Shown here: positions 1 through 64,000 of the stretch, one piece after another
How positions within the stretch are numbered: the first letter of the stretch is position 1
Layout of the letters: the number at the start of each line of letters is the position of its first letter
NCBI RefSeq assembly: GCF_005885635.1
Contig: NZ_VATY01000004.1
Coordinates: 186,001-250,000 of the forward strand
Reading direction: 5' to 3'
Origin: Maribacter algarum (ex Zhang et al. 2020)
Lineage (GTDB): Bacteria; Bacteroidota; Bacteroidia; Flavobacteriales; Flavobacteriaceae
Length of the DNA stretch: 64,000 nt
The notes under the pieces: model-generated
The model's database searches: none
Seen by the model: the letters and a program-made list of their open reading frames with translations, nothing else
What the model was told of the DNA's origin: nothing
Position numbers and translations under genes: made by a program

Positions 1-3000
1 ATCCATTATTACGAACCCAATTGACTCCTTGAAACAAATCTAGGTCATTATCCTGATCAATATCTCCGACTTGCAAATCCTCTCCCGTTGAAACGGCATT
101 TGGAATATCAACAAGAGACCATATTCCCGAAGTTGGATCAACCGTTGGAGTCAACATTTGCATTGGAGATCCGGTTGCTTCTGCTCCATTCCAATTTATT
201 GCCATTTGATACGGTCCTCCAACTGTAAATACTCCACCTGCAATGCCAGCTAAAAATGGTTCAGAATAGGTCGTGTTCCCCGAAGGGATATTAGAAAATA
301 CGGTAAAAACACCTGAGCCATTATTTTGAGCCCAAACCAAATCGGCTCCAGTATACGTGCCGGTTGTTCCTAATAAATCCATATCTCCATCACTATCAAA
401 ATCGTGAACCCATGCGACATTATTGAATGTGTTTCCAATAGTGTTTCTCACCCAATTTCCTGAAACCGAACCTGGGTTTTTGTACCACCAACCCCCAGTT
501 ACAATATCTTTTAATCCATCTCCATCCAAATCGTGTTCTGGGAAAGTATATACTGAACGATAGGGTAATGATGAAGTTTCAAGTTGTTTTACGGCCCACT
601 GATTCGGGAATGGACTAGAATTACACGTAACAGCACTTGTAACATTAACTGTCACCTCATCAAAAATTCCAGTGCCCGTATGGTTTATATTGAAAAGTTC
701 TAGTTTAATCGTATGACTTCCTAAGCCTAATCCTTCTATAGAAATTGGCTCATAACTATAATGCGGACCAACCATGACGTCATCTATAAAGTAATGCATA
801 TGTGTATTCCCTTCGGCAATTGTCCAATTATCAACGCTAAATGAAACATCAAAGTTCTGGTTTACATCATTTCCTTCGGAAGGTGCATTAATTGTAATCG
901 AGGCATTTGGATTTGTATCAAAAGTATTAGAAGGCAAAATCTCAATTGCCGAAACCTTTGGATTTTCCACTACCGAGGTGAACTCAATGGTTACAAATCC
1001 GTCTGTAACCGAAATATTATCAAATTCCTTTTGCAAGGCAGTTGCCGGTGAAACTTCACTAGAGATATCAAAGTCCGTTAATACCGGATTTCCTTCTATG
1101 GTAACATTAAAAATCCTACTACCAACGCCTCCAGTACCTCCATCAAGCAAACCGAAATACAACTCAGCAAAATGCAATCGGATATCATATTCTCCAGATT
1201 CCGAAACCGGAATGTTATAAGAGAAGTTGCCAAAACGTTCTGTTTGATAGATTGCATCATCACCAGTATTGGCAATTGCAGTACTATTAGTGAATAAACT
1301 CCCACCTGTTGCATACTGATCCGCATCAAAGTTGTTTGGAGTGGCGGATTCAGCAAGTCCCCCAGCATTAATTGCTATAGGGTCAAAAACAGATAAAGCG
1401 AGTACTTGAGGGGTTATAGATAAACCTGCTGTATTTACAATATTTTGAAGAGTTAATTGATATGTTGTTCCATTTGTTAGCTGATCATAACTTAATAGAA
1501 CTGACCTTCCATTTGATTGTAAAACTGCCGAAAGTACAGAAATACCATTATTGATAGAATAATTTGATAAACTCTCAGCGGACGCTTGAGAAATATATTC
1601 ATTAAAGTTTATTAAAGTCTGAGTCGTACTTAAACCAATAAATGATTCTATGTTTGGAGGAGAATTATCAATGGACACTCCAGCCCCAATAAATTCTACA
1701 TAGTTTAAATCAACAATATTTGGTCCAGACCCGTTGAACACAAAAAACAAATCGTTTTGCCCTCCCGGATCCACAAGGTTTGATTCTACATTTACCCAAT
1801 TACTGGGCCCACCAGTTGCTGGAACTGGTGTTGTAGCCAATAGAGTTCCTGTTTCACTTCCTAGTCGTAGCTCAATACTTCCACCTGATGCCGATGCTGC
1901 GACTTTGTACTTTACAGCGGTAATATTCTGAAGATTTCTTCCGGCAAAAGATATAAATCCTCCTGCATTTACTCGAAGTGCCTCTTGGCCTCCTTCAGTA
2001 GGGTCATTATTAGAGATTATGCTTGTTCCACCTTGTGTATCATAAAACTCCGCCTCTTTCCTTTTTGGGTGAAGTTGGAGTAAATCCCTTGATATCAAAC
2101 CGCCTGTGTCAGTATATTCCATTGAGATTGAAGCAAAAATATCCAATTCGCCATCGGTACCATGATTTGCATCTGCTTGTAGAGTCAAGGTTTGAGGGCA
2201 GCCATCCAAAGTGGATTCTGGATGTACATGATTTAGATGTCCAAAACCAGGTGTTAGTATTACCTGATTGCAATCAATTGATCCTTCCTCATTATCTTCT
2301 ACGATGATATCAATGTTTACATCATCTCCCCAATTAAAAAAACCACCATTCGCAGGGGAGTTAATAGAAAATTCTGCCAGATTATTTCCTGCATATATGG
2401 TAACATTTTTTATACTTTCACCATTAGTAGGGTTACCATCCTTTACTCTTAGTTGGGCATTAAAAGTTCCCGCTGTAGTATAGGTATAAGTAGGATTGGG
2501 TTCCGTAGAATCAATCGTACCATTGCTGTCAAAATCCCATTCGTATGTCAAAGGTGAATCTCCATCAGGATCGATTGTACCTGCACTTGAAAAATTGACC
2601 ACTAAGGGCAAATCCCCATTCGTAGGGGTAGCGCTAAGTTGTACAACTGGTGGACCATTTGAAACAATTCCTGTGAAATCGACTCGAATTAATTTTCCCG
2701 TGGGGCCTGAATCAGAGCCACAGCAGGGCACACCATAGGCTAAAATGTACATTTTGCCATCAGGACCTAGCTCCATATCTATGAAACCCTCAGTGGCTGT
2801 CGGAAATTCTGAAGGAGCAAATCTAGGAACGACTCCTATACTACTTGTATCTTCTACAATACTCCCATCAGGATTCAGGGTTACCACCCAAATTTTACTA
2901 GAATTGAAATCATAGAAAAAGAATTTTTCATCAAATTCAATAGGTAATCTTTGAGCATCTGGAAGACTATTGTCATAGTAGTATCTAAAACCTGCTAAAT

Positions 3001-4093
3001 AACTTTTATTATCAAAATCCATCCAAGCTGGTTGCGCTGCAGGAAGATTTACAGCCCCTGTATTAAAAACAGAAGTATTAACAGGTGCAAGTGGGTTGTT
3101 ATAAAAAGAAGGTAAGCCATTATATACGATTTGATATGGGTCATTGTTCTTTCCTAAAAAATAAGGCCAACCCGCATTCTCAGCATTTTTAGTCAGGTTT
3201 AATTCATCTCTTCCTGAGGGACCTAAAGAACTTGCGTTTGGTGCGTCAGGCCCTATATCACCCCAATAGAGCCAATCATTGGCCTGGTCATCAACAAAAA
3301 TCTTATAAGGGTTTCTTGCACCCATTACATATATTTCCGCCAAACCACCTGTGCCTCCAGGAAATAGATTACCAATTGGTATAGTGTAGGTGCCATTTGA
3401 TTGAGGAGTTATACGTAAAATTTTCCCACGTAAATCATTGGTATTCGAAGATGATTTCTCCGCTGTAGCTATATTATTATTTGCCGTATTTGTATTGGTA
3501 GAAGCAATTGCGGTATAGGTATTCGGATAAGTTGTGTTATCGCCAGTAGCGATGTATAAATTTCCCTGAGAATCGAAATCCATATCGCCGCCAGAATGAT
3601 ACTTGGCAACTCGATTTGTAGGCCACTGTAAAATGGTGATTTCTGAACTTAAATCAAGATTATCTCCATTCATCGTAAATCGAGAAACTCTATTGCCTTC
3701 AAAAGCACTACCAGCAGGTGAATAATATAGATAAATAAAATTGTTTGTTGAGAAATTAGGGTCAAAGGCTATTCCTAAAAGTCCATCTTCCAATTCGTGA
3801 AATACGGGGAGTGTACCTGCCGAAATTGGTACCCCTTCACTAGACTTATAAATTAAAAGCTCTCCATAACGATCAAGAATAAAAATACGGCCATCTGGTG
3901 CGAATTTAAAAGTGGTGGTATTAGATAATCCACTAGCTATTTCAACTTTTTGGAAGTCCGTGGGTAATTGTGCCTGTATGTGCTCAATAGAGGTTGAAAG
4001 GAACAATATCAATAGAAGAAAAGCTGTCCGTTTAAAAAATATAAGATGAAAGTTGGATTGTTTTGATAAACTTTTCACTAAAGTAATTCCCAT
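1..4093 (-). CDS. Giant secreted protein with sugar-dehydrogenase-like, PKD, malectin and FG-GAP domains (partial, runs off left edge)
   Basis: An uninterrupted reading frame starts at ATG 4093 and is still open at base 1, giving about 1364 residues with the C-terminus missing. The N-terminus has a hydrophobic signal segment ending near AQ. There follow a glucose/sorbosone-dehydrogenase-type propeller (motifs FAPDGRIFILDRYGE and YHSGGDMDFDSQGNLYI), a PKD domain (YEWDFDSNGT), a CBM6-like domain, an Ig-like linker, a malectin domain (YQTERFG, ending in VSAIEIL), and FG-GAP/VCBS repeats rich in DxDxDG calcium-loop motifs (DLDGDGLKDIVTGGWWYKNPG is typical). It aligns domain by domain with the N-terminal 1377 residues of the gene at 4430-11416, which lies just upstream in the direction of transcription, so the two are tandem duplicates. 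By analogy with that copy it is probably exported and T9SS-anchored, but its C-terminus is outside the window. The substrate is unknown; malectin and CBM6 folds suggest carbohydrate binding. Confidence 0.85.
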   Translation of the reverse strand, partial: MGITLVKSLSKQSNFHLIFFKRTAFLLLILFLSTSIEHIQAQLPTDFQKVEIASGLSNTTTFKFAPDGRIFILDRYGELLIYKSSEGVPISAGTLPVFHELEDGLLGIAFDPNFSTNNFIYLYYSPAGSAFEGNRVSRFTMNGDNLDLSSEITILQWPTNRVAKYHSGGDMDFDSQGNLYIATGDNTTYPNTYTAIASTNTNTANNNIATAEKSSSNTNDLRGKILRITPQSNGTYTIPIGNLFPGGTGGLAEIYVMGARNPYKIFVDDQANDWLYWGDIGPDAPNASSLGPSGRDELNLTKNAENAGWPYFLGKNNDPYQIVYNGLPSFYNNPLAPVNTSVFNTGAVNLPAAQPAWMDFDNKSYLAGFRYYYDNSLPDAQRLPIEFDEKFFFYDFNSSKIWVVTLNPDGSIVEDTSSIGVVPRFAPSEFPTATEGFIDMELGPDGKMYILAYGVPCCGSDSGPTGKLIRVDFTGIVSNGPPVVQLSATPTNGDLPLVVNFSSAGTIDPDGDSPLTYEWDFDSNGTIDSTEPNPTYTYTTAGTFNAQLRVKDGNPTNGESIKNVTIYAGNNLAEFSINSPANGGFFNWGDDVNIDIIVEDNEEGSIDCNQVILTPGFGHLNHVHPESTLDGCPQTLTLQADANHGTDGELDIFASISMEYTDTGGLISRDLLQLHPKRKEAEFYDTQGGTSIISNNDPTEGGQEALRVNAGGFISFAGRNLQNITAVKYKVAASASGGSIELRLGSETGTLLATTPVPATGGPSNWVNVESNLVDPGGQNDLFFVFNGSGPNIVDLNYVEFIGAGVSIDNSPPNIESFIGLSTTQTLINFNEYISQASAESLSNYSINNGISVLSAVLQSNGRSVLLSYDQLTNGTTYQLTLQNIVNTAGLSITPQVLALSVFDPIAINAGGLAESATPNNFDADQYATGGSLFTNSTAIANTGDDAIYQTERFGNFSYNIPVSESGEYDIRLHFAELYFGLLDGGTGGVGSRIFNVTIEGNPVLTDFDISSEVSPATALQKEFDNISVTDGFVTIEFTSVVENPKVSAIEILPSNTFDTNPNASITINAPSEGNDVNQNFDVSFSVDNWTIAEGNTHMHYFIDDVMVGPHYSYEPISIEGLGLGSHTIKLELFNINHTGTGIFDEVTVNVTSAVTCNSSPFPNQWAVKQLETSSLPYRSVYTFPEHDLDGDGLKDIVTGGWWYKNPGSVSGNWVRNTIGNTFNNVAWVHDFDSDGDMDLLGTTGTYTGADLVWAQNNGSGVFTVFSNIPSGNTTYSEPFLAGIAGGVFTVGGPYQMAINWNGAEATGSPMQMLTPTVDPTSGIWSLVDIPNAVSTGEDLQVGDIDQDNDLDLFQGVNWVRNNG

Positions 4094-4159
4094 AGTATAT
4101 TGTCTTAACACCATTAATTGATAAAATAACTTACAAAATAAGGGGAATCGATTACTCTG

Positions 4160-4188
4160 CAAAAATATCCCGTTTTAAGCCGCAACAA
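4160..4188 (-). promoter_or_regulatory. Bacteroidota-type promoter of the giant gene at 1-4093
   Basis: On the minus strand TTG (4188-4186) is followed after 18 bases by TATTTTTG (4167-4160). This matches the TTG-N17-23-TAnnTTTG pattern of Bacteroidota primary sigma-factor promoters. It lies 67 bases upstream of the start codon and 65 bases after the first box of the upstream two-box motif. Confidence 0.6.
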
Positions 4189-4202
4189 TTCGTTCAAGCG
4201 AT

Positions 4203-4240
4203 AAAATCCTTTATTTACGGGGCATAATCGGTGTAATACA
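4203..4240 (-). promoter_or_regulatory. Two-box direct-repeat regulatory motif (copy B, degenerate second box)
   Basis: The minus strand reads TGTATTACACCGATTA, and a weak second half-site about 21 bp later. The first box is nearly identical to the one upstream of the paralogous gene (11519-11555) and sits at the same distance (65 bp) from the TAnnTTTG box. Duplication of the whole gene with its promoter may explain the likeness. Confidence 0.5.
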
Positions 4241-4377
4241 ATCCAAAACTAAAACATAATCAAACAAGGGACTGCATTTGGAATTGACTATTTTATCTAA
4301 ATAGTCTTTAGTAGAATGAGTAGTTAAAAATAGCAATAATTTATTGTAATGTACTTAAATCCATAAATATTTGAACT

Positions 4378-4407
4378 AAAAAGGCTCCTTAATAGAGGAG
4401 CCTTTTT
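4378..4407 (-). terminator. Rho-independent terminator of the 2328-residue gene
   Basis: A perfect 12-bp inverted repeat (AAAAAGGCTCCT / AGGAGCCTTTTT) with a 6-base loop lies 22 bases downstream of the stop codon at 4430. Runs of A and T on either side make it potentially bidirectional. Confidence 0.85.
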
Positions 4408-4429
4408 GCGATATTGGTCATTTAGTACT

Positions 4430-7400
4430 TTAGTTTCTTATCCATAATTTTATAAGAGTTGGTTTGCCTTCACTCATGGCAATACGTACAAAATAGATTC
4501 CATCACCAAGTGTGGCGACTGGTAAGCGGTACACTCCATTTTGTTCAATTTCTTGAGCCAAATAGCCCCCGAGATAACGACCTCCGACATCATGCAAGGT
4601 TATATTCAAAACCCTCATATCCGTTGGTTGGTTAATGACCTGTATATGGGCAAATCCACCATCTGTTGGGTTTGGAGGGTTACTTTGTAGAATGATATCC
4701 ATCTTATCTGTAGGATCGTCAACCACGGTAATTGTAAGAGTTGCGGTATCAGTCAATCCTCCATCGTCGGTAACAGTCAACATAACTTCATAAGTACCTG
4801 ATACTTCATAAATTTTTTCTAAATCTGCTTCAGTTGAAGTAGTTCCATCTCCAAAATCCCATAGATAACTTGCAATTCCAATATTATCTGTTGAATTACT
4901 TCCCGTAAATGTCACTAGCAAACGTGGTGCTCCAGAAGTTGGTGTTGCTTCAGCAACCGCAACCGGTGCGTCACCCATACCACCTTCAGGTACAACTGTT
5001 ACGGTTACTTCGTCAAAAGCCATTTCACCTTCATCATCAGTCACTGACAGTCTAAAAACATACTCCCCTTCGACAAGATCACTTGCAGTTAGGTCAGCCG
5101 TATCAGCACCTGTCAATGTAGCTGTTCCTGGGCCGCTTTCTTGAGTCCATTGATATGTCAGCATACCTCCATCAGGATCCGACGCCATGCCATTTAGAAC
5201 AGTGCTGTTCGTTGGTAAGGTTATTGTTTGATCTGATCCTGCATTTACATCCGGTGGACGTGTTTCATATACACCAATACCCGAAATTTTTGGAAATTCA
5301 ACTACCGACGTTAATGTAATAGTCAGCATACCATCAGTTACAGGAACATTCGTTAAACTTTCTATTATGGCAGTAGCACTTCCTCCCGCAGCTGCAACGA
5401 TATCATAATTGCTAATTTGAGCTTCGTTTTCAACTTGAATATTAAATATTCGAGATCCTACTCCTCCAGCTTGACTTCCGACTCCATAGAACAACTCTGC
5501 AAAATGTAAATCGACATTGTAATTTCCATTTATTACCGGGATTTCATACACTAAAGTACCTGAAGTACTAAAACGCTCCGTCTGGTATAATTCGTCGTTT
5601 TCAGTATTTGCGATTGCTATTGCCTCTTCAAAAATCGAACCGCCCACGAAATATTGATCCGCTGTCCATTCTTGAGTATTGAAAGTGAACGCCGGTCCGC
5701 CAGAATTAATTAATAGGCTAGATGGTTCACTGGCTACGGTGATTGTAACCTCATCACTGCCCATATCATTTTCGTCGTCTATAGCTGTCAAACGAAAAAC
5801 ATAATCTCCCTCCACCAAATCACTAATATCTGGATCTTCAATAGTAGTGCTACTAAAAGTAGCTGTATTGGGACCACTTACCTGTGTCCAGATGTATGAA
5901 GCTATGGCACCACCATCCGGATCGGTAGCTGATCCATCCAATGTAAGACTATTATTAGGTAAGGTAATTGTGCGGTCATCACCAGCAAAAACCATTGGCG
6001 CATTACTTAAGCCTGGAACGACTACTTCAATACCAGAAATTTTTGGAAATTCAGTAACGCCTGTAAGTGTTATTGTTAAACTTCCATCATTTACGGTGAT
6101 ATCGGTAAAATTCTCTATAATAGCGGTTGCACTACCACCTGCCTCGGCAATAATATCATAATTAGTAAGTGTGCCTTGGCCACCCTCAATATCGACATTA
6201 AATATTCTAGATCCAACACCACCGCTCGATCCAGCCCCTGGAACTCCATAAAAAATTTCTGCAAAGTGTAAGTTTACATTATGATCTCCATTACTAACAG
6301 GTATTTCATAAATTAAATCTCCAGTGTGAAAACGTTCTGTTTGATATAACTGATCATTATCAGTATTAGCAATTGCAATGGCGTTTTCTACAATCGTTCC
6401 ATTAGTAAAGTACTGGTCTTCAGACCAAGTGGTTGAATTGAATGTATAAGTCGGTCCTCCAGAATTTATTCGAATTGCTGGGGACTGATTTGAAACCGTT
6501 ATGGTAGCCTCATCAAAACCTGTATCGGTCTCATCATCCGTTGCTGTCAATCTAAATACATAAACACCTTCAATCAAATCAGAGGCCACTAGAGTCTCAG
6601 TAGTGTCACCAGTTAAGGTAGCTGTACTTGGTCCACTTACTTGCGTCCATTGATAGGATACAATAGCACCTCCATCGGGATCGCTAGCCGAACCATTTAA
6701 TGTTGTATTGCCGGGCAAAACATCTTGATTAGGACCAGCATCCACTATGGGTTCGTCATCGGCCACCGGTACAGTTTGATTCTCGTAAATTCTTGGAAAA
6801 TTACGCAATTCAGAACCGACAAACCATCCGTTGGAAACTACATCTAAATCCCCGTCGTTATCCAAATCAGTTACTCGAGCACCATCATGGTGTTCCTGAC
6901 CAGGGATTCCGTCATTAATCACTTGTTTTATGAAGTTTCCACTATCACAAAGGTCGTTCTCAAAAACAATAAGCCTGTATTGACCCAACCATTCTCCAAC
7001 TACAATATCTTTATCCCCGTCGAAATCGATATCAGTGGCGAATACGCTCAAAGAACCCTTGACATCTGGGTCCAATACCCTTTTCGTCCATGGCTGAGTA
7101 GGGTCTGCAGGAGCTTCCCACCATGCAAATTCAAATCTTGCGGGATTTGAACCAGCTCCAAAACCTAACTGACCAACAACAGCATCTAAATCACCATCGC
7201 GATCAAAATCCGCTAGTTGAGCTCTGTCGGCGGTAGTCACATAGGAGATACCGGTGGAAATAGTCTCCCAAGTTCCTCCATTGTTGCGTATCCAATTCGT
7301 ACCTTGAAACAGATCTAAATCATTATCTTGATCAATATCTCCGGCTTGAATATCTTCACCTGTCGAAACAGCTCCCACCATATCAACAAGTGACCATGTA

Positions 7401-10400
7401 CCAGTAGTTGGATCCGTAGTCGGGGTCAACATTTGCATAGGTGAGCCCGAAGTTTCTGCGCCATTCCAGTTAATGGCCATTTGATATGGACCTCCAACAG
7501 AAAATACACCACCGGCAATACCAGCCAAGAAAGGTTCATTGTATGTAGTATTTCCTGAGGGAATATTTGTAAACACCGTAAAACCGCCTGACCCATCATT
7601 TTGAGCCCAAACTAAATCGGATCCTTGATAACCCAATGGGCTATTGCCATCATCAGTGGTTCCTAAAAGGTCAAGGTCACCATCTCCATCAAAATCATAT
7701 ACCCAGACAACATTATCGAAATCGGTGCCAATGGTGCTTCGAGCCCAAGTGCCTTGAATCGTACCTGGATTTTTATACCACCATCCGCCAGTAACAATAT
7801 CTTTTAAACCATCACCGTCAAAATCAAAATCTGCAAAAGTATAGACAGATACTTGAGGAAGTGAGGTGGTTTCTAACTGTTTTACTCCCCATTGATCTGG
7901 GAATGGTGTTGTGTTACACGTAATAGCCCCAGTTACATTTACCGTCACCTCATCAAAAATGCCTGTGCCTGTGTGGTCTGCATTAAATAATTCCAGCTTA
8001 ATGGTATGTGCACCTAAACTCAATCCGTCTATAGAAATAGGTTCATAACTGTAATACGGCCCAACCATCATATCATCAATATAATAATGCATGTGTGTAT
8101 CACCTTCGAGAATAGTCCAATTCTCAACTGTAAATGCCACTTCAAAAGGTTGATTGACATCCCAGCCATTAGATGGTGAAACAATCGTAATATCTGAACT
8201 AGAAGTATCGTCAAAAGTGTTTGGATTAAGAACTTCAAGAGCACTCACTTTTGGTGATTCTACTATCCCTGTAAATACAATACTTGCAGCCCCATCACTT
8301 ATTTGAACGTTATTAAACTCCTTTGTCAGTGCAGTAGCCGGATTAACCTCGCTTAAAATATCAAAATTAGTAAGTACTTGAATACCTTCAATACTCACAT
8401 TAAATATACGCGAACCTACGCCACCAGTTGAACCTCCACCTGGAAGACCATAATAAATTTCCGCAAAATGTAAACGAATATCGTATTCACTTGATGCTCC
8501 AACTGGGATTTCATAACCAAAGGTACCACCAGGACCAAAACGTTCTGTCTGATACAATGCGTCATCAGTTGTTCCTTCAATGGGCTCTGTTGTATCAAAA
8601 ACAGATCCCCCAGCATTGTAGTTGTCGGCGATAAAAGTTTCTCCACCAACGACCAGTTCACCCCCACCAGCGTTTACTCTTACACCATCAATAACCGAGA
8701 AAGAATATGTTCCTAAGGGAATTCCGAGGTTAGAAGTATTCTGAACATTTTGTACCGTTAATACATAACTGATATTTGAACTTAAAGCAGAGGTGGTTAA
8801 ATAAACAGTTCTGTCATCAACCTGTAAATTCACTGCCGAAATTGTAATACCATTATCAATTGAATAATTGGCCAAAGTTTCGGCACTTACTTCATTCAAA
8901 TATTCAGAAAATGTAACTGCTACCGTTGTCGGATTTACAACATTAACATTTTCAACTATTGGTGGTGAATTATCAGTTGAAATTCCAGCACCAATAAATT
9001 CGATATAATCTAAATCAAAAATATTTGACCCCGAGCCATTAAAAACAAAAAACAAATCATTCGTTCCTCCTGGGTCGGTTATAGGAGTTTCAATATAAAC
9101 CCAAGAACCAGGTCCCCCGGTCGCGGGAACTGGAGTTGTTACCAAAACACTCCCTGTTGGACTTCCTAATCTTAACTCAATTGTACCACCAGCACTATTG
9201 GCGGCAACTCTATATTTTACCGCAGTCATATTCAGAAGGTTTCTCCCATCAAGAGACATGTAACTTCCATCATTTACTCGAAGCGCTGATTGCCCACCTT
9301 CAAGTGGATCATTATTTGGTATAATCGTAGTTCCATTTTGGGAACTGAAAAATTCCGCTTCCTTTCTTTTGGGGTGTATTGTTATTAAGTCCCTGGAAAT
9401 CAAACCTCCAGGATCCGTATACTCTAAAGATATGGAGCCAAAAATATCTAATTGCCCTTCTGTACCATGATTATCGTCTGCTTCAATAGTGAGTACCTGT
9501 GGACAACCGTTTATTGAAGGTTCGGGATGTACGTGATTTAAATGCCCAAAGCCTGGCACAACTACCACATCATTGCAATCAACGGTTAATCCCTCATCTA
9601 CTACTTCAATATCAATATTCAAATCATCTCCCCAATTGAAGAGCCCCCCTACAACAGGAGAGTTAATTGTATAAGTTGCCAAATTGTTACCTGCATAAAT
9701 CGTAACATTTTTAATGCTCTGTCCATTTGTTGGATTGCCGTCATTCACCTTTACTTGCGCATTGAAAGTTCCAGCTGTAGTATAAGTATGGGTAGGATTA
9801 GGATCTGTAGAATCAACCGTACCGTTACTATCAAAATCCCACTCATACGTTAAAGGGGAATCTCCATCTGGATCGGTAGTACCTGCGGTCGAAAAATTAA
9901 CAACCAAAGGCAAGTTTCCATTTGTTGGAGTAGCACTAAGTTGTATTACCGGAGGGCTATTCGTTGTAATACCCGTATAATCAACTCTATAAAGTTTGCC
10001 CGATGGACCGGCATCACTACTACAACATGGAACACCATAAGCTAAAATGTACATTTTGCCATCTGGACCAAGTTCCATATCAATAAAGCCCTCTGTAGAG
10101 GCCGGGAATGTAGAAGGACCAAATTGAGGAACATTGCTAAATGAGGTTTCGCTGCCTAGATTCTGTACAACATTTCCATTGACGTCAAGGTTAATAACAT
10201 AGATTCGGCTTGTATTAAAATCGAAAAAGAAATAGGCGTCATCAAATTCGATTGGAAGTCTTTGTTGATCAGTTTGACCAGGGTCATAGTCATATCTAAA
10301 ACCTGACATTACACATTTAAAAAAACCACCAAATGATAAAAGAGAGGGTTGCGCCGGTGGAAGATCTGTCGCTCCTGTATTAAAAATTGAAGTATTTACT

Positions 10401-11416
10401 GGAGCTAAAGGATCGTTATAAAAAGGAGGTGAGCCATTATAAACCACTTGGTAAGGTAAGTTGTCATTTCCCGAAAAATAGGGCCATCCAAAATTACCAG
10501 CTTGTTTTGTAAGGTTCAGTTCATCCATACCTATCGGTCCGCGAGCGCTAGCGACTTGAGCATCAGGCCCAACTTCTCCCCAATACAACCAGTCGTTCCT
10601 ATCTTTATCAACAAATATTCTATACGGATTTCTTGCACCCATTACATATATTTCGGGAAGTCCACCAGTGCCCCCCGGAAATAAATTTCCGCTGGGTATA
10701 GTATATGTCCCATTGACTTGGGGGGTTATCCTAAGAACTTTCCCCATAAAGGCATTTGTATCTGATGAAGATTTTTCCGCGCTATGGTCTCTATTTGTTG
10801 GTGTATCGGTATTTTGTAAAGCAATGGCTGTATATGTATCTGGATAGGTTGTATTATCACCTGTAGAAATATATAAATTTCCATTTGAATCATAGGCCAT
10901 GTCACCACCAGAATGGTATTTAGAACTACGATCGGTTGGCCACTCTAGCAAAACCACTTCCGAAGAGTTGTCAAGCGTGGCCCCGCCTGTTAACGTAAAG
11001 CGAGAAACTCTACTAATTTCGGCTACTCCATCAGGAGAATAGTATAAATAAATGAAATTGTTGGAAGTAAAATTCGGGTCAAACTCAATAGCCAACAAAC
11101 CATCTTCTTGTTCATGAAATACATCGATTGTACCAGCAGACTGAACAAAACCTAGATTGGCATCATAAATCAAAACCTCTCCATATCTGTCTAAAATGAA
11201 AATTCTTCCGTCTGGTGCAAATTCAAAAGAAGTTGTATTTGACAATCCACTTGCAAGTTCAACTTTGGCAAAAGAATCTGGGAATTGACCATAGGCTACA
11301 GTCCCAGTTAATATGAAGGAAAATAGTAGTAAAAAAGGAAAAAACTGGACTCTCTTAAAAAAACCAGGGATTAAATTTATATTGAATTGAAAAATTGAAA
11401 GGTATTTTTTTTCCAT
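4430..11416 (-). CDS. Giant T9SS-exported multidomain carbohydrate-binding protein (2328 aa)
   Basis: Residues 1-43 form a signal peptide. Domains, with approximate residues: glucose/sorbosone-dehydrogenase-like propeller (48-480), PKD (486-570), CBM6-like (680-810), Ig-like (810-905), malectin (909-1060), FG-GAP/VCBS repeats (1175-1540), PKD/REJ (1550-1640), malectin (1646-1800), PKD (1809-1890), malectin (1903-2048), PKD (2053-2140), PKD (2145-2230), and a T9SS type A C-terminal sorting domain (2240-2328, ending IYFVRIAMSEGKPTLIKLWI). The family composition points to a cell-surface or matrix protein that binds, and perhaps oxidises, sugars. A PQQ-type catalytic role for the propeller is inference; many such domains in the phylum have no known substrate. 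It is followed by a strong terminator and preceded by a two-box regulatory motif. It may bind the exopolysaccharide encoded next door. Confidence 0.9.
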   Translation of the reverse strand: MEKKYLSIFQFNINLIPGFFKRVQFFPFLLLFSFILTGTVAYGQFPDSFAKVELASGLSNTTSFEFAPDGRIFILDRYGEVLIYDANLGFVQSAGTIDVFHEQEDGLLAIEFDPNFTSNNFIYLYYSPDGVAEISRVSRFTLTGGATLDNSSEVVLLEWPTDRSSKYHSGGDMAYDSNGNLYISTGDNTTYPDTYTAIALQNTDTPTNRDHSAEKSSSDTNAFMGKVLRITPQVNGTYTIPSGNLFPGGTGGLPEIYVMGARNPYRIFVDKDRNDWLYWGEVGPDAQVASARGPIGMDELNLTKQAGNFGWPYFSGNDNLPYQVVYNGSPPFYNDPLAPVNTSIFNTGATDLPPAQPSLLSFGGFFKCVMSGFRYDYDPGQTDQQRLPIEFDDAYFFFDFNTSRIYVINLDVNGNVVQNLGSETSFSNVPQFGPSTFPASTEGFIDMELGPDGKMYILAYGVPCCSSDAGPSGKLYRVDYTGITTNSPPVIQLSATPTNGNLPLVVNFSTAGTTDPDGDSPLTYEWDFDSNGTVDSTDPNPTHTYTTAGTFNAQVKVNDGNPTNGQSIKNVTIYAGNNLATYTINSPVVGGLFNWGDDLNIDIEVVDEGLTVDCNDVVVVPGFGHLNHVHPEPSINGCPQVLTIEADDNHGTEGQLDIFGSISLEYTDPGGLISRDLITIHPKRKEAEFFSSQNGTTIIPNNDPLEGGQSALRVNDGSYMSLDGRNLLNMTAVKYRVAANSAGGTIELRLGSPTGSVLVTTPVPATGGPGSWVYIETPITDPGGTNDLFFVFNGSGSNIFDLDYIEFIGAGISTDNSPPIVENVNVVNPTTVAVTFSEYLNEVSAETLANYSIDNGITISAVNLQVDDRTVYLTTSALSSNISYVLTVQNVQNTSNLGIPLGTYSFSVIDGVRVNAGGGELVVGGETFIADNYNAGGSVFDTTEPIEGTTDDALYQTERFGPGGTFGYEIPVGASSEYDIRLHFAEIYYGLPGGGSTGGVGSRIFNVSIEGIQVLTNFDILSEVNPATALTKEFNNVQISDGAASIVFTGIVESPKVSALEVLNPNTFDDTSSSDITIVSPSNGWDVNQPFEVAFTVENWTILEGDTHMHYYIDDMMVGPYYSYEPISIDGLSLGAHTIKLELFNADHTGTGIFDEVTVNVTGAITCNTTPFPDQWGVKQLETTSLPQVSVYTFADFDFDGDGLKDIVTGGWWYKNPGTIQGTWARSTIGTDFDNVVWVYDFDGDGDLDLLGTTDDGNSPLGYQGSDLVWAQNDGSGGFTVFTNIPSGNTTYNEPFLAGIAGGVFSVGGPYQMAINWNGAETSGSPMQMLTPTTDPTTGTWSLVDMVGAVSTGEDIQAGDIDQDNDLDLFQGTNWIRNNGGTWETISTGISYVTTADRAQLADFDRDGDLDAVVGQLGFGAGSNPARFEFAWWEAPADPTQPWTKRVLDPDVKGSLSVFATDIDFDGDKDIVVGEWLGQYRLIVFENDLCDSGNFIKQVINDGIPGQEHHDGARVTDLDNDGDLDVVSNGWFVGSELRNFPRIYENQTVPVADDEPIVDAGPNQDVLPGNTTLNGSASDPDGGAIVSYQWTQVSGPSTATLTGDTTETLVASDLIEGVYVFRLTATDDETDTGFDEATITVSNQSPAIRINSGGPTYTFNSTTWSEDQYFTNGTIVENAIAIANTDNDQLYQTERFHTGDLIYEIPVSNGDHNVNLHFAEIFYGVPGAGSSGGVGSRIFNVDIEGGQGTLTNYDIIAEAGGSATAIIENFTDITVNDGSLTITLTGVTEFPKISGIEVVVPGLSNAPMVFAGDDRTITLPNNSLTLDGSATDPDGGAIASYIWTQVSGPNTATFSSTTIEDPDISDLVEGDYVFRLTAIDDENDMGSDEVTITVASEPSSLLINSGGPAFTFNTQEWTADQYFVGGSIFEEAIAIANTENDELYQTERFSTSGTLVYEIPVINGNYNVDLHFAELFYGVGSQAGGVGSRIFNIQVENEAQISNYDIVAAAGGSATAIIESLTNVPVTDGMLTITLTSVVEFPKISGIGVYETRPPDVNAGSDQTITLPTNSTVLNGMASDPDGGMLTYQWTQESGPGTATLTGADTADLTASDLVEGEYVFRLSVTDDEGEMAFDEVTVTVVPEGGMGDAPVAVAEATPTSGAPRLLVTFTGSNSTDNIGIASYLWDFGDGTTSTEADLEKIYEVSGTYEVMLTVTDDGGLTDTATLTITVVDDPTDKMDIILQSNPPNPTDGGFAHIQVINQPTDMRVLNITLHDVGGRYLGGYLAQEIEQNGVYRLPVATLGDGIYFVRIAMSEGKPTLIKLWIRN

Positions 11417-11474
11417 AGCAATGCTTTGTTAAAGGCAAAATCAAGTTCATTTCGGTAGGGGTCGGTTTGGACCT

Positions 11475-11482
11475 CAAAGATA
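11475..11482 (-). promoter_or_regulatory. -7 promoter element of the 2328-aa gene
   Basis: The minus strand reads TATCTTTG, an exact TAnnTTTG match, 59 bases upstream of the start codon. No TTG occurs at the usual 17-23 bp spacing, which would fit a promoter that needs an activator at the upstream motif. Confidence 0.55.
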
Positions 11483-11518
11483 ATTTAATAACAATTAATG
11501 CCGAAAATACCCTAACGC

Positions 11519-11555
11519 TTTTCGTTTAAAATTAGGCGTTAATCGGTGAAATACA
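11519..11555 (-). promoter_or_regulatory. Two-box direct-repeat regulatory motif (copy A)
   Basis: The minus strand reads TGTATTTCACCGATTAACG, then TTTAAACGAAAAG. The two half-sites (CACCGATTAA and AAACGAAAAG) are in direct orientation, 21 bp apart. The first box is 65 bp from the TATCTTTG box. It matches copies at 4203, 18189, 23776, 23858, 26970, 27054 and 53201. Confidence 0.55.
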
Positions 11556-11785
11556 GCCGATGTTGATATTTAAGTCATTTACCGATAAACAATCAGTATT
11601 CTATGAACAAAAGAAAATCATTCGAATGAGATACCCCCCTTGACCAAAATAACGCGCAATATCATATTTTATTGGGGTTACTATTTTTAAATACGATATC
11701 AATTAAATTATAATCCTCTTAAAATACTCGACCAAATAAAATGTTTCAATAAATTTTTAGTTGTTACCAAATCAATGAGATAAAA

Positions 11786-11813
11786 AAACCCCTGAAAATT
11801 TTCAGGGGTTTTA
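11786..11813 (-). terminator. Rho-independent terminator of the wza/wzc operon
   Basis: A perfect 28-base palindrome (AAAACCCCTGAAAA and its complement) lies 25 bases after the stop of the wzc-like gene and runs into a T tract on the minus strand. Confidence 0.85.
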
Positions 11814-11837
11814 GACAATTTATTTTTAGAAATACGA

Positions 11838-14213
11838 TTAAAATTTCCACCATTTTTTCTGAGATTTACCATAACCATAGCCATACTTACCTCCATAGCC
11901 TAAATCAGAGTTTTTAACATCATTGACCACAAAGCACAGTCCCTTAATCTTACCCTCTTCTTGTAATTTTAAGGGGTATCCAACGGCTTTGTTTTCCGTA
12001 ACTCCAGCTCTGGTTACATAAATCATATGATTGGCATATTGACTTATGAGTAAGGTATCGGTTACCACCATTAGCGGAGCCGTATCCACTATCACGTAAT
12101 CATATTTATCAGACACCTCATCAAAAAGTTCTTTCATACGATCGCTCATCAGCAGCTCGGCTGGGTTAGGCGGTATTCTACCTGAGTATACCACATCAAT
12201 AGTATTGTGATGTACTAACATTGGATTGATAATATCTTTAGTGTTCAGCGTATTGTCATATAAATACTCTGTAAGTCCCGCATCCTTATTTCTACTAGGT
12301 TTAGACATTTTATCAACATTACTGCCAGTGAAAAACGTGTAAATTTTTGGATTTCGAATATCCGCTCCAATTAGCAAAACTTTCTTATTTGTACTTGCTA
12401 AAATCATAGACAGGTTCGTAGAAAGAAAGGTTTTACCTTCACCTGGAACACTTGAAGTAACAAAAATAACATTGTTTTTACCCTCTTTAGACATTTTGGT
12501 TTTTATCAAATAGTCCAAATTCGTTCGTATAATTCGAAGAGACTCGGCTAAAACAGACCTATCTTCTTTGATTACCAACTTATCTTCTTTACTTGACAAT
12601 TTTGGAATTTCTCCTAAAACAGGAGTATCGGTAGTGAGTTTTTCCAAACTATTCATATTATGAACCTTGGTATCCAATAGGTCCTTACCATAAATAACTG
12701 AAAAAGGAATTAACAGTCCAAAAATGAGGGATGCCAAGTAAACCAGGTTTTTTCTTGGAGAAACTGGAAATCTGCTTACACTATAACCACTATCAATAGT
12801 TTTAGATTTTGGTTCTTTTGAGGCCACTGCTATTTGAGATTCCTCTCTTTTGGTAAGTAAATACAAATACAACTGTTCTGTAGTTTGTTGCTTTCGAGTT
12901 ATTTCCCGCAAAGCTCTTTCATTCTTAGGAGAGGAATAAACTTTGGAGTTAAATCTTGCCTGTTGACCACTAAGTGAATTTACGGTCAAACTATAATTAT
13001 CGACAGTACTTTTCAAGCTAGAAGATAAGCTTCCCTTTAAGCCATCTAATTGTTGATCTAGATTGACAATAATTGGGTTTTTTTCATTTGAGCTTTCGAG
13101 CAAACGTTTTCTCTCAGAAACCAATTTGTTATATTGTGCAATAGCGCTATTGGTAGCAGGATCTCCTAAATTAGCTGGTAAAACTTCATATCCCTTTTGA
13201 GAATCTACTAAATTGCTCATCGAAGCGGCCATATTCAATTGGTTTCTTGCCGCAGCTAATTCTTGCTGATTTGCAACACCAGCACTCAGATTTATATTAG
13301 TTTCAACCGGTATATCAACCACACCTTGACCAGTTTTAAAGTCCTGAGCATCTTGATCAACGTTGGACAGACTACCGTAAATCGCCGCAATTCGGTCATC
13401 AATGAATTTTGATGTTTTATCTGCAATGATTTGCTTATCCTTTACAGCACTTTCATTATAGACCTTGATTAAAGAATTTACAATATTAATTGCCTTTTCT
13501 TTAATGGGGTCTTCTAAACTTATGTCGACTATGTTGGACTTATCATCACTATTTACAATATTCATTTTGCTCCTGTAACCTAACGCAACCATATCAACAG
13601 GTCTTACAGAAACTTGTAATTTCTCATCTTTATATTTATCGAAGCTTTCTATATTAGGGGTAATAACAATATCACCCATAGGAGTACTAATATTTTTACC
13701 GAAAGAGTATACCTTTACCGGTTTATCTTCCTCTTCACTATAACCGAATGTGGTAGATGAAGAAAGTGTAATATAAAAATCAAAATTTGCATTATTTACC
13801 GTTGAATCCTCGGCGATAAAATTCAAATTAATAGGCGGGTTATTGTATAGTTCTGTACTGATAACATTGCCTAAAACACGAATCTTAGTATTCAACCTAA
13901 GTTCCTTTACGACATCAATGAAATTAGATCGTGAACCAATTAGTTCAATTTCATCTATTACTTTGTTCTTTCCTCCACCCAAAACGTCTAAATCTGAAAA
14001 TGCGGAAAGTCCGGAACTAGAGTTTTCATCTTCCAGTATCTGAATTTTAGCCGCAGCAGCGTACTGAGGGGTGGTGTATCTAATATACACCGAGGCTAGA
14101 ATCAAAGCTAAAATTCCTGAAAAAACAAACCACTTCCAATATTTGGTATAACCAGAAATGACTTCCTTTAAGTCGATGTTTTTATCCGTAGGATTTTGAG
14201 AATCAAGATTCAT
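11838..14213 (-). CDS. wzc: Wzc-type polysaccharide co-polymerase / tyrosine autokinase
   Basis: An inner-membrane protein that controls chain length and export of surface polysaccharide together with Wza. Of 791 residues, the first transmembrane helix lies at about 28-48, then comes a long periplasmic Wzz/GNVR-like coiled region, a second helix at about 488-508, and a cytoplasmic BY-kinase domain. Visible kinase motifs are Walker A GEGKT (591-595), Walker A' (LLIGADIRNP) and Walker B (YVIVDTAPL). The C-terminus is a tyrosine cluster (YGGKYGYGYGK), the usual autophosphorylation tail. It is the last gene of the operon, 24 bases after the wza-like gene. No Wzb-type phosphatase gene was seen in the window. 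Confidence 0.93.
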   Translation of the reverse strand: MNLDSQNPTDKNIDLKEVISGYTKYWKWFVFSGILALILASVYIRYTTPQYAAAAKIQILEDENSSSGLSAFSDLDVLGGGKNKVIDEIELIGSRSNFIDVVKELRLNTKIRVLGNVISTELYNNPPINLNFIAEDSTVNNANFDFYITLSSSTTFGYSEEEDKPVKVYSFGKNISTPMGDIVITPNIESFDKYKDEKLQVSVRPVDMVALGYRSKMNIVNSDDKSNIVDISLEDPIKEKAINIVNSLIKVYNESAVKDKQIIADKTSKFIDDRIAAIYGSLSNVDQDAQDFKTGQGVVDIPVETNINLSAGVANQQELAAARNQLNMAASMSNLVDSQKGYEVLPANLGDPATNSAIAQYNKLVSERKRLLESSNEKNPIIVNLDQQLDGLKGSLSSSLKSTVDNYSLTVNSLSGQQARFNSKVYSSPKNERALREITRKQQTTEQLYLYLLTKREESQIAVASKEPKSKTIDSGYSVSRFPVSPRKNLVYLASLIFGLLIPFSVIYGKDLLDTKVHNMNSLEKLTTDTPVLGEIPKLSSKEDKLVIKEDRSVLAESLRIIRTNLDYLIKTKMSKEGKNNVIFVTSSVPGEGKTFLSTNLSMILASTNKKVLLIGADIRNPKIYTFFTGSNVDKMSKPSRNKDAGLTEYLYDNTLNTKDIINPMLVHHNTIDVVYSGRIPPNPAELLMSDRMKELFDEVSDKYDYVIVDTAPLMVVTDTLLISQYANHMIYVTRAGVTENKAVGYPLKLQEEGKIKGLCFVVNDVKNSDLGYGGKYGYGYGKSQKKWWKF

Positions 14214-14237
14214 TTGAGATTTCCTTAGGTTCTAGAA

Positions 14238-15017
14238 CTAATTTCTCGTAATCAATAAAACGGTAGAGGTAATTAAAATAGAAGCGATCGAGACGGCAAT
14301 CGTAGCTCTATTATCCAAACTTGAGGCAGTAATCGCCGACTGATTTGGTTCTACATAAACCACGTCGTTTTGGGTTAAATAGAAAACTGGTGAGCTCATA
14401 GCCTCCTTTTTTGTCAAGTCAACTCTTGTATAAACCTTAGTGCCATCAAAATCACGGATAACCATTACATTCTCACGAATTCCTTTCACCGTTAAATCAC
14501 CTGCAAAACCTAATGCTTCTAAAATGGTAATTCTCTCCCCATTAACCGGATAAGTACCAGGTCTATTAACTTCTCCTAAAACAGTTACTGTAAAATTCTT
14601 TAATCTGATATTTATAATTGGGTCCTTTAAATATTCTGAAAGTCTATCTCTCAATAAATTTCGAACCTCATCAGCAGAAAATCCTGATATTTTGATTTTT
14701 CCAATCACAGGAAAATCTATTTCACCTTCTTTATCGATTAAATAATCAACTTGTTCTGGTCGGATACCACCTTCTGCAGCTCCTCTAAAAAGATTAAAAG
14801 GCGCACTAGCTTCACTGTTGAGTGTTGATACATGGATACTAACCAAGTCATCAACTTTGAATTTAGGAGTAAAACTATTTTTATCTACAATAGTCTCAAA
14901 ACTTCCTGTATTCTGAAAATAAACCACTTCCTTCTTTGAAGCGCAAGAGGATAGAAAAAGAACAGATACCATTAAAAATGAGAATATCCATCCAAAACTT
15001 CTGTTTTGTTTTAACAT
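14238..15017 (-). CDS. wza: Wza-type outer-membrane polysaccharide export lipoprotein
   Basis: Forms the outer-membrane channel for polysaccharide export. The start at 15017 is preferred over an in-frame ATG at 15041 because it gives a standard lipoprotein signal peptide with lipobox LSSC at Cys25. A Poly_export domain follows (FKVDDLVSIHVSTLNSEASAPF, then VIGKIKISGFSADEVRNLL), then an SLBB domain (TVTVLGEVNRPGTYPVNGE), and a C-terminal hydrophobic helix. Residues after the Cys (ASKKE) are basic, as expected for a lipoprotein facing the periplasm. It sits between the dehydratase and the wzc-like kinase. Confidence 0.92.
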   Translation of the reverse strand: MLKQNRSFGWIFSFLMVSVLFLSSCASKKEVVYFQNTGSFETIVDKNSFTPKFKVDDLVSIHVSTLNSEASAPFNLFRGAAEGGIRPEQVDYLIDKEGEIDFPVIGKIKISGFSADEVRNLLRDRLSEYLKDPIINIRLKNFTVTVLGEVNRPGTYPVNGERITILEALGFAGDLTVKGIRENVMVIRDFDGTKVYTRVDLTKKEAMSSPVFYLTQNDVVYVEPNQSAITASSLDNRATIAVSIASILITSTVLLITRN

Positions 15018-15053
15018 AGTATATAGTGTTATTTTGTGCAATATTAGTGAAAA

Positions 15054-16994
15054 TTATGATTGGAAGATTTTCTTTTCACCTTTATTAGTCATAGTAGATT
15101 TCTCTTCATTCTGCTCGTCAAGCTTGCAAAACTCCGAATTATTTGAAACATATTCAGGTACAATTTCCTTCATTAAAGTCATGGTATTTCCATTGAAAAA
15201 CATATTTGACACACAAAGCTCATCAATTTTGGATTTCACCAATGCGTAATCTAGTTCCTTGACTTTTCCTATTAATATTTTTTTGTGATAGGTCGGAAGC
15301 GTGTTTTCTCCGTTAGCAAGTAGTTCTTCATAAAGTTTTTCACCAGGACGCAGACCTGTGATTTTAATGTCAATATCTTCAGGATACTTCAAGCCTGATA
15401 GCTTGATCATATTCTTCGCCAAATCAAATATCTTTACTGATTTACCCATATCGAATATAAAAATCTCTCCACCTTCACCCATTACCGCAGCTTCTAAGAC
15501 TAATTGAGAAGCCTCAGGAATTGTCATAAAAAATCTTGTAATGTCTTTATGAGTAACGGTAAGCGGACCTCCTTTTTCTATTTGCTTTCTAAATAAAGGA
15601 ATAACAGAACCATTCGAGCCAAGCACATTTCCAAATCTTGTGGTGATAAACTTGGTTTTATTTTCCTGCTGAACACTACTTATGTACATTTCCGCAATTC
15701 GTTTTGTAGCTCCCATGACGTTAGTCGGATTAACCGCTTTGTCAGTTGATACAAAAACGAACTTATTTACCTTGTGATTCATTGCCAAATCAACAATAGT
15801 CTTGGTTCCCGCAACATTTATTTTTATAGCCTCGTAGTAATTATATTCCATTAAAGGAACATGTTTGTAAGCTGCTGCATGAAAAACCATGGTAGGCTTA
15901 TGCTCCTGAAAATAGGTGTTCATTCGATTCTTATCTCGAATATCCCCTACTATTGGAACAAAATTATGAAACCCATTCTGCTTCAACTCCTGTTGTAAAT
16001 CATACAAAGCTGATTCCGCCTGATCGATAATAATTAAAGACTTATAGTCGTAATTCGCAATCTGTCGAACAATCTCGCTACCAATTGACCCAGCTCCACC
16101 AGTTACCATAATAACTTGATTTTTCAATTGTTCCGAAACCTTCGACTTTTTAATATCAATTGGCGAGCGATCTAGAAGGTCTTCAATCTGAACTTGTTTA
16201 ATTTGAGAAACTTTGAGCTCTCCATTAATCCAACTATCTACTGGTGGTACTATCTTTACTTGTACTGGAAATTCCACTAGGCTCTCCACCAGCTCACGCA
16301 ATTCGTTGGCGTCTACATTGTTTATAGATACAATTATTTCGGAAATATCCTTTGAGCTTAGGAAATACTCAGATAGAACATCCTTTCCAAGAACCATAAC
16401 GCCATTGATGATTTTCCCTATTTTTTTAGGATCATCATCAAGGTAAGCTACCACTCTGGCATTACTACTTGTTTGATTGGTAATTGCGTTGTAAGTAAGA
16501 ATTCCTGACTCCCCTGCACCATAAATCAAAACACTCTTAGTAACCTTGAATTTTTTGATCAAGTTGAAAAAAGCCGTCTTGAAAATGTATCTCGAAGCTA
16601 TTAGAGCTATGAAAGCCAACAAACTATGAATAATAATAATTCCCAATGGAATGGTGAAATTATCCACAAAAACAAACTGCCTATTAATTATAACCAAGAA
16701 AATGGTTAATATACTAGAGAGGCAAATTGCATTGAAAATTTTATAAACGTCCCTTACACCTGTATGGCGCACCACACCTTTGTAAGATTCAGTGAACATA
16801 AAAGAAGATATGGCTATTACGGCAACTATCGGAAGTTGAATAAATAGGTCTTCGCTTTTAAAATCTAAGGTTAGATTAAACCGAATTATATATGCTAAGA
16901 CAAAACAAATCGATGTCAAGAAAACATCAATTGCTAGTACCAACCACTTTGAAGCATATCTGTGGGCATTGCTTACAAGGTAATTTTTTATCAT
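15054..16994 (-). CDS. Membrane-bound nucleoside-diphosphate-sugar 4,6-dehydratase (PglF/WbpM/CapD type)
   Basis: Converts a UDP-HexNAc, usually UDP-GlcNAc, to the 4-keto-6-deoxy sugar. Its 646 residues have four N-terminal transmembrane helices, a first Rossmann-like nucleotide-binding region (GAGESG), and a C-terminal SDR domain with GGAGSIG at 299-305. The catalytic position has Met427 and Lys431 (NVMGATKR) instead of the classic YxxxK, which is the form found in WbpM-like dehydratases. The C-terminus has the usual GLRPGEKLYEELL motif. It overlaps the aminotransferase gene by 4 bases (ATGA), so the two products probably act in sequence. Confidence 0.92.
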   Translation of the reverse strand: MIKNYLVSNAHRYASKWLVLAIDVFLTSICFVLAYIIRFNLTLDFKSEDLFIQLPIVAVIAISSFMFTESYKGVVRHTGVRDVYKIFNAICLSSILTIFLVIINRQFVFVDNFTIPLGIIIIHSLLAFIALIASRYIFKTAFFNLIKKFKVTKSVLIYGAGESGILTYNAITNQTSSNARVVAYLDDDPKKIGKIINGVMVLGKDVLSEYFLSSKDISEIIVSINNVDANELRELVESLVEFPVQVKIVPPVDSWINGELKVSQIKQVQIEDLLDRSPIDIKKSKVSEQLKNQVIMVTGGAGSIGSEIVRQIANYDYKSLIIIDQAESALYDLQQELKQNGFHNFVPIVGDIRDKNRMNTYFQEHKPTMVFHAAAYKHVPLMEYNYYEAIKINVAGTKTIVDLAMNHKVNKFVFVSTDKAVNPTNVMGATKRIAEMYISSVQQENKTKFITTRFGNVLGSNGSVIPLFRKQIEKGGPLTVTHKDITRFFMTIPEASQLVLEAAVMGEGGEIFIFDMGKSVKIFDLAKNMIKLSGLKYPEDIDIKITGLRPGEKLYEELLANGENTLPTYHKKILIGKVKELDYALVKSKIDELCVSNMFFNGNTMTLMKEIVPEYVSNNSEFCKLDEQNEEKSTMTNKGEKKIFQS

Positions 16995-18121
16995 TTGGTA
17001 AGTTCTTTAAGTATTAAAGCAACTATTCTTTCTAAGTCTTGATTCGTTAAATTTGATCCACTTGGCAGGCAAAGGCCTCGCTCAAATAGGTCTTCAGAAG
17101 TTCCATCTGAATAATTTGGGGAAGTTTCAAAAATGGGTTGCATGTGCATTGGTTTCCACAATGGACGTGATTCAACATCATCCTCTAAAAGAGCATAACG
17201 AATTCTTTCCTTCATTTCGTATGAAGGGGTCAAAATACATGATAGCCATCTATTGGAAAAGAAACCCTTTGGTTCATTTAGAAACTCTATTTCCTCCAAA
17301 TGTTGTAAGCTAGCTTTATAAAATTCAAAATTCGATCTTCGCGCCTCAACACGCTCATCAAGCACTTCCATCTGCCCTCTACCAATTCCCGCCAAAACGT
17401 TACTCATACGGTAATTGTAACCAACGTGAGAATGTTGGTAATGCGGGGCATCGTCTCTTGCCTGAGTCGCTAAAAAGACTGCTTTCTTCTTAAATTCTTC
17501 ATTTTTGGTGACCAGAGCACCACCTCCTGAAGTTGTGATAATTTTATTTCCGTTGAAAGATAAAATACCTATTTCGCCAAAGCTTCCGCATTTAACACCA
17601 TTATAAGTGCTTCCTAAAGCTTCGGCACTATCTTCGATTATTGGAATATCATATTTATTGGCAACTTCCGTGACTTCTTTTATCTTATAGGGCATTCCAT
17701 ATAGATGGACCGCAACAATCGCTTTTGGTTTTTTCCCCTTAGCAATTCTATCAACAATTGCCTTTTCAAGCAGTTCAGGAGACATGTTCCAAGTTTCTCT
17801 CTCGCTATCAACAAAAATCGGTTCTGCACCCAAGTATTTGATTGGATTCGCAGAAGCCGAAAAAGTTAGGCTTTGACACAATACTTCGTCACCATGCGAC
17901 ACTCCAAGTATTTCGAGACCTAGGTGAATTGCAGCAGTACCTGCACTTAAGGCAGCTACATGTACGCCATCTTTAATATAGTTTTGGATGGCTTCTTCGA
18001 AAAGGTTTACGTTTGGACCAAGTGGTGCTATCCAATTGGTTTTAAAAGCCTCATCAACATAGCTCTGTTCGTTGCCTCCCATATGGGGTGAGGAAAGCCA
18101 AATCTTTGTTTGTGTCTCCAC
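16991..18121 (-). CDS. PLP-dependent sugar aminotransferase (DegT/DnrJ/EryC1/StrS family)
   Basis: Transfers an amino group to a 4-keto sugar nucleotide. At 376 residues it has family length. The PLP-binding segment EDSAEALGS and the Schiff-base lysine Lys193 in SFNGNKIITTSGGG are visible. It is the first gene of the minus-strand operon and overlaps the 4,6-dehydratase downstream, so its likely substrate is the UDP-4-keto-6-deoxy-HexNAc, as in the PglF-PglE pair. The product would be a UDP-4-amino-4,6-dideoxy sugar; stereochemistry cannot be read from sequence. Confidence 0.9.
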   Translation of the reverse strand: METQTKIWLSSPHMGGNEQSYVDEAFKTNWIAPLGPNVNLFEEAIQNYIKDGVHVAALSAGTAAIHLGLEILGVSHGDEVLCQSLTFSASANPIKYLGAEPIFVDSERETWNMSPELLEKAIVDRIAKGKKPKAIVAVHLYGMPYKIKEVTEVANKYDIPIIEDSAEALGSTYNGVKCGSFGEIGILSFNGNKIITTSGGGALVTKNEEFKKKAVFLATQARDDAPHYQHSHVGYNYRMSNVLAGIGRGQMEVLDERVEARRSNFEFYKASLQHLEEIEFLNEPKGFFSNRWLSCILTPSYEMKERIRYALLEDDVESRPLWKPMHMQPIFETSPNYSDGTSEDLFERGLCLPSGSNLTNQDLERIVALILKELTK

Positions 18122-18154
18122 TTTAAATAATTTTAGTTAAGTTCATTTGAGACT

Positions 18155-18182
18155 CAAAAGTAATTATACTTTATTACAACAA
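18155..18182 (-). promoter_or_regulatory. Promoter of the aminotransferase-wza-wzc operon
   Basis: The minus strand has TTG (18182-18180), 17 bases, then TACTTTTG (18162-18155), a full match to the Bacteroidota promoter pattern. It lies 34 bases upstream of the start codon and 34 bp downstream of the second box of the two-box motif. Confidence 0.65.
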
Positions 18183-18188
18183 GTTCGA

Positions 18189-18223
18189 ATTTCGTTTAAT
18201 ACTTAAAATTTATCGGTTAAATG
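18189..18223 (-). promoter_or_regulatory. Two-box direct-repeat regulatory motif (copy C)
   Basis: The minus strand reads TTTAACCGATAAA and, 21 bp on, ATTAAACGAAATT. This is the same half-site pair as at 11519-11555, in a region that is not otherwise duplicated. The first box is 55 bp from the -7 box, ten less than in copies A and B. Confidence 0.55.
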
Positions 18224-18338
18224 AAATATTAGACTAGTAAGTAAACTTGAAGTTATTTCTATTTTGCTTAATATACGCTTGAAACAGGAAAATCAGTCTT
18301 TTTGTCGACAATATTTATTCTATTGTAGAGTTATTTTG

Positions 18339-18347
18339 TAATCTTTG
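18339..18347 (+). promoter_or_regulatory. Possible -7 element for the UDP-sugar operon
   Basis: TAATCTTTG resembles TAnnTTTG with one extra base. It would give a leader of about 90 bases before the gene at 18444. No well-spaced TTG was found. Confidence 0.3.
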
Positions 18348-18443
18348 CATCGCTAAAAGAAAACCCAAACCTTAGAGATAAAGAAAATTTAAAAACTAAA
18401 GTATACTTTATCGCTATCTGTGAATTAAACTAAACATCTTAGA

Positions 18444-19838
18444 ATGAAAATTACAAAAATATGCTGTATTGGAGCTGGTTATGTCGGTGGCCCTACAATG
18501 TCCGTTATCGCCAGCCAGTGTCCAGAAATTCAAGTAACAGTTGTAGATTTAAGTAAAGAAAGAATAGATCTTTGGAATCATTCGGATTTAGACAAGTTAC
18601 CTGTTTACGAACCTGGTTTGAAAGAGCTGGTTGAAAAGACTAGGGGAAAGAACCTGTTTTTTTCCACAGAAATAGATAAGGCAATAGATGAGGCTGAAAT
18701 GATTTTCATATCAGTAAATACACCTACAAAAACTTACGGAAAAGGCAAAGGTCAGGCGGCTGACCTTAAAAATATTGAGCTTTGTGCTCGAAATATTGCC
18801 AAGGTTGCTAAGACCAATAAAATTGTTGTTGAAAAATCTACTTTACCAGTTCGGACTGCAAGTGCTATTAAGAGTATTCTAGATAACACTGGAAATGGGG
18901 TTGATTTTGAAATACTCTCAAATCCTGAATTCTTAGCTGAGGGTACTGCTATTGATGATTTATTGAATGCAGACAGAGTACTTATCGGAGGTGCGGAAAC
19001 CGAAAAAGGTCAAACAGCTAAAGATGCCCTTGCCGGCATTTACCAACATTGGCTTCCAAAAGATAGAATTCTACAAACCAATGTATGGTCTTCAGAGCTT
19101 TCAAAATTAGTGGCAAATGCCTTTTTGGCGCAGCGAGTTTCTTCAATAAATTCGATTTCAGCTCTTTGTGAAAAAACCGATGCAAATGTTGCAGAAGTTT
19201 CAAGAGCAATCGGTTATGACAGCAGGATAGGAGCCAAATTCCTTAATTCTTCAGTTGGTTTTGGAGGTTCTTGTTTTCAAAAAGATATCCTTAATTTAGT
19301 CTACATTGCGCAGAGCTATGGTCTTCAAGAAGTAGCGGATTATTGGGAACAAGTTATAATCATGAATGACTATCAAAAAAGACGCTTCGCCGAAAATATT
19401 GTTACAACACTTTATAATACCGTATCGGGCAAGAAAATTGTTTTCTACGGATGGGCTTTCAAGAAAGACACCAATGACACTAGGGAATCTGCGGCCATCT
19501 ATGTAGCAGATGCATTGTTAGACGAAAAGGCCGAGATTGTAATTTACGACCCTAAAGTACCAGAAAGTCAGGTTTATGAAGATTTAGATTACTTAGGAAC
19601 TAGGTCCCCTGAAGAGAATAGACGCTTACTAAAGGTTGTCAATGACCCATTAAAAGCTTCGGAAGAAGCTCATGCGATTGCCATTCTAACTGAATGGGAT
19701 GAGTTTAAAAACTATGATTGGAAAATCATTTATGATAAAATGTTGAAACCCGCTTTTGTTTTTGATGGAAGGCGATTACTTGAAAAAGATACGATGCAAG
19801 AAATAGGGTTTGAATACTATAAAATTGGCCAGTCATGA
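18444..19838 (+). CDS. ugd: UDP-glucose 6-dehydrogenase
   Basis: Oxidises UDP-glucose to UDP-glucuronic acid in two NAD-dependent steps. Its 464 residues match the longer, animal-like class of the family. The NAD-binding GAGYVGG lies at 10-16, and the catalytic cysteine is Cys277 in the signature [10 protein letters not shown]. Next come the central dimerisation domain and the C-terminal UDP-binding domain ([16 protein letters not shown]). It overlaps the following epimerase by 4 bases, so UDP-GlcA is likely passed to that enzyme. Confidence 0.95.
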
Positions 19839-20863
19839 AGATATTGGTAACCGGAGCTGCAGGGTTTATTGGTTACCATGTTTGCGAACTTCTTTTACGT
19901 GAAAATTATACGGTAGTCGGTCTAGATAACTTGAACGACTATTATGACGTAAATCTAAAATATGCCCGTCTTCAACAATTAGGAATACAGCAAGAGGACG
20001 TCGAAAACCAGAATGTAACGGTTGAGGGAAATTTGCATGGCCCAAAGTTTTCATTTGTTAAAATGAATCTTGAGAATCGAGAAGCGCTCCCCCTACTCTT
20101 CCAAAATGAAAATTTTGATTTGGTATGTAATCTGGCAGCACAAGCTGGTGTTAGGTACAGTATTGAAAACCCGAATGTTTATGTTGACAGCAATATAGTA
20201 GGTTTCTTAAATTTATTGGAATGTTGTCGAAACTATTCTATTAAGCACCTTGTATACGCCAGTAGTTCTAGTGTTTACGGAAGCAACAAAAAGATTCCGT
20301 TTACTGTTGAAGACAATGTAGATCATCCGATAAGTCTTTATGCAGCGACTAAAAAAAGTAACGAATTGATGGCGCATACTTATAGCCATCTTTTCAAAAT
20401 ACCAACGACGGGATTACGTTTTTTCACTGTTTACGGTCCTTGGGGGCGTCCAGATATGGCACCATTCCTATTCACAAACGCCATTTTCAATGACAAACCA
20501 ATAAAGGTATTCAACCAAGGTAACATGGAGCGTGATTTCACCTTTGCTACTGATATAGCCGAAGGAGTTTTCAGAGTGTTAAAAAAACCTCTTGAAAATA
20601 GAAAAGAATCAGAAGAATATTATAAACTCTACAACATCGGAAACAATCGTTCGGTTAAACTTTTAGATTTTATCAAGGAAATTGAATTAAACCTTAATAA
20701 AAGGGCCATTAAAAAAATGTTGCCAATACAACCGGGGGATGTAGAAAAAACTTGGGCAAATATTGATGCTTTAACCAGAGACTACAAGTATAGTCCCAAT
20801 ACTTCAATAAAAGAAGGGGTTGAAAAATATGTAAAATGGTACTTAAAATATTACAGTAGTTAA
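19835..20863 (+). CDS. UDP-glucuronate 4-epimerase family protein
   Basis: An extended SDR protein of 342 residues with NAD-binding GAAGFIG at 7-13 and catalytic Tyr169/Lys173 (YAATK). It also has the motif [15 protein letters not shown], typical of UDP-glucuronate epimerases (CapI/GAE type). It probably interconverts UDP-GlcA and UDP-GalA. The start codon overlaps the stop of the UDP-glucose dehydrogenase gene, which supports this substrate. An alternative specificity within the same family cannot be excluded. Confidence 0.88.
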
Positions 20864-20973
20864 ATCATGGGTAGAAAATGAAACACTTAGAACCTATTTG
20901 AACAAAACTCTTTTATCCTTTTCAAGAATCAATAGCCAAACAATTCATCAAATTTTTAAAATATCGTAAATCC

Positions 20974-21975
20974 ATGGGGATTCAAAAATTAAATTTAGAT
21001 TCCAATTATCACATTCTAGTTACCGGTGGGGCTGGTTTTATAGGCTCCAATATTTGCAAAGCATTGCTTGAAAATGGTAATCAAGTTAGAGTATTGGACA
21101 ATTTAGCGACAGGTCAGATAAAAAATATTGAACCAATCCTAGAACACCCCAATTTTAATTTTATCCAAGGTGATATTCGAGATTTAGATATATGTCGAGA
21201 AGCGTGTAATGAGATTGACTATGTGCTGCATCAGGCGGCCTTAGGTTCTGTTCCTAGGTCTATTAACGATCCAATAACCAGTAATGCCGTAAACGTTTCT
21301 GGCTTTTTGAATATGCTGGTTGCATGCCGCGATGCGAAAGTAAAAAGGTTCATTTACGCGGCGAGTTCTTCAACTTATGGTGATTCAGAGACCCTACCTA
21401 AAGTCGAAGATAAAATCGGAAAGCCTCTTTCTCCGTACGCTATTACAAAATACGTAAACGAATTGTATGCTGATGTCTTTGGAAAGACCTATAATATGGA
21501 AACCATTGGACTGCGCTATTTTAACGTCTTTGGACGTCATCAAGATCCCAATGGGGCCTATGCGGCAGTCATTCCAAAATTTGTTTTATCATTCATGAAT
21601 CATGAATCTCCCATTATTAATGGTGATGGATCGTATTCACGTGATTTCACCTACATAGACAATGTAATAGAAGCTAACATAAGAGCAATTCTGGCCTCAA
21701 AACCTAAGTCAACAAATACGGTTTATAATGTTGCTTATGGAGAACGAACTACACTGAATGAATTAGTGGTTTTAGTAAAAAACTACCTTGCGGAGTTCGA
21801 CCCTAAAATTGGAGAGATTGAGATTGAATATGGGCAAATTCGTGCAGGAGACGTCCCTCATTCTTTAGCCTCAATCGAAAAAGCGAGGAAATTATTGAAC
21901 TATAATCCAGAATTTGACATGAAAACGGGTCTGAAAGAAGCCGTAAAGTGGTACTGGAAAAATTTAGAACGGTAA
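20974..21975 (+). CDS. UDP-N-acetylglucosamine 4-epimerase (WbpP/TviC type)
   Basis: Interconverts UDP-GlcNAc and UDP-GalNAc, or their uronic acids. Its 333 residues hold the NAD motif TGGAGFIG (17-24), the catalytic dyad Tyr155/Lys159 (YAITK), and the family stretch LGSVPRSINDP, which is characteristic of WbpP/TviC enzymes. It is followed by a WbpO/TviB-type dehydrogenase, the same pairing that makes UDP-GalNAcA in Vi antigen and Pseudomonas O6 loci. Confidence 0.88.
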   Translation: MGIQKLNLDSNYHILVTGGAGFIGSNICKALLENGNQVRVLDNLATGQIKNIEPILEHPNFNFIQGDIRDLDICREACNEIDYVLHQAALGSVPRSINDPITSNAVNVSGFLNMLVACRDAKVKRFIYAASSSTYGDSETLPKVEDKIGKPLSPYAITKYVNELYADVFGKTYNMETIGLRYFNVFGRHQDPNGAYAAVIPKFVLSFMNHESPIINGDGSYSRDFTYIDNVIEANIRAILASKPKSTNTVYNVAYGERTTLNELVVLVKNYLAEFDPKIGEIEIEYGQIRAGDVPHSLASIEKARKLLNYNPEFDMKTGLKEAVKWYWKNLER

Positions 21976-22041
21976 GTTTCAACTAAATTCCAATTAAATT
22001 TAATTCTTTTGCAAAAAATTTGATATTCTTAATTTTATTAC

Positions 22042-23322
22042 ATGAATAATATAAAAATCGCGGTAATAGGCCTTGGTTATGTTGGTTTACCATTAGCCCG
22101 CTTGTTTGCCACCAAATATTCAGTTGTGGGCTTCGATATAAATCCCAATCGTATTGCCGAATTGCAAAATGGCCAGGACAGTACAATGGAGGTAAGCGAA
22201 GAATTGTTAGCGCAGGTTAGCAAGACGGAGCCCTCCAATGAAAACGGCCTTTTTTGCACTGATAATCTAGATTCTTTAAATGATTGTAATTATTTCGTAG
22301 TCACAGTACCCACTCCAGTTGATCAGACAAACAGACCAGACCTTACACCACTTTACAAATCAAGCGAAACGGTAGGAAAGGTTCTCAAAAAAGGAGATAT
22401 CGTAATTTATGAGTCCACTGTGTACCCTGGCGTTACAGAAGATGAATGTGTACCTGTTTTAGAAAAGGTCAGCGGACTTAAATTTAATGAAGATTTCTTT
22501 GTAGGATATTCTCCTGAAAGAATCAACCCAGGTGATAAAGAACATACGGTAGAGAAAATATTGAAGGTTACCGCTGGCTCTACACCTGAAATAGGAAAAA
22601 AAGTTGATGCCCTTTATTCTTCGGTTATCACCGCAGGAACCCATTTAGCACCAAGTATAAAAGTTGCAGAAGCTGCGAAAGTAATTGAGAATTCACAGAG
22701 AGATATCAATATTGCTTTTGTAAATGAGCTTGCGAAAATCTTTAACTTAATGGGAGTAGATACTCATGAAGTTCTAGAAGCAGCAGGAACTAAATGGAAT
22801 TTTCTTCCGTTCAAACCAGGGCTAGTTGGTGGGCATTGCATCGGTGTTGACCCCTATTACCTAGCTCAGAAAGCACAAGAATATGGCTATCACCCTGAGA
22901 TTATTCTAGCGGGTAGACGAATGAATGACGGCATGGGTAAATATGTTTCTTCGGAGGTGGTCAAATTAATGGTACAAAGAGATATCAAAATTAAAGACGC
23001 AAAAATTCTTGTTCTCGGAGTGACATTTAAAGAAAACTGTCCGGATGTGAGAAATACAAAGGCGGTGGATGTTATAAACCATCTTAAGAGTTATGGCGCA
23101 ACTTTAACAGTCTTTGACCCATGGGCAGAACCAAGTGAGGTGATGCACGAGTATGCATTACAAACAACAAATAAACTTCCGAATGAAACTTTCGACGCCA
23201 TTGTTCTGACGGTGGCACACAAAGAGTTTTTATCACTTGACCTTCACAAAATGCTCAATAAATCAGGCATTTTATATGATGTAAAAGGAATTCTCAAAGG
23301 TGAGGTTGACGGAAGGCTATAA
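22042..23322 (+). CDS. UDP-N-acetylhexosamine 6-dehydrogenase (WbpO/TviB type)
   Basis: A nucleotide-sugar dehydrogenase of 426 residues with GLGYVG at 10-15 and the catalytic cysteine Cys266 in VGGHCIGVDPYYL. Overall it resembles the Vi-antigen enzyme TviB/VipA, which oxidises C6 of UDP-GlcNAc or UDP-GalNAc. With the 4-epimerase just upstream the likely product is UDP-GalNAcA. It is clearly distinct from the UDP-glucose enzyme at 18444 and the UDP-ManNAc enzyme at 42099. Confidence 0.88.
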   Translation: MNNIKIAVIGLGYVGLPLARLFATKYSVVGFDINPNRIAELQNGQDSTMEVSEELLAQVSKTEPSNENGLFCTDNLDSLNDCNYFVVTVPTPVDQTNRPDLTPLYKSSETVGKVLKKGDIVIYESTVYPGVTEDECVPVLEKVSGLKFNEDFFVGYSPERINPGDKEHTVEKILKVTAGSTPEIGKKVDALYSSVITAGTHLAPSIKVAEAAKVIENSQRDINIAFVNELAKIFNLMGVDTHEVLEAAGTKWNFLPFKPGLVGGHCIGVDPYYLAQKAQEYGYHPEIILAGRRMNDGMGKYVSSEVVKLMVQRDIKIKDAKILVLGVTFKENCPDVRNTKAVDVINHLKSYGATLTVFDPWAEPSEVMHEYALQTTNKLPNETFDAIVLTVAHKEFLSLDLHKMLNKSGILYDVKGILKGEVDGRL

Positions 23323-23531
23323 AACAGCTATTCAAACTTTTTAATAGTTAAAAACTATAATCAATCTTCTTTACAATATCCTCTTTGTTTATATAGGATG
23401 TTAAAAAAAGAAGATTTTTGCCTTTTGTCTTTTTACCTCCATAAGAGCTACCTAAGAAGAGGTACTTCGCAAATAAACCATCCTTAAACTAATCCATCTT
23501 AAGTTTACTTTACGAATTCGACGTTGCCCTT

Positions 23532-23539
23532 TATTTTTG
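23532..23539 (+). promoter_or_regulatory. Possible -7 element in the long intergenic region
   Basis: TATTTTTG matches TAnnTTTG exactly, but no TTG is found at the usual spacing, and it would give a leader of about 400 bases. Confidence 0.25.
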
Positions 23540-23602
23540 CTATAAACTGTCAGCTACAGAAAGATAATTTATTACTGACTTCATTATTCACCGAAAAATC
23601 AA

Positions 23603-23640
23603 TGAATTTCGTCCTACAAAATTAGCAGTTTAACGATTTT
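23603..23640 (+). promoter_or_regulatory. Degenerate two-box motif (copy J)
   Basis: TGAATTTCGTCC is followed 21 bp later by TTTAACGATTTT. A further half-site (TTCACCGAAAAA, core at 23590) lies 21 bp upstream of the first, so three half-sites are spaced at 21-bp intervals. Confidence 0.35.
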
Positions 23641-23775
23641 ATGACGAAAAACGAGCAGTTCATCTATAAAAATGAGCAGTTCACAACATTTTTATACTTC
23701 ACCAGTTATAATAAAGTGATTTGGAAGAAAATTGCTGACAAAACACAGAAATACAAATTAATTGTTAAAGAAAAG

Positions 23776-23811
23776 TGTATTTCGTCGAAAAAATACGCCT
23801 TTAAACGTCTA
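23776..23811 (+). promoter_or_regulatory. Two-box direct-repeat regulatory motif (copy F)
   Basis: TGTATTTCGTCGAAAAA is followed, 20 bp from core to core, by TTTAAACGTCTAA. The orientation is toward the lipoprotein gene at 23946. Confidence 0.5.
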
Positions 23812-23857
23812 AACTATGATGAAAACCCGTAAAACTTGCTGAGTGTTCAAATAATAC

Positions 23858-23894
23858 TGCATTTCATCGGTGAAATTTGCCCTTAATCGATAAA
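23858..23894 (+). promoter_or_regulatory. Two-box direct-repeat regulatory motif (copy E)
   Basis: TGCATTTCATCGGTGAAA is followed, 20 bp from core to core, by CTTAATCGATAAA. The first box is also a near-palindrome (ATTTCATCGGTGAAAT). It ends about 50 bases before the start codon at 23946. No TAnnTTTG box follows it. Confidence 0.55.
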
Positions 23895-23945
23895 CTGCAA
23901 TATTAAGTCCCAAAACCCTAAACAACTCTTAAAAATTACCTACTT

Positions 23946-26057
23946 ATGAAAATTATCCCCCAAAAAGTCATTCATATGACCCTGTTCCTTTTTGTGTTTT
24001 CAATAATCTTTTCTTGCTCCAAGGATACTGATTTGTTATTAGATTCTGTTTTAAATGAGTCAGAAATTTCTTTGGAAGAAAAAGAACTTCCCAATGAAGA
24101 AATTTCTGAAAATAATCTAGTCACTCGAACATTTGCTTTTACTCCTACAAACGATGCTTACGTTCAAAATGACGAAGGTCATGATCAACATATTATTCGT
24201 TTACAAGAGGACTTTCGAACTAGTTATTTAATGTTTGACCTCAGTCAAATTAATGGTCCTATCAAGGAAGCGGTACTGCAGTTTTCTATTGATAGTGACG
24301 AGGGTGATGGCAATATTTCAATTCATAAGGGATTAAATGCCGATTGGACGGAGGAAAATCTAAATCAAAATAATGCGCCGGCACTTGAAACTCAGTTGGC
24401 CAACATGAACAAGGCATATAAGGTTGGTGCGCCCGAAAAGGTTGTATTGGACGCCCTTAGTCTTAAAGCAGAGGCTACAACCTTAATAATGACTCATAGT
24501 ACTGGAAATGATTTGGCTTTTGCTTCAAAAGAGCACCCTGATAAAAAAGGACCAAAATTAATAATAACATATGAAGCACCAGAAGGATCACCCTTAATTG
24601 AACAATTGGAAGAGGAAGTACCAACACCAAACCCAACTCCAACTCCTAATCCAACACCAAACCCAACTCCGGATCCGACACCAAACCCAACTCCAGATCC
24701 GACACCAAACCCAACACCAGAAAATGATAGCCCCAATGATAATACTGCGTCAACTGAAGGAGCTTATTTTGTTACTGTAAATGGACGATCCTCAAATGAC
24801 GGGCGTTCGGAAGCCACGGCTTGGAATATTGAACATGCATTTGATACTGCAGTAGCTGGCGATATTATATACATTAAAGCCGGTGACTATGGTAATAAAG
24901 AACTAGTTGCAGATAATTCTGGAAATGCCAATAATCCAATAAAATTTATTGGATATACCAATTCTCCTGGCGATTTAATGAGCAATCAAGGTTCTACTTT
25001 CAAGTATGGAGATCAGTTGAATTCCTCAAAAATGCCATTAATTAGAGGTAGTTCTGGCGGAACTGGGATTTCTATCCCGGAGAATCATGTACAAATAGAG
25101 AACTTCCAAATAACTAGATTTCGAATTGGAGTTTCATCTACAGGTTTAAATGTAGTTCTAAGAAATGTTGTAATAATAGATCAAGGAACTCAATCTGATT
25201 ACAATTCCTACGACGGTTTTGGTTTTCACATAAAAGGAAATAATTCACTTCTAGAAAATTGTTTTGTCTTAAATATGACCGCAGAAGCTATAAAACTATT
25301 TGACTCTGATAACTCTAGAGTAAATTATTGCTCTGTATATGCTGACAATGCAGGCAACCCCACTGATTATTATTTCCTGCTTACCGGCGGAACTAATAAT
25401 ACAATTATTGAAAATAGTTTAGCAGATCGCGAAAGAAGTTTAAGACATGGTGGACATGGTTTTATAATGAAAGACTTAGCTGAAAATAATATTTTTAGAA
25501 ACTGTACTGCAAGAAAAACAAATTTTGAATTAAATTTCTCAGGTGTAAAGAACAATACGATTGAGAACAGTTTTATTTATGGTGTTGATACAACTGATAA
25601 TAACTGGCATGCTGGATTAGTGATTTTTAATGGAGCAAATAACAACTTAATTAAAAACGTTTACATACAAGATACCTGGAGGGCTATCAACTGGGGCGAT
25701 TATGACGATGGATATTCTGGCCCTGGTGGTGATCGTGATCTGGTGAGTATGGGCTATGATAATGTTTTTGATGGAATAGTTGTAAAAAACACTAATATTG
25801 TTCTTAACGTAGGAGGAGGAACTACCTATTCTGCAAAGGCCAGTAGAAATAAATTGATTAATTGTAGTTTCACTAATTTTGACATTGTTGCCACGACTTA
25901 TTTCCGCACTGAAGATATAGTTTTCGAGAATTGTCTTTTCGATACTGGTGACCGATTCATAAGCGAAGCGAAGCAACAATATGCCAATTACAGTAAATTC
26001 AATGTTACATGGAAAAATTGTACTTGGAGAAATGTTGGTTTCACTCCTCCAAACTAA
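23946..26057 (+). CDS. Surface lipoprotein with DNRLRE/CBM96-like domain and right-handed beta-helix
   Basis: A 703-residue protein with a lipoprotein signal peptide (lipobox Cys24). The residues after the Cys (SKDTD) are acidic, resembling the lipoprotein export signal that sends Flavobacteriia lipoproteins to the cell surface. Residues about 64-205 look like a DNRLRE/CBM96-type domain (YLMFDLSQI, DLAFASKEH). Residues 225-260 form a Pro-Thr-Asn-Asp linker, and 272-703 a DUF1565/pectate-lyase-like parallel beta-helix. Enzymes with this fold include polysaccharide lyases, C5-epimerases and hydrolases, but no catalytic residues can be assigned here. It is paralogous to the gene at 27225 and lies inside the polysaccharide locus, so a role in trimming, modifying or anchoring the polymer is inferred. 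A terminator follows at 26086. Confidence 0.85.
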   Translation: MKIIPQKVIHMTLFLFVFSIIFSCSKDTDLLLDSVLNESEISLEEKELPNEEISENNLVTRTFAFTPTNDAYVQNDEGHDQHIIRLQEDFRTSYLMFDLSQINGPIKEAVLQFSIDSDEGDGNISIHKGLNADWTEENLNQNNAPALETQLANMNKAYKVGAPEKVVLDALSLKAEATTLIMTHSTGNDLAFASKEHPDKKGPKLIITYEAPEGSPLIEQLEEEVPTPNPTPTPNPTPNPTPDPTPNPTPDPTPNPTPENDSPNDNTASTEGAYFVTVNGRSSNDGRSEATAWNIEHAFDTAVAGDIIYIKAGDYGNKELVADNSGNANNPIKFIGYTNSPGDLMSNQGSTFKYGDQLNSSKMPLIRGSSGGTGISIPENHVQIENFQITRFRIGVSSTGLNVVLRNVVIIDQGTQSDYNSYDGFGFHIKGNNSLLENCFVLNMTAEAIKLFDSDNSRVNYCSVYADNAGNPTDYYFLLTGGTNNTIIENSLADRERSLRHGGHGFIMKDLAENNIFRNCTARKTNFELNFSGVKNNTIENSFIYGVDTTDNNWHAGLVIFNGANNNLIKNVYIQDTWRAINWGDYDDGYSGPGGDRDLVSMGYDNVFDGIVVKNTNIVLNVGGGTTYSAKASRNKLINCSFTNFDIVATTYFRTEDIVFENCLFDTGDRFISEAKQQYANYSKFNVTWKNCTWRNVGFTPPN
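24617..24720 (+). repeat. In-frame repeat coding the Pro-Thr-Asn/Asp linker
   Basis: Tandem copies of a short unit (CCAACTCCGGATCCGACACC-like variants) encode PTPNPTPDPT repeats between the N-terminal domain and the beta-helix. The copy number may vary between strains. Confidence 0.75.
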
Positions 26058-26085
26058 GACAAACCACAGCACTTTCGATAACTTT

Positions 26086-26127
26086 AAAATACTCTTCTTG
26101 GAATAAAATGTTTCAAAAGAGTATTTT
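26086..26127 (+). terminator. Rho-independent terminator after the first beta-helix lipoprotein gene
   Basis: AAAATACTCTT pairs perfectly with AAGAGTATTTT. The stem extends inward through TTGGAA/TTTCAA with one wobble, and a run of T follows to about 26131. It begins 29 bases after the stop codon at 26057. Confidence 0.85.
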
Positions 26128-26246
26128 TTTTTACTTTTACCGTAGGTTGGATGCCAAGCTATTAGTAAATTCATTTCCTCCTCTCCCCCATTTTAAGAGA
26201 TTTTCATTCGACGATTGTTTTAAATTAATTCAACTTTAGATAAACT

Positions 26247-26894
26247 ATGAATGCAGTAAAAAATCTCTTAAGAAGCATATATCCCTACAGTAAAACTAAC
26301 ATAAAACGAAAAGAAGAATATAAGAAGTTTAAAAACTTTTTAAAAAATCAAAGAGAGGATAGCCCACTGAAGATTGTTATTGGAAGTGGTCAAAGATTTA
26401 CTGAAAATTGGATTCCAACGGAAGCCCATTTTCTGAATCTCCTAAAAGTTGAAAACTGGTATAAGTACTTTGATGAAAATAGTATTGATGGCCTTTTGGC
26501 AGAACACGTTTGGGAACATTTGACCCCAGAACAAGGTGAAATAGCGGCAAAAACATGTCATCTTTTTCTAAAAAAGGGGGGCAGATTACGTGTAGCCGTA
26601 CCAGATGGTTTTCATTCAAACCCAGATTATATTGAGTATGTAAAACCAGGCGGACATGGTGCTGGTGCCGATGACCACAAAATACTATATGATTACAAAA
26701 GCTTTAGCGCTCTTTTTTCTAAATGCGGTTTTGAAATACAACTCTTAGAATATTTCGATGAAAATAATAAATTTCAAGTTCGCGAGTGGGATTTAAATGA
26801 TGGCTACATACACCGTTCAATTAGATATGATGAAAGAAATCATGACGGTAATCCCAATTACACTTCATTAATACTTGATGCCTTAAAAAAATAG
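26247..26894 (+). CDS. SAM-dependent methyltransferase-like protein
   Basis: A class I methyltransferase-like protein of 215 residues. Visible features are the nucleotide-binding strand and turn KIVIGSGQR (instead of a classic GxGxG), AEHVWEHLTPEQG (the post-motif II region seen in many small methyltransferases) and GGRLRVAVPDG. No signal peptide is seen, so it is probably cytoplasmic. Related genes occur in surface-polysaccharide loci, where they may methylate sugars or nucleotide sugars; the substrate here is unknown. It stands alone between the two beta-helix lipoprotein genes, after a terminator, and has no obvious consensus promoter. Confidence 0.75.
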   Translation: MNAVKNLLRSIYPYSKTNIKRKEEYKKFKNFLKNQREDSPLKIVIGSGQRFTENWIPTEAHFLNLLKVENWYKYFDENSIDGLLAEHVWEHLTPEQGEIAAKTCHLFLKKGGRLRVAVPDGFHSNPDYIEYVKPGGHGAGADDHKILYDYKSFSALFSKCGFEIQLLEYFDENNKFQVREWDLNDGYIHRSIRYDERNHDGNPNYTSLILDALKK

Positions 26895-26969
26895 AGGAAC
26901 TCGACCTCAAATTTTTTCAGCTTAGAACGCAACCTTTCTTCTGAATCATAAAATTTTCATATTTTTTTG

Positions 26970-27006
26970 TGCATTTCATCGAAAAAACCTTCTATTAATC
27001 GATAAA
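26970..27006 (+). promoter_or_regulatory. Two-box direct-repeat regulatory motif (copy D)
   Basis: TGCATTTCATCGAAAAA is followed, 20 bp from core to core, by ATTAATCGATAAA. The first core is 44 bp and the second 24 bp upstream of the TACGTTTG box. The second box therefore occupies the -33 region. Confidence 0.55.
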
Positions 27007-27021
27007 TTCAAAGTGATTTTT

Positions 27022-27029
27022 TACGTTTG
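27022..27029 (+). promoter_or_regulatory. -7 promoter element of the second beta-helix lipoprotein gene
   Basis: TACGTTTG matches TAnnTTTG. There is no TTG at the -33 position; instead the second box of the two-box motif lies there. The leader would be about 190 bases. Confidence 0.5.
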
Positions 27030-27053
27030 CGAGATGTTCTGTAAAATAAACCA

Positions 27054-27090
27054 TGTATTTCAACGTTATTAGTGCTCAGTTTATCGAAAA
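27054..27090 (+). promoter_or_regulatory. Two-box direct-repeat regulatory motif (copy G)
   Basis: TGTATTTCAACGTTATT is followed 21 bp later by GTTTATCGAAAAT. It lies downstream of the TACGTTTG box, so it may serve a second promoter (near-match TAAAATTG at 27108) or act as an operator. Confidence 0.45.
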
Positions 27091-27224
27091 TTTATCCTTG
27101 AACACAATAAAATTGAACTGACAAATAACAAAAGCCAATCAAGACCTACCTAATTAGGAATAAATAAAACCGGATTTACCCCCACCTTTTTTATGAAAAA
27201 CATTTAAATACAGTCCCAAATAAG

Positions 27225-30200
27225 ATGAGATTTTACCCCACCAAAATCCATGTGGCATTTCTATGCCTTATTTTAGTATCAGTTTCCATAAACTTAGGAT
27301 GTAGTAAGGATAGTGATTTAATTCTTGACTCAGTAATTGAGGAATCAACATCAGTTTTAGAACAAAGGGAAAATAGCACGCCTGAAGAACAAAATACAGA
27401 GGAAGAATCTGTCGCGGAAGAGAATATTCAAACAGAAGATTCCAGTGCTGACAGCTTGGAGAGTAGAACCTCAAGTTTTTCTCCTACCAATGACGCTCAT
27501 TTTCAAAGTGGAAAAGGATACAATCAGAATATAATACGCCTAGAAGAAGGACATCGAACTAGTTATTTGATGTTTGACATGAGTCCAATCGAGGCCATTG
27601 GTGGAACCATTTCAAAAGCAACTTTGCAATTCACTATAAATAGTGATGATGGTAATGGAAACATAAGTGTTTACAAGGGTAAATCAAATAATTGGACCGA
27701 GGAAAGCTTATCTGATAGTAATATACCGGAAACCGATGTACTGATAGGTTCGATTACAAAAGATTACAAAATCGGAACAACTGAAATAATAGATTTGGAA
27801 ACCTCCAATATTATTCCAGAAGTATCTACTCTGGTCTTGGATCATAAAAATGGAAACGATTTAGCCTTTGCATCCAAAGAACATGCTTCCAAAATTGGAC
27901 CAAAATTAGTTGTCACTTATGATGTGCCAGTTGGAACGGAAGAGATTGTAATTACAGAAGAAGAAACAACGGAGGAGGAAACAACCGAAGAAGAGACAAC
28001 GGAGGAGGAAACAACTGAAGAGGAAACAACTGAAGAGGAGACAACAGAAGATTCAACTACTGATAACAAAGAGCCAATGGCTGTCGCAGATGCCACACCT
28101 CCAAGTGGCGGTGTACCTCTTGAAGTGTCTTTCACAGGAAGCAACTCTACGGATGATACTGGAATCACTTCTTACCTATGGGATTTCAAAGACGGGTCAA
28201 ATGCAACTACCGCTAACCCCAAGCACACTTTTACAACAGCAGGAGTTTATAAAGTTATGCTGACCGTTAAAGATGAGAAAGGTCTAAGTAGTACAGACGA
28301 GGTAACCATAACAGTAACCGAAAAAGAAAATGAGGCGCCGAAAGCCGTGGTTAGTGCAACTCCCGTATCTGGTGAAGCACCTCTAGTGGTTTCTTTCAAA
28401 GGAAGCAATTCAACTGATGATAACTCTATAGCCACTTATGGTTGGGACTTTAAAGATGGATCAAAGACTAATAGAGCTGATTTTACGTACACGTACACAA
28501 AACCTGGTGTTTATGAGGCCGAGTTGACGGTAAAAGATGAAAATGGATTAGAGGATAAAGAAACAATTACAATTACCGTTACCGAACCCAAAAACGAGGC
28601 TCCCGTCGCTATATTGTCTGCAAACCCAACCTCAGGTGTTGCTCCATTAGATGTTCAATTTTTAGGAGATAAATCCACAGATGATGTCGGTATTACTAGT
28701 TATAGTTGGGATTTTAAAGACGGAACGTCGGCGTCAACTTCAAATCCTTCTCATAAATTCACACAAGCAGGAACTTATGAAGTAGAGTTCACCGTAAAAG
28801 ACAAAGAAGGGCTTTCAGACAAAAAGACTATTGTTATTGCCGTAACAGCTCCTCAAAATCAGCCACCAGTGGCAGTATTATCTGCGAACCCTACGAGTGG
28901 GGACGCTCCGCTCAATGTACAATTCGTAGGGAATAACTCAACTGATGACAAAGCAGTAACCAGTTATTTTTGGGATTTTAAAGATGGTACTTCTGCAAAC
29001 ACTTCAAACCCTTCTCACACCTTCTCTAGTGCGGGTAATTATGTTGTTGAGTTGACTGTGAAAGATGCGGAAGGCGTTAGTAGTTCAAAAACCGTAACCA
29101 TTAACGTGACTAGTCCAAGCACCGGGAATGCTCCCCCAGGATTCTATGTGGCTACAAATGGTAGTGCTTCGAACAATGGAACATCTCCATCAAGTCCATG
29201 GAGTTTGGAACATGCTATTAATGTTGCCAAAGGAAGTGATATCATTTACGTCAAGGCTGGTAACTATGGTAATAAACAGTTACTATCTAAAAGACATGGT
29301 AATAGCGGAAGCCCTATAAAATTTATTGGATATAGAAGTACACCTGGAGATATAGTAAGTAGTCAAGGATCAACCTTTAATATTGGGGAATCAGTGAATG
29401 CCAGTAAAATGCCGTTATTAAATTCTTCAAACGGCCAAGGAGCAGCTATTACACTCTATCATCAAAATATTCATTTTGAAAATTTTCAAATTACAGGCTA
29501 TCGAACCGGTGTTTCAACAATCGACTTAGCGAAAAATGTTACATTCAAAAACGTAATTGTCACTAAGGTTGGTAGACAAAATGTAAATGGGTATGATGGC
29601 TTTGGATTTAGTATCAAGGGGAACAATACCTTGTTAGAAAACTGTTTTGTTCTAAATGCAACTGCAGAAGCCATTAACCTCTTTGATTCCGATAATTCAA
29701 GAATCAATTACTGTAAAGTTTATGCCAACAACAGTACCAATCCTACGGACTACTATTTTCTATTAACCGGTGGAACTAATAATACGGTAATTGAAAATAG
29801 TCTTGCAGATAGAGCCCAATATTTGAGTCATGGTGGACATGGCTTCACGATGAAAGATTTAGCACAACACAATACCATAAGAAATTGTACAGCGCGAAAA
29901 ACTAATATTGAATTCAATTTTTCAGGAGTAAAGTACAATACCGTAGACAATTGTTCTATATATGGCGTTGACACCACCTCTTCAAATTGGCATGCGGGCG
30001 TTGTCGTTTTTAACGGTGCCAACAATAACTTAGTAAAGAACACTTATATTCAGGATACTTGGAGAGCAATTTCTTGGGGGGACTATGACGACGGTTACCA
30101 GGGACCAGGCGGTGACCGAGATGAAGTTAGTCTAGGTTATGATAACACTTTTGATAACATAACCGTTAAAAACACCAATAGAATAGTAAATGTGGGCGGT

Positions 30201-30440
30201 GGTAATAATTTTAGCGCAAAAGCAAGCCGTAATAAGTTCACTAACTGTGACTTCACTGACTTCCAAGCGGTGGCAGTAACATTTTATAAATCAGAAAATA
30301 TCCTTTTCCAGAATTGTAAATTTAAGAACGGTCAAAAATTGGTTGTAGAACATCAAGCGCAATATGCCCCCTACAGTCACTTCGATGTGACTTGGCAAAA
30401 TTGCACCTGGACTAATGTAAACTTCAATCCACCTAATTAA
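27225..30440 (+). CDS. Surface lipoprotein with DNRLRE/CBM96-like domain, four PKD domains and beta-helix
   Basis: A 1071-residue paralogue of the 23946 product. The lipobox Cys26 is followed by SKDSD, again the acidic surface-export signature. A DNRLRE/CBM96-like domain lies at about 84-235, a Thr-Glu repeat linker at about 243-283, four PKD domains start near 283, 370, 458 and 547, and a DUF1565/pectate-lyase-like beta-helix runs from about 639 to 1071. The beta-helix is closely similar to that of the paralogue over its whole length (shared motifs include NWHAG, NGANNNL and YIQDTWRAI). All four PKD domains read WDFKDG where WDFGDG is usual. The PKD domains probably act as a stalk that carries the beta-helix away from the outer membrane. 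The enzymatic activity is unknown. Confidence 0.85.
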   Translation: MRFYPTKIHVAFLCLILVSVSINLGCSKDSDLILDSVIEESTSVLEQRENSTPEEQNTEEESVAEENIQTEDSSADSLESRTSSFSPTNDAHFQSGKGYNQNIIRLEEGHRTSYLMFDMSPIEAIGGTISKATLQFTINSDDGNGNISVYKGKSNNWTEESLSDSNIPETDVLIGSITKDYKIGTTEIIDLETSNIIPEVSTLVLDHKNGNDLAFASKEHASKIGPKLVVTYDVPVGTEEIVITEEETTEEETTEEETTEEETTEEETTEEETTEDSTTDNKEPMAVADATPPSGGVPLEVSFTGSNSTDDTGITSYLWDFKDGSNATTANPKHTFTTAGVYKVMLTVKDEKGLSSTDEVTITVTEKENEAPKAVVSATPVSGEAPLVVSFKGSNSTDDNSIATYGWDFKDGSKTNRADFTYTYTKPGVYEAELTVKDENGLEDKETITITVTEPKNEAPVAILSANPTSGVAPLDVQFLGDKSTDDVGITSYSWDFKDGTSASTSNPSHKFTQAGTYEVEFTVKDKEGLSDKKTIVIAVTAPQNQPPVAVLSANPTSGDAPLNVQFVGNNSTDDKAVTSYFWDFKDGTSANTSNPSHTFSSAGNYVVELTVKDAEGVSSSKTVTINVTSPSTGNAPPGFYVATNGSASNNGTSPSSPWSLEHAINVAKGSDIIYVKAGNYGNKQLLSKRHGNSGSPIKFIGYRSTPGDIVSSQGSTFNIGESVNASKMPLLNSSNGQGAAITLYHQNIHFENFQITGYRTGVSTIDLAKNVTFKNVIVTKVGRQNVNGYDGFGFSIKGNNTLLENCFVLNATAEAINLFDSDNSRINYCKVYANNSTNPTDYYFLLTGGTNNTVIENSLADRAQYLSHGGHGFTMKDLAQHNTIRNCTARKTNIEFNFSGVKYNTVDNCSIYGVDTTSSNWHAGVVVFNGANNNLVKNTYIQDTWRAISWGDYDDGYQGPGGDRDEVSLGYDNTFDNITVKNTNRIVNVGGGNNFSAKASRNKFTNCDFTDFQAVAVTFYKSENILFQNCKFKNGQKLVVEHQAQYAPYSHFDVTWQNCTWTNVNFNPPN
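27952..28058 (+). repeat. 15-bp in-frame repeat coding the Thr-Glu linker
   Basis: About seven imperfect copies of a 15-bp unit encode EETTE repeats. The paralogue has an unrelated Pro-Thr repeat at the same place. Confidence 0.75.
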
Positions 30441-30693
30441 AAGTTCACACTCCTTTTCGGATATAATAGTCGAATTTTTATTTGAGAATTGCTTTCCAAA
30501 AAATTTGATTTAAGATTTGTATTCATTTGAAACAATTCGCTTCTTAAGCTACAATAAAACCAAGAGTTTAAGGTTTATATTCTAGCTTTTGTCGAATTAA
30601 ATGGGTTTTCACACCATTTCTTTAAAAGTGTTGCAAGAAATAAGCATATTTGCAACGGCAATCTCAAAGATTTTAAAAAAAGTTTATTTTCAA

Positions 30694-31809
30694 ATGAAAA
30701 AAGTAGCATTAATTACCGGTGTAACCGGTCAAGATGGAGCCTATTTAAGTGAATTTCTCTTAAAAAAAGGATATGAAGTTCATGGGTTGAAAAGAAGATC
30801 ATCCTTATTCAATACTGATCGTATTGACCATTTATATCAAGACCCTCATATCGAGAACAGAAACTTTATTCTGCATTATGGGGATATGACCGATAGTACA
30901 AACTTAATTCGTTTGATTAAAGAAATTCAGCCAGATGAGATTTATAATCTAGCTGCAATGAGTCATGTGCATGTCTCTTTTGAAATTCCAGAATACACAG
31001 CAAACGCTGATGGAATTGGCACATTGAGAATCCTTGATGCCGTACGCCTACTTGGCATGGAAAATAAGACACGTATATATCAAGCTTCCACTTCAGAACT
31101 GTATGGAAAAGTTCAAGAAGTACCTCAATCCGAAACAACACCTTTTTATCCCAGAAGTCCTTATGCGGTTGCAAAAATGTATGCGTATTGGATAACGGTT
31201 AATTATAGGGAGGCATATGGAATGTATGCTTGTAACGGAATATTGTTCAACCACGAATCTCCTATTAGAGGTGAAACTTTCGTAACCCGTAAAATTACTC
31301 GAGCGACCGCAAGAATAGCTTTAGGTTTGCAGGATAAAATATTTTTAGGTAATCTAGATGCTCAAAGAGACTGGGGTCATGCCAAGGATTATGTCCGCAT
31401 GATGTGGATGATATTACAAGCGGAAGAACCGGAAGATTGGGTAATTGCAACTGGTAAAACAACCCCTGTTCGCGAATTTGTAAGAATGAGCTTTGCTGAA
31501 GCGGGAATTGAACTAGAGTTCAAGGGTAAAGGAGTTGATGAAAAAGCTTTCGTAAAATCTTGTTCAAACCCAAAGTACCAACTGGAAATAGGAAAAGAAG
31601 TCCTTTCTGTAGATCCGAAATATTTCAGACCAACCGAGGTAGAACTATTGATTGGAGATCCTACTAAAGCCAAACAAAAACTCGGTTGGAAATTAGAATA
31701 TGAGCTGGAGGATTTGGTTAAGGACATGGTTCAAAGTGATTTGAAACTCATGCATAAAGAGCAATATTTGAAGGATGGCGGTTATAGAATCTTAAATTAT
31801 TTTGAATAG
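30694..31809 (+). CDS. gmd: GDP-mannose 4,6-dehydratase
   Basis: Catalyses the first step from GDP-mannose to GDP-L-fucose. The start at 30694 gives [18 protein letters not shown] and 371 residues, the usual length; an in-frame ATG at 30601 would add 31 residues unlike the family. The NAD(P) motif GVTGQDG, the Gmd signature [16 protein letters not shown] and the YxxxK catalytic pair ([13 protein letters not shown]) are all present, as is the family motif [16 protein letters not shown]. It is followed after 3 bases by the fucose synthase gene. Confidence 0.95.
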
Positions 31810-31812
31810 TCT

Positions 31813-32895
31813 ATGGGAAAAGACGAAATAATATATGTCGCTGGTCATAGAGGCCTTGTCGGAAGTGCAATTATCAAAAATCTTACGAACAAGGGATATC
31901 AAAATCTTATTACTAGAACCCACTCAGAACTAGATCTTACTGACGCTGTCGCTGTCGCCGAATTCTTTGCTAGTGAAAAACCAGCCTATGTTATTTTGGC
32001 TGCCGCTAAAGTAGGTGGTATCATTGCGAATAATACCTATAGAGGGGAGTTTATATATGAGAACTTGATGATTCAGAACAATGTTATACATCAATCACAT
32101 ATACACAAGGTAAAAAAGCTTTTATTTTTGGGTAGCACTTGTATTTATCCTAAAAACTGCCCACAACCCATGAAGGAAGAATACTTGCTAATGGATGTTT
32201 TGGAATATACCAATGAACCTTACGCAATTGCCAAAATAGCAGGCATTAAATTATGTGAAAGTTATAACCTACAATACGGTACTAATTTCATATCAGTAAT
32301 GCCAACTAATCTTTATGGGCCGAATGACAATTTTGATTTGGAAAAATCGCATGTTCTCCCAGCTTTAATAAGAAAAATTCATCTTGGTAAAGCTCTTGAA
32401 GAGAATGATTGGAACACTATCAAAAAAGATTTGAACAATTTACCCATCGAAGGGCACTCTGGCGATAATAGCCAAGACAGCATTCTAAAAATTCTCAACA
32501 AATATGGTATAACAAAATCAAATAACGAGGTATTCGTTGAAATTTGGGGAAGTGGTAAGCCCATGCGTGAATTCTTATGGTCTGAAGATATGGCAGATGC
32601 ATGTGTTTTTATAATGGAAAATAGAGATTTTAAAGACACGTATCAATCCAAAACTGAAATAAGAAATACCCACATAAACATAGGAACCGGATTAGATATT
32701 TCAATAGCAGAGTTAGCAAATTTGATTAAAAAAACAATTGGTTATAAGGGTGCTTTCAAATTCAATTCGCAAAAACCAGATGGAACACTAAAAAAGCTTA
32801 CCGATGTCTCAAAATTAAATAATTTAGGTTGGAAACATCAAGTGAGCTTGAAAGAAGGTATAAAAAAACAATATGACTGGTATCTAGAACCATAA
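31813..32895 (+). CDS. fcl: GDP-L-fucose synthase
   Basis: Performs the epimerase-reductase step that turns GDP-4-keto-6-deoxymannose into GDP-L-fucose. GHRGLVGSA near the N-terminus and the segment FLGSTCIYPKNCPQPMKEEYLL are typical. The catalytic Tyr/Lys is in EPYAIAKIAG. At 360 residues it is about 45 longer than the E. coli enzyme, because of an insertion around residues 190-240 (LEENDWNTIKKDLNNLP onward). The insertion is in frame and does not touch the catalytic motifs. Gmd and Fcl act in sequence and are co-transcribed. Confidence 0.94.
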   Translation: MGKDEIIYVAGHRGLVGSAIIKNLTNKGYQNLITRTHSELDLTDAVAVAEFFASEKPAYVILAAAKVGGIIANNTYRGEFIYENLMIQNNVIHQSHIHKVKKLLFLGSTCIYPKNCPQPMKEEYLLMDVLEYTNEPYAIAKIAGIKLCESYNLQYGTNFISVMPTNLYGPNDNFDLEKSHVLPALIRKIHLGKALEENDWNTIKKDLNNLPIEGHSGDNSQDSILKILNKYGITKSNNEVFVEIWGSGKPMREFLWSEDMADACVFIMENRDFKDTYQSKTEIRNTHINIGTGLDISIAELANLIKKTIGYKGAFKFNSQKPDGTLKKLTDVSKLNNLGWKHQVSLKEGIKKQYDWYLEP

Positions 32896-32917
32896 CAGTT
32901 TTAACTTCTAAACAACC

Positions 32918-33862
32918 ATGGACCAAAAAAACCTTAAAACTCCCGTTCTTTTTATTGTTTTCAATCGACTTGACACAACAAAAAGAGTTTTTGAAGAAAT
33001 CAGAAGGGCAAAACCCTCTAAGTTGTACGTTGCTTGTGATGGAGCGCGAAAGAACAATCCAGACGATGTTTCAAAAATAGATAGCGTTCGTGAATTTGTT
33101 TTGAACAATGTAGATTGGGACTGTGAAGTGAAAAAATTATTTAGCAACGAAAATATTGGTTGCAAATATGGTCCGCAGAAGGCAATCACATGGTTTTTTG
33201 AGCATGAGGAGGAAGGCATAATTTTAGAAGATGACTGCGTGCCTTCCCGCACTTTTTTTAAATATTGTGAGGAACTTTTGGAATATCACAGAAAAGATTT
33301 AAGAGTTTTTGCAATTTCTGGCACTAACTACTTAAGGACCGTAGATATACCAAACAGTTATTATTTCAGTCAGTTTTTATCGGTTTGCGGTTGGGCCGGA
33401 TGGAGAGATCGCTGGCAAAAGCATCTGTACACCCTTAATAATTTTAACGATATTTTGAGCAGTAACCTGATTCATAATAATCTCAGAAACAAGGTTGCAA
33501 GTAAAATGCTGGTTGAATTCGCAAAAAAATCATTTGAAGATGGTTTAGATGCCTGGGATTTTCAATGGCATTTTACCTGTATCATAAATAATGGCTTATT
33601 GATTGTTCCGAAGGAAAATTTAATTCAAAACATAGGTTTTGGTCCAGACGCGACTCACACCAATAGTTCTGAAGGCAGAATTCTTCCTAACTACGAAGTG
33701 AATTTCCCTTTAGATCATCCAAAATTATTTACTCCAGAGCTAGAGTTTGATGATCGAAATTTTTGGAAATTCTTTGGATGGACACCTATGTACAAAAAAA
33801 TTAGTAGCCCAAAATACATTTATGCAGTTATAAAGTCCCGTTTATCAAACCTAGTTAATTGA
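32918..33862 (+). CDS. Glycosyltransferase, GT-A fold (GT2-like/HlpA-like)
   Basis: A 314-residue protein beginning with a GT2-like strand (PVLFIVFNRLDTTKRVFEEI) and carrying the acidic metal-site motif EGIILEDDCVPS. It belongs to the group often labelled hemolytic protein HlpA-like, which are GT-A-fold transferases in polysaccharide loci. No membrane helices are seen. It presumably adds a sugar to the lipid-linked repeat unit; donor and acceptor are unknown. It sits 22 bases after the fucose synthase gene and 33 before the flippase gene. Confidence 0.8.
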   Translation: MDQKNLKTPVLFIVFNRLDTTKRVFEEIRRAKPSKLYVACDGARKNNPDDVSKIDSVREFVLNNVDWDCEVKKLFSNENIGCKYGPQKAITWFFEHEEEGIILEDDCVPSRTFFKYCEELLEYHRKDLRVFAISGTNYLRTVDIPNSYYFSQFLSVCGWAGWRDRWQKHLYTLNNFNDILSSNLIHNNLRNKVASKMLVEFAKKSFEDGLDAWDFQWHFTCIINNGLLIVPKENLIQNIGFGPDATHTNSSEGRILPNYEVNFPLDHPKLFTPELEFDDRNFWKFFGWTPMYKKISSPKYIYAVIKSRLSNLVN

Positions 33863-33895
33863 TAATGAGAAGAATAAGCCTAATCCCATAAAGTT

Positions 33896-35338
33896 ATGAG
33901 CCTTGGGAACAAAATTTTTGGCGGGATGGTATGGAGTGCAGTGGAACGCATCTCAATTCAAGGTGTACAATTTGTTCTTGGAATTATTCTAGCTCGCATA
34001 CTTACACCTGAAGAATACGGAATAATAGGCATTCTCATAGTTTTCATAGTAGTCTCTCAAGTATTCATAGATAGCGGTTTTACTAAGGCACTTATTCAAA
34101 AACAAGATAGAACCAAAGAGGATATATCGACCGTATTTTGGTTCAATATTTTAATTAGCACTTTAGCTTATACAATTTTATTCTTTTTTGCTCCGCTAAT
34201 AGCGGATTTATATGACATTCCACTACTTTCCGATTTGCTAAGGGTTCTCGCCATCTCCTTGATAATCAATGCGTTATTTACTGTTCCCTCGACACTTTAT
34301 ACCATTGAACTCGATTTTAAGACACTAACCAAGATTAATTTTGCCGCCACAATAATTTCTGGAGGTATTGCAATTGCTATGGCCTATTCGGGTTACGGAG
34401 TATGGTCCTTAGTTGCCCAAACTCTAGTTAGATCAATTGCAACAGCCTTATTAATTTGGATTCAGTCAAAATGGAAACCTAGTTTTATTTTTTCGAAAAA
34501 ATCTTTTAAAGAACTTTTTTCATTTGGTTATCGGTTATTGGTTTCTTCATTATTAAGCAAAATTGTGAATAACTTCGCTGCTCTTTTCATAGCCAAGTAT
34601 AACACCGCAGACCTGGGTTATTATACACGAGGAACGCAGTTTTCTGATGTTCTCTTTTCAACTTTCAATTCAGTTCTAGAACGTATTCTACTTCCTGGCT
34701 TGGCTAAAGTTCAGGACCAAAAAGAAGTTTTAATAAAACACACGAAAAGTATATTAATGGCTTCTTCTTTGCTCATTTTTCCTCTTTTCTTTTTCTTAGC
34801 AGCAATTGCAGAACCTTTGATTAGAGTTTTGCTGACAGAAAAATGGATGATGGCCGTTCCTATAATGCAAATTTTCTGTATTGCTCGTTTAATAACAATT
34901 CCGTGTGGAATTAATGTTAACTTACTCTATGTTATTGGTAGGACGGACTTAGAATTAAAACAACAATACCTAAAAATTATCGTTCGGGTAATCCTGTTAC
35001 TTTTAGCTTTAAAACATGGTATCATTTATATCGCTCTTGCGGAACTTGCGGCTACCACAATCCATTTTTTTATTAACTCGTATTATCCTGGAAAAATAAT
35101 GCAATACGGTGCGTTTTCGCAAATTAAGGATATGAGCCCTATAATTCTTTCAAGTCTTATTATGGTCGTACCAGTTTATGCAATTGTACATTTTATATCA
35201 AATGATATCTTAGTACTGTGCATTACACCATTCGTAGCTTTAGTTATTTATCTTGGATTGATTAGACTATTTAAGGTGCAAGTATTCGATGAACTTATAG
35301 ATCGGGTGAAAGGCTTTTTTAAAACCCCTAAACCATAG
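33896..35338 (+). CDS. wzx: Wzx-type polysaccharide flippase
   Basis: A polytopic inner-membrane protein of 480 residues in the MOP/polysaccharide-transport (WzxC-like) family. It begins GGMVWSAVERISIQGVQF and has the family segment ILARILTPEEYGIIGIL. It has about 12-14 hydrophobic helices. The role is to move undecaprenyl-diphosphate-linked repeat units to the periplasmic face. It lies in the same run as fucose synthesis and transferases. Confidence 0.9.
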   Translation: MSLGNKIFGGMVWSAVERISIQGVQFVLGIILARILTPEEYGIIGILIVFIVVSQVFIDSGFTKALIQKQDRTKEDISTVFWFNILISTLAYTILFFFAPLIADLYDIPLLSDLLRVLAISLIINALFTVPSTLYTIELDFKTLTKINFAATIISGGIAIAMAYSGYGVWSLVAQTLVRSIATALLIWIQSKWKPSFIFSKKSFKELFSFGYRLLVSSLLSKIVNNFAALFIAKYNTADLGYYTRGTQFSDVLFSTFNSVLERILLPGLAKVQDQKEVLIKHTKSILMASSLLIFPLFFFLAAIAEPLIRVLLTEKWMMAVPIMQIFCIARLITIPCGINVNLLYVIGRTDLELKQQYLKIIVRVILLLLALKHGIIYIALAELAATTIHFFINSYYPGKIMQYGAFSQIKDMSPIILSSLIMVVPVYAIVHFISNDILVLCITPFVALVIYLGLIRLFKVQVFDELIDRVKGFFKTPKP

Positions 35339-35492
35339 TAGGATTATAAAGAAACCACCTTTATATAAATTCTAAGATCCAGAACCTTTAAAATTATACG
35401 AACCCAAAGTACTTTGCTCATAAAATAAGGAGGTTTTCCTTGATTTTAACAGAATAGTTGTGTCATACCTTAACATATTGCACATTCTTGAA

Positions 35493-35500
35493 TATCTTTG
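35493..35500 (+). promoter_or_regulatory. Candidate -7 promoter element
   Basis: TATCTTTG lies in the 257-bp gap after the flippase gene and 95 bases before the transferase start at 35596. The nearest TTG is only 12 bases upstream, so support is partial. Confidence 0.45.
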
Positions 35501-35595
35501 TTTCAATAAGTCCAACAATTGAACGTTCATACTAAACCTAATGTTATACAACTTAGACGGACAACTGATTTGTTGATGCTTTATGAACTCAATAA

Positions 35596-36705
35596 ATGAA
35601 TAAGAAGACCTGCTGTATATTTAATCTTGCACCACACTATAGAGCGCCAATATATACCTTGATGGATAAAGAGCTAGCATGTGATTTTTATTTTGGTGAT
35701 GATTTAGGAAACCAAATAGAGTTGATGGATTATTCTGCTCTAAACGGGTTTAAAAATGTATTAAAAAACAAACAATTAAAATGGTCTGGTTTCAAATGGC
35801 AATCTGGCGTATTGTCTCTCTTATTTAAGCCTTATAAATATTACATAATTACAGGGTCTCCAGCTTTCTTGTCAAATTGGTTATTAGTAATTTTTTCAAA
35901 GTTTTCTAAAAAAAAAGTATACGCATGGTCACACGGTCTTAAGAAACCAGTAAGTACTAGAGGAGATATTTTTAGAAAAACCTTTTATCGTCTATTCGAT
36001 AAAATTTTTTTGTATGGAGACCATTCTAGAGAAATTATGATTAAGGAAGGTTTTAAAGAGGATAAACTTATACCAATTTATAACTCTCTAGACCATGAAC
36101 ATCAACTCCAATTGAGGAATTCTCTAACCGAGACCAATATTTATATTGATTTTTTCAAAAATGATGACCCGGTAATAATTTATGTTGGAAGATTACAAAA
36201 ATCAAAAAAACTGAACCTCTTAGTTTTAGCTTTGAAAAAATTAAATAAGAAAGGTATTAATTGTAATTTGGTTCTGGTGGGCTCAGATATGGGTAACACA
36301 GAAATAGTTGATTTGGCAACTAATAACAATCTAGAAGAAAACATATGGTTCTACGGGCCTTGCTACGATGAACGAATAATTGGAGAGCTTTTTTATAATG
36401 CTTCGGTCTGTGTCTCTCCTGGGCCTGTAGGATTGACCGCACTTCATTCCCTGACCTTCGGATGTCCCGTAATTTCCAATAATGATTTTGAAAATCAAAT
36501 GCCAGAATTTGAAGTTATCATTCCAAAAAAAACAGGTGCCTTTTTTGAAAACGATGATATTGATAGTTTAACAGAAAGAATATCAGAATGGATTTATTCT
36601 TCAAAGGAAAAAAGACAATTAATAAGAAAGGATTCTTATAAAATTATTGACGAAAAATGGAACCCCAAGAATCAAATTGATATTATTAAAACCTACTTAA
36701 ACTAA
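35596..36705 (+). CDS. Glycosyltransferase, GT-B fold (GT4-like) lacking the usual EX7E
   Basis: A 369-residue GT-B protein. The donor-side segment IIYVGRLQKSKKLNLLVLAL is typical of GT4. Where GT4 enzymes carry Glu-X7-Glu, this one reads SPGPVGLTALHSLTFGCPVI, with no glutamates at those positions. This is a recognisable subgroup rather than an obvious inactivation, since the rest of the domain is intact. The donor sugar is unknown. It has its own -7 candidate upstream and is followed after 6 bases by another transferase. Confidence 0.82.
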   Translation: MNKKTCCIFNLAPHYRAPIYTLMDKELACDFYFGDDLGNQIELMDYSALNGFKNVLKNKQLKWSGFKWQSGVLSLLFKPYKYYIITGSPAFLSNWLLVIFSKFSKKKVYAWSHGLKKPVSTRGDIFRKTFYRLFDKIFLYGDHSREIMIKEGFKEDKLIPIYNSLDHEHQLQLRNSLTETNIYIDFFKNDDPVIIYVGRLQKSKKLNLLVLALKKLNKKGINCNLVLVGSDMGNTEIVDLATNNNLEENIWFYGPCYDERIIGELFYNASVCVSPGPVGLTALHSLTFGCPVISNNDFENQMPEFEVIIPKKTGAFFENDDIDSLTERISEWIYSSKEKRQLIRKDSYKIIDEKWNPKNQIDIIKTYLN

Positions 36706-36711
36706 TAGAGA

Positions 36712-37977
36712 ATGAAAGTTCTGTGGATAACAAATAATATATTTCCCGATTTATCAAAAGCTCTCGGAAATGAAATCCCGGTGGTAGGAGGATGGATGTA
36801 CGGTCTTGCAAATGATTTGGTTAGCCGTGGAATTGACTTGACGGTTGCAACTGCTGATAGACATGTAAACCAATATACCGGGAAAATCAATGGTGTTTCT
36901 TATCTTCTTCTAAAAAGTAAAAAATCTTTAACAGAGTATGACGCTTCTTTAGTGCTACAATGGAAAAACTTGATTGAAGAAAAAAAGCCAGATGTCGTCC
37001 ATATTCATGGAACTGAAAAAGCTCTGGGTCTCTCTTTGCTAACTGCCGAACCAAAACTAAATTATGTAGTTTCAATACAAGGGTTAATAAGTGTATGCTC
37101 TCGTTATTATACGGGAGGAATTCCCAACTCAGAATTAAAAAAACACACTACTTTTCGAGATATTATAAAACAAGATACCATACTTCAGGCAAAAAGAAAA
37201 TTTCAAAAAAGAGGGGACTTAGTAGAGAAAAAATATTTTGAATTAGCGCAAAATTTTATAGGAAGAACACAGTGGGATTTTGATCACACCAAAACTTTAA
37301 ACCCAAATGCCACATATCACTTTTGTAATGAATCGCTAAGGGATTCTTTTTATTCATCAAAAAAGTGGGATATTAAAAAAATTCAAAACCACACCATATT
37401 CTTAAGTCAAGCTCTATATCCAATTAAAGGATTACATCAAGTTATTGCTGCAGCGGCTTTACTTAAAAATGAGTTCCCAAATTTAAAGCTACGTGTTGCC
37501 GGTCATAATATTATTACCTCAAGTACTTTAAAAGACAAAATCGCAACTGGTGGATATGGAAGTTATATTCGCCACTTAATTCGTAAGTTTGACTTGAAGA
37601 ACAATATAGAGTTCACAGGGCTTTTGAGTGAAAATCAAATGGTTACAGAATATCTAAATTGTAGTGTTTTTATTTGTCCTTCAAGTATAGAAAACAGTCC
37701 CAATTCATTGGGAGAAGCTCAATTATTGGGTACGCCATGTATAGCTTCTTATTCTGGTGGAATACCCAGTATGATAGAACATGAAAGAACAGGTTTGTTA
37801 TATCGGTTTGAAGAGGTTGAGATGATGGCACAATTGATTAAAAGGGTTTTTAAAGATAAAGTACTATCTCAAAAACTTTCAAAGAATGGTATTGAGGCGG
37901 CCAGTAAAAGACACAATAGAGAAGTTAATACATCAAAAACTTTAGAGATTTACCAGTTGGTAAGTAGTTCTAAATAA
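36712..37977 (+). CDS. Glycosyltransferase family 4
   Basis: A 421-residue GT-B enzyme. The N-terminal acceptor domain contains the glycine-rich VVGGWMYGLANDLVSRGIDL, and the C-terminal domain has the EX7E motif in IENSPNSLGEAQLLGTPCIA. No signal peptide is seen. It works in the cytoplasm on lipid-linked intermediates. It is one of a tightly packed set (gaps of 6, 8 and 7 bases) with its neighbours, which suggests co-transcription. Confidence 0.88.
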   Translation: MKVLWITNNIFPDLSKALGNEIPVVGGWMYGLANDLVSRGIDLTVATADRHVNQYTGKINGVSYLLLKSKKSLTEYDASLVLQWKNLIEEKKPDVVHIHGTEKALGLSLLTAEPKLNYVVSIQGLISVCSRYYTGGIPNSELKKHTTFRDIIKQDTILQAKRKFQKRGDLVEKKYFELAQNFIGRTQWDFDHTKTLNPNATYHFCNESLRDSFYSSKKWDIKKIQNHTIFLSQALYPIKGLHQVIAAAALLKNEFPNLKLRVAGHNIITSSTLKDKIATGGYGSYIRHLIRKFDLKNNIEFTGLLSENQMVTEYLNCSVFICPSSIENSPNSLGEAQLLGTPCIASYSGGIPSMIEHERTGLLYRFEEVEMMAQLIKRVFKDKVLSQKLSKNGIEAASKRHNREVNTSKTLEIYQLVSSSK

Positions 37978-37985
37978 CCTGTCTT

Positions 37986-38573
37986 ATGACATTATTTTTA
38001 AAAAAAATTGTTCTAAATATAATCGGTCTTCCAACCAGACTTTACAATTTCTTCGTTCTAAAGTATAAAGGAGTTGTATATGCTACGTACCCGAGAATTT
38101 CAGGAAGAATTTTCATCTCAGGACCAGGCAAAATTATATTGGGAGAGGGTGTACAAATAAATTCTAATTTATTTTCAAATCCTATTGGAGGGGATACCAG
38201 AACATTGTTCTCAGTTTTCAAAGGGGCTACCCTTTCAATTGGCGACTATTCCGGTTTTTCAAATATTGCTATTTCTTGTAAAGAAAAAGTTACCATTGGA
38301 AAACATGTTAAAATTGGGGGTGGTGTGAAAATATATGATTCCGATTTTCATTCATTAAATTTTGAGGATAGGAAAAACCCTAAGACCGATATACCAATAA
38401 TAAAACCAATTGAATTAAAAGATGGTTGTTTCATAGGCGCTCATAGTATCATTCTAAAAGGGGTGACTATTGGGAAAGAGTCAATTATTGGGGCTGGATC
38501 CTTGGTGACAAAATCAGTACCAGACGGAGAAATCTGGGGTGGTAATCCAATAAAATTTATCAAAAAAATTTGA
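37986..38573 (+). CDS. Left-handed beta-helix acyltransferase (WbbJ-like)
   Basis: A 195-residue hexapeptide-repeat protein. The repeats (ISGPGKIILGEGVQ, LSIGDYSGFSNIAISC, FIGAHSIILKGVTIGKES) form a left-handed beta-helix. The probable catalytic His lies in DSDFHSLNF, and the C-terminus has the typical GNPIKFIKKI. Likely an acetyl-CoA-dependent O-acetyltransferase acting on a sugar of the repeat unit. A role as the N-acetyltransferase for the 4-amino sugar made by the minus-strand operon is possible but less likely from its similarity to WbbJ. Confidence 0.85.
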   Translation: MTLFLKKIVLNIIGLPTRLYNFFVLKYKGVVYATYPRISGRIFISGPGKIILGEGVQINSNLFSNPIGGDTRTLFSVFKGATLSIGDYSGFSNIAISCKEKVTIGKHVKIGGGVKIYDSDFHSLNFEDRKNPKTDIPIIKPIELKDGCFIGAHSIILKGVTIGKESIIGAGSLVTKSVPDGEIWGGNPIKFIKKI

Positions 38574-38580
38574 ACCCTAA

Positions 38581-39792
38581 ATGAGAGTTTTAAAAAGCTA
38601 CCTTAATTCCATAGGTTTTATAATTCCATTTATTTTAGTTGGCTACTTAGTTAACCCTTTTAATATGGGATTTGTTTTTGGATATGCATTGGTACCCTTA
38701 ATACTTTTGAAAAGAAATTTTTTACTAAAATCAATGGACTTGAATTTTGTCCTACTTCTTTTACTCTCCTTTATTTATGCTCTCTTTTATATGTTTGACC
38801 CTGTGGGTGGAATACAATATGCTATATTCTACGCAGTTTTTCCGCCTGTTTTCTATCTGCTGGGAAAATTTTTAATCACTGAAAATATACCTCAATATAC
38901 TATATATCTCCTCCTTTTTTTAATTGGTTTTGTTTTTTCATTTTCGGCTTTGGTTTCGGTAATACTCAACTTTTTAGAAGGTGGGTTTTCTCAGTTAGAC
39001 AGAAGTTTGCCCATGTTTTGGCCAGGTAGTGGTTTGGTATCAGCAACAAAAATGGGAGGGTTTTTCACTCTGAATATGTGCATACCTGCCCTATTGATTG
39101 GCAACCAGTCAAAATCCAAATTGATTTACAAATTAATCGGTATCGCAATTTTTATTTTCTCTATTGTTTGTGTTATCAGGTTAGGGAGTAGAACCCAACT
39201 GGGTATTATGCTAATTACTTGTTTTGTTTCTTTAATCTATGTAGCTCCAAAACAGTCTTTCAAAAAAAATGTTTTACTCTTCTTATTAATTTCAGGCATA
39301 GGATTTTATATCTACAGCAACGTATCCTTTGATTTAAATGAAGATTGGTTAAGCACCTTTGCGGGTCGTATGGACAAAGGAGCAGGAGATATTGCAAGTG
39401 GAGGAGGAAGGACGGAAAGATGGATTAAATCGTTTGAGTATATGTTTGAAAAACCACTGGGTTGGAGTGTTAATGAATTTGGTTTCGCTCATAACCTCTG
39501 GCTCGATGTCTTAAGAGTAACCGGCATAATTCCCTTTATCATACTCATTATATTTTCAGTTCGCTCGTTTAGAACAATTAAAAAAACTATTTCTTTCAAA
39601 TCTAATCAGCTTTATTTTTCGGTTCAAATACTTATATATTCTATTGCTTTCTTTATGCTTTTTATGGTAGAACCCATATTTGACGGAATGTTTGAGATGT
39701 TCACTATTTTCTGCGTATTCATAGGAATCCTTTGCAAGTATAGAGAAGTTCAACATACCCCAATATTTGGTACTTCCATTCAGCAGAATTAA
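38581..39792 (+). CDS. wzy: Wzy-type O-antigen/capsule polymerase
   Basis: A 403-residue protein with about 10-12 hydrophobic helices and one large periplasmic loop. The loop ends in the Wzy_C/ligase-like arrangement GRTERWIKSFEYMFEKPLG followed by FAHNLWLDVLRVTGIIPF. It joins repeat units on the periplasmic side. Position next to transferases and an acyltransferase supports polymerase over O-antigen ligase. It is the last gene before a 301-bp gap. Confidence 0.85.
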   Translation: MRVLKSYLNSIGFIIPFILVGYLVNPFNMGFVFGYALVPLILLKRNFLLKSMDLNFVLLLLLSFIYALFYMFDPVGGIQYAIFYAVFPPVFYLLGKFLITENIPQYTIYLLLFLIGFVFSFSALVSVILNFLEGGFSQLDRSLPMFWPGSGLVSATKMGGFFTLNMCIPALLIGNQSKSKLIYKLIGIAIFIFSIVCVIRLGSRTQLGIMLITCFVSLIYVAPKQSFKKNVLLFLLISGIGFYIYSNVSFDLNEDWLSTFAGRMDKGAGDIASGGGRTERWIKSFEYMFEKPLGWSVNEFGFAHNLWLDVLRVTGIIPFIILIIFSVRSFRTIKKTISFKSNQLYFSVQILIYSIAFFMLFMVEPIFDGMFEMFTIFCVFIGILCKYREVQHTPIFGTSIQQN

Positions 39793-40093
39793 CTATTTCA
39801 AAATTACCGTTCATAATAGCTAGGATTGTAATTCTAATTTGACAAAACCTGCTATTGGCAAAAATGAAGCAAGTAATTCTATCTAGCGAATCTCTGAAAT
39901 ACAGTTCCAAACTTTCATAGTTTACTTTACATATTGCACAAGCATCTTTCCATCTGACCACTAAATCAATGTAGTCATCTATTATCTTTCCAAACCTGCT
40001 CTTAATCTCCGTATCTTTGCACCCAAATCGAAAGCTAGTTTTTAGACAATAAAACAGAATTATTTTGGTTTACTAGTTGACTGATTACCCCAA
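39793..40093. other. Intergenic gap after the polymerase gene
   Basis: A 301-bp AT-rich gap. It carries one exact -7 box near its right end (40012-40019). No terminator-like hairpin or supported small gene was seen. Confidence 0.6.
40012..40019 (+). promoter_or_regulatory. Candidate -7 promoter element
   Basis: TATCTTTG, 74 bases upstream of the transferase gene at 40094. No TTG lies at the usual spacing. Confidence 0.45.
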
Positions 40094-40975
40094 ATGCAAA
40101 GTATAGCTATTTTATTGACCTGTTTTAACAGAAAGGAGAAAACTCTTAATGCCTTAGAGCATCTATTCGTGGCTTACAATAGGGTTAAAGATACCGTTCA
40201 AATAGAAATCTACCTTACTGACGATGGCTCCACTGATGGTACAGGTGAAGCGGTTAAATCTAAATACCCAAAGATTCATATTTTACAAGGTAACGGCCAG
40301 TTGTATTGGGCCGGTGGCATGCGAAACTCATGGAAGGCCTCGCTCAATCACAATCATGATTTCTTCTTGCTTTTAAATGACGATACCGATACTTATGAGT
40401 CCTTTTTTGAAGAATTGTTAGAGACACACCAGTTTTGCGTCAAGACGTATAAACAAAGTGGTATTTATATTGGTTCAACAATTGATGGTGTCACTAAAAA
40501 AATATCTTACGGAGGCAATGTTTTTACAAATCGATTCTTGGCAAAATATGTAAAAGTAATTCCTAATAAGAAAACACCACAGGAATGTGAGTTGGGGAAT
40601 GCGAATATTCAACTAGTTCATAAAAGTGTAGTAGAAAAAATAGGGGTCTTATCTGAAGGCTTTCATCATGGTCTGGCCGATTTTGACTATACTTTGAAAG
40701 CCAAAAGAGAAAACATACCGGTCTTGATAACCCCGAATATTTTGGGGGTTTGTACTAATGACCACGACAATCCTTTTGAAACCTTTCATCAATTGTCTTT
40801 GAAAGAGCGAATAAAAAAACTCTATAACCCTGTGGGTTTAGACTTTAAAAGTAATCTTCAATACATGAGAAGAAACTTCATCTATAGACTTCCAATTGTA
40901 TTCTTGGTTGGCTGGTTAAAAGTTATTTTCCCAAAGTTCTATTTTAATAAATTATATAAAACCCGAGTGAGGTAA
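40094..40975 (+). CDS. Glycosyltransferase family 2
   Basis: A 293-residue GT-A enzyme. Motifs are ILLTCFNRKEKTLNAL at the N-terminus, LTDDGSTDGT, and the metal-binding LLLNDDTDTYESFFEE. It resembles rhamnosyltransferase-like GT2 proteins. It starts a run of genes with gaps of 2, -1, 14 and 16 bases, continuing with UDP-ManNAcA synthesis, so a role in transferring ManNAcA is possible but not shown. Confidence 0.87.
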   Translation: MQSIAILLTCFNRKEKTLNALEHLFVAYNRVKDTVQIEIYLTDDGSTDGTGEAVKSKYPKIHILQGNGQLYWAGGMRNSWKASLNHNHDFFLLLNDDTDTYESFFEELLETHQFCVKTYKQSGIYIGSTIDGVTKKISYGGNVFTNRFLAKYVKVIPNKKTPQECELGNANIQLVHKSVVEKIGVLSEGFHHGLADFDYTLKAKRENIPVLITPNILGVCTNDHDNPFETFHQLSLKERIKKLYNPVGLDFKSNLQYMRRNFIYRLPIVFLVGWLKVIFPKFYFNKLYKTRVR

Positions 40976-40977
40976 AG

Positions 40978-42099
40978 ATGAAAAAGAAAAACCTAATTAT
41001 ATTCGGAACACGACCTGAGGCCATTAAAATGGCACCTTTAGTTAAGGAATTTTTGAAAAATCCAGCTTTCGAAACGATGGTATGTGTAACAGCTCAACAT
41101 CGTGAAATGTTGGACCAAGTACTAGATTTTTTCGAAATCACCCCAGATTACGATTTGAATTTAATGAAACCAGGTCAGAATCTGTATGGTTTAACTGCAG
41201 ATATTATTACAGGCCTTCAGCCGGTACTAGAAGAGTTTCAACCTGACTATGCATATGTCCATGGAGATACGACGACAACCATGGGTGCAAGCATTGCTTC
41301 TTTTTATTCTGGAGCCAAAGTTTGCCATGTAGAGGCTGGCTTGCGAACCTTTGATAAAAAGGCTCCTTTTCCAGAAGAAATTAACAGAACGATAACGGGT
41401 CATATCGCAGATTATCATTTTGCTCCTACTCAAACCTCATATGATAATTTGACAAGGGAAAGTATTTCAGAAAATGATATACTTATTACGGGAAACACCG
41501 TAATCGATGCCCTTTTTGAAAGTGTTTCTAGAGTTGATACTGTTGAAGACAAAGAAATCGAACTCCTTAAAAAGGAAATAGATTTCTCCAAAAGAATCGT
41601 TTTAGTAACCGGACATAGAAGGGAAAATCACGGTCAAGGTTTCATCAATATATGCGAAGCTTTAAAAGAAATCGGGGAATCTGTTGAGAACATCCAGATT
41701 ATTTATCCAGTGCACCTAAACCCTAAGGTCCAAAAACCGGTTTATGAAATCTTAGGAAAGCAAGACAACATTAAACTAATTGCCCCTCTCGCCTACCCTG
41801 CTTTTGTTTGGTTAATGAACAAAGCCGAATTGGTAATTACCGATAGCGGAGGAGTTCAAGAAGAAGCTCCTAGTCTAGGCAAACCAGTACTGGTAATGCG
41901 AGATACAACGGAAAGGCCGGAAGCTGTAGAAGCAGGTACCGTTATTTTAGTTGGGACAGATAAAAAGAAAATTGTAAATGAAGCGGTTAATCTCTTAGGC
42001 GATTCAGAATTATATAAAAAAATGAGCAAGCTCCACAATCCATATGGTGACGGAAAGGCTTGCGAACGTATTGTAGAATTTATTGAAAATTTAAAATAA
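40978..42099 (+). CDS. wecB: UDP-N-acetylglucosamine 2-epimerase (non-hydrolysing)
   Basis: Converts UDP-GlcNAc to UDP-ManNAc. Its 373 residues match the family: IFGTRPEAIKMAPLV at the N-terminus, TAQHREMLDQVL, HVEAGLRTFDK, HRRENHGQG and the C-terminal VLVMRDTTERPEAVEAGT. The stop overlaps the next start by one base (TAATG), so the product passes to the dehydrogenase downstream. Confidence 0.95.
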   Translation: MKKKNLIIFGTRPEAIKMAPLVKEFLKNPAFETMVCVTAQHREMLDQVLDFFEITPDYDLNLMKPGQNLYGLTADIITGLQPVLEEFQPDYAYVHGDTTTTMGASIASFYSGAKVCHVEAGLRTFDKKAPFPEEINRTITGHIADYHFAPTQTSYDNLTRESISENDILITGNTVIDALFESVSRVDTVEDKEIELLKKEIDFSKRIVLVTGHRRENHGQGFINICEALKEIGESVENIQIIYPVHLNPKVQKPVYEILGKQDNIKLIAPLAYPAFVWLMNKAELVITDSGGVQEEAPSLGKPVLVMRDTTERPEAVEAGTVILVGTDKKKIVNEAVNLLGDSELYKKMSKLHNPYGDGKACERIVEFIENLK

Positions 42100-43310
42100 T
42101 GACCAACCCAGAAGTAGTAATGATTGGCCTAGGATACATAGGCCTTCCAACAGCAGCATTGATAGCAGAAGGAGGAACTCATGTGCATGGAGTAGATATT
42201 AATCAAGATGTTGTAGACACTATTAACAGAGGAGAAATTCATATTGTAGAACCTGAATTGGACAAATCTGTAGCGAATGCGGTAAGCAAAGGGTTTCTGA
42301 AGGCCTCCACTAAACCAGTAGAAGCAAATACTTATCTCATAGTTGTTCCAACCCCTTTTAAGGATAAGAACGAACCTGATATTTCATTCGTACAAGCTGC
42401 GACAACTGCAATTCTGCCTTTGTTGAAAGATGGAGATATGTATATTATCGAATCAACATCACCAGTAGGTACCACTGAGAAGATGATGGATTATATTCAT
42501 GAGGAAAGGCCTGAATTAAAAGGAAAATTGCACATGGCCTATTGCCCGGAAAGAGTTTTACCAGGTAATGTTATGTATGAATTAGTTCATAACGACCGTG
42601 TAATTGGCGGTGTCGATGAAGCATCTACAGATAAAGCAGTCGCATTTTATGCCAAGCATGTGAAGGGAGAATTACACAAAACTAACGCTCGAACCGCAGA
42701 GATGTGCAAACTAGTTGAAAATTCTTCCCGTGACGTACAAATAGCGTTCGCAAATGAGCTTTCATTAATTTGTGATAAGGCAGATATTAACGTTTGGGAA
42801 CTAATTAGTTTAGCCAATAAGCACCCCAGAGTAAACATCCTACAACCAGGTTCTGGAGTAGGTGGACACTGCATTGCAGTTGACCCGTACTTTATAGTTT
42901 CTGATTATCCTATGGAATCCAAAATTATCGGAACTGCCAGAGAAGTAAATAATTACAAATCTTTTTGGTGTGCCGAAAAAGTTCAAAACACAAAATTACA
43001 ATTTGAACTACAACATGGTAGAAAGCCAAAAATCGCTTTGATGGGTCTAGCTTTCAAACCAGATATTGATGATTTAAGAGAATCTCCCGCAAAATATATT
43101 GTGCAGCGAGTTTTGCAGAACGCTAATAATGAAGAGTACTATATAGTCGAACCTAACATTGAAGAGCACAACGTTTTTAAAATAACTGATTACAAAACGG
43201 CCTTCGAAAAGTCTGATATAATCGTCTATCTGGTTGCTCATAAAGAATTCAAAACTTTAGGATTGAATGCTGACAAAGTGATTCTTGACTTTTGTGGTGT
43301 CAATAAGTAG
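42099..43310 (+). CDS. wecC: UDP-N-acetyl-D-mannosamine dehydrogenase
   Basis: Oxidises UDP-ManNAc to UDP-ManNAcA with NAD. Its 403 residues contain GLGYIG at 10-15, PTPF (as in WecC), the catalytic Cys258 in GVGGHCIAVDPYF, and the C-terminal GLAFKPDIDDLRESPA. It is translationally coupled to the 2-epimerase gene. It is the third nucleotide-sugar dehydrogenase in the locus. Confidence 0.95.
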   Translation: MTNPEVVMIGLGYIGLPTAALIAEGGTHVHGVDINQDVVDTINRGEIHIVEPELDKSVANAVSKGFLKASTKPVEANTYLIVVPTPFKDKNEPDISFVQAATTAILPLLKDGDMYIIESTSPVGTTEKMMDYIHEERPELKGKLHMAYCPERVLPGNVMYELVHNDRVIGGVDEASTDKAVAFYAKHVKGELHKTNARTAEMCKLVENSSRDVQIAFANELSLICDKADINVWELISLANKHPRVNILQPGSGVGGHCIAVDPYFIVSDYPMESKIIGTAREVNNYKSFWCAEKVQNTKLQFELQHGRKPKIALMGLAFKPDIDDLRESPAKYIVQRVLQNANNEEYYIVEPNIEEHNVFKITDYKTAFEKSDIIVYLVAHKEFKTLGLNADKVILDFCGVNK

Positions 43311-43324
43311 ATAGCAGGTCAAAT

Positions 43325-44392
43325 ATGCCCCAAGATTCAACACTTTTAGTTTTAGCACAATCCCTTGAACAACCTCGAGTTGTTAAACGGATTATTGAAA
43401 AAGCAAAAGACTATGATAAAATTGAGGTCTTCGGCTTTAAACGGGAAATCCATGAGGTGAACAATTTCGGTATTCTTGAAAATTACGAGAATGTAAAATT
43501 GAACATTGTGGGCACTATGGCCAATTATAAGTACATGAAAAGGTTGGCCAACTATTTTAGGTTGATAATTGCTATTTATTCAAAATATGGATTTAAATCA
43601 AAAAACCTATATGTCTTTGGTTTAGATATAAGAATGGTTTCGACTTTGGTAGCTAACTCCAAAATAGACTACGAAATAAGTGACATCATGTGGCTTTACA
43701 AGTCACCACTTCAGAAGTCTTTTTTACGGAGAATTGACACCAATTTGGCAAAATGGTCAAACTCCGTCATTTTTACCTCAAAGGGTTTTTATGATTCGCA
43801 TTATAAAATGTTTGTAAAACCTGAAAATGCCATAATTAAGGAAAACAAGTTTAAAACCTATGATAAGGTATCACCTATTTTAGATATTAAAAAAGACAAA
43901 ATTAGAATTGCCTACATAGGGGCATTTCGGTATTCAACCATTATAGAACGCTTATTACAAGTCGTCAGGGAAAATAAAAACCTTGTTTTGAACTTTTACG
44001 GTGATGGGTTCAAAACTATTGTCGAGGAGATGAAAAAAAATGCATCGGAAAATGAAAATATATTCTTTCATGGTGCGTTTAAGAATCCAGATGATCTGGA
44101 GAACATTTATGCTGAAAACAATGTCAATTTTGTTGTTTATAAAAACACGCTAGAGAACGAAAAGGTCGCCATGCCCAATAAATTCTATGAATCTGGATTT
44201 TTCAATATTCCAATAGTAGCTGCAGTAAACACCTATGTAGGGCAACGGGTTTTAGACCAAAATATGGGTTGGACCATAGATATCGATTATAATTCTATTT
44301 CTAAGTTTTTGAATAACTTACAAATGGATAATATTATTAAACATCATGAAAATATAAAAAGGTTGGACAAGTCATTGTTCGAATCTAAGTGA
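43325..44392 (+). CDS. Putative glycosyltransferase, GT-B fold
   Basis: A 355-residue protein with a GT4-like C-terminal half: RIAYIGAFRYSTIIERLL, then FFHGAFKNPDDLENIYAENN, and KVAMPNKFYESGFFNIPIVA. The last has a PNKxxE arrangement in place of the canonical EX7E. The N-terminal half is poorly conserved, as in acceptor-binding domains. It lies between UDP-ManNAcA and UDP-FucNAc synthesis genes with short gaps, so it most likely builds the repeat unit. Confidence 0.75.
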   Translation: MPQDSTLLVLAQSLEQPRVVKRIIEKAKDYDKIEVFGFKREIHEVNNFGILENYENVKLNIVGTMANYKYMKRLANYFRLIIAIYSKYGFKSKNLYVFGLDIRMVSTLVANSKIDYEISDIMWLYKSPLQKSFLRRIDTNLAKWSNSVIFTSKGFYDSHYKMFVKPENAIIKENKFKTYDKVSPILDIKKDKIRIAYIGAFRYSTIIERLLQVVRENKNLVLNFYGDGFKTIVEEMKKNASENENIFFHGAFKNPDDLENIYAENNVNFVVYKNTLENEKVAMPNKFYESGFFNIPIVAAVNTYVGQRVLDQNMGWTIDIDYNSISKFLNNLQMDNIIKHHENIKRLDKSLFESK

Positions 44393-44408
44393 TTATAAAG
44401 AAGTTATT

Positions 44409-45413
44409 ATGTTCAAAGACAAAACCTTACTTATTACAGGAGGTACAGGATCCTTCGGAAACGCAGTTTTAAATCGTTTCTTAGAAACCGACATCAAAGA
44501 AATTCGCATCTTTTCACGTGATGAAAAGAAACAAGACGATATGCGAAACACGCTAAAGAATGAAAAAGTAAAATTTTACATCGGTGATGTTCGTGATTAC
44601 AATAGCATTTCAAGAGCGATGAGTGGTGTAGACTATGTCTTTCATGCTGCTGCTTTAAAACAAGTACCATCATGTGAATTTTTTCCGATTGAAGCGGCGA
44701 AAACAAATGTTTTTGGAACACAAAATACAATTGATGCTGCTGTAGCCAATAAAGTAAAGCGCATTATCTGCTTGAGTACTGATAAAGCGGCTTACCCAAT
44801 TAACGCAATGGGAATCAGTAAAGCTTTGATGGAAAAAGTTGCTGTTGCAGCATCAAGGAATATTCCGAATGATGACACTATTGTCTGTTTGACGCGATAT
44901 GGTAACGTAATGGCATCGAGAGGTTCGGTAATTCCCTTATTTGTTAAACAAATTGAAGATAAAAACCCGTTGACCATTACCGATCCAAACATGACTCGCT
45001 TCTTAATGTCTTTAGAAGATGCTGTGGATTTGGTCTTATTTGCCTTTAAACATGGTAATCAGGGGGACCTTTTTGTAAACAAAGCTCCAGCCAGCACCAT
45101 AGGAGATTTGGCAAATGCTATTAAAGGAATTTTTAATGCCGATAATGACATCAAAATTATAGGAACACGACACGGTGAAAAGTTATATGAAACTTTGTGT
45201 ACGCGCGAAGAAATGCAGAAAGCCGAAGATATGGGCGAATTCTATCGAATTCCTGCGGATAATCGCGATTTGAATTATAGTAGATATTTCTCTGAAGGTG
45301 AGACCGATATTAGTTCTATTGAAGATTATCATTCGCATAACACGACACAACTTACCGACGAAGAATTAAAGCAAACGTTACTAAATTTAGATTACATCAA
45401 AGAAAATCTTTAA
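44409..45413 (+). CDS. UDP-GlcNAc 4,6-dehydratase/5-epimerase (CapE/FnlA/WbjB type)
   Basis: Starts UDP-N-acetyl-L-fucosamine synthesis from UDP-GlcNAc. Its 334 residues show GGTGSFG at 11-17, LSTDKAAYPINAMGISKALM with catalytic Met134 and Lys138 in place of YxxxK, and the GTRHGEKLYETL C-terminal motif. The two reductase and epimerase genes of the pathway follow at 45928 and 47169. It differs from the membrane-bound dehydratase at 15054 in lacking transmembrane helices. Confidence 0.94.
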   Translation: MFKDKTLLITGGTGSFGNAVLNRFLETDIKEIRIFSRDEKKQDDMRNTLKNEKVKFYIGDVRDYNSISRAMSGVDYVFHAAALKQVPSCEFFPIEAAKTNVFGTQNTIDAAVANKVKRIICLSTDKAAYPINAMGISKALMEKVAVAASRNIPNDDTIVCLTRYGNVMASRGSVIPLFVKQIEDKNPLTITDPNMTRFLMSLEDAVDLVLFAFKHGNQGDLFVNKAPASTIGDLANAIKGIFNADNDIKIIGTRHGEKLYETLCTREEMQKAEDMGEFYRIPADNRDLNYSRYFSEGETDISSIEDYHSHNTTQLTDEELKQTLLNLDYIKENL

Positions 45414-45842
45414 ATGGTCTTTCATAATTTAATTCACGGTGCCAATTTTTCTGATGAACGTGGTGGACTGAATTTTTTTAATTCATTTGAAATGAAAGAA
45501 ATCGTTCGCATGTATGAAATAGCTCCAAGTGATACTTCAACAATACGAGGATGGCAAGGACATAAGGAAGAAAAAAAATGGTTTTATTGTCATTCGGGAA
45601 GCTTCGTAATGAATTTGATACAAATAGATGACTTTGATTCTCCGTCAAGAATAATAACACCTGAACGGCTTTTACTAGCATCGGAAAAGCCATCTATTTT
45701 GGAAATTTCAGGAGGCTATGCCACTGGATTCAAAGCTCAAGAGGAAAACTCGAAACTACTGGTGTTTTCTAATTTCTCTTTGGAAGAATCTAAAAATGAC
45801 GATTTCAGGTTTCCTCTAGGTCAATGGCCAGGACAATGGTAG
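45414..45842 (+). CDS. Cupin-fold sugar epimerase-like protein (dTDP-4-dehydrorhamnose 3,5-epimerase-related)
   Basis: A 142-residue RmlC-like cupin. The start directly abuts the stop of the CapE-like gene. Seen motifs are HGANFSDERGGLNFFN, STIRGWQGHKEEKKWFYCHSGSF and LEISGGYATGFKA. The protein is shorter than RmlC (about 180). Lying between the CapE-type and CapF-type genes it may assist in UDP-L-FucNAc synthesis, or may be an isomerase for another sugar. The known pathway does not need it, because CapF already has its own cupin domain. Confidence 0.8.
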   Translation: MVFHNLIHGANFSDERGGLNFFNSFEMKEIVRMYEIAPSDTSTIRGWQGHKEEKKWFYCHSGSFVMNLIQIDDFDSPSRIITPERLLLASEKPSILEISGGYATGFKAQEENSKLLVFSNFSLEESKNDDFRFPLGQWPGQW

Positions 45843-45927
45843 CAATTAGATAATTGAAATAAATAGATTTTTTCCTAAAGGGAATGGCACCAGAAGAAAA
45901 ATGGATACTGAAACAAATTCAGCATAA

Positions 45928-47061
45928 ATGAAAAAAGTAGGAATTACAGGGCAAGCAGGTTTCGTTGGAAATCACCTATATACGACTCTCACCTTAGATG
46001 AAACAGTAGAGCTTGTGCCTTTTGAACGCGATTTTTTTGACGATCAAAGTGCTTTAGAAAGTTTTGTTAAACAGTGTGACACTATTGTTCATCTTGCCGC
46101 AATGAACAGGCACGAAGATATGAATGTCATATACAATACAAATTTGGGCTTGGTAGAGGCATTGATTACTGCTTGTAAAACAACATCTTCCACCCCACAC
46201 ATTATATTTTCTTCCTCTTCTCAAGAAGATCGAGACAATTTATACGGAAAGTCAAAAAAGGAAGGGAAAGAGAAATTTGTTTCTTGGGCATCTGAAACTG
46301 GTGGAAAGTTTACTTCACTAACCATTCCCAATGTTTTTGGACCATTTGGGAAACCAAATTATAATTCTGTTGTAGCAACCTTTTGTTACAAAGTAGCAAG
46401 AGGAGAAGAACCTACTATCATTCAAGATGGTGAAGTTGGTTTAATCTATGTGAATGAATTAGTAGCTGTCTTTATTGAAACTATAAAAAATCAAGTCAAG
46501 TCAGAAAGCATTGGCGAGAATAGCTCTGAGGTAAGAATTCAACCAACTAGTAAGAACAGAGTTTCTCGTATTTTGGAATTGCTCAACCAATACAAGTCTG
46601 ATTATATGGGGAATGGCATCTTCCCAAGTTTGGAAAATCAGTTTGAGAAAGCCTTATTCAATACATTTAGGTGTTATGTGCCCGAAGCGCATTATCCTGT
46701 AAAATTCACAAAGCATACAGACCCTAGGGGAAGCTTTGTAGAAATTGCAAGAACACAAACTAGCGGACAGTTTTCCTTCTCAACGACAGTCCCTGGAATT
46801 ACCAGAGGGAATCATTTTCATACAAGAAAAGCAGAGCGCTTTGCCGTAATCAGTGGTAAAGCATTGATTCAGTTGCGTAAAATAGGAACTGATAAAGTCA
46901 TTGATTATTATCTTGACGGTAATGAGCCGGCCTATGTGGATATGCCAATTTGGTATACGCATAATATCAAAAATATTGGAGACGAAGAATTAATAACCTT
47001 ATTTTGGATTAACGAACCATACAACCCCGAAGATGCGGATACGTATTTCGAAGATGTATGA
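45928..47061 (+). CDS. UDP-2-acetamido-2,6-dideoxy-hexulose reductase (CapF/FnlB/WbjC type)
   Basis: The second enzyme of UDP-L-FucNAc synthesis, which epimerises C3 and reduces C4. The 377 residues comprise an N-terminal SDR domain (GITGQAGFVGNH near residue 4, SSSSQ and YGKSKKEGK) and a C-terminal cupin domain from about residue 250 (HTDPRGSFVEIART, TRGNHFHTRKAERF). The SDR-plus-cupin fusion is diagnostic of this family. Confidence 0.93.
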   Translation: MKKVGITGQAGFVGNHLYTTLTLDETVELVPFERDFFDDQSALESFVKQCDTIVHLAAMNRHEDMNVIYNTNLGLVEALITACKTTSSTPHIIFSSSSQEDRDNLYGKSKKEGKEKFVSWASETGGKFTSLTIPNVFGPFGKPNYNSVVATFCYKVARGEEPTIIQDGEVGLIYVNELVAVFIETIKNQVKSESIGENSSEVRIQPTSKNRVSRILELLNQYKSDYMGNGIFPSLENQFEKALFNTFRCYVPEAHYPVKFTKHTDPRGSFVEIARTQTSGQFSFSTTVPGITRGNHFHTRKAERFAVISGKALIQLRKIGTDKVIDYYLDGNEPAYVDMPIWYTHNIKNIGDEELITLFWINEPYNPEDADTYFEDV

Positions 47062-47131
47062 TTTGAACGCGAGACCTTAAAACTTGAACGAAAAAAAACG
47101 TAGAATTCTGCAAATCAAGGGAATAACCTTA

Positions 47132-47139
47132 TAACTTTG
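47132..47139 (+). promoter_or_regulatory. Candidate -7 promoter element
   Basis: TAACTTTG lies 29 bases upstream of the TTG start at 47169. No TTG lies at the usual -33 spacing. Confidence 0.4.
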
Positions 47140-47168
47140 CAAGCAGTAACCCTAAACTTATCAATCTT

Positions 47169-48305
47169 TTGAAAAAACTAAAAGTACTTACCGTAGTAGG
47201 AACAAGACCTGAAATCATCCGTTTGGCCTGTGTATTAAATGCCTTAGATGCCAATGATGCCATAGATCATACCTTAGTGCATACGGGTCAAAACTATGAT
47301 TACGAGCTAAATGAGATATTCTTTGATGATTTAGGAATTCGTAAACCTGACCATTTTCTTAATGCAGCTGGTAAAAATGCGACGGAAACGGTAGGAAATA
47401 TTCTTATCAAAATCGACCCACTTTTAGAGGAAATAAATCCAGATGCTTTTTTGGTTTTAGGAGATACCAATTCTTGTCTTTGCGCCATTCCAGCGAAGAA
47501 AAGAAAGATTCCTGTTTTTCACATGGAGGCAGGAAATAGATGCTTCGACCAACGTGTTCCGGAAGAAACGAATCGCAAAATTGTCGACCATGTTGCCGAT
47601 GTCAATCTCACCTACAGTGATATTGCCAGGGAATATTTACTTCGCGAAGGACTTCCGGCAGATAGAATAATCAAAACCGGAAGCCCGATGTTCGAGGTAC
47701 TACAACAGTTCATTCCTAAAATTGAGAAATCAAGTGTACTTGAAAAACTCGGGCTTGAGAAAGAAAAATACTTTGTAGTGTCATCCCATAGGGAGGAAAA
47801 CATTAGCAATCCTAAAAACTTTGAAGGATTGATTACTTCATTAAATCAAATTGCTGAAAAATATGATTTCCCGGTAATCGTTTCCACGCATCCGAGAACA
47901 CGAAATATGTTAGATTCCAAAAATTTGGAAACCCATAAAAACATACAATTTTTAAAGCCATTAGGTTTTACTGATTATAATGCTTTACAGTATAATTCTT
48001 TTGCGGTTCTCTCTGATAGTGGTACCATTTCAGAAGAATCATCAATATTGAATTTCAGAGCTTTAAATATTCGCGAGGCCCATGAACGACCAGAAGCAAT
48101 GGAAGAAGCATCAGTAATGATGGTAGGTATGAATCCTGAGCGAATAATGCAGGCCCTTGCAGCTTTAGATGTTCAAGAAAGAAATCCAGAACGTAACTTC
48201 AGACCGGTTGCCGATTATTCAATGCCTAACGTTAGTGAAAAAGTAGTTCGAATCATACTATCTTATGTAGATTATGTGAACCGAGTTGTTTGGTCTAAGC
48301 CCTAA
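47169..48305 (+). CDS. UDP-N-acetyl-L-talosamine/fucosamine 2-epimerase (CapG/FnlC/WbjD type)
   Basis: The last step to UDP-N-acetyl-L-fucosamine. Its 378 residues belong to the UDP-GlcNAc 2-epimerase superfamily: TVVGTRPEIIRLACVL, HTGQNYDYELNEIFFDDL, HMEAGNRCFDQRVPEETNRK and NIREAHERPEAMEEA. NRCFDQRVPEE is the form seen in the FucNAc branch, unlike the LRTFDK of the WecB-type enzyme at 40978. The start is TTG, 29 bases after a -7-like box. No better in-frame ATG precedes GTRPE. Confidence 0.92.
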   Translation: MKKLKVLTVVGTRPEIIRLACVLNALDANDAIDHTLVHTGQNYDYELNEIFFDDLGIRKPDHFLNAAGKNATETVGNILIKIDPLLEEINPDAFLVLGDTNSCLCAIPAKKRKIPVFHMEAGNRCFDQRVPEETNRKIVDHVADVNLTYSDIAREYLLREGLPADRIIKTGSPMFEVLQQFIPKIEKSSVLEKLGLEKEKYFVVSSHREENISNPKNFEGLITSLNQIAEKYDFPVIVSTHPRTRNMLDSKNLETHKNIQFLKPLGFTDYNALQYNSFAVLSDSGTISEESSILNFRALNIREAHERPEAMEEASVMMVGMNPERIMQALAALDVQERNPERNFRPVADYSMPNVSEKVVRIILSYVDYVNRVVWSKP

Positions 48306-48396
48306 TCTTATGAAATAAGCCATGACAATTATTTTGTATCAATCGATGTAATAATGGCGAATTCCATCTGATAATATTAAAAAGAACAAAAAACAG

Positions 48397-49596
48397 ATGA
48401 AAGTTATTTTTCTGGCACTTGCCTTTCCAAAAATGGATAAGACCAAGTACCTCTATACACAATTAGTTTCTCAATTTCACGAAAATGGACATGATATAAC
48501 AGTTGTGGCACCAACATACGATGATACTATTGTCGGCTTGCAAATTGAAGAAGGTGTAAAGGTTATTCGCGTAAAAACTTTACCGCTTTTTGGGGTGGGT
48601 TTAATCAAAAAAGGGATTGCCAACGTATTACTACCGTATCAATACAAAAGTGCTTTGAAAAAGAATAATATTGGTCTTGATTTTGACTTGATTATCACTC
48701 CTACTCCACCTATTACCCTATATGGAGTCGCAGCTTGGTTGAAAAAGAAATCGAAAGGGAAACTCTACTTAATTCTTCGCGATATTTTCCCTCAAAATGC
48801 AGTTGACCTGGGTATGCTTAAAAAAAGTGGGCCAATACACTATTATTTTAGAAGGAAAGAAAAGAAGTTATATGCAAAAGCCGACCATATAGGTTGTATG
48901 TCTCAGGGCAATATTGACTTTGTTAAAAAGCACAACCCTTCAGTTTCTGCCGATAAGCTTCATATGTTATCAAATTGGGGAGATATTATTCCTCTTGCTC
49001 AAGAAGAGAAAATAAACGAATTACGACAGCAAGAAGGTTTTCAAGACAAATTTGTAGTAATATTTGGGGGAAACATTGGTTTGCCTCAAAAAATGGAAAA
49101 CATTGTTAATCTCGCTATAGCCTGTAAAGATGAAAAAGACATCGTTTTTTTAATTATTGGACGAGGAAACGAACAAGAAAATCTTAAAAATCTCATAAAA
49201 TCCAAGAATGTTAAAAATATGGAATTGAGAGATGGGCTACCTCAAAAAGAATACATGAAGTGGGTACAAATGGCCGATGTGGGCTTGATATCTTTAAGCG
49301 AAAAATTTACCATTCCCAATATACCCTCAAAAGCATTATCGTATTATAATACTAAAACTCCCATATTGGCCTCTATAGACCTAAACACTGATTTTGGAAC
49401 CATATTAGACGACCTTAAAGTTGGGGTGTGGGCTGAAGCTGGTAATACTCTAGACTTAAAGAAAAAGCTAATGTTGCTATATAAAGATGCAGTGTTAAGA
49501 AAAGAAATGGGGCAAAACGGTTTTGAGTACATGAAAGAGTATTTGTCTTCTGAAACTGCTCTAAACATAGTTCTAAAGGAGGCTGGACTAGCTTAA
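48397..49596 (+). CDS. Glycosyltransferase family 4, probable L-FucNAc transferase (WbuB-like)
   Basis: A 399-residue GT-B enzyme. Seen are FDLIITPTPPITLYGVAAWL, LILRDIFPQNAVDLGML, FGGNIGLPQKMENIV and NIPSKALSYYNTKTPILA. The first two segments resemble the WbuB-type transferases that usually follow capEFG/fnlABC genes and transfer L-FucNAc. Its place right after the CapG-type gene agrees. Substrate assignment is inference from family and context. Confidence 0.85.
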   Translation: MKVIFLALAFPKMDKTKYLYTQLVSQFHENGHDITVVAPTYDDTIVGLQIEEGVKVIRVKTLPLFGVGLIKKGIANVLLPYQYKSALKKNNIGLDFDLIITPTPPITLYGVAAWLKKKSKGKLYLILRDIFPQNAVDLGMLKKSGPIHYYFRRKEKKLYAKADHIGCMSQGNIDFVKKHNPSVSADKLHMLSNWGDIIPLAQEEKINELRQQEGFQDKFVVIFGGNIGLPQKMENIVNLAIACKDEKDIVFLIIGRGNEQENLKNLIKSKNVKNMELRDGLPQKEYMKWVQMADVGLISLSEKFTIPNIPSKALSYYNTKTPILASIDLNTDFGTILDDLKVGVWAEAGNTLDLKKKLMLLYKDAVLRKEMGQNGFEYMKEYLSSETALNIVLKEAGLA

Positions 49597-49737
49597 AACC
49601 GAAGATTTTATCTTGAAAAATGACACCATACCGATAGTCAATTAATTTGAACAAGTAATCACGCTATTTATCTATATGTTGTCCATGAATCGATTAATAA
49701 TTTTTAATTTGCTAATCATAGCGCAGAACTGACTGGG

Positions 49738-50340
49738 ATGTATAAACTTTTTTTCAAAAGAGTCATTGATATTCTTTTTTCCCTAGGTGTCTTAACAATA
49801 CTAAGTCCAATCTTCTTAGTAGTATTTCTATTGTTAAGTATCGCAAATAATGGGAAAGCCTTTTTTGTTCAGAAACGTCCAGGAAAAAATGAGGATATTT
49901 TTAAAATAATAAAGTTCAAGTCTATGAATGATAAAAAAGGAATAGATGGTGAACTTTTACCAGATGGGGACAGAATTACGAAGGTTGGTCAATTTGTCCG
50001 TAAAACTTCGTTGGATGAAATTCCGCAACTCTTGAACGTATTAAAAGGCGATATGAGTTTAATCGGGCCAAGACCACTTTTAGTTTCTTACCTTCCTTTG
50101 TATTCCGAAGAACAAAGTAGAAGGCATAATATTCGACCAGGAATAACTGGATGGGCACAAGTCAATGGCAGAAATGCAATATCTTGGGAAAAGAAGTTTG
50201 AATATGATGTGTGGTATGTTGATAATTGTTCATTTTTAGTGGACATGAAAATTTTTTGGATGACCTTTTTAAAGGTGATAAAAAGGGATGGTATTTCGTC
50301 AGATACTAACGCCACTATGGAAACATTCACAGGTAATTAG
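49738..50340 (+). CDS. Initiating phosphoglycosyltransferase (PglC/bacterial sugar transferase family)
   Basis: Transfers the first sugar-1-phosphate to undecaprenyl phosphate. At 200 residues it has the small, monotopic PglC-type architecture: one N-terminal hydrophobic segment (IDILFSLGVLTILSPIFLVV), then KFKSMND, the catalytic Asp93-Glu94 dyad in TSLDEIPQLLNVLKG, and GPRPLL and RPGITGWAQVNGRN. Enzymes of this type often use bacillosamine-type 2,4-diamino sugars or FucNAc-related donors, which fits the sugar genes here. Confidence 0.93.
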   Translation: MYKLFFKRVIDILFSLGVLTILSPIFLVVFLLLSIANNGKAFFVQKRPGKNEDIFKIIKFKSMNDKKGIDGELLPDGDRITKVGQFVRKTSLDEIPQLLNVLKGDMSLIGPRPLLVSYLPLYSEEQSRRHNIRPGITGWAQVNGRNAISWEKKFEYDVWYVDNCSFLVDMKIFWMTFLKVIKRDGISSDTNATMETFTGN

Positions 50341-50345
50341 AACGT

Positions 50346-51365
50346 ATGCAGTTAAGTATTGTCATTCCTTGTTATAATATGGAACGCTATCTACCAGAGT
50401 GTATAGACAGTCTGCTAGATCAAAATTTGAACCCAGCCGAATACGAGGTTATTATCGTTAATGATGAATCAAAAGATTCTACTTTAGTCGTTGCCAACAA
50501 TTACGCAGCCAAGCATGAAAATATAGTAGTTATTGACAAAAAAAATGCTGGGGTTGGTGCTGCGAGAAATTCCGGTTACGATGTAGCAAAAGGCAAATAC
50601 CTTTACTTTTTAGATCCAGATGATTATCTGGCTAAAAATACGGTTACCACGGTTTTAGGGTTAATGGAAAATAATGACCTTGATATTCTTACTTTTCATA
50701 GTATGCCCGTTGTTAAACGACATGTGCCCAATTCATTGAATATAGAACATGGAGTCAAAGAATTAGAGGTGCAGGACGGCATTTCGTATATAGCAAACAT
50801 CAAACATCACAATGAAATTTGGTGGTATTTTATAAAACGTGAATTTATGGTATCCACAGGAATTCGTTTTATAGAAGGAAAATGGATGGAAGATGCCATT
50901 CTAACATCGGAATTATTCTTAAAGGCAAAACGAATGGCACATGCTGATATCGATGTACATCGATATCGAATACTACCCACATCGGCAATGCGGAATAAAA
51001 GCTCGGAACACTATAATAAAGTGATTTATGATAACGCCAATGCAGCACATGTTTATGGCGAACTTATCAAATCAGTGCCTGCAGCGCATGAAAAAGCAGA
51101 ACCTTGTATAAAACGTTTGAAGACGCGACAACAATCCTTTGTCTTTTTTCTCATGGTTCGCTTAATGAAATCCGATATTTCGGTAAAGAAAATACCTGAA
51201 ATGCTTAGTGGCTTCGAAAAAATAGATGCCTATCCCTTGAAAAAATTCATAGGTGAAGATTATCATGGCATTGGCTATTCCTTTCTTGTTTTTATATTTA
51301 ACCGTAAACCTTTGATAAATCCATTTATCAAATTCTTTAGAACCTTTTATAACATAGCCAAATGA
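50346..51365 (+). CDS. Glycosyltransferase family 2
   Basis: A 339-residue GT-A enzyme. The N-terminus reads LSIVIPCYNMERYLPECIDS, followed by IVNDESKDST, GAARNSGYDVAKGKYLYFLD and the metal-site PDDYL. The C-terminal part (residues about 220-339) is helical. It starts 5 bases after the phosphoglycosyltransferase gene and overlaps the ATP-grasp gene by 4 bases, so the three are likely co-translated. Confidence 0.9.
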   Translation: MQLSIVIPCYNMERYLPECIDSLLDQNLNPAEYEVIIVNDESKDSTLVVANNYAAKHENIVVIDKKNAGVGAARNSGYDVAKGKYLYFLDPDDYLAKNTVTTVLGLMENNDLDILTFHSMPVVKRHVPNSLNIEHGVKELEVQDGISYIANIKHHNEIWWYFIKREFMVSTGIRFIEGKWMEDAILTSELFLKAKRMAHADIDVHRYRILPTSAMRNKSSEHYNKVIYDNANAAHVYGELIKSVPAAHEKAEPCIKRLKTRQQSFVFFLMVRLMKSDISVKKIPEMLSGFEKIDAYPLKKFIGEDYHGIGYSFLVFIFNRKPLINPFIKFFRTFYNIAK

Positions 51366-52330
51366 ATATTTTAATTACCTCTGCAGGAAGAAGAGTTTCT
51401 TTAGTGCGGGCATTTCAAAAAGAATTAAAGAAATTGTATCCGGAGTCAAAGGTAGTAGCAGCTGATGCTAAGCCTGAACTATCAGCAGCTTGTCATGCAG
51501 CTGATGAGTACTTTCAGGTTCCTCGGCTAGATAAGCCCGAGTATATTGAGAATCTCATAGTGCAGTGTAAGGAACATGGTGTAAAATTGGTAATTCCAAC
51601 TATTGATACCGAGCTGCTTCTTTTAGCAAAAAATAAAATTCTTTTAGAAGAAAATGGTATTATTCCAATTATAGCCTCAATCTCATTCATTGAAAAGTGC
51701 AGGGACAAAAGAGTTATACATGATTTTTTCGAATCACATAGTATAGCAATTGCGAAAGAGTATAGCAAAGATGATTTTGAATTGCCAATGTTCATTAAGC
51801 CAATTGATGGAAGTAGAAGTGTCGATACTTATCTAATTAAAACCAAGGAAGACCTTACGGAGTACCACTTTGAAAATGAAAAATTAATGTTTCTTGAGTA
51901 TCTAGACCATGACCATTACGATGAATTTACCTGTGATTTATATTATGGAAAAGATCACAAATTAAAGTGTGCAGTGCCACGAAAACGAATTGAAGTCCGT
52001 GATGGGGAAGTAAATAAGGCGGTTGCAATGAATAATAGTTTGGTTGATTACATCAAGGAAAACCTTGCTTATGTTGAAGGTGCTGTCGGTTGTTTGACTG
52101 CCCAATTTTTTAAGCACAAAAGCGAAAGTAAGATTTATGGTATTGAAATTAACCCTAGATTTGGTGGAGGGTATCCACTCTCTTATTTAGCTGGGGCCAA
52201 TTTTCCAAAGTGGATTATTGAGGAATACATCTTAGGTAAAGAAATAAGTGAAAAATTCGATTGCTGGGAAGATAACTTGCTCATGATTCGATACGACGAT
52301 GAAATTCTAGTTCATGGATATAAAGGTTGA
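51362..52330 (+). CDS. ATP-grasp domain protein in the polysaccharide cluster
   Basis: A 322-residue ATP-grasp enzyme resembling the carbamoyl-phosphate-synthase-like group. Visible are ILITSAGRRVSLVRAFQKEL at the N-terminus (pre-ATP-grasp domain), FIKPIDGSRSVDTYLI in the ATP-binding region, and GIEINPRFGGGYPLSYLAGA (about 260-279) with the Mg-binding Glu and Asn. Such enzymes join a carboxylate to an amine or thiol. In this locus, which makes several uronic acids and amino sugars, it could form an amide on the polysaccharide precursor; that is inference. It overlaps a HAD gene by 17 bases. Confidence 0.8.
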   Translation: MNILITSAGRRVSLVRAFQKELKKLYPESKVVAADAKPELSAACHAADEYFQVPRLDKPEYIENLIVQCKEHGVKLVIPTIDTELLLLAKNKILLEENGIIPIIASISFIEKCRDKRVIHDFFESHSIAIAKEYSKDDFELPMFIKPIDGSRSVDTYLIKTKEDLTEYHFENEKLMFLEYLDHDHYDEFTCDLYYGKDHKLKCAVPRKRIEVRDGEVNKAVAMNNSLVDYIKENLAYVEGAVGCLTAQFFKHKSESKIYGIEINPRFGGGYPLSYLAGANFPKWIIEEYILGKEISEKFDCWEDNLLMIRYDDEILVHGYKG

Positions 52331-52970
52331 TCAGAACACAGTTATCGTTTTTGATTTGGACGATACACTTTACAACGAAATCGACTATTTAAAATCGGCC
52401 TATACTGCTCTTGCTAAAGATTTGGAACCCGAAAATTGGGAACAGCTTTATGCTAACCTTTTCTCTCTATATAGGAACAACGAAAACCCGTTTAAATATG
52501 TGAGTGAAAACTTTGGTGTATCTACCACTGAATTGATCGAACTTTATAGAGATCACATTCCTAACATTACTCCTTTTGAAGGTGTTTTGCAAAAATTTCA
52601 AATTATAAAGGATAGAAAGGGTAAAATTGCCATCCTAACTGATGGGCGTAGCAAATCGCAGAGAAATAAAATCAATGCCCTTGGACTTATACCCTATCTA
52701 GATTATATTGTGATTTCAGAAGAAATAGGGTCTGAAAAACCGGATAAGAAAAATTTCAAGTCAATTGAAAATCATTTTAAAGTAAAGAACTATTATTATA
52801 TTGGAGATAATCTCAAGAAAGACTTCATTACTCCCAACCAACGAGGTTGGCAAACCATAGCACTTTTGGACAATGGTTTGAACATTCATTCAAATGCCTA
52901 TCTCTATAATAAAGAAGAACACCTTCCGCATAATTATGTGCTTCACTTTGATCAATTGAACTTCATTTAA
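52314..52970 (+). CDS. HAD-superfamily hydrolase
   Basis: A 218-residue HAD protein. Motif I is VIVFDLDDTLYNE (nucleophile Asp14, general acid Asp16), motif II is ILTDGRS, the Lys of motif III is in SEKPDKKNF, and motif IV is YYIGDN followed by KKDF. All phosphatase residues are present. It overlaps the ATP-grasp gene by 17 bases, so the two probably act together. The substrate is unknown, perhaps a phosphorylated intermediate. Confidence 0.85.
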   Translation: MDIKVDQNTVIVFDLDDTLYNEIDYLKSAYTALAKDLEPENWEQLYANLFSLYRNNENPFKYVSENFGVSTTELIELYRDHIPNITPFEGVLQKFQIIKDRKGKIAILTDGRSKSQRNKINALGLIPYLDYIVISEEIGSEKPDKKNFKSIENHFKVKNYYYIGDNLKKDFITPNQRGWQTIALLDNGLNIHSNAYLYNKEEHLPHNYVLHFDQLNFI

Positions 52971-53200
52971 AAAAATATTCTTCTGACAATAAGTTTTTTG
53001 GCTGAAATTAAAGTTCAATATTTAGTCGAATCCAACCTTTTATTAGAAATAGCTCAAGGAATATGAATATTGGTAAAATTTTTCATGTTTCAACCAAAAC
53101 ATAAACAACTGAAAAATAGCTTATTAACAATTAAGTTCATATTTTTTCTAAATAAGTTGGACAAGAAAAATCCAAATTGTACCTTTGGTCGTATATAAAG

Positions 53201-53235
53201 TGTATTTCATCGATAGTTTTGATCAAACCGATAAT
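53201..53235 (+). promoter_or_regulatory. Two-box regulatory motif (copy H, second box shifted)
   Basis: TGTATTTCATCGATAG is an excellent first box. The best second half-site (AAACCGATAAT) is 18 bp from the first instead of 20-21. It lies about 200 bases upstream of the gene at 53410. Confidence 0.4.
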
Positions 53236-53377
53236 ATTAACTTTTAAAAGCCCCGAAGTTTTGAACACCTATAAGCCCTCGATTCTAAAAGATTTTATTG
53301 ACAAGGTTAGAGAGAAAGCGGTAATCTGGATGTATAATCGTTCGCCTATTCTTTTCACACTATTTGTTTAATAAACT

Positions 53378-53385
53378 TACCTTTG
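53378..53385 (+). promoter_or_regulatory. Candidate -7 element of the large HAD-related gene
   Basis: TACCTTTG is an exact TAnnTTTG match, 25 bases before the TTG start at 53410. There is no well-spaced TTG. Confidence 0.4.
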
Positions 53386-53409
53386 GATTTTAAATAATTA
53401 GCCCCTCCT

Positions 53410-55461
53410 TTGAAAACGCTACTTCAAAAGATTGAGAGTAAATCTTCATGTAAAGTAGTTTTTACAGATTTTTTTGACACACTAGTCCATAGAATAGTTC
53501 ATCCTCATTACACAATTAAATTATGGGGTAAATTTATGATTCGTGAATTGGGACTTCTTATCAATGCAGACGAATTGTTTGCTATTCGAATCGACTCGCT
53601 TTCACATCTATCAAACAAATTATTTCTTAAAACAATTGAGGTTCCTTATGAAGAACTTCAAATTGAAGTTTACCGTAGACTTATTAATGCAGAAGTCTTA
53701 CCAAATACATCTTTTGAGCATTTTTGTAAAATTTTCACACAAGCTGATTTAGTTTCAGAAACCTCTGTACAGTTTAAAAATGAATCCCTAGTTCACTCTT
53801 TAAAAGAAATAAGAGGAAAGGGATATCGCATTTACCTAATCACAGATTTTTTTCTTCCTCATGAAATTATTTCTAAAATTCTTGAATACCATGGCATGTT
53901 GGGGGTTTTCAATGCTATTTTTGTATCCTGTGATTTGAAAAAAAGTAAGGAAAGCGGTTCGATTTATCCAGAAGTCCTTGAACTTACAAATTCATCACCC
54001 GCTGAAACGATTATGGTTGGCGACAACAAAAAAAGTGATATCATTAATGCGCAAAAACATGAAATAGAAGGTATTCATACAAAAAATCTGAGACATCATT
54101 TTCGTAATAAAAGAAATTTAATGGGGAATGACAACCATAATTTTGATAATGTTTGCGAAACTATTGAGAAAACTTGTGCAAAAAGTAAATATCCATTTAG
54201 TGAATACATAATTCATTTTTATTTTTTTACGGAACGTTTGTATAAGAAAGCCAGAAGAGATGGGGTAAAAGACTTATTTTTTTTGGCAAGAGAGGGTCTT
54301 TACTTGAAGAAGTTATTCGACTTTTACCAAGAACTCAATCAATTCAATTCTAAAAATCAAATCCGTACTCATTATTTAAAAGCATCGCGGCAGTCCGCAC
54401 AACAAGTTGCTCTTAAACCTCTTGAGGAAGAAGATTTCAAAGAATTAGGAGGAATGTATAACCAAATGTCCATAGATCAATTACTGACATGGTTCTTATT
54501 TCCTGAAAAATTAAAAAAACAGTTAATCGACCAATTAGGCATTAAACCAGAACAAAATTTTTCAAATTTGTTTACCTCAGAATTGATGAGCGAACTGCGA
54601 AAAAATGAAATTTTTGTAACACAATATGAAAAAAACCGGGTAAACCAAAAAGAAGCTTTCATGAAGTACTTAACTTCATTTGGTGCGGATATTGAAAAGA
54701 ATGGGATTTCCTTGGTAGATGTCGGCTGGGGAGGTACAATGCAAGAATGTATCCATAAATTTCTTAATAAAGAGGTTCCAGTAACAGGATATTATATTGG
54801 ACTTAAAGCTATTTACAATATTGAACCGGACACCAAAAGATTTGGCTTAAACTTCTCGCTCTATCCCAGTCATGGAGTTTCCTATGACATTTTAAAAGCA
54901 AATGGTCAGTTGTACGAACAACTATTAGGTGCCCCTCATGGCAGTACTTTAGGTTATAAACTTGAAAACGGACAGCCTGAGACTATTGAGTTTCATGAGG
55001 AAAGTGAAAAGTACGTTTTTGACAATTATGTAAAAGACGTTCAGTCATATATGTTCGGACGATTTGAGGAATTGTTCCTAAGCTTAAGATCTATTGATTA
55101 TTCTCAAGTTCGAGTTCAGGAATATATGACCAGTATGGCAATGCGAACTGGAATATTAACGAACAAGAAACGTATTCGATTTATTAACAATATTTCAAAA
55201 GGTTTTTACCAAAATGTTGGGGAAAATAAGGTAGGCCTCAATTATAATCCAAAGCAGCTTTCGGTTTCAAAACGCTCTTTGGTTTATAAATTTATTCGAT
55301 CTCCTGAGAAGGTTTTTCGTTACCTTGTTAAAGTCAAACCTTTCTTATATGCAAAAGGCCTTTACTGGTGCTCTTGGCCTGTTAATTTGGCATATTACTA
55401 TATGAAATTTAACTTTTGGGTGAAGAAGACTTGGTTTCCAAAGCGATTGTTACGTTCCTAA
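53410..55461 (+). CDS. Large HAD-like protein (COG5610-type) of the polysaccharide locus
   Basis: A 683-residue cytoplasmic protein. Its N-terminal third is a HAD domain: motif I is TDFFDTLVHR (Asp20 as nucleophile, Phe22 where phosphatases have the +2 Asp), and motif IV is TIMVGDNKKSDI (about 202-213). The remaining two thirds form a conserved region with DLFFLAREGLYLKKLFDFY, HYLKASRQSAQ and SLVDVGWGGTMQ. Proteins of this make-up are common in capsule and O-antigen loci but have no settled function. It starts with TTG and is preceded by its own promoter-like sequences, so it may be transcribed apart from the main cluster. It converges on the lipoprotein gene at 55481. Confidence 0.8.
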   Translation: MKTLLQKIESKSSCKVVFTDFFDTLVHRIVHPHYTIKLWGKFMIRELGLLINADELFAIRIDSLSHLSNKLFLKTIEVPYEELQIEVYRRLINAEVLPNTSFEHFCKIFTQADLVSETSVQFKNESLVHSLKEIRGKGYRIYLITDFFLPHEIISKILEYHGMLGVFNAIFVSCDLKKSKESGSIYPEVLELTNSSPAETIMVGDNKKSDIINAQKHEIEGIHTKNLRHHFRNKRNLMGNDNHNFDNVCETIEKTCAKSKYPFSEYIIHFYFFTERLYKKARRDGVKDLFFLAREGLYLKKLFDFYQELNQFNSKNQIRTHYLKASRQSAQQVALKPLEEEDFKELGGMYNQMSIDQLLTWFLFPEKLKKQLIDQLGIKPEQNFSNLFTSELMSELRKNEIFVTQYEKNRVNQKEAFMKYLTSFGADIEKNGISLVDVGWGGTMQECIHKFLNKEVPVTGYYIGLKAIYNIEPDTKRFGLNFSLYPSHGVSYDILKANGQLYEQLLGAPHGSTLGYKLENGQPETIEFHEESEKYVFDNYVKDVQSYMFGRFEELFLSLRSIDYSQVRVQEYMTSMAMRTGILTNKKRIRFINNISKGFYQNVGENKVGLNYNPKQLSVSKRSLVYKFIRSPEKVFRYLVKVKPFLYAKGLYWCSWPVNLAYYYMKFNFWVKKTWFPKRLLRS

Positions 55462-55480
55462 AATCGGAGTTCGCATTATC

Positions 55481-55951
55481 CTATTTAAAATTTCGTTCCA
55501 CTAGAACCTCTTTCTTAGTAATGGGGATTTTATAAATACAAAATAGATTTGTGCGAATAGAGGTCAAATTCTCCTTAGAATCTCTATGCATATCAGAATT
55601 AAGAATTACCTGCTTCTCTGTTTCCGCATTAAAAGTAAGCACGGGCAACCCATCAAAATTTTGTTCTCCAACGCAGTGAAAAATTACCATTTCTTTAGAA
55701 AAGTCAATAATTGGAAGTGGAAGTCCAGGTTTTCGAGTTCTATTAATCTTAGCGTATAAACTTTTAAGTCTTTTCTCATCTTTGATAATCATAGTTTCCT
55801 CAACATCGAAACCGCCATACTCATCTTGAACAAGCAATACCATCTTAGAGTTCGCAGGCTTAGAACCTGAACTAGAATCTTTCATACTTGCCTTCTTTTG
55901 CCCATTGCATGATGCCAAAACAAATAAAACGGCTACCAAATAATTTTTCAC
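55481..55951 (-). CDS. Small lipoprotein, possibly PrcB_C-like
   Basis: A 156-residue protein with a GTG start that directly abuts the bshA stop (TAG then GTG). The signal peptide ends in the lipobox LASC (Cys15). Residues after it (NGQKKASMKDSSSG) are polar. The rest contains MVIFHCVGEQNFDG and resembles the PrcB C-terminal domain found in small exported bacterial proteins, but I am not certain of this. Coupling to bshA suggests simple co-transcription rather than a shared task. Confidence 0.7.
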   Translation of the reverse strand: MKNYLVAVLFVLASCNGQKKASMKDSSSGSKPANSKMVLLVQDEYGGFDVEETMIIKDEKRLKSLYAKINRTRKPGLPLPIIDFSKEMVIFHCVGEQNFDGLPVLTFNAETEKQVILNSDMHRDSKENLTSIRTNLFCIYKIPITKKEVLVERNFK

Positions 55952-57097
55952 CTAACTATAACTTTTATTGAATCTACTTTTGTAAGCTTTTTCATAAACC
56001 TCTTCGTATAAAGGAAGAATATTGAGGATATCAAATTTTTCGGCTGACTTAACAGCGTTGTCTTTGAATCGGTCTAAAACCTCTTCCTCCTCCAGTATCT
56101 TAAGTGCATTCTGTGCCATTTCATCCACTTCTCCAACATCACTTAAAAAACCTGTAATTCCATGTTCGTTAACCTCAGGAATTCCTCCTGCATTACTTGA
56201 AATTACGGGTACCTTATTAATCATAGCCTCTAAGGCAGCTAAACCAAAACTTTCCGTTTCAGAGGGCAATAAAAATAAATCAGTAAAACATAAGATTCTA
56301 TCAATTTCATTACTGTTACCAAGAAATATGACTTTATCAGAAATCCCTAACTTCTCACACAATAACTCAGCTCCTTCTTTTTCGGGACCTTCCCCTACCA
56401 TCACCAATTTTGCAGGCGTCTTTGCCTGCACTTTGTTGAAAATATTAATCACATCGGGTATTCTTTTTACCTTTCTAAAATTACTAATATGAGTTAAAAT
56501 TTTCTCATGATCAGCAGCCATTAAAGACCGTTGACAATCAGTAAAAGAAGCACTATACTTGCTCTTATCAATGAAGTTGGGAATTACCTCAATGTCCCCT
56601 TTAATATCGAAAATTTCTAGAGTCTGTTTTTTTAAATTTTCAGAAACCGAAGTTACCACATCAGAATTATTTATACTGAATGTAACCGCAGGTTTATAAA
56701 AAGGGTGTTTGCCCACCAACGTAATATCAGTTCCGTGCAGGGTGGTAATCATTGGAATATGAATATTTTCCTCTGCCAACATTTGTTTGGCCATATACCC
56801 AGCGTATGCATGAGGAATGGCGTAATGAACATGCAACAACTCTATTCCGTGAAACTTGATTGTATCGACCAGTTTGCTTGACAAAGCCAATTCGTAAGGT
56901 TGGTACTGAAATAAAGGATATTCTGGCACATGCACCTCATGAAAGTGTATTCTATTGTTTAGCAAGCCTAAGCGAACTGGTTGTCTATAGGTTACAAAAT
57001 GAACTTCATGACCTCTATTTGCTAGGGCGATGCCTAGCTCTGTGGCAACTACACCACTACCACCCCAAGTAGGGTAACATACGATAGCTATCTTCAT
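55952..57097 (-). CDS. bshA: N-acetyl-alpha-D-glucosaminyl L-malate synthase (bacillithiol synthesis)
   Basis: A GT4 enzyme that joins GlcNAc from UDP-GlcNAc to L-malate, the first step of bacillithiol synthesis. Its 381 residues begin IAIVCYPTWGGSGVVATELG, the BshA signature. They continue with HVHYAIPHAYAGYMAKQML and TTLHGTDITLVGKHPFYKP, and the C-terminal EX7E is in SETESFGLAALEAM. Although it is a glycosyltransferase next to the polysaccharide locus, it is on the other strand and serves thiol metabolism. Bacillithiol is known in Bacteroidota. Confidence 0.95.
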   Translation of the reverse strand: MKIAIVCYPTWGGSGVVATELGIALANRGHEVHFVTYRQPVRLGLLNNRIHFHEVHVPEYPLFQYQPYELALSSKLVDTIKFHGIELLHVHYAIPHAYAGYMAKQMLAEENIHIPMITTLHGTDITLVGKHPFYKPAVTFSINNSDVVTSVSENLKKQTLEIFDIKGDIEVIPNFIDKSKYSASFTDCQRSLMAADHEKILTHISNFRKVKRIPDVINIFNKVQAKTPAKLVMVGEGPEKEGAELLCEKLGISDKVIFLGNSNEIDRILCFTDLFLLPSETESFGLAALEAMINKVPVISSNAGGIPEVNEHGITGFLSDVGEVDEMAQNALKILEEEEVLDRFKDNAVKSAEKFDILNILPLYEEVYEKAYKSRFNKSYS

Positions 57098-57171
57098 TAA
57101 TCAAATTTAGTGAAAACAAGATTTAAGTCGTCTTTTAGCCAATTTATTTACATTTATTTTAAGAGAGTATC

Positions 57172-60084
57172 TTAATCGATTATGGCGTCGTAAATAGCTT
57201 TCTGGATTCTTGTGCGTAAACCAGATTTTACAAGTAAGGTGTTTGAAGCTGAGGGATATGTTCTATTCGAGAGAAAAACGTAAACAATTTCTTTTTCAGG
57301 GTCGGCCCAGGTATAGGTGCCTGTGAAGCCACTATGTCCAAAACTTTTTCTTGAAACACAACCACAAGTTGGACCCTTATCACGCAATTGTGGTTTATCA
57401 AATCCCACACCCCTTCTTACCTTCTTATTACAAAAGTAACAAGTATTGAATTTTTTAACCGTTCTTCCATCTAAAAACCGAACACCACCATACGTACCTC
57501 CTTGCAGGTACATCTGCATAATTTTTGCCACATCGTTAGCATTGCTAAAGAGTCCTGCATGACCTCCTACCCCACCTTGCATTGCAGCACCCATATCGTG
57601 AACATAACCTTGTACAGTCTGATACCTGTAGTAATTATCCTCTTCTGATGGTACAATCCTTTTTTTAGAAAATTTCTCCAATGGATTGTAGCTAGTATTT
57701 GTTGCGCCCAAGGGCTGGTATAAAAATTCATCTGCTAACTTGTCTAAACGCTTCGTGTTTTTATCCTCAATGTATTTTTTCATAACATAATAGGCCACAT
57801 CGCTATAGCGGTATCTATTCGACTTTAAATCTTGTCTACCAATACGATTGTAAATTGAATCCTTATAATCATCCGTCAAGTATAGATTATCAGTGACTTT
57901 TGTAGAAAATCCTTTTAGGGGTTTGTTTCTGTAAAATTCTCCTGAAGGTTTTCTTTTTTCATCCAAGGTACTTACATAAAAAGCAATCCATGCCGGAAGT
58001 CTTCCGTAGTGCGATAATGCTTTAAGTACAGTTACATTTTTCAACTCCGTATCGGCATATTCAGGTACTAAATCAGCAAAAGTGTTGTTAAGGCGAATCT
58101 TCCCTTCTTCTTCCATCTTCATTACAACAGGCAGGGTTGCTAATATTTTAGTTATAGAAGCTAAATCGTAGATGTGATTTGGAGTGATTTTTTCTTCTGA
58201 TTTATAGGTAGGTTTTCCAAAACCTTTATTATAAATTACTTTTCCCTTACGGGCAATCAGTACCTGAGCTCCCGGATACATTAAAGAATCAAGTCCATCT
58301 TGAACCAATTTATCCACTTCAGCAAGTTTAGAAACATCGAAACCCACACGCTCTGGAAAACTATAACCTAAACGTAAAAGGGACTTCAACTGTACACTAG
58401 AATTCACACCAAATTCTTTATGTCCTGAAACCGGCAAAACACCCTTTGCTGGGATTGCACCAAAAATCAACTGCGCTGTTTTTTCCTGTGCCAACTTACT
58501 ATTTTGATGAGCTACCACCACCCCATCAATATTTTTAAAAGAACTAACGCCCAGTAAAGCGTATGGTTTGGCAAAAACAGAAAGTATCACATTTGAACTA
58601 CGTTCTTTAGCAATCTCTTGTAACCAAGTCTTTTCTTTCGCACTAAAACTATAAGCCTTCCATGGGCTTGCATTGCTCTTATGGAGGCCGATAATGACCA
58701 GGTTGTACTCCTTTAATTTTTTCTTTAAAGTACCAATGTCTTTCCCATTGACTTGAGTAACATTAGCATATTTATTAAGCTCACTTAGAAAAGGGGCATT
58801 GTCAGCGTCCCCGAACTTTACATATGCGATTTTCTTGTTTTCCAGCTTTTTAATACCCATTAAATAATAGGCATTTTTAACTACTGTAATTGCATTTTCA
58901 ATAGCTTCTTCATAAACCAAATCATCTGAACGTGAGTTCAAATCTTCATAAAGATTCTTCAGTGCTATTGGGCGATATTTATGTAAACCAGCTTTGTATT
59001 TGGCCATCAATATTTTCTTCACTGAGCTAGCCAAACGCTTTTCAGTAATTTTACCCTTTTTGTATGCCTTTACCAACTTCTCCTTTGCCTTTGACACCTC
59101 GGTGGGCATCAGTAACATGTCATTGCCAGCTAAAAAAGCTTTTACTTCAACATCACCATTCTTTCCAGTATTGGCGACACCACTCATATTTAGTGCATCG
59201 GTAAAAATCAATCCTTCGAAGCCCATTTGTTCTTTAAGAATTCCGGAAATAATTTGTTCAGAAAGTGATGAAGGTAGTCCTTTTTTAAGTTCTAAAGCCG
59301 GGACTTCTAAATGTGCAACCATTATACTACTGACTCCAGCATCAATTAATTTTTTATAGGGATATAGTTCGATACTATCCAGCCTTGATTTTGGAAAATC
59401 AATTATGGGCAGGGCTTTGTGAGAATCTGTTGCAGTATCTCCATGTCCCGGAAAGTGTTTACCACTTGAAAGTACGCCTGCACTCTCCATACCTTTTACA
59501 AAAGCAACTCCTTTTTCCGTCACATTTTCTCGGTCTTCACCAAAAGAACGACTGCCGATTATCGGATTTCTTGGATTAATATTGATATCAACATCTGGCG
59601 CAAAATTAATATGCACCCCCAATCGCTTCGCATGTTTACCAATTTGTTTTCCCACTTTCTCAACTATTCTATTATCAGAAATAGCACCAAGGGTCATGTT
59701 ATAGGGAAAAGCGTATGTGGAATCCAATCGCATGGAAAGTCCCCATTCGGCGTCCATACCAATAAGTAAAGGGGTCTTGGAAATTTTTTGGTAGGAATTG
59801 GTCAACTTGGCTTGTCTCACTGGGCCTCCTGTAGAAAAAATTACTCCTCCAATATGTTCGTCTCGAATAAGTTGTGCAATCTTATCGGTAGCAGATTTGT
59901 TTTGATCGGAGGCAACACTAACCATAAAGAGTTGACCAAGTCGTTCTTCCAAAGACATGGCGTTGTACTTAGAATCCACCCATCTTTTTTGGGAAACGCT
60001 ATCCTTGACCACAAGTGGGTTGCTCTGCGCATTTGCACAAAAGACGGCAAGTAAAAATAAAGGGAGAACTCTTAAAACACGCAT
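57172..60084 (-). CDS. GH3 beta-N-acetylhexosaminidase / serine beta-lactamase fusion
   Basis: Start 60084 gives a clean signal peptide (RVLRVLPLFLLAVFCANAQ) and 970 residues; an in-frame start at 60123 adds 13 residues before it. The N-terminal GH3 domain (about 30-380) has GMDAEWGLSMR, the NagZ-like KHFPGHGDTATDSH near 207-222 and the nucleophile Asp in FTDALNMSGV. A middle GH3 C-like region follows. The C-terminal part (from about 590) is a beta-lactamase-type serine hydrolase with SxxK in LASITKI (about 643), a YSD where YxN is usual, and HSGFTGT in the KTG/HxG position. The fusion is widespread in Bacteroidota and is thought to act on peptidoglycan in the periplasm. Confidence 0.92.
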   Translation of the reverse strand: MRVLRVLPLFLLAVFCANAQSNPLVVKDSVSQKRWVDSKYNAMSLEERLGQLFMVSVASDQNKSATDKIAQLIRDEHIGGVIFSTGGPVRQAKLTNSYQKISKTPLLIGMDAEWGLSMRLDSTYAFPYNMTLGAISDNRIVEKVGKQIGKHAKRLGVHINFAPDVDININPRNPIIGSRSFGEDRENVTEKGVAFVKGMESAGVLSSGKHFPGHGDTATDSHKALPIIDFPKSRLDSIELYPYKKLIDAGVSSIMVAHLEVPALELKKGLPSSLSEQIISGILKEQMGFEGLIFTDALNMSGVANTGKNGDVEVKAFLAGNDMLLMPTEVSKAKEKLVKAYKKGKITEKRLASSVKKILMAKYKAGLHKYRPIALKNLYEDLNSRSDDLVYEEAIENAITVVKNAYYLMGIKKLENKKIAYVKFGDADNAPFLSELNKYANVTQVNGKDIGTLKKKLKEYNLVIIGLHKSNASPWKAYSFSAKEKTWLQEIAKERSSNVILSVFAKPYALLGVSSFKNIDGVVVAHQNSKLAQEKTAQLIFGAIPAKGVLPVSGHKEFGVNSSVQLKSLLRLGYSFPERVGFDVSKLAEVDKLVQDGLDSLMYPGAQVLIARKGKVIYNKGFGKPTYKSEEKITPNHIYDLASITKILATLPVVMKMEEEGKIRLNNTFADLVPEYADTELKNVTVLKALSHYGRLPAWIAFYVSTLDEKRKPSGEFYRNKPLKGFSTKVTDNLYLTDDYKDSIYNRIGRQDLKSNRYRYSDVAYYVMKKYIEDKNTKRLDKLADEFLYQPLGATNTSYNPLEKFSKKRIVPSEEDNYYRYQTVQGYVHDMGAAMQGGVGGHAGLFSNANDVAKIMQMYLQGGTYGGVRFLDGRTVKKFNTCYFCNKKVRRGVGFDKPQLRDKGPTCGCVSRKSFGHSGFTGTYTWADPEKEIVYVFLSNRTYPSASNTLLVKSGLRTRIQKAIYDAIID

Positions 60085-60127
60085 ATTCGATCGGTCTATC
60101 AAAATAACTGTAAACACTTGCATTTAT

Positions 60128-60145
60128 TGCATTTCATCGGATTTA
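60128..60145 (+). promoter_or_regulatory. Isolated first-box copy of the regulatory motif (copy I)
   Basis: TGCATTTCATCGG matches the first box exactly but points away from the minus-strand gene that starts at 60084. A second half-site is weak (ATCTTTGATAAAG, 21 bp on). It may be a chance match or act in reverse orientation. Confidence 0.25.
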
Positions 60146-60238
60146 TCAAACACTTCATCTTTGATAAAGCCACAATGCCACCTATCTAATTTCAAAACCC
60201 GTACCAAAACTGTCTAAAAGCGAAGTAGGATTGAAATT

Positions 60239-60721
60239 TTACATAAAGCGGCTGTGCCAACTTTCAGAGGCTGGAACTTCCCAATGTTCTAGATATTCAC
60301 CCTTAGTGGCAACCAAATTGTTGAACACAATTGTTTTTGCAGAAACGGCTTTTTGCTTAGCCATCTTTTTAAAATCCAAAAGGGACTTATAAGCAACAAA
60401 ATCACCTTGTTTATAGGATACATTCATTTTGTCTAACAATTCGACATTATATTTCTTTTCCAAATGCTGAATAAAATGAACAGATGCATCGATACTACAA
60501 CCAGATGCAGAAGTCAACGACTGGTCTAAACCTACAATAATAAAACGATTGTATCGAATTTCAAAACCGGCCTTCAAGTCTTGACCATGGGCAGTCCATT
60601 CTGAAATAAAGGCACAGAATGCCTCTTTCAATTCAACTAATTCGTTTGGACCAAAACTCCTATTTGCCTGATATATCCATACTCTTGAAGTATCTGGAAG
60701 GGATTCAAATTCTACTAGCAT
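60239..60721 (-). CDS. Conserved hypothetical protein (often mislabelled ABC transporter ATPase)
   Basis: A 160-residue cytoplasmic protein beginning MLVEFESLPDTSRVWIYQANRSFG and containing FEIRYNRFIIVGLDQSLTSASGCSIDASVHFI. It is conserved in Flavobacteriia, where databases have labelled it ABC transporter ATPase. No Walker A, Walker B or ABC signature motif can be seen here, so that label has no support. The function is unknown. It follows the iron-sulfur gene pair with a 73-base gap. Confidence 0.8.
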   Translation of the reverse strand: MLVEFESLPDTSRVWIYQANRSFGPNELVELKEAFCAFISEWTAHGQDLKAGFEIRYNRFIIVGLDQSLTSASGCSIDASVHFIQHLEKKYNVELLDKMNVSYKQGDFVAYKSLLDFKKMAKQKAVSAKTIVFNNLVATKGEYLEHWEVPASESWHSRFM

Positions 60722-60794
60722 ATTTTAAAGTTCAAATTCAAGTATCAAACACAAGTTCAAATACTTAAGTATGTTTGGGGTAGTATAACTATTT

Positions 60795-61586
60795 CTACAA
60801 ATCCTCAGCTGTAGCAATTAATTCTGCAATATCCATGACGGCTACTGATGCTTCTTTTTCTTTATTTTTTACACCATCGGTCATCATAGTGTTACAAAAA
60901 GGACAACCAGCCGCTATGATTTCAGGTTTGGTTTCTAAAGCTTGCTCCGTTCGTTCGATATTAATGTCTTTATCTCCTTTTTCGGGTTCTTTAAACATTT
61001 GTGCGCCACCAGCCCCACAACATAATCCTCGCGTTTTACAACTTTTCATTTCAACCAGCTCTGCATCTAGTTTCTGAATGAGCTCCCTTGGAGCTTCATA
61101 AACTCCGTTTGCCCTTCCCAAATAACAAGGGTCATGGAATGTGATGCGCTTGCCCTTGTATTGACCACCTTCCATGGTAATTCTTCCTTCAGAAAGCAGT
61201 TGTTTTAAAAACTGTGTGTGATGAACCACTTCATAATTTCCTCCCAGTCCTGGATATTCGTTTTTTAAGGTATTAAAGCAGTGCGGACATGCGGTTACCA
61301 CCTTTTTCACCTCGTAAGCGTTCATCACCTCAATATTGGTTACCGCCTGCATTTGAAAAAGAAATTCGTTTCCCGATCGTTTGGCTGGGTCTCCAGAACA
61401 GCTTTCCTCAGTTCCCAATACCGCGAAAGAAACATTCGCTTTATTCAAAATTTTGACAAAAGCTTTGGTAATCTTTTTTGCCCTATCATCAAAACTACCT
61501 GCACAGCCCACCCAAAATAAAACTTCAGGTTGCTTACCAGCCGCAAAAAGCTCAGCCATCGTCGGTACCCTCAATGTATTCTCCAT
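60795..61586 (-). CDS. Iron-sulfur protein with CCG domains (heterodisulfide reductase B-like)
   Basis: A 263-residue soluble protein with two cysteine-rich CCG modules. Visible motifs include FWVGCAGSFDDRAKK, ACPHCFNTLKNEYPG, FHDPCYLGR and GLCCGAGGAQMF, and a late AAGCPFCNTMM. Such modules bind an unusual [4Fe-4S] centre and occur in HdrB, GlpC and LutA-like proteins. The gene follows the membrane ferredoxin-like gene by 11 bases, so the two likely form an electron-transfer complex. The donor and acceptor are unknown. Confidence 0.9.
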   Translation of the reverse strand: MENTLRVPTMAELFAAGKQPEVLFWVGCAGSFDDRAKKITKAFVKILNKANVSFAVLGTEESCSGDPAKRSGNEFLFQMQAVTNIEVMNAYEVKKVVTACPHCFNTLKNEYPGLGGNYEVVHHTQFLKQLLSEGRITMEGGQYKGKRITFHDPCYLGRANGVYEAPRELIQKLDAELVEMKSCKTRGLCCGAGGAQMFKEPEKGDKDINIERTEQALETKPEIIAAGCPFCNTMMTDGVKNKEKEASVAVMDIAELIATAEDL

Positions 61587-61597
61587 AAACTATTTTT

Positions 61598-62908
61598 TTA
61601 AGATTCTTCCGCCCAATTCAGACGATCCATCTGATTGAAAGGCCAAGGGGCTCCGTTATTTTCAATGTTGCCCATCATATTATTTAAATCAGATGGCGCG
61701 GCAGATTGCTCCATGACCAAATACTGACGCATATCCATAATAATGGATAAGGGATCAATACTTACTGGACAAGCCTGAACACAAGCGTTACAAGATGTAC
61801 ATGCCCATAGCTCTTCATGAGATATATAATCTCCTAAGAGTTGTTTTCCGTCATCTACAAAGGTCCCTTTGTTAGCTTCAATATTTTTACCAACCTCCTC
61901 CAGTCGATCACGAGTATCCATCATAATCTTTCTTGGGGAAAGTTTTTTTCCAGTCTGATTGGCAGGGCACTCACTTGTACACCGACCACATTCTGTACAG
62001 GTATAGGAATTTAATAGTTGAACCCAACTCAAATCAGTAACATCAGAAGCCCCAAATTTTTCAGGGTCTGGGGCATCCTCAGCTGGTGCCGCAAAAGGGT
62101 CAGCATTAGGGTCCATCATTAACTTTACCTCTTGAGTAACTGCATCATTATTCTTGAACTGCCCTTGCGGAATTAATTTTCCATAGAATGTATTTGGAAA
62201 AGCCAATAGAATATGTAGATGTTTGGAATAATATAGATAGTTCAGGAAGATTAAAATGCCGATGATATGCAACCACCAAGCACTACGTTCGATTAAGGGC
62301 AAAGTACTTTTAGATAATCCGCTAAATAAAGGAGCAAGGTATTGACTTATAACATTACCTGATTCCAATTCTTGGAACTGAACATCAGTTGCGTTCATTA
62401 CCAAAAACAGACACATCAGAACTACTTCAAAATATAGAATTATATTGCCATCATTCTTCGGCCATCCAGTCATTTCCTTACTCAGGAAACGCTTTATTTT
62501 TATAATATTCCTCCGAATCCAAAAAACTATTACAGCAACTAAAACCAGTACGGCTAAAACTTCAAAAGAACCGATAAGAAATCCGTAGATAGATGTATTT
62601 AAAACTTTTAATCCTATACGATGCGTTCCAAAAAGACCGTCAATAATAATCTCTAGAACTTCAATATTGATGATTACAAAACCTATGTAAACAATAATGT
62701 GAAGAAATCCTGCAATTGGTCGAACCACCATTTTGGTTTGCCCCAGTGCAATTTTAGCCATGTTCTTCCAACGTTGTGGCTTATTATCAGATACATCCAC
62801 ATCCTTGCCGAGGTTGATGTTTCTTCGAAGTCTTAAAACATTCTTAGCAAAGAAACCAATACCAGCAATAAGGATAATAGCAAATAAAATCTGGGGAAGA
62901 TAATTCAT
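61598..62908 (-). CDS. Membrane-bound ferredoxin-type Fe-S oxidoreductase
   Basis: A 436-residue protein with an N-terminal membrane part of five to six helices (similar to NarI-type heme b subunits) and a C-terminal domain with two [4Fe-4S] motifs, CTECGRCTSECPANQTGK and CTSCNACVQACPVSIDP. It resembles the HdrD/DsrK-like membrane-linked oxidoreductases. With the CCG protein it may pass electrons between the quinone pool and a cytoplasmic partner. It lies 3 bases after the MCE protein gene, probably by operon packing. Confidence 0.9.
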   Translation of the reverse strand: MNYLPQILFAIILIAGIGFFAKNVLRLRRNINLGKDVDVSDNKPQRWKNMAKIALGQTKMVVRPIAGFLHIIVYIGFVIINIEVLEIIIDGLFGTHRIGLKVLNTSIYGFLIGSFEVLAVLVLVAVIVFWIRRNIIKIKRFLSKEMTGWPKNDGNIILYFEVVLMCLFLVMNATDVQFQELESGNVISQYLAPLFSGLSKSTLPLIERSAWWLHIIGILIFLNYLYYSKHLHILLAFPNTFYGKLIPQGQFKNNDAVTQEVKLMMDPNADPFAAPAEDAPDPEKFGASDVTDLSWVQLLNSYTCTECGRCTSECPANQTGKKLSPRKIMMDTRDRLEEVGKNIEANKGTFVDDGKQLLGDYISHEELWACTSCNACVQACPVSIDPLSIIMDMRQYLVMEQSAAPSDLNNMMGNIENNGAPWPFNQMDRLNWAEES

Positions 62909-62911
62909 GTT

Positions 62912-63874
62912 TTAATTTTCTATTTGTTCCGCAGGGTCTTCTTCAGGAACTTCATATTGCTTTTGTTTTTTTCCAAAAACAGAAACATTTACATAACGTT
63001 TCGGATTCAGTCTAAAATCTTGAAGTAATAAATCAAGCTCGCGTGACGCATTGTTCAAATTCGTATACAATTCCTCATCCTTCATCAACTTTCCAATTGT
63101 TCCGTCACCCTTTTCAATTCGCGACATCAAATTATTCAAATTTGAAACGGTACCTTCAAGACTGGCCAAAGTACGTCCCAAACCAGCATTATTAAGAGAA
63201 TCTGAAAGCTTTGCAAAATTTGAAGTCAACTCCTCAAAATTAGTAAGTGACTTATCTAACTTACTTTCGTTATTCTTCAATAACCTATTTAAGGTTCCAC
63301 CTGCCCCTTTCAAATCAGCCATTAAAGCACTTAAATCACTTATGGCCTTTCTTAAATCACCCTTGGCCTTAGTGTCTAAAACCTCATTTACATTTAACAT
63401 TACGGAATCCGCATCAGTTAAAGCAGATTCAAATTTTTCTAGAATTGGCGATAATTTTTGGTCCGCAACTTCACTCAAACTTGCTTTTCTTGAAGTTTCC
63501 AAATAATCTCCAGTTGCAACGGCAGCCCCTTCAAAAGATGGGTTTATGCGAAGTCCTTTACCCCCAATCAAACCAGTATCATATAATTCAACTGTACTTT
63601 GTTTAGTGAAAATCAAATCTCTATTCACTGAGAAAGCAACCAATAATTTTCCTGAAGCGTCTTTAAACTTTACCGTATTCACCGTACCTACATTTTTACC
63701 ATTAATGGAAACAGCGGTACCTGGCTGCAGGCCTCCGACATCATCATAGATGGCATAAAGAGTTAAATCATTGTCAAAAATGGATGTGGATTTTAGAAAG
63801 CTGTAACCAAAAATGACACATAATATGCCCATTACAACGATAAGTCCCGTCTTAATTTCCCTGGATAATTTCAA
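62912..63874 (-). CDS. MlaD/MCE-domain protein
   Basis: A lipid-transport-type protein. I choose a TTG start at 63874, giving MKLSREIKTGLIVVMGILC and one N-terminal transmembrane helix, 320 residues in all. Longer in-frame starts (63979, 63991) would add a stretch that overlaps the preceding gene in another frame and looks non-coding. The MCE domain follows (DDVGGLQPGTAVSINGKNVG, then GLIGGKGLRINP) and then a long alpha-helical region with heptad-like repeats (EELTSNFAKLSDSLNNAG). It would be anchored in the inner membrane and project into the periplasm. Confidence 0.9.
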   Translation of the reverse strand: MKLSREIKTGLIVVMGILCVIFGYSFLKSTSIFDNDLTLYAIYDDVGGLQPGTAVSINGKNVGTVNTVKFKDASGKLLVAFSVNRDLIFTKQSTVELYDTGLIGGKGLRINPSFEGAAVATGDYLETSRKASLSEVADQKLSPILEKFESALTDADSVMLNVNEVLDTKAKGDLRKAISDLSALMADLKGAGGTLNRLLKNNESKLDKSLTNFEELTSNFAKLSDSLNNAGLGRTLASLEGTVSNLNNLMSRIEKGDGTIGKLMKDEELYTNLNNASRELDLLLQDFRLNPKRYVNVSVFGKKQKQYEVPEEDPAEQIEN

Positions 63875-63929
63875 AAGGATGGTTTTAGGATTCAAAACAA
63901 AATTAGAAATAAATATTCGGACATGGTTA

Positions 63930-64000
63930 TTATTCTGAAACCATTTTAATGGCCTGCGGTGTGGGAATACGAACACCATCCTTATAAGCAACGATGTAGC
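63930..64000 (-). CDS. C-terminal end of an upstream gene (perhaps N-acetylmuramoyl-L-alanine amidase)
   Basis: A short open frame from the right window edge ends YKDGVRIPTPQAIKMVSE and a TAA stop at 63930-63932, 55 bases before the chosen MCE start. About 22 residues are visible. An amidase gene often precedes MCE genes in Flavobacteriia, so that identity is a guess from context. Confidence 0.45.
   Translation of the reverse strand, partial: YIVAYKDGVRIPTPQAIKMVSE

Follow-up and report, generated by a model that had tools for sequence, protein, structure and literature searches.

Paired direct-repeat boxes upstream of exopolysaccharide and surface-protein genes in Maribacter algarum resemble binding sites of LytTR-type regulators

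To our knowledge, the regulation of exopolysaccharide (EPS) and of secreted surface proteins is little mapped in environmental Flavobacteriaceae. In Gram-positive bacteria LytTR regulators with sRNA arms are known, and the AgrA-RNAIII and VirR-type LytTR systems use direct-repeat sites to drive surface/virulence genes and regulatory RNA. According to PMC4847170, a LytTR site is made up of two repeats of 9-11 nt, direct or inverse, with 11-13 nt between them, and the E. coli family member YpdB (annotated PyrR) binds GGCATTTCAT, with one stronger and one weaker site (A and B) and a single target. Within Bacteroidota, PorY-PorX-SigP controls protein secretion to the cell surface (PMC4800418). It acts on components of the type IX secretion machine via an ECF sigma factor. 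Here we describe a paired box that, judging from its sequence context, appears to mark the promoters of slime export and large cell-surface proteins in many members of the family. In contrast to PorXY-SigP, this motif is found at promoters of the sigma-A type, in front of EPS genes and cargo-like ones. From the AgrA and VirR-type systems it differs in phylum and half-site sequence, and the RNA is a tandem array whose transcription is predicted. Among the full-text matches listed no publication on this motif was recognizable by title or start of abstract, in a search whose coverage largely excludes subscription journals.

The window analyzed is the whole stretch of 64,000 nt from NZ_VATY01000004.1 (positions 186,001-250,000, forward strand) of the 5.11 Mb M. 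algarum genome. The initial annotation had described a recurrent two-box motif here, with each copy pointing toward a downstream gene, and had interpreted it as a possible exopolysaccharide/matrix-protein regulon. The observation is confirmed and the interpretation is supported by the present analysis. The motif is a 13-base box followed 20-21 bp on, about two helical turns, by a second, more degenerate box; all six copies that had been called clear (A to F) were located within about 2 bases of the places given, with the second box at the predicted distance (Table 1). When a two-box matrix was built from 55 intergenic sites that all lie outside the window, it gave nine window matches above 18 bits, every one of them intergenic (E, C, D, F, A, H, G, 23899(-) and 60128(+)), whereas 100 dinucleotide shuffles of the window gave a mean of 0.10 and a maximum of 1. 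At a lower cut-off of 13 bits there were 12 matches versus a shuffle mean of 2.19 and maximum of 7. Site B scores only 13.6 bits, and its independent support is the conservation in orthologous promoters. The match 23899(-), absent from the first list, is site D on the opposite strand. Two of the copies regarded as weaker, H and G, are among the top nine; the second box of G lies at a different spacing, and that of H is unclear. The third, 23603, was rejected as a genuine site since its 12.8 bits are near background. Every accepted copy of the first list points toward a downstream gene, but the added site 60128 lies 5 bp outside the start of a minus-strand GH3/beta-lactamase-domain gene (57172-60123) and points away from it. 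The window is a hot spot of the motif, as it holds three of the 22 exact matches of the genome (Poisson 0.003) and nine of the 119 matches with at most one mismatch (Poisson 3e-5).

Table 1. Two-box sites, putative -7 elements and downstream genes in the window. Distances of -7 elements are counted from the start of the site (site A: start of box 1).
Feature	Coordinates	Strand	Score	Box spacing (bp)	Remarks
TAnnTTTG of site H	4160..4167	-			73 bp from site H
Site H	4201..4240	-	21.0		first box clear, second box at 20-21 bp not clear
2328-aa GSDH/malectin/PKD giant	4430-11416	-			downstream of site A
TAnnTTTG (-7 element) of site A	11475..11482	-			73 bp from site A
Site A, two-box	11519..11555	-	22.5	21 (CG-CG)	upstream of 2328-aa protein
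EPS genes	11838..18121	-			downstream of site B
TAnnTTTG (-7 element) of site B	18155..18162	-			63 bp from site B
Site B, two-box, EPS operon promoter variant	18188..18225	-		21	box 1 TTCATTTAACCGATAA, box 2 TTAAACGAAA
Site C, two-box	23776..23812	+	27.8	20 (CG-CG)	upstream of 703-aa protein
Site D, two-box	23858..23893	+	26.5	20	in the promoter region of C, 82 bp on
Site E, two-box	26970..27005	+	31.1	20	upstream of 1071-aa protein
TAnnTTTG of site E	27022..27029	+			52 bp from site E
Site F, two-box	27054..27090	+	23.0	21	in the promoter region of E, 84 bp on
Site G	53201..53234	+	20.4	18	first box perfect; upstream of 683-aa protein
Site 60128 (TGCATTTCATCGG)	60128..60165	+	24.2		not in the first list

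The EPS genes encode a DegT aminotransferase, a Polysacc_synt_2 dehydratase, a Wza-like exporter (Poly_export/SLBB) and a Wzc-like protein (Wzz/AAA_31); the 1071-aa protein downstream of E/F is a PKD/beta-helix protein, the 683-aa protein is HAD-like, and site H belongs to a second giant GSDH protein, with a frame of 2788 aa that runs off the window. However, the 703-aa protein downstream of C/D, taken for a beta-helix protein, matches CBM96/DNRLRE instead. The type IX secretion (T9SS) assignment of the giants also has to be weakened, as the C-terminal Por_Secre_tail match of the 2328-aa protein has the right position but is sub-threshold (22.3 bits versus a cut-off of 27 in Pfam, 20.5 versus 23 in NCBIfam).

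A genome scan, proposed earlier as a check, bore the motif out. The exact box TGYATTTCANCGA occurs 22 times in the M. algarum genome, versus 0 for the reversed pattern. When one mismatch was allowed, 29 intergenic and 10 coding matches were found in 21 stretches (the window and 20 around matches) that are 90% coding by a simple longest-ORF heuristic, which served for the ORF calls here in place of a trained gene finder. Genomes of the same genus (n=13) carry 5-22 copies of TGYATTTCANCGA, above the reversed control in all 13, and at least 4 copies are present in 13 of 22 family genomes of other genera, while the 23 genomes taken from outside the family contain 0-2. Among the distinct exact sites with sufficient flank in the stretches retrieved, 58 of 69 are intergenic. 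In a collection of species-genome contigs the perfect tandem pattern was found in 38 stretches, 34 of them intergenic; four are coding, or five under a stricter overlap rule. Of these stretches 35 are titled as Bacteroidota taxa, and the other three are coding. Orientation is a preference rather than a rule: of 92 intergenic sites, 61 are followed by a gene on the same strand and 30 by one on the opposite strand, in a count that takes in a few sites twice (L126/L146 are apparently the same loci as L076/L082), so that strict genome-wide orientation toward genes was rejected. A gapped pattern, ATTTCANCGN{2,32}AANCGA, gave 86 matches versus 59 for the reversed pattern over seven genomes and fell below the control in G005 and G006; in the M. 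algarum genome 6 of the 17 matches listed had a 20- or 21-bp spacing and 4 of the 17 were window sites. This pattern was dropped as too weak, and the matrix and an offset analysis were used instead. Coding matches also fall within GSDH-type genes, in which TGTATTTCACCGACAATGG is translated as Y-F-T-D-N-G; these were treated as coincidence.

In the offset analysis the self-similarity of intergenic sites peaks at +20, with 6.17 of 13 positions; coding sites (n=11) reach up to 6.00 at +21. In addition, the motif keeps a regular distance to a putative sigma-A -7 box. TAnnTTTG was found 17 times, versus 3.3 expected, in the interval 30-115 bp downstream of 69 non-redundant sites, from which similar sites had been removed beforehand. 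The distances range from 41 to 109 bp and are phased at about 10.5 bp (P 5e-5 for the 17 boxes); with two double counts removed, the remaining 15 boxes give P 8e-5, or 0.0016 over all periods. Within the window no TAnnTTTG was found downstream of sites C, D and F. The motif recurs upstream of genes, as a core promoter element or an alternative sigma-factor site would, but a core element would have to keep its distance constant, and the variable one seen here, with the EPS promoters differing by a whole turn, argues against it. The sigma motifs described for F. psychrophilum (PMC9723704) are different as well, and we regard such an element as very improbable.

As had been predicted, the boxes are kept in orthologous promoters. 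Upstream of the EPS aminotransferase both boxes were recovered by pattern in nine of ten promoters and in the tenth by eye, with a 20-bp spacing; the promoter of a DUF1800 gene retains them in all three genomes compared. The -7 box of the EPS promoters lies at 63/64 bp in six of nine and at 73/74 bp in three of nine, one helical turn apart. These promoters carry a variant, TTTRACCGATAA...TTAAACGAAA, that differs from TGYATTTCATCGAT. The concentration in intergenic DNA would also be expected of a dispersed REP/MITE-like repeat or of chance enrichment in AT-rich intergenic DNA. However, the boxes stay fixed while the flanking sequence has diverged, and together with the helical phasing and the empty reversed control this leaves such an origin hardly tenable.

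We consider it probable that a response regulator of the LytTR type binds this motif at its two direct half-sites and likely activates sigma-A promoters. One regulator monomer each would occupy TGYATTTCANCGA and its more degenerate copy on the same helix face, and the regulator bound upstream would activate the promoter from a whole-turn distance, some 40-100 bp before the -7 element. The geometry agrees with LytTR sites in the repeat length and, at the lower edge, in the gap, as the 20-bp period leaves 10-11 nt between half-sites of 9-10 nt; at sites with a TAnnTTTG box the distance to the promoter is helically consistent. The regulator class named in the initial annotation is strengthened by the likeness to YpdB, with the binding itself still predicted from sequence. 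In the E. coli yhjX promoter, which we read directly, GGCATTTCAT occurs twice as a direct repeat with a period of 21 bp, read toward the gene, and the half-site TGCATTTCAT agrees with this proven LytTR half-site at nine of ten positions, a resemblance to one member of a family whose sites share no common consensus (PMC4847170). Like YpdB with its two sites of unequal strength, the flavobacterial box TGCATTTCATCGA comes as one stronger and one weaker copy, at a period of 20-21 bp. The differences are that the flavobacterial box runs on into CGAWAA, that its exact form occurs 22 times in the genome whereas YpdB has a single target, and that YpdB is paired with a kinase whereas the best profile candidate here has no adjoining one.

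For AraC-type regulators, half-sites spaced at about 21 bp are known. The boxes could instead be read by some other regulator of direct repeats, such as a member of the AraC family or a hybrid two-component (HTCS) regulator, since the period and the phasing suit any regulator with two half-sites on one helix face, and the spacing of the two direct half-sites found here agrees with the general description of that family. We consider this unlikely, however, in view of the agreement with the YpdB half-site.

For the LytTR reading, the identity of the regulator can be narrowed down to candidates. The genome holds 24 LytTR matches, none of them inside the window, just as had been noted. LytTR counts are 7-14 in four motif-rich and 3-15 in five motif-poor genomes, so that the presence of LytTR proteins alone does not discriminate. 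No LytTR of M. algarum was found, among those compared, that is present in the four motif-rich and absent from the five motif-poor genomes; this comparison covered 4 of 14 loci of G018, 6 of 10 of G027 and 3 of 15 of G029. By phylogenetic profile the best candidate of those tested would be an orphan type, encoded at C15:39863-40552 with a paralog at C12:220871-221554. This type (at least 57% identity) is present in 16 of 22 family genomes of other genera, of which 13 have at least four motif copies, versus none of the six genomes without it (Fisher 0.001, uncorrected for kinship; three of these six genomes are small, 1.9-2.3 Mb). The type had been picked for its presence in fully covered motif-rich genomes and its absence from G015 and G033, and the profile test is therefore not fully independent. 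G023, G026 and G027 possess the type, yet have only one or two motif copies. Its neighbors are rpsF/priA or galK-like genes and no kinase, and no site above 16 bits that would suggest autoregulation was found near 30 loci of this type. By locus, the best candidate would be the lytTR/TPR-kinase system at C12:450153, with its LytTR regulator encoded at C12:450153-450848, which was rejected as sole reader because there is no ortholog above 40% identity in the motif-rich G018, G021, G022, G028 and G030.

It is a possibility of some weight, though below even chance, and one that overlaps with the main explanation, that several LytTR paralogs with overlapping half-site preferences read a family of regulons. 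The 24 LytTR matches, the unlike EPS variant and the fact that no tested LytTR fits the motif distribution perfectly speak for it, but both variants share the same geometry, with a 20-21 bp spacing and a -7 box 63 bp on in the EPS promoter and, by our reading, at the sRNA arrays of two genomes as well. A further idea, which we hold only tentatively and think rather doubtful, is that the orphan LytTR type is a master cell-surface switch that acts via a single helically phased two-box site on EPS export, giant secreted adhesin-like/GSDH proteins, lyases, feedback through the TPR kinase and the sRNA array. With a putative site, a predicted class of reader and a list of targets at hand, and with EPS promoters that differ naturally by an insertion of one turn, the surface-coat circuit is directly testable.

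The predicted regulon would take in giant secreted proteins of the cell surface, EPS export and polysaccharide lyases, along with a TPR histidine kinase whose gene adjoins a LytTR gene and an sRNA-like array in tandem. The nearness to polysaccharide and surface-protein genes that had been suggested was observed for PKD/polysaccharide lyases, a SprB-repeat giant and the four largest GSDH proteins, where the size cut-off for "giant" was chosen after the result was seen. Of the 12 GSDH genes of M. algarum eight were scanned upstream, two (L045, L046) were known already and two were left out; upstream of the relatives' large GSDH proteins, sites were reversed or none was found. However, the targets include genes unrelated to the matrix, as sites also lie before malate dehydrogenase, PPK2, DUF1800 and XerC/D-like genes and in the gap before an mreB-like gene. 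An RNA-family search at 20 loci without an annotated downstream gene, with ARAGORN on 19 loci, gave only one tRNA match.

The TPR-kinase gene (HisKA_2 and TPR) beside the LytTR gene was compared at 13 loci of the genus, M. algarum included; ten of them carry both boxes, with the -7 box 88 bp away in all ten; the boxes were not found in the other three, nor in three of three loci of other genera. At the sRNA-like tandem array the box lies 76-77 bp before the first unit in all five loci (L038, L058, L114, G001 and G003). If this array belongs to the circuit, the family would have a LytTR-sRNA arm like the Gram-positive ones. The units are nearly identical and about 72 nt long; of the 20 genomes having them, 17 contain 3-6 copies, and their 33-nt core is almost invariant over seven genera. 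In two genomes, by our reading, the -7 box of the array lies 63 bp on, as in the EPS promoter.

In the window the sites share a common register, in which TGYATTTCANCGA is followed 20-21 bp on by a degenerate copy of about TTWAANCGAWAA (window form). With a two-box matrix built from 55 intergenic sites, all from outside the window, nine window matches scored above 18 bits (sites E, C, D, 60128, F, A, H, 23899 and G), compared with a mean of 0.10 and a maximum of one in 100 dinucleotide shuffles of the window. All nine are intergenic, and the match at 23899 is site D on the opposite strand. This confirms the recurrent two-box motif of the initial annotation; its copy at 23603 scores at background level and was dropped. 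Site B has a matrix score of 13.6 and draws its support from its orthologs.

Positions of motif sites and associated features (window numbering unless a contig, C, or fetched stretch, L, is named)
Feature	Position	Strand	TAnnTTTG, bp from start of box 1	Remark
Site A	11519-11555	-	73	
Site B	18188-18225	-	63	EPS promoter
Site C	23776	+	none found downstream	
Site D	23858	+	none found downstream	
Site E	26970	+	52	
Site F	27054	+	none found downstream	
Site G	53201	+	present, beyond reach	
Site H	4201-4240	-	73	
Added site	60128	+		
983-aa protein	57172-60123	-		
Orphan-type LytTR gene	C15:39863-40552			
Paralog of orphan type	C12:220871-221554			
lytTR/TPR-kinase locus	C12:450153			
Motif copy at small GSDH gene	C15:289985 (L049 4001)			counted as coding
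sRNA-like array	C1:1599227-1600102 (L038 3072-3915)	minus		also in L058, L114

The window spans C15:186001-250000 of the own genome (5.11 Mb, 20 contigs), in which exact TGYATTTCANCGA occurs 22 times and the reversed control not once; with one mismatch allowed the counts are 119 and 46. Motif counts were taken over 59 genomes altogether, with 5-22 exact copies in each of 13 same-genus genomes (controls 0-2), 0-17 in 22 other-genus genomes of the family (controls 0-4) and 0-2 in 23 genomes from other families of the order (controls 0-3). The motif is biased to intergenic DNA: sites with at most one mismatch were 29 intergenic and 10 coding in 21 own-genome stretches (the window and 20 chosen around matches, 90% coding by our ORF calls), and in the fetched sets 69 distinct exact sites had sufficient flank, 58 of them intergenic. 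A stricter perfect-tandem pattern found 38 stretches in a collection of species-genome contigs, 34 of them intergenic. Bacteroidota taxa are named in 35 of the 38 titles, including Maribacter, Flagellimonas/Allomuricauda, Aquimarina, Cellulophaga, Gillisia, Dokdonia, Flavobacterium and Saprospiraceae; the coding sites are all three without such a title and one of the 35 with it.

Among intergenic sites +20 is the top self-similarity offset (6.17 of 13), whereas the 11 coding sites reach 4.82 at +20 but 6.00 at +21. Two pattern-perfect copies stand in single promoters in L076 and L082. The boxes are also conserved in orthologous promoters. The EPS-type aminotransferase gene, seen at the head of an EPS operon in this window alone, was searched in 14 genomes and is absent in four; in its promoters both boxes are kept in nine of ten by pattern and in the tenth by eye (20-bp period), with diverged surroundings, and the same holds for DUF1800 gene promoters in the three genomes compared. 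The flavobacterial sigma-A -7 box is given as TAnnTTTG in PMC9723704. With TAnnTTWG also allowed, this element starts 63/64 bp (six) or 73/74 bp (three) past the start of box 1 in the nine aminotransferase promoters, which are natural variants one helical turn apart. Within 30-115 bp downstream of 69 non-redundant intergenic sites TAnnTTTG was found 17 times, where 3.3 were expected; the reversed form gave 5, the reverse complement 9, and 15 coding sites had none. The 17 lie at 41, 42, 42, 45, 51, 52, 52, 53, 62, 63, 64, 73, 83, 83, 84, 103 and 109 bp. The distances follow a helical period of about 10.5 bp (P 5e-5, 17 boxes); without two double-counted boxes, 15 are left with P 8e-5, or 0.0016 with any period from 6 to 20.

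In the mechanism that we infer, comprising binding, activation and a signal, a phosphorylated LytTR regulator would most likely occupy both half-sites on one DNA face and, from a position 40-100 bp upstream, make contact with sigma-A RNA polymerase and thereby activate a surface-matrix programme. LytTR direct repeats are a known type of site. E. coli YpdB is reported to bind a direct repeat of GGCATTTCAT (PMC4847170), and the yhjX promoter, read directly, carries two GGCATTTCAT copies 21 bp apart, toward yhjX. The flavobacterial box agrees with this site at 9 of 10 positions and the architecture is the same, a resemblance that backs LytTR as the candidate class, as initially proposed. None of the 24 LytTR matches of the own genome lies in the window, which agrees with the initial reading. 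In a literature search by title and abstract start, covering few subscription journals, the regulon was undescribed among the matches listed.

Two lines point to different candidate readers. In a matrix scan of LytTR loci (24 own, 50 from nine family genomes and 16 of one ortholog group), two-box sites were found only at a locus of a UbiA-type gene, lytTR and a TPR kinase (TPR, HisKA_2 and HATPase domains), in the own genome and six orthologs; one single box lies elsewhere. Alignment shows both boxes at 10 of 13 same-genus loci, counting the own one, and at none of three from other genera; in all ten they lie exactly 88 bp from the -7 element of the kinase promoter, in reverse orientation. For the LytTR protein of this locus, however, several motif-rich genera lack an ortholog of more than 40% identity. 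The second candidate is the orphan type, which adjoins rpsF- and priA-like genes (its paralog a galactokinase-like gene) and has counterparts of at least 57% identity in 16 of the 22 other-genus genomes of the family. Chosen after a nine-genome comparison of LytTR presence, it goes with at least four motif copies in 13 of 16 genomes versus none of six without it, three of these being small genomes (Fisher 0.001, Mann-Whitney 0.0004, statistics that ignore kinship). By eye, membrane segments seem to replace the receiver domain in the own LytTR proteins of L011, L028 and L032, which resemble membrane-bound transcription regulators, and those of L021 and L025 have degenerate receiver-like N-termini without the usual aspartate motif.

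Window targets are a 2328-aa GSDH-malectin-CBM6-PKD protein, a second giant GSDH protein, DegT/dehydratase/Wza/Wzc-like genes and CBM96, PKD/beta-helix and HAD-like proteins. Elsewhere in the own genome, the targets at exact or one-mismatch sites are two polysaccharide lyases (one with PKD), two giants of GSDH-Big2 type, one SprB-repeat giant (L047), a TSP3 giant, and genes for DUF1800, DUF2064, PPK2, malate dehydrogenase, FKBP and an XerC/D-like integrase, and in our reading a further site falls in the gap ahead of an mreB-like gene; a Pfam scan of the targets in L034, L042 and L052 gave no family at the cut-offs used. The four largest of the 12 own GSDH genes (frames of 1999-2788 aa) all have a site, and six others scanned, one of 1130 aa included, have none (best score 3.8). 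Contrary to this pattern, the large GSDH proteins in three relatives come with single boxes in reverse orientation (scores 14.9 and 14.6) or with none (6.5, 8.3). Among the products of downstream genes in relatives are PKD, MAM, S8 and M14 peptidase and Ig-type proteins, a peroxidase, an RNA methyltransferase and a TPR histidine kinase.

The initial annotation had all its listed copies pointing toward a downstream gene. Over the wider set of sites this stands as a bias, with the next gene on the same strand at 61 of 92 intergenic sites and 39 of 57 sites between co-directional genes oriented with them (P 0.008), but fails as a strict rule, the next gene being opposite at 30 sites and absent at one. 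Short peptide ORFs or sRNA-like units follow several wrong-way sites, and part of the 30 may therefore drive transcripts that the annotation lacks.

In the own genome, G012 and Maribacter sedimenticola a PurF-like gene is followed by the sRNA-like array, whose four units of about 72 nt are nearly identical. Each unit has a 5' hairpin, single-stranded UAAGAUUUGGGG and a terminator hairpin (folding of two units, z -3.6 and -4.0), and most are preceded by a TAnnTTTG-like box. A 33-nt core with 0-2 mismatches occurs in 20 of 59 genomes and 7 of 42 genera, in 3-6 copies in 17 of the 20. Rfam at gathering thresholds gave no match to the array in L038 and L058, and no description was found by word search (best 10 of 30 matches) or sequence search of the literature. 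A motif box lies 77 bp before unit 1, in array direction, at these three loci, and by coordinates 77 and 76 bp before it in the compared genomes G001 and G003; the own-genome box deviates at one position, and another box there points in the opposite direction. In our reading TATTTTAG would be the -7 box of unit 1 in the own genome and G012, which gives 63 bp, the EPS geometry; the alternative own-genome box TAGATTTG would give 68 bp, out of phase.

Further copies were seen at individual loci. In three genomes a conserved copy lies in the short space ahead of an mreB-like gene and points away from it (L040 4001, L062 2001, L067 2002; purH/mreB names read from lengths and one N-terminus). The exact copy in L049 runs into the start region called for a small GSDH gene and is directed toward a divergent protein of more than 1247 aa, whose SprB-repeat match stays below threshold. 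In four loci (L137 by similarity only) a gene pair is followed by a perfect two-box site; Pfam identifies one gene as a Ras-like GTPase in L126, L135 and L150 and the other as a hybrid histidine kinase in L126 and L135. The site precedes a hydrophobic peptide ORF of 46-49 aa, seen in L126, L135 and L150, and a further noncoding stretch. Copies at about 6028 in L132 and some 350 bp beyond lie, by eye, near two hydrophobic peptide ORFs of 34 and 31 aa. Seven Flagellimonas/Allomuricauda loci (L117, L120, L127, L128, L139, L147, L151) carry near-identical two-box sites 4-14 bp past a gene of about 421 aa and 44-45 bp before one of about 311 aa, which is full length in four of the seven and LysM-like by eye; one protein of each kind scanned had no Pfam match. 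In the 983-aa window protein, a domain of glycoside hydrolase family 3 is joined to a beta-lactamase-type (serine esterase-like) domain.
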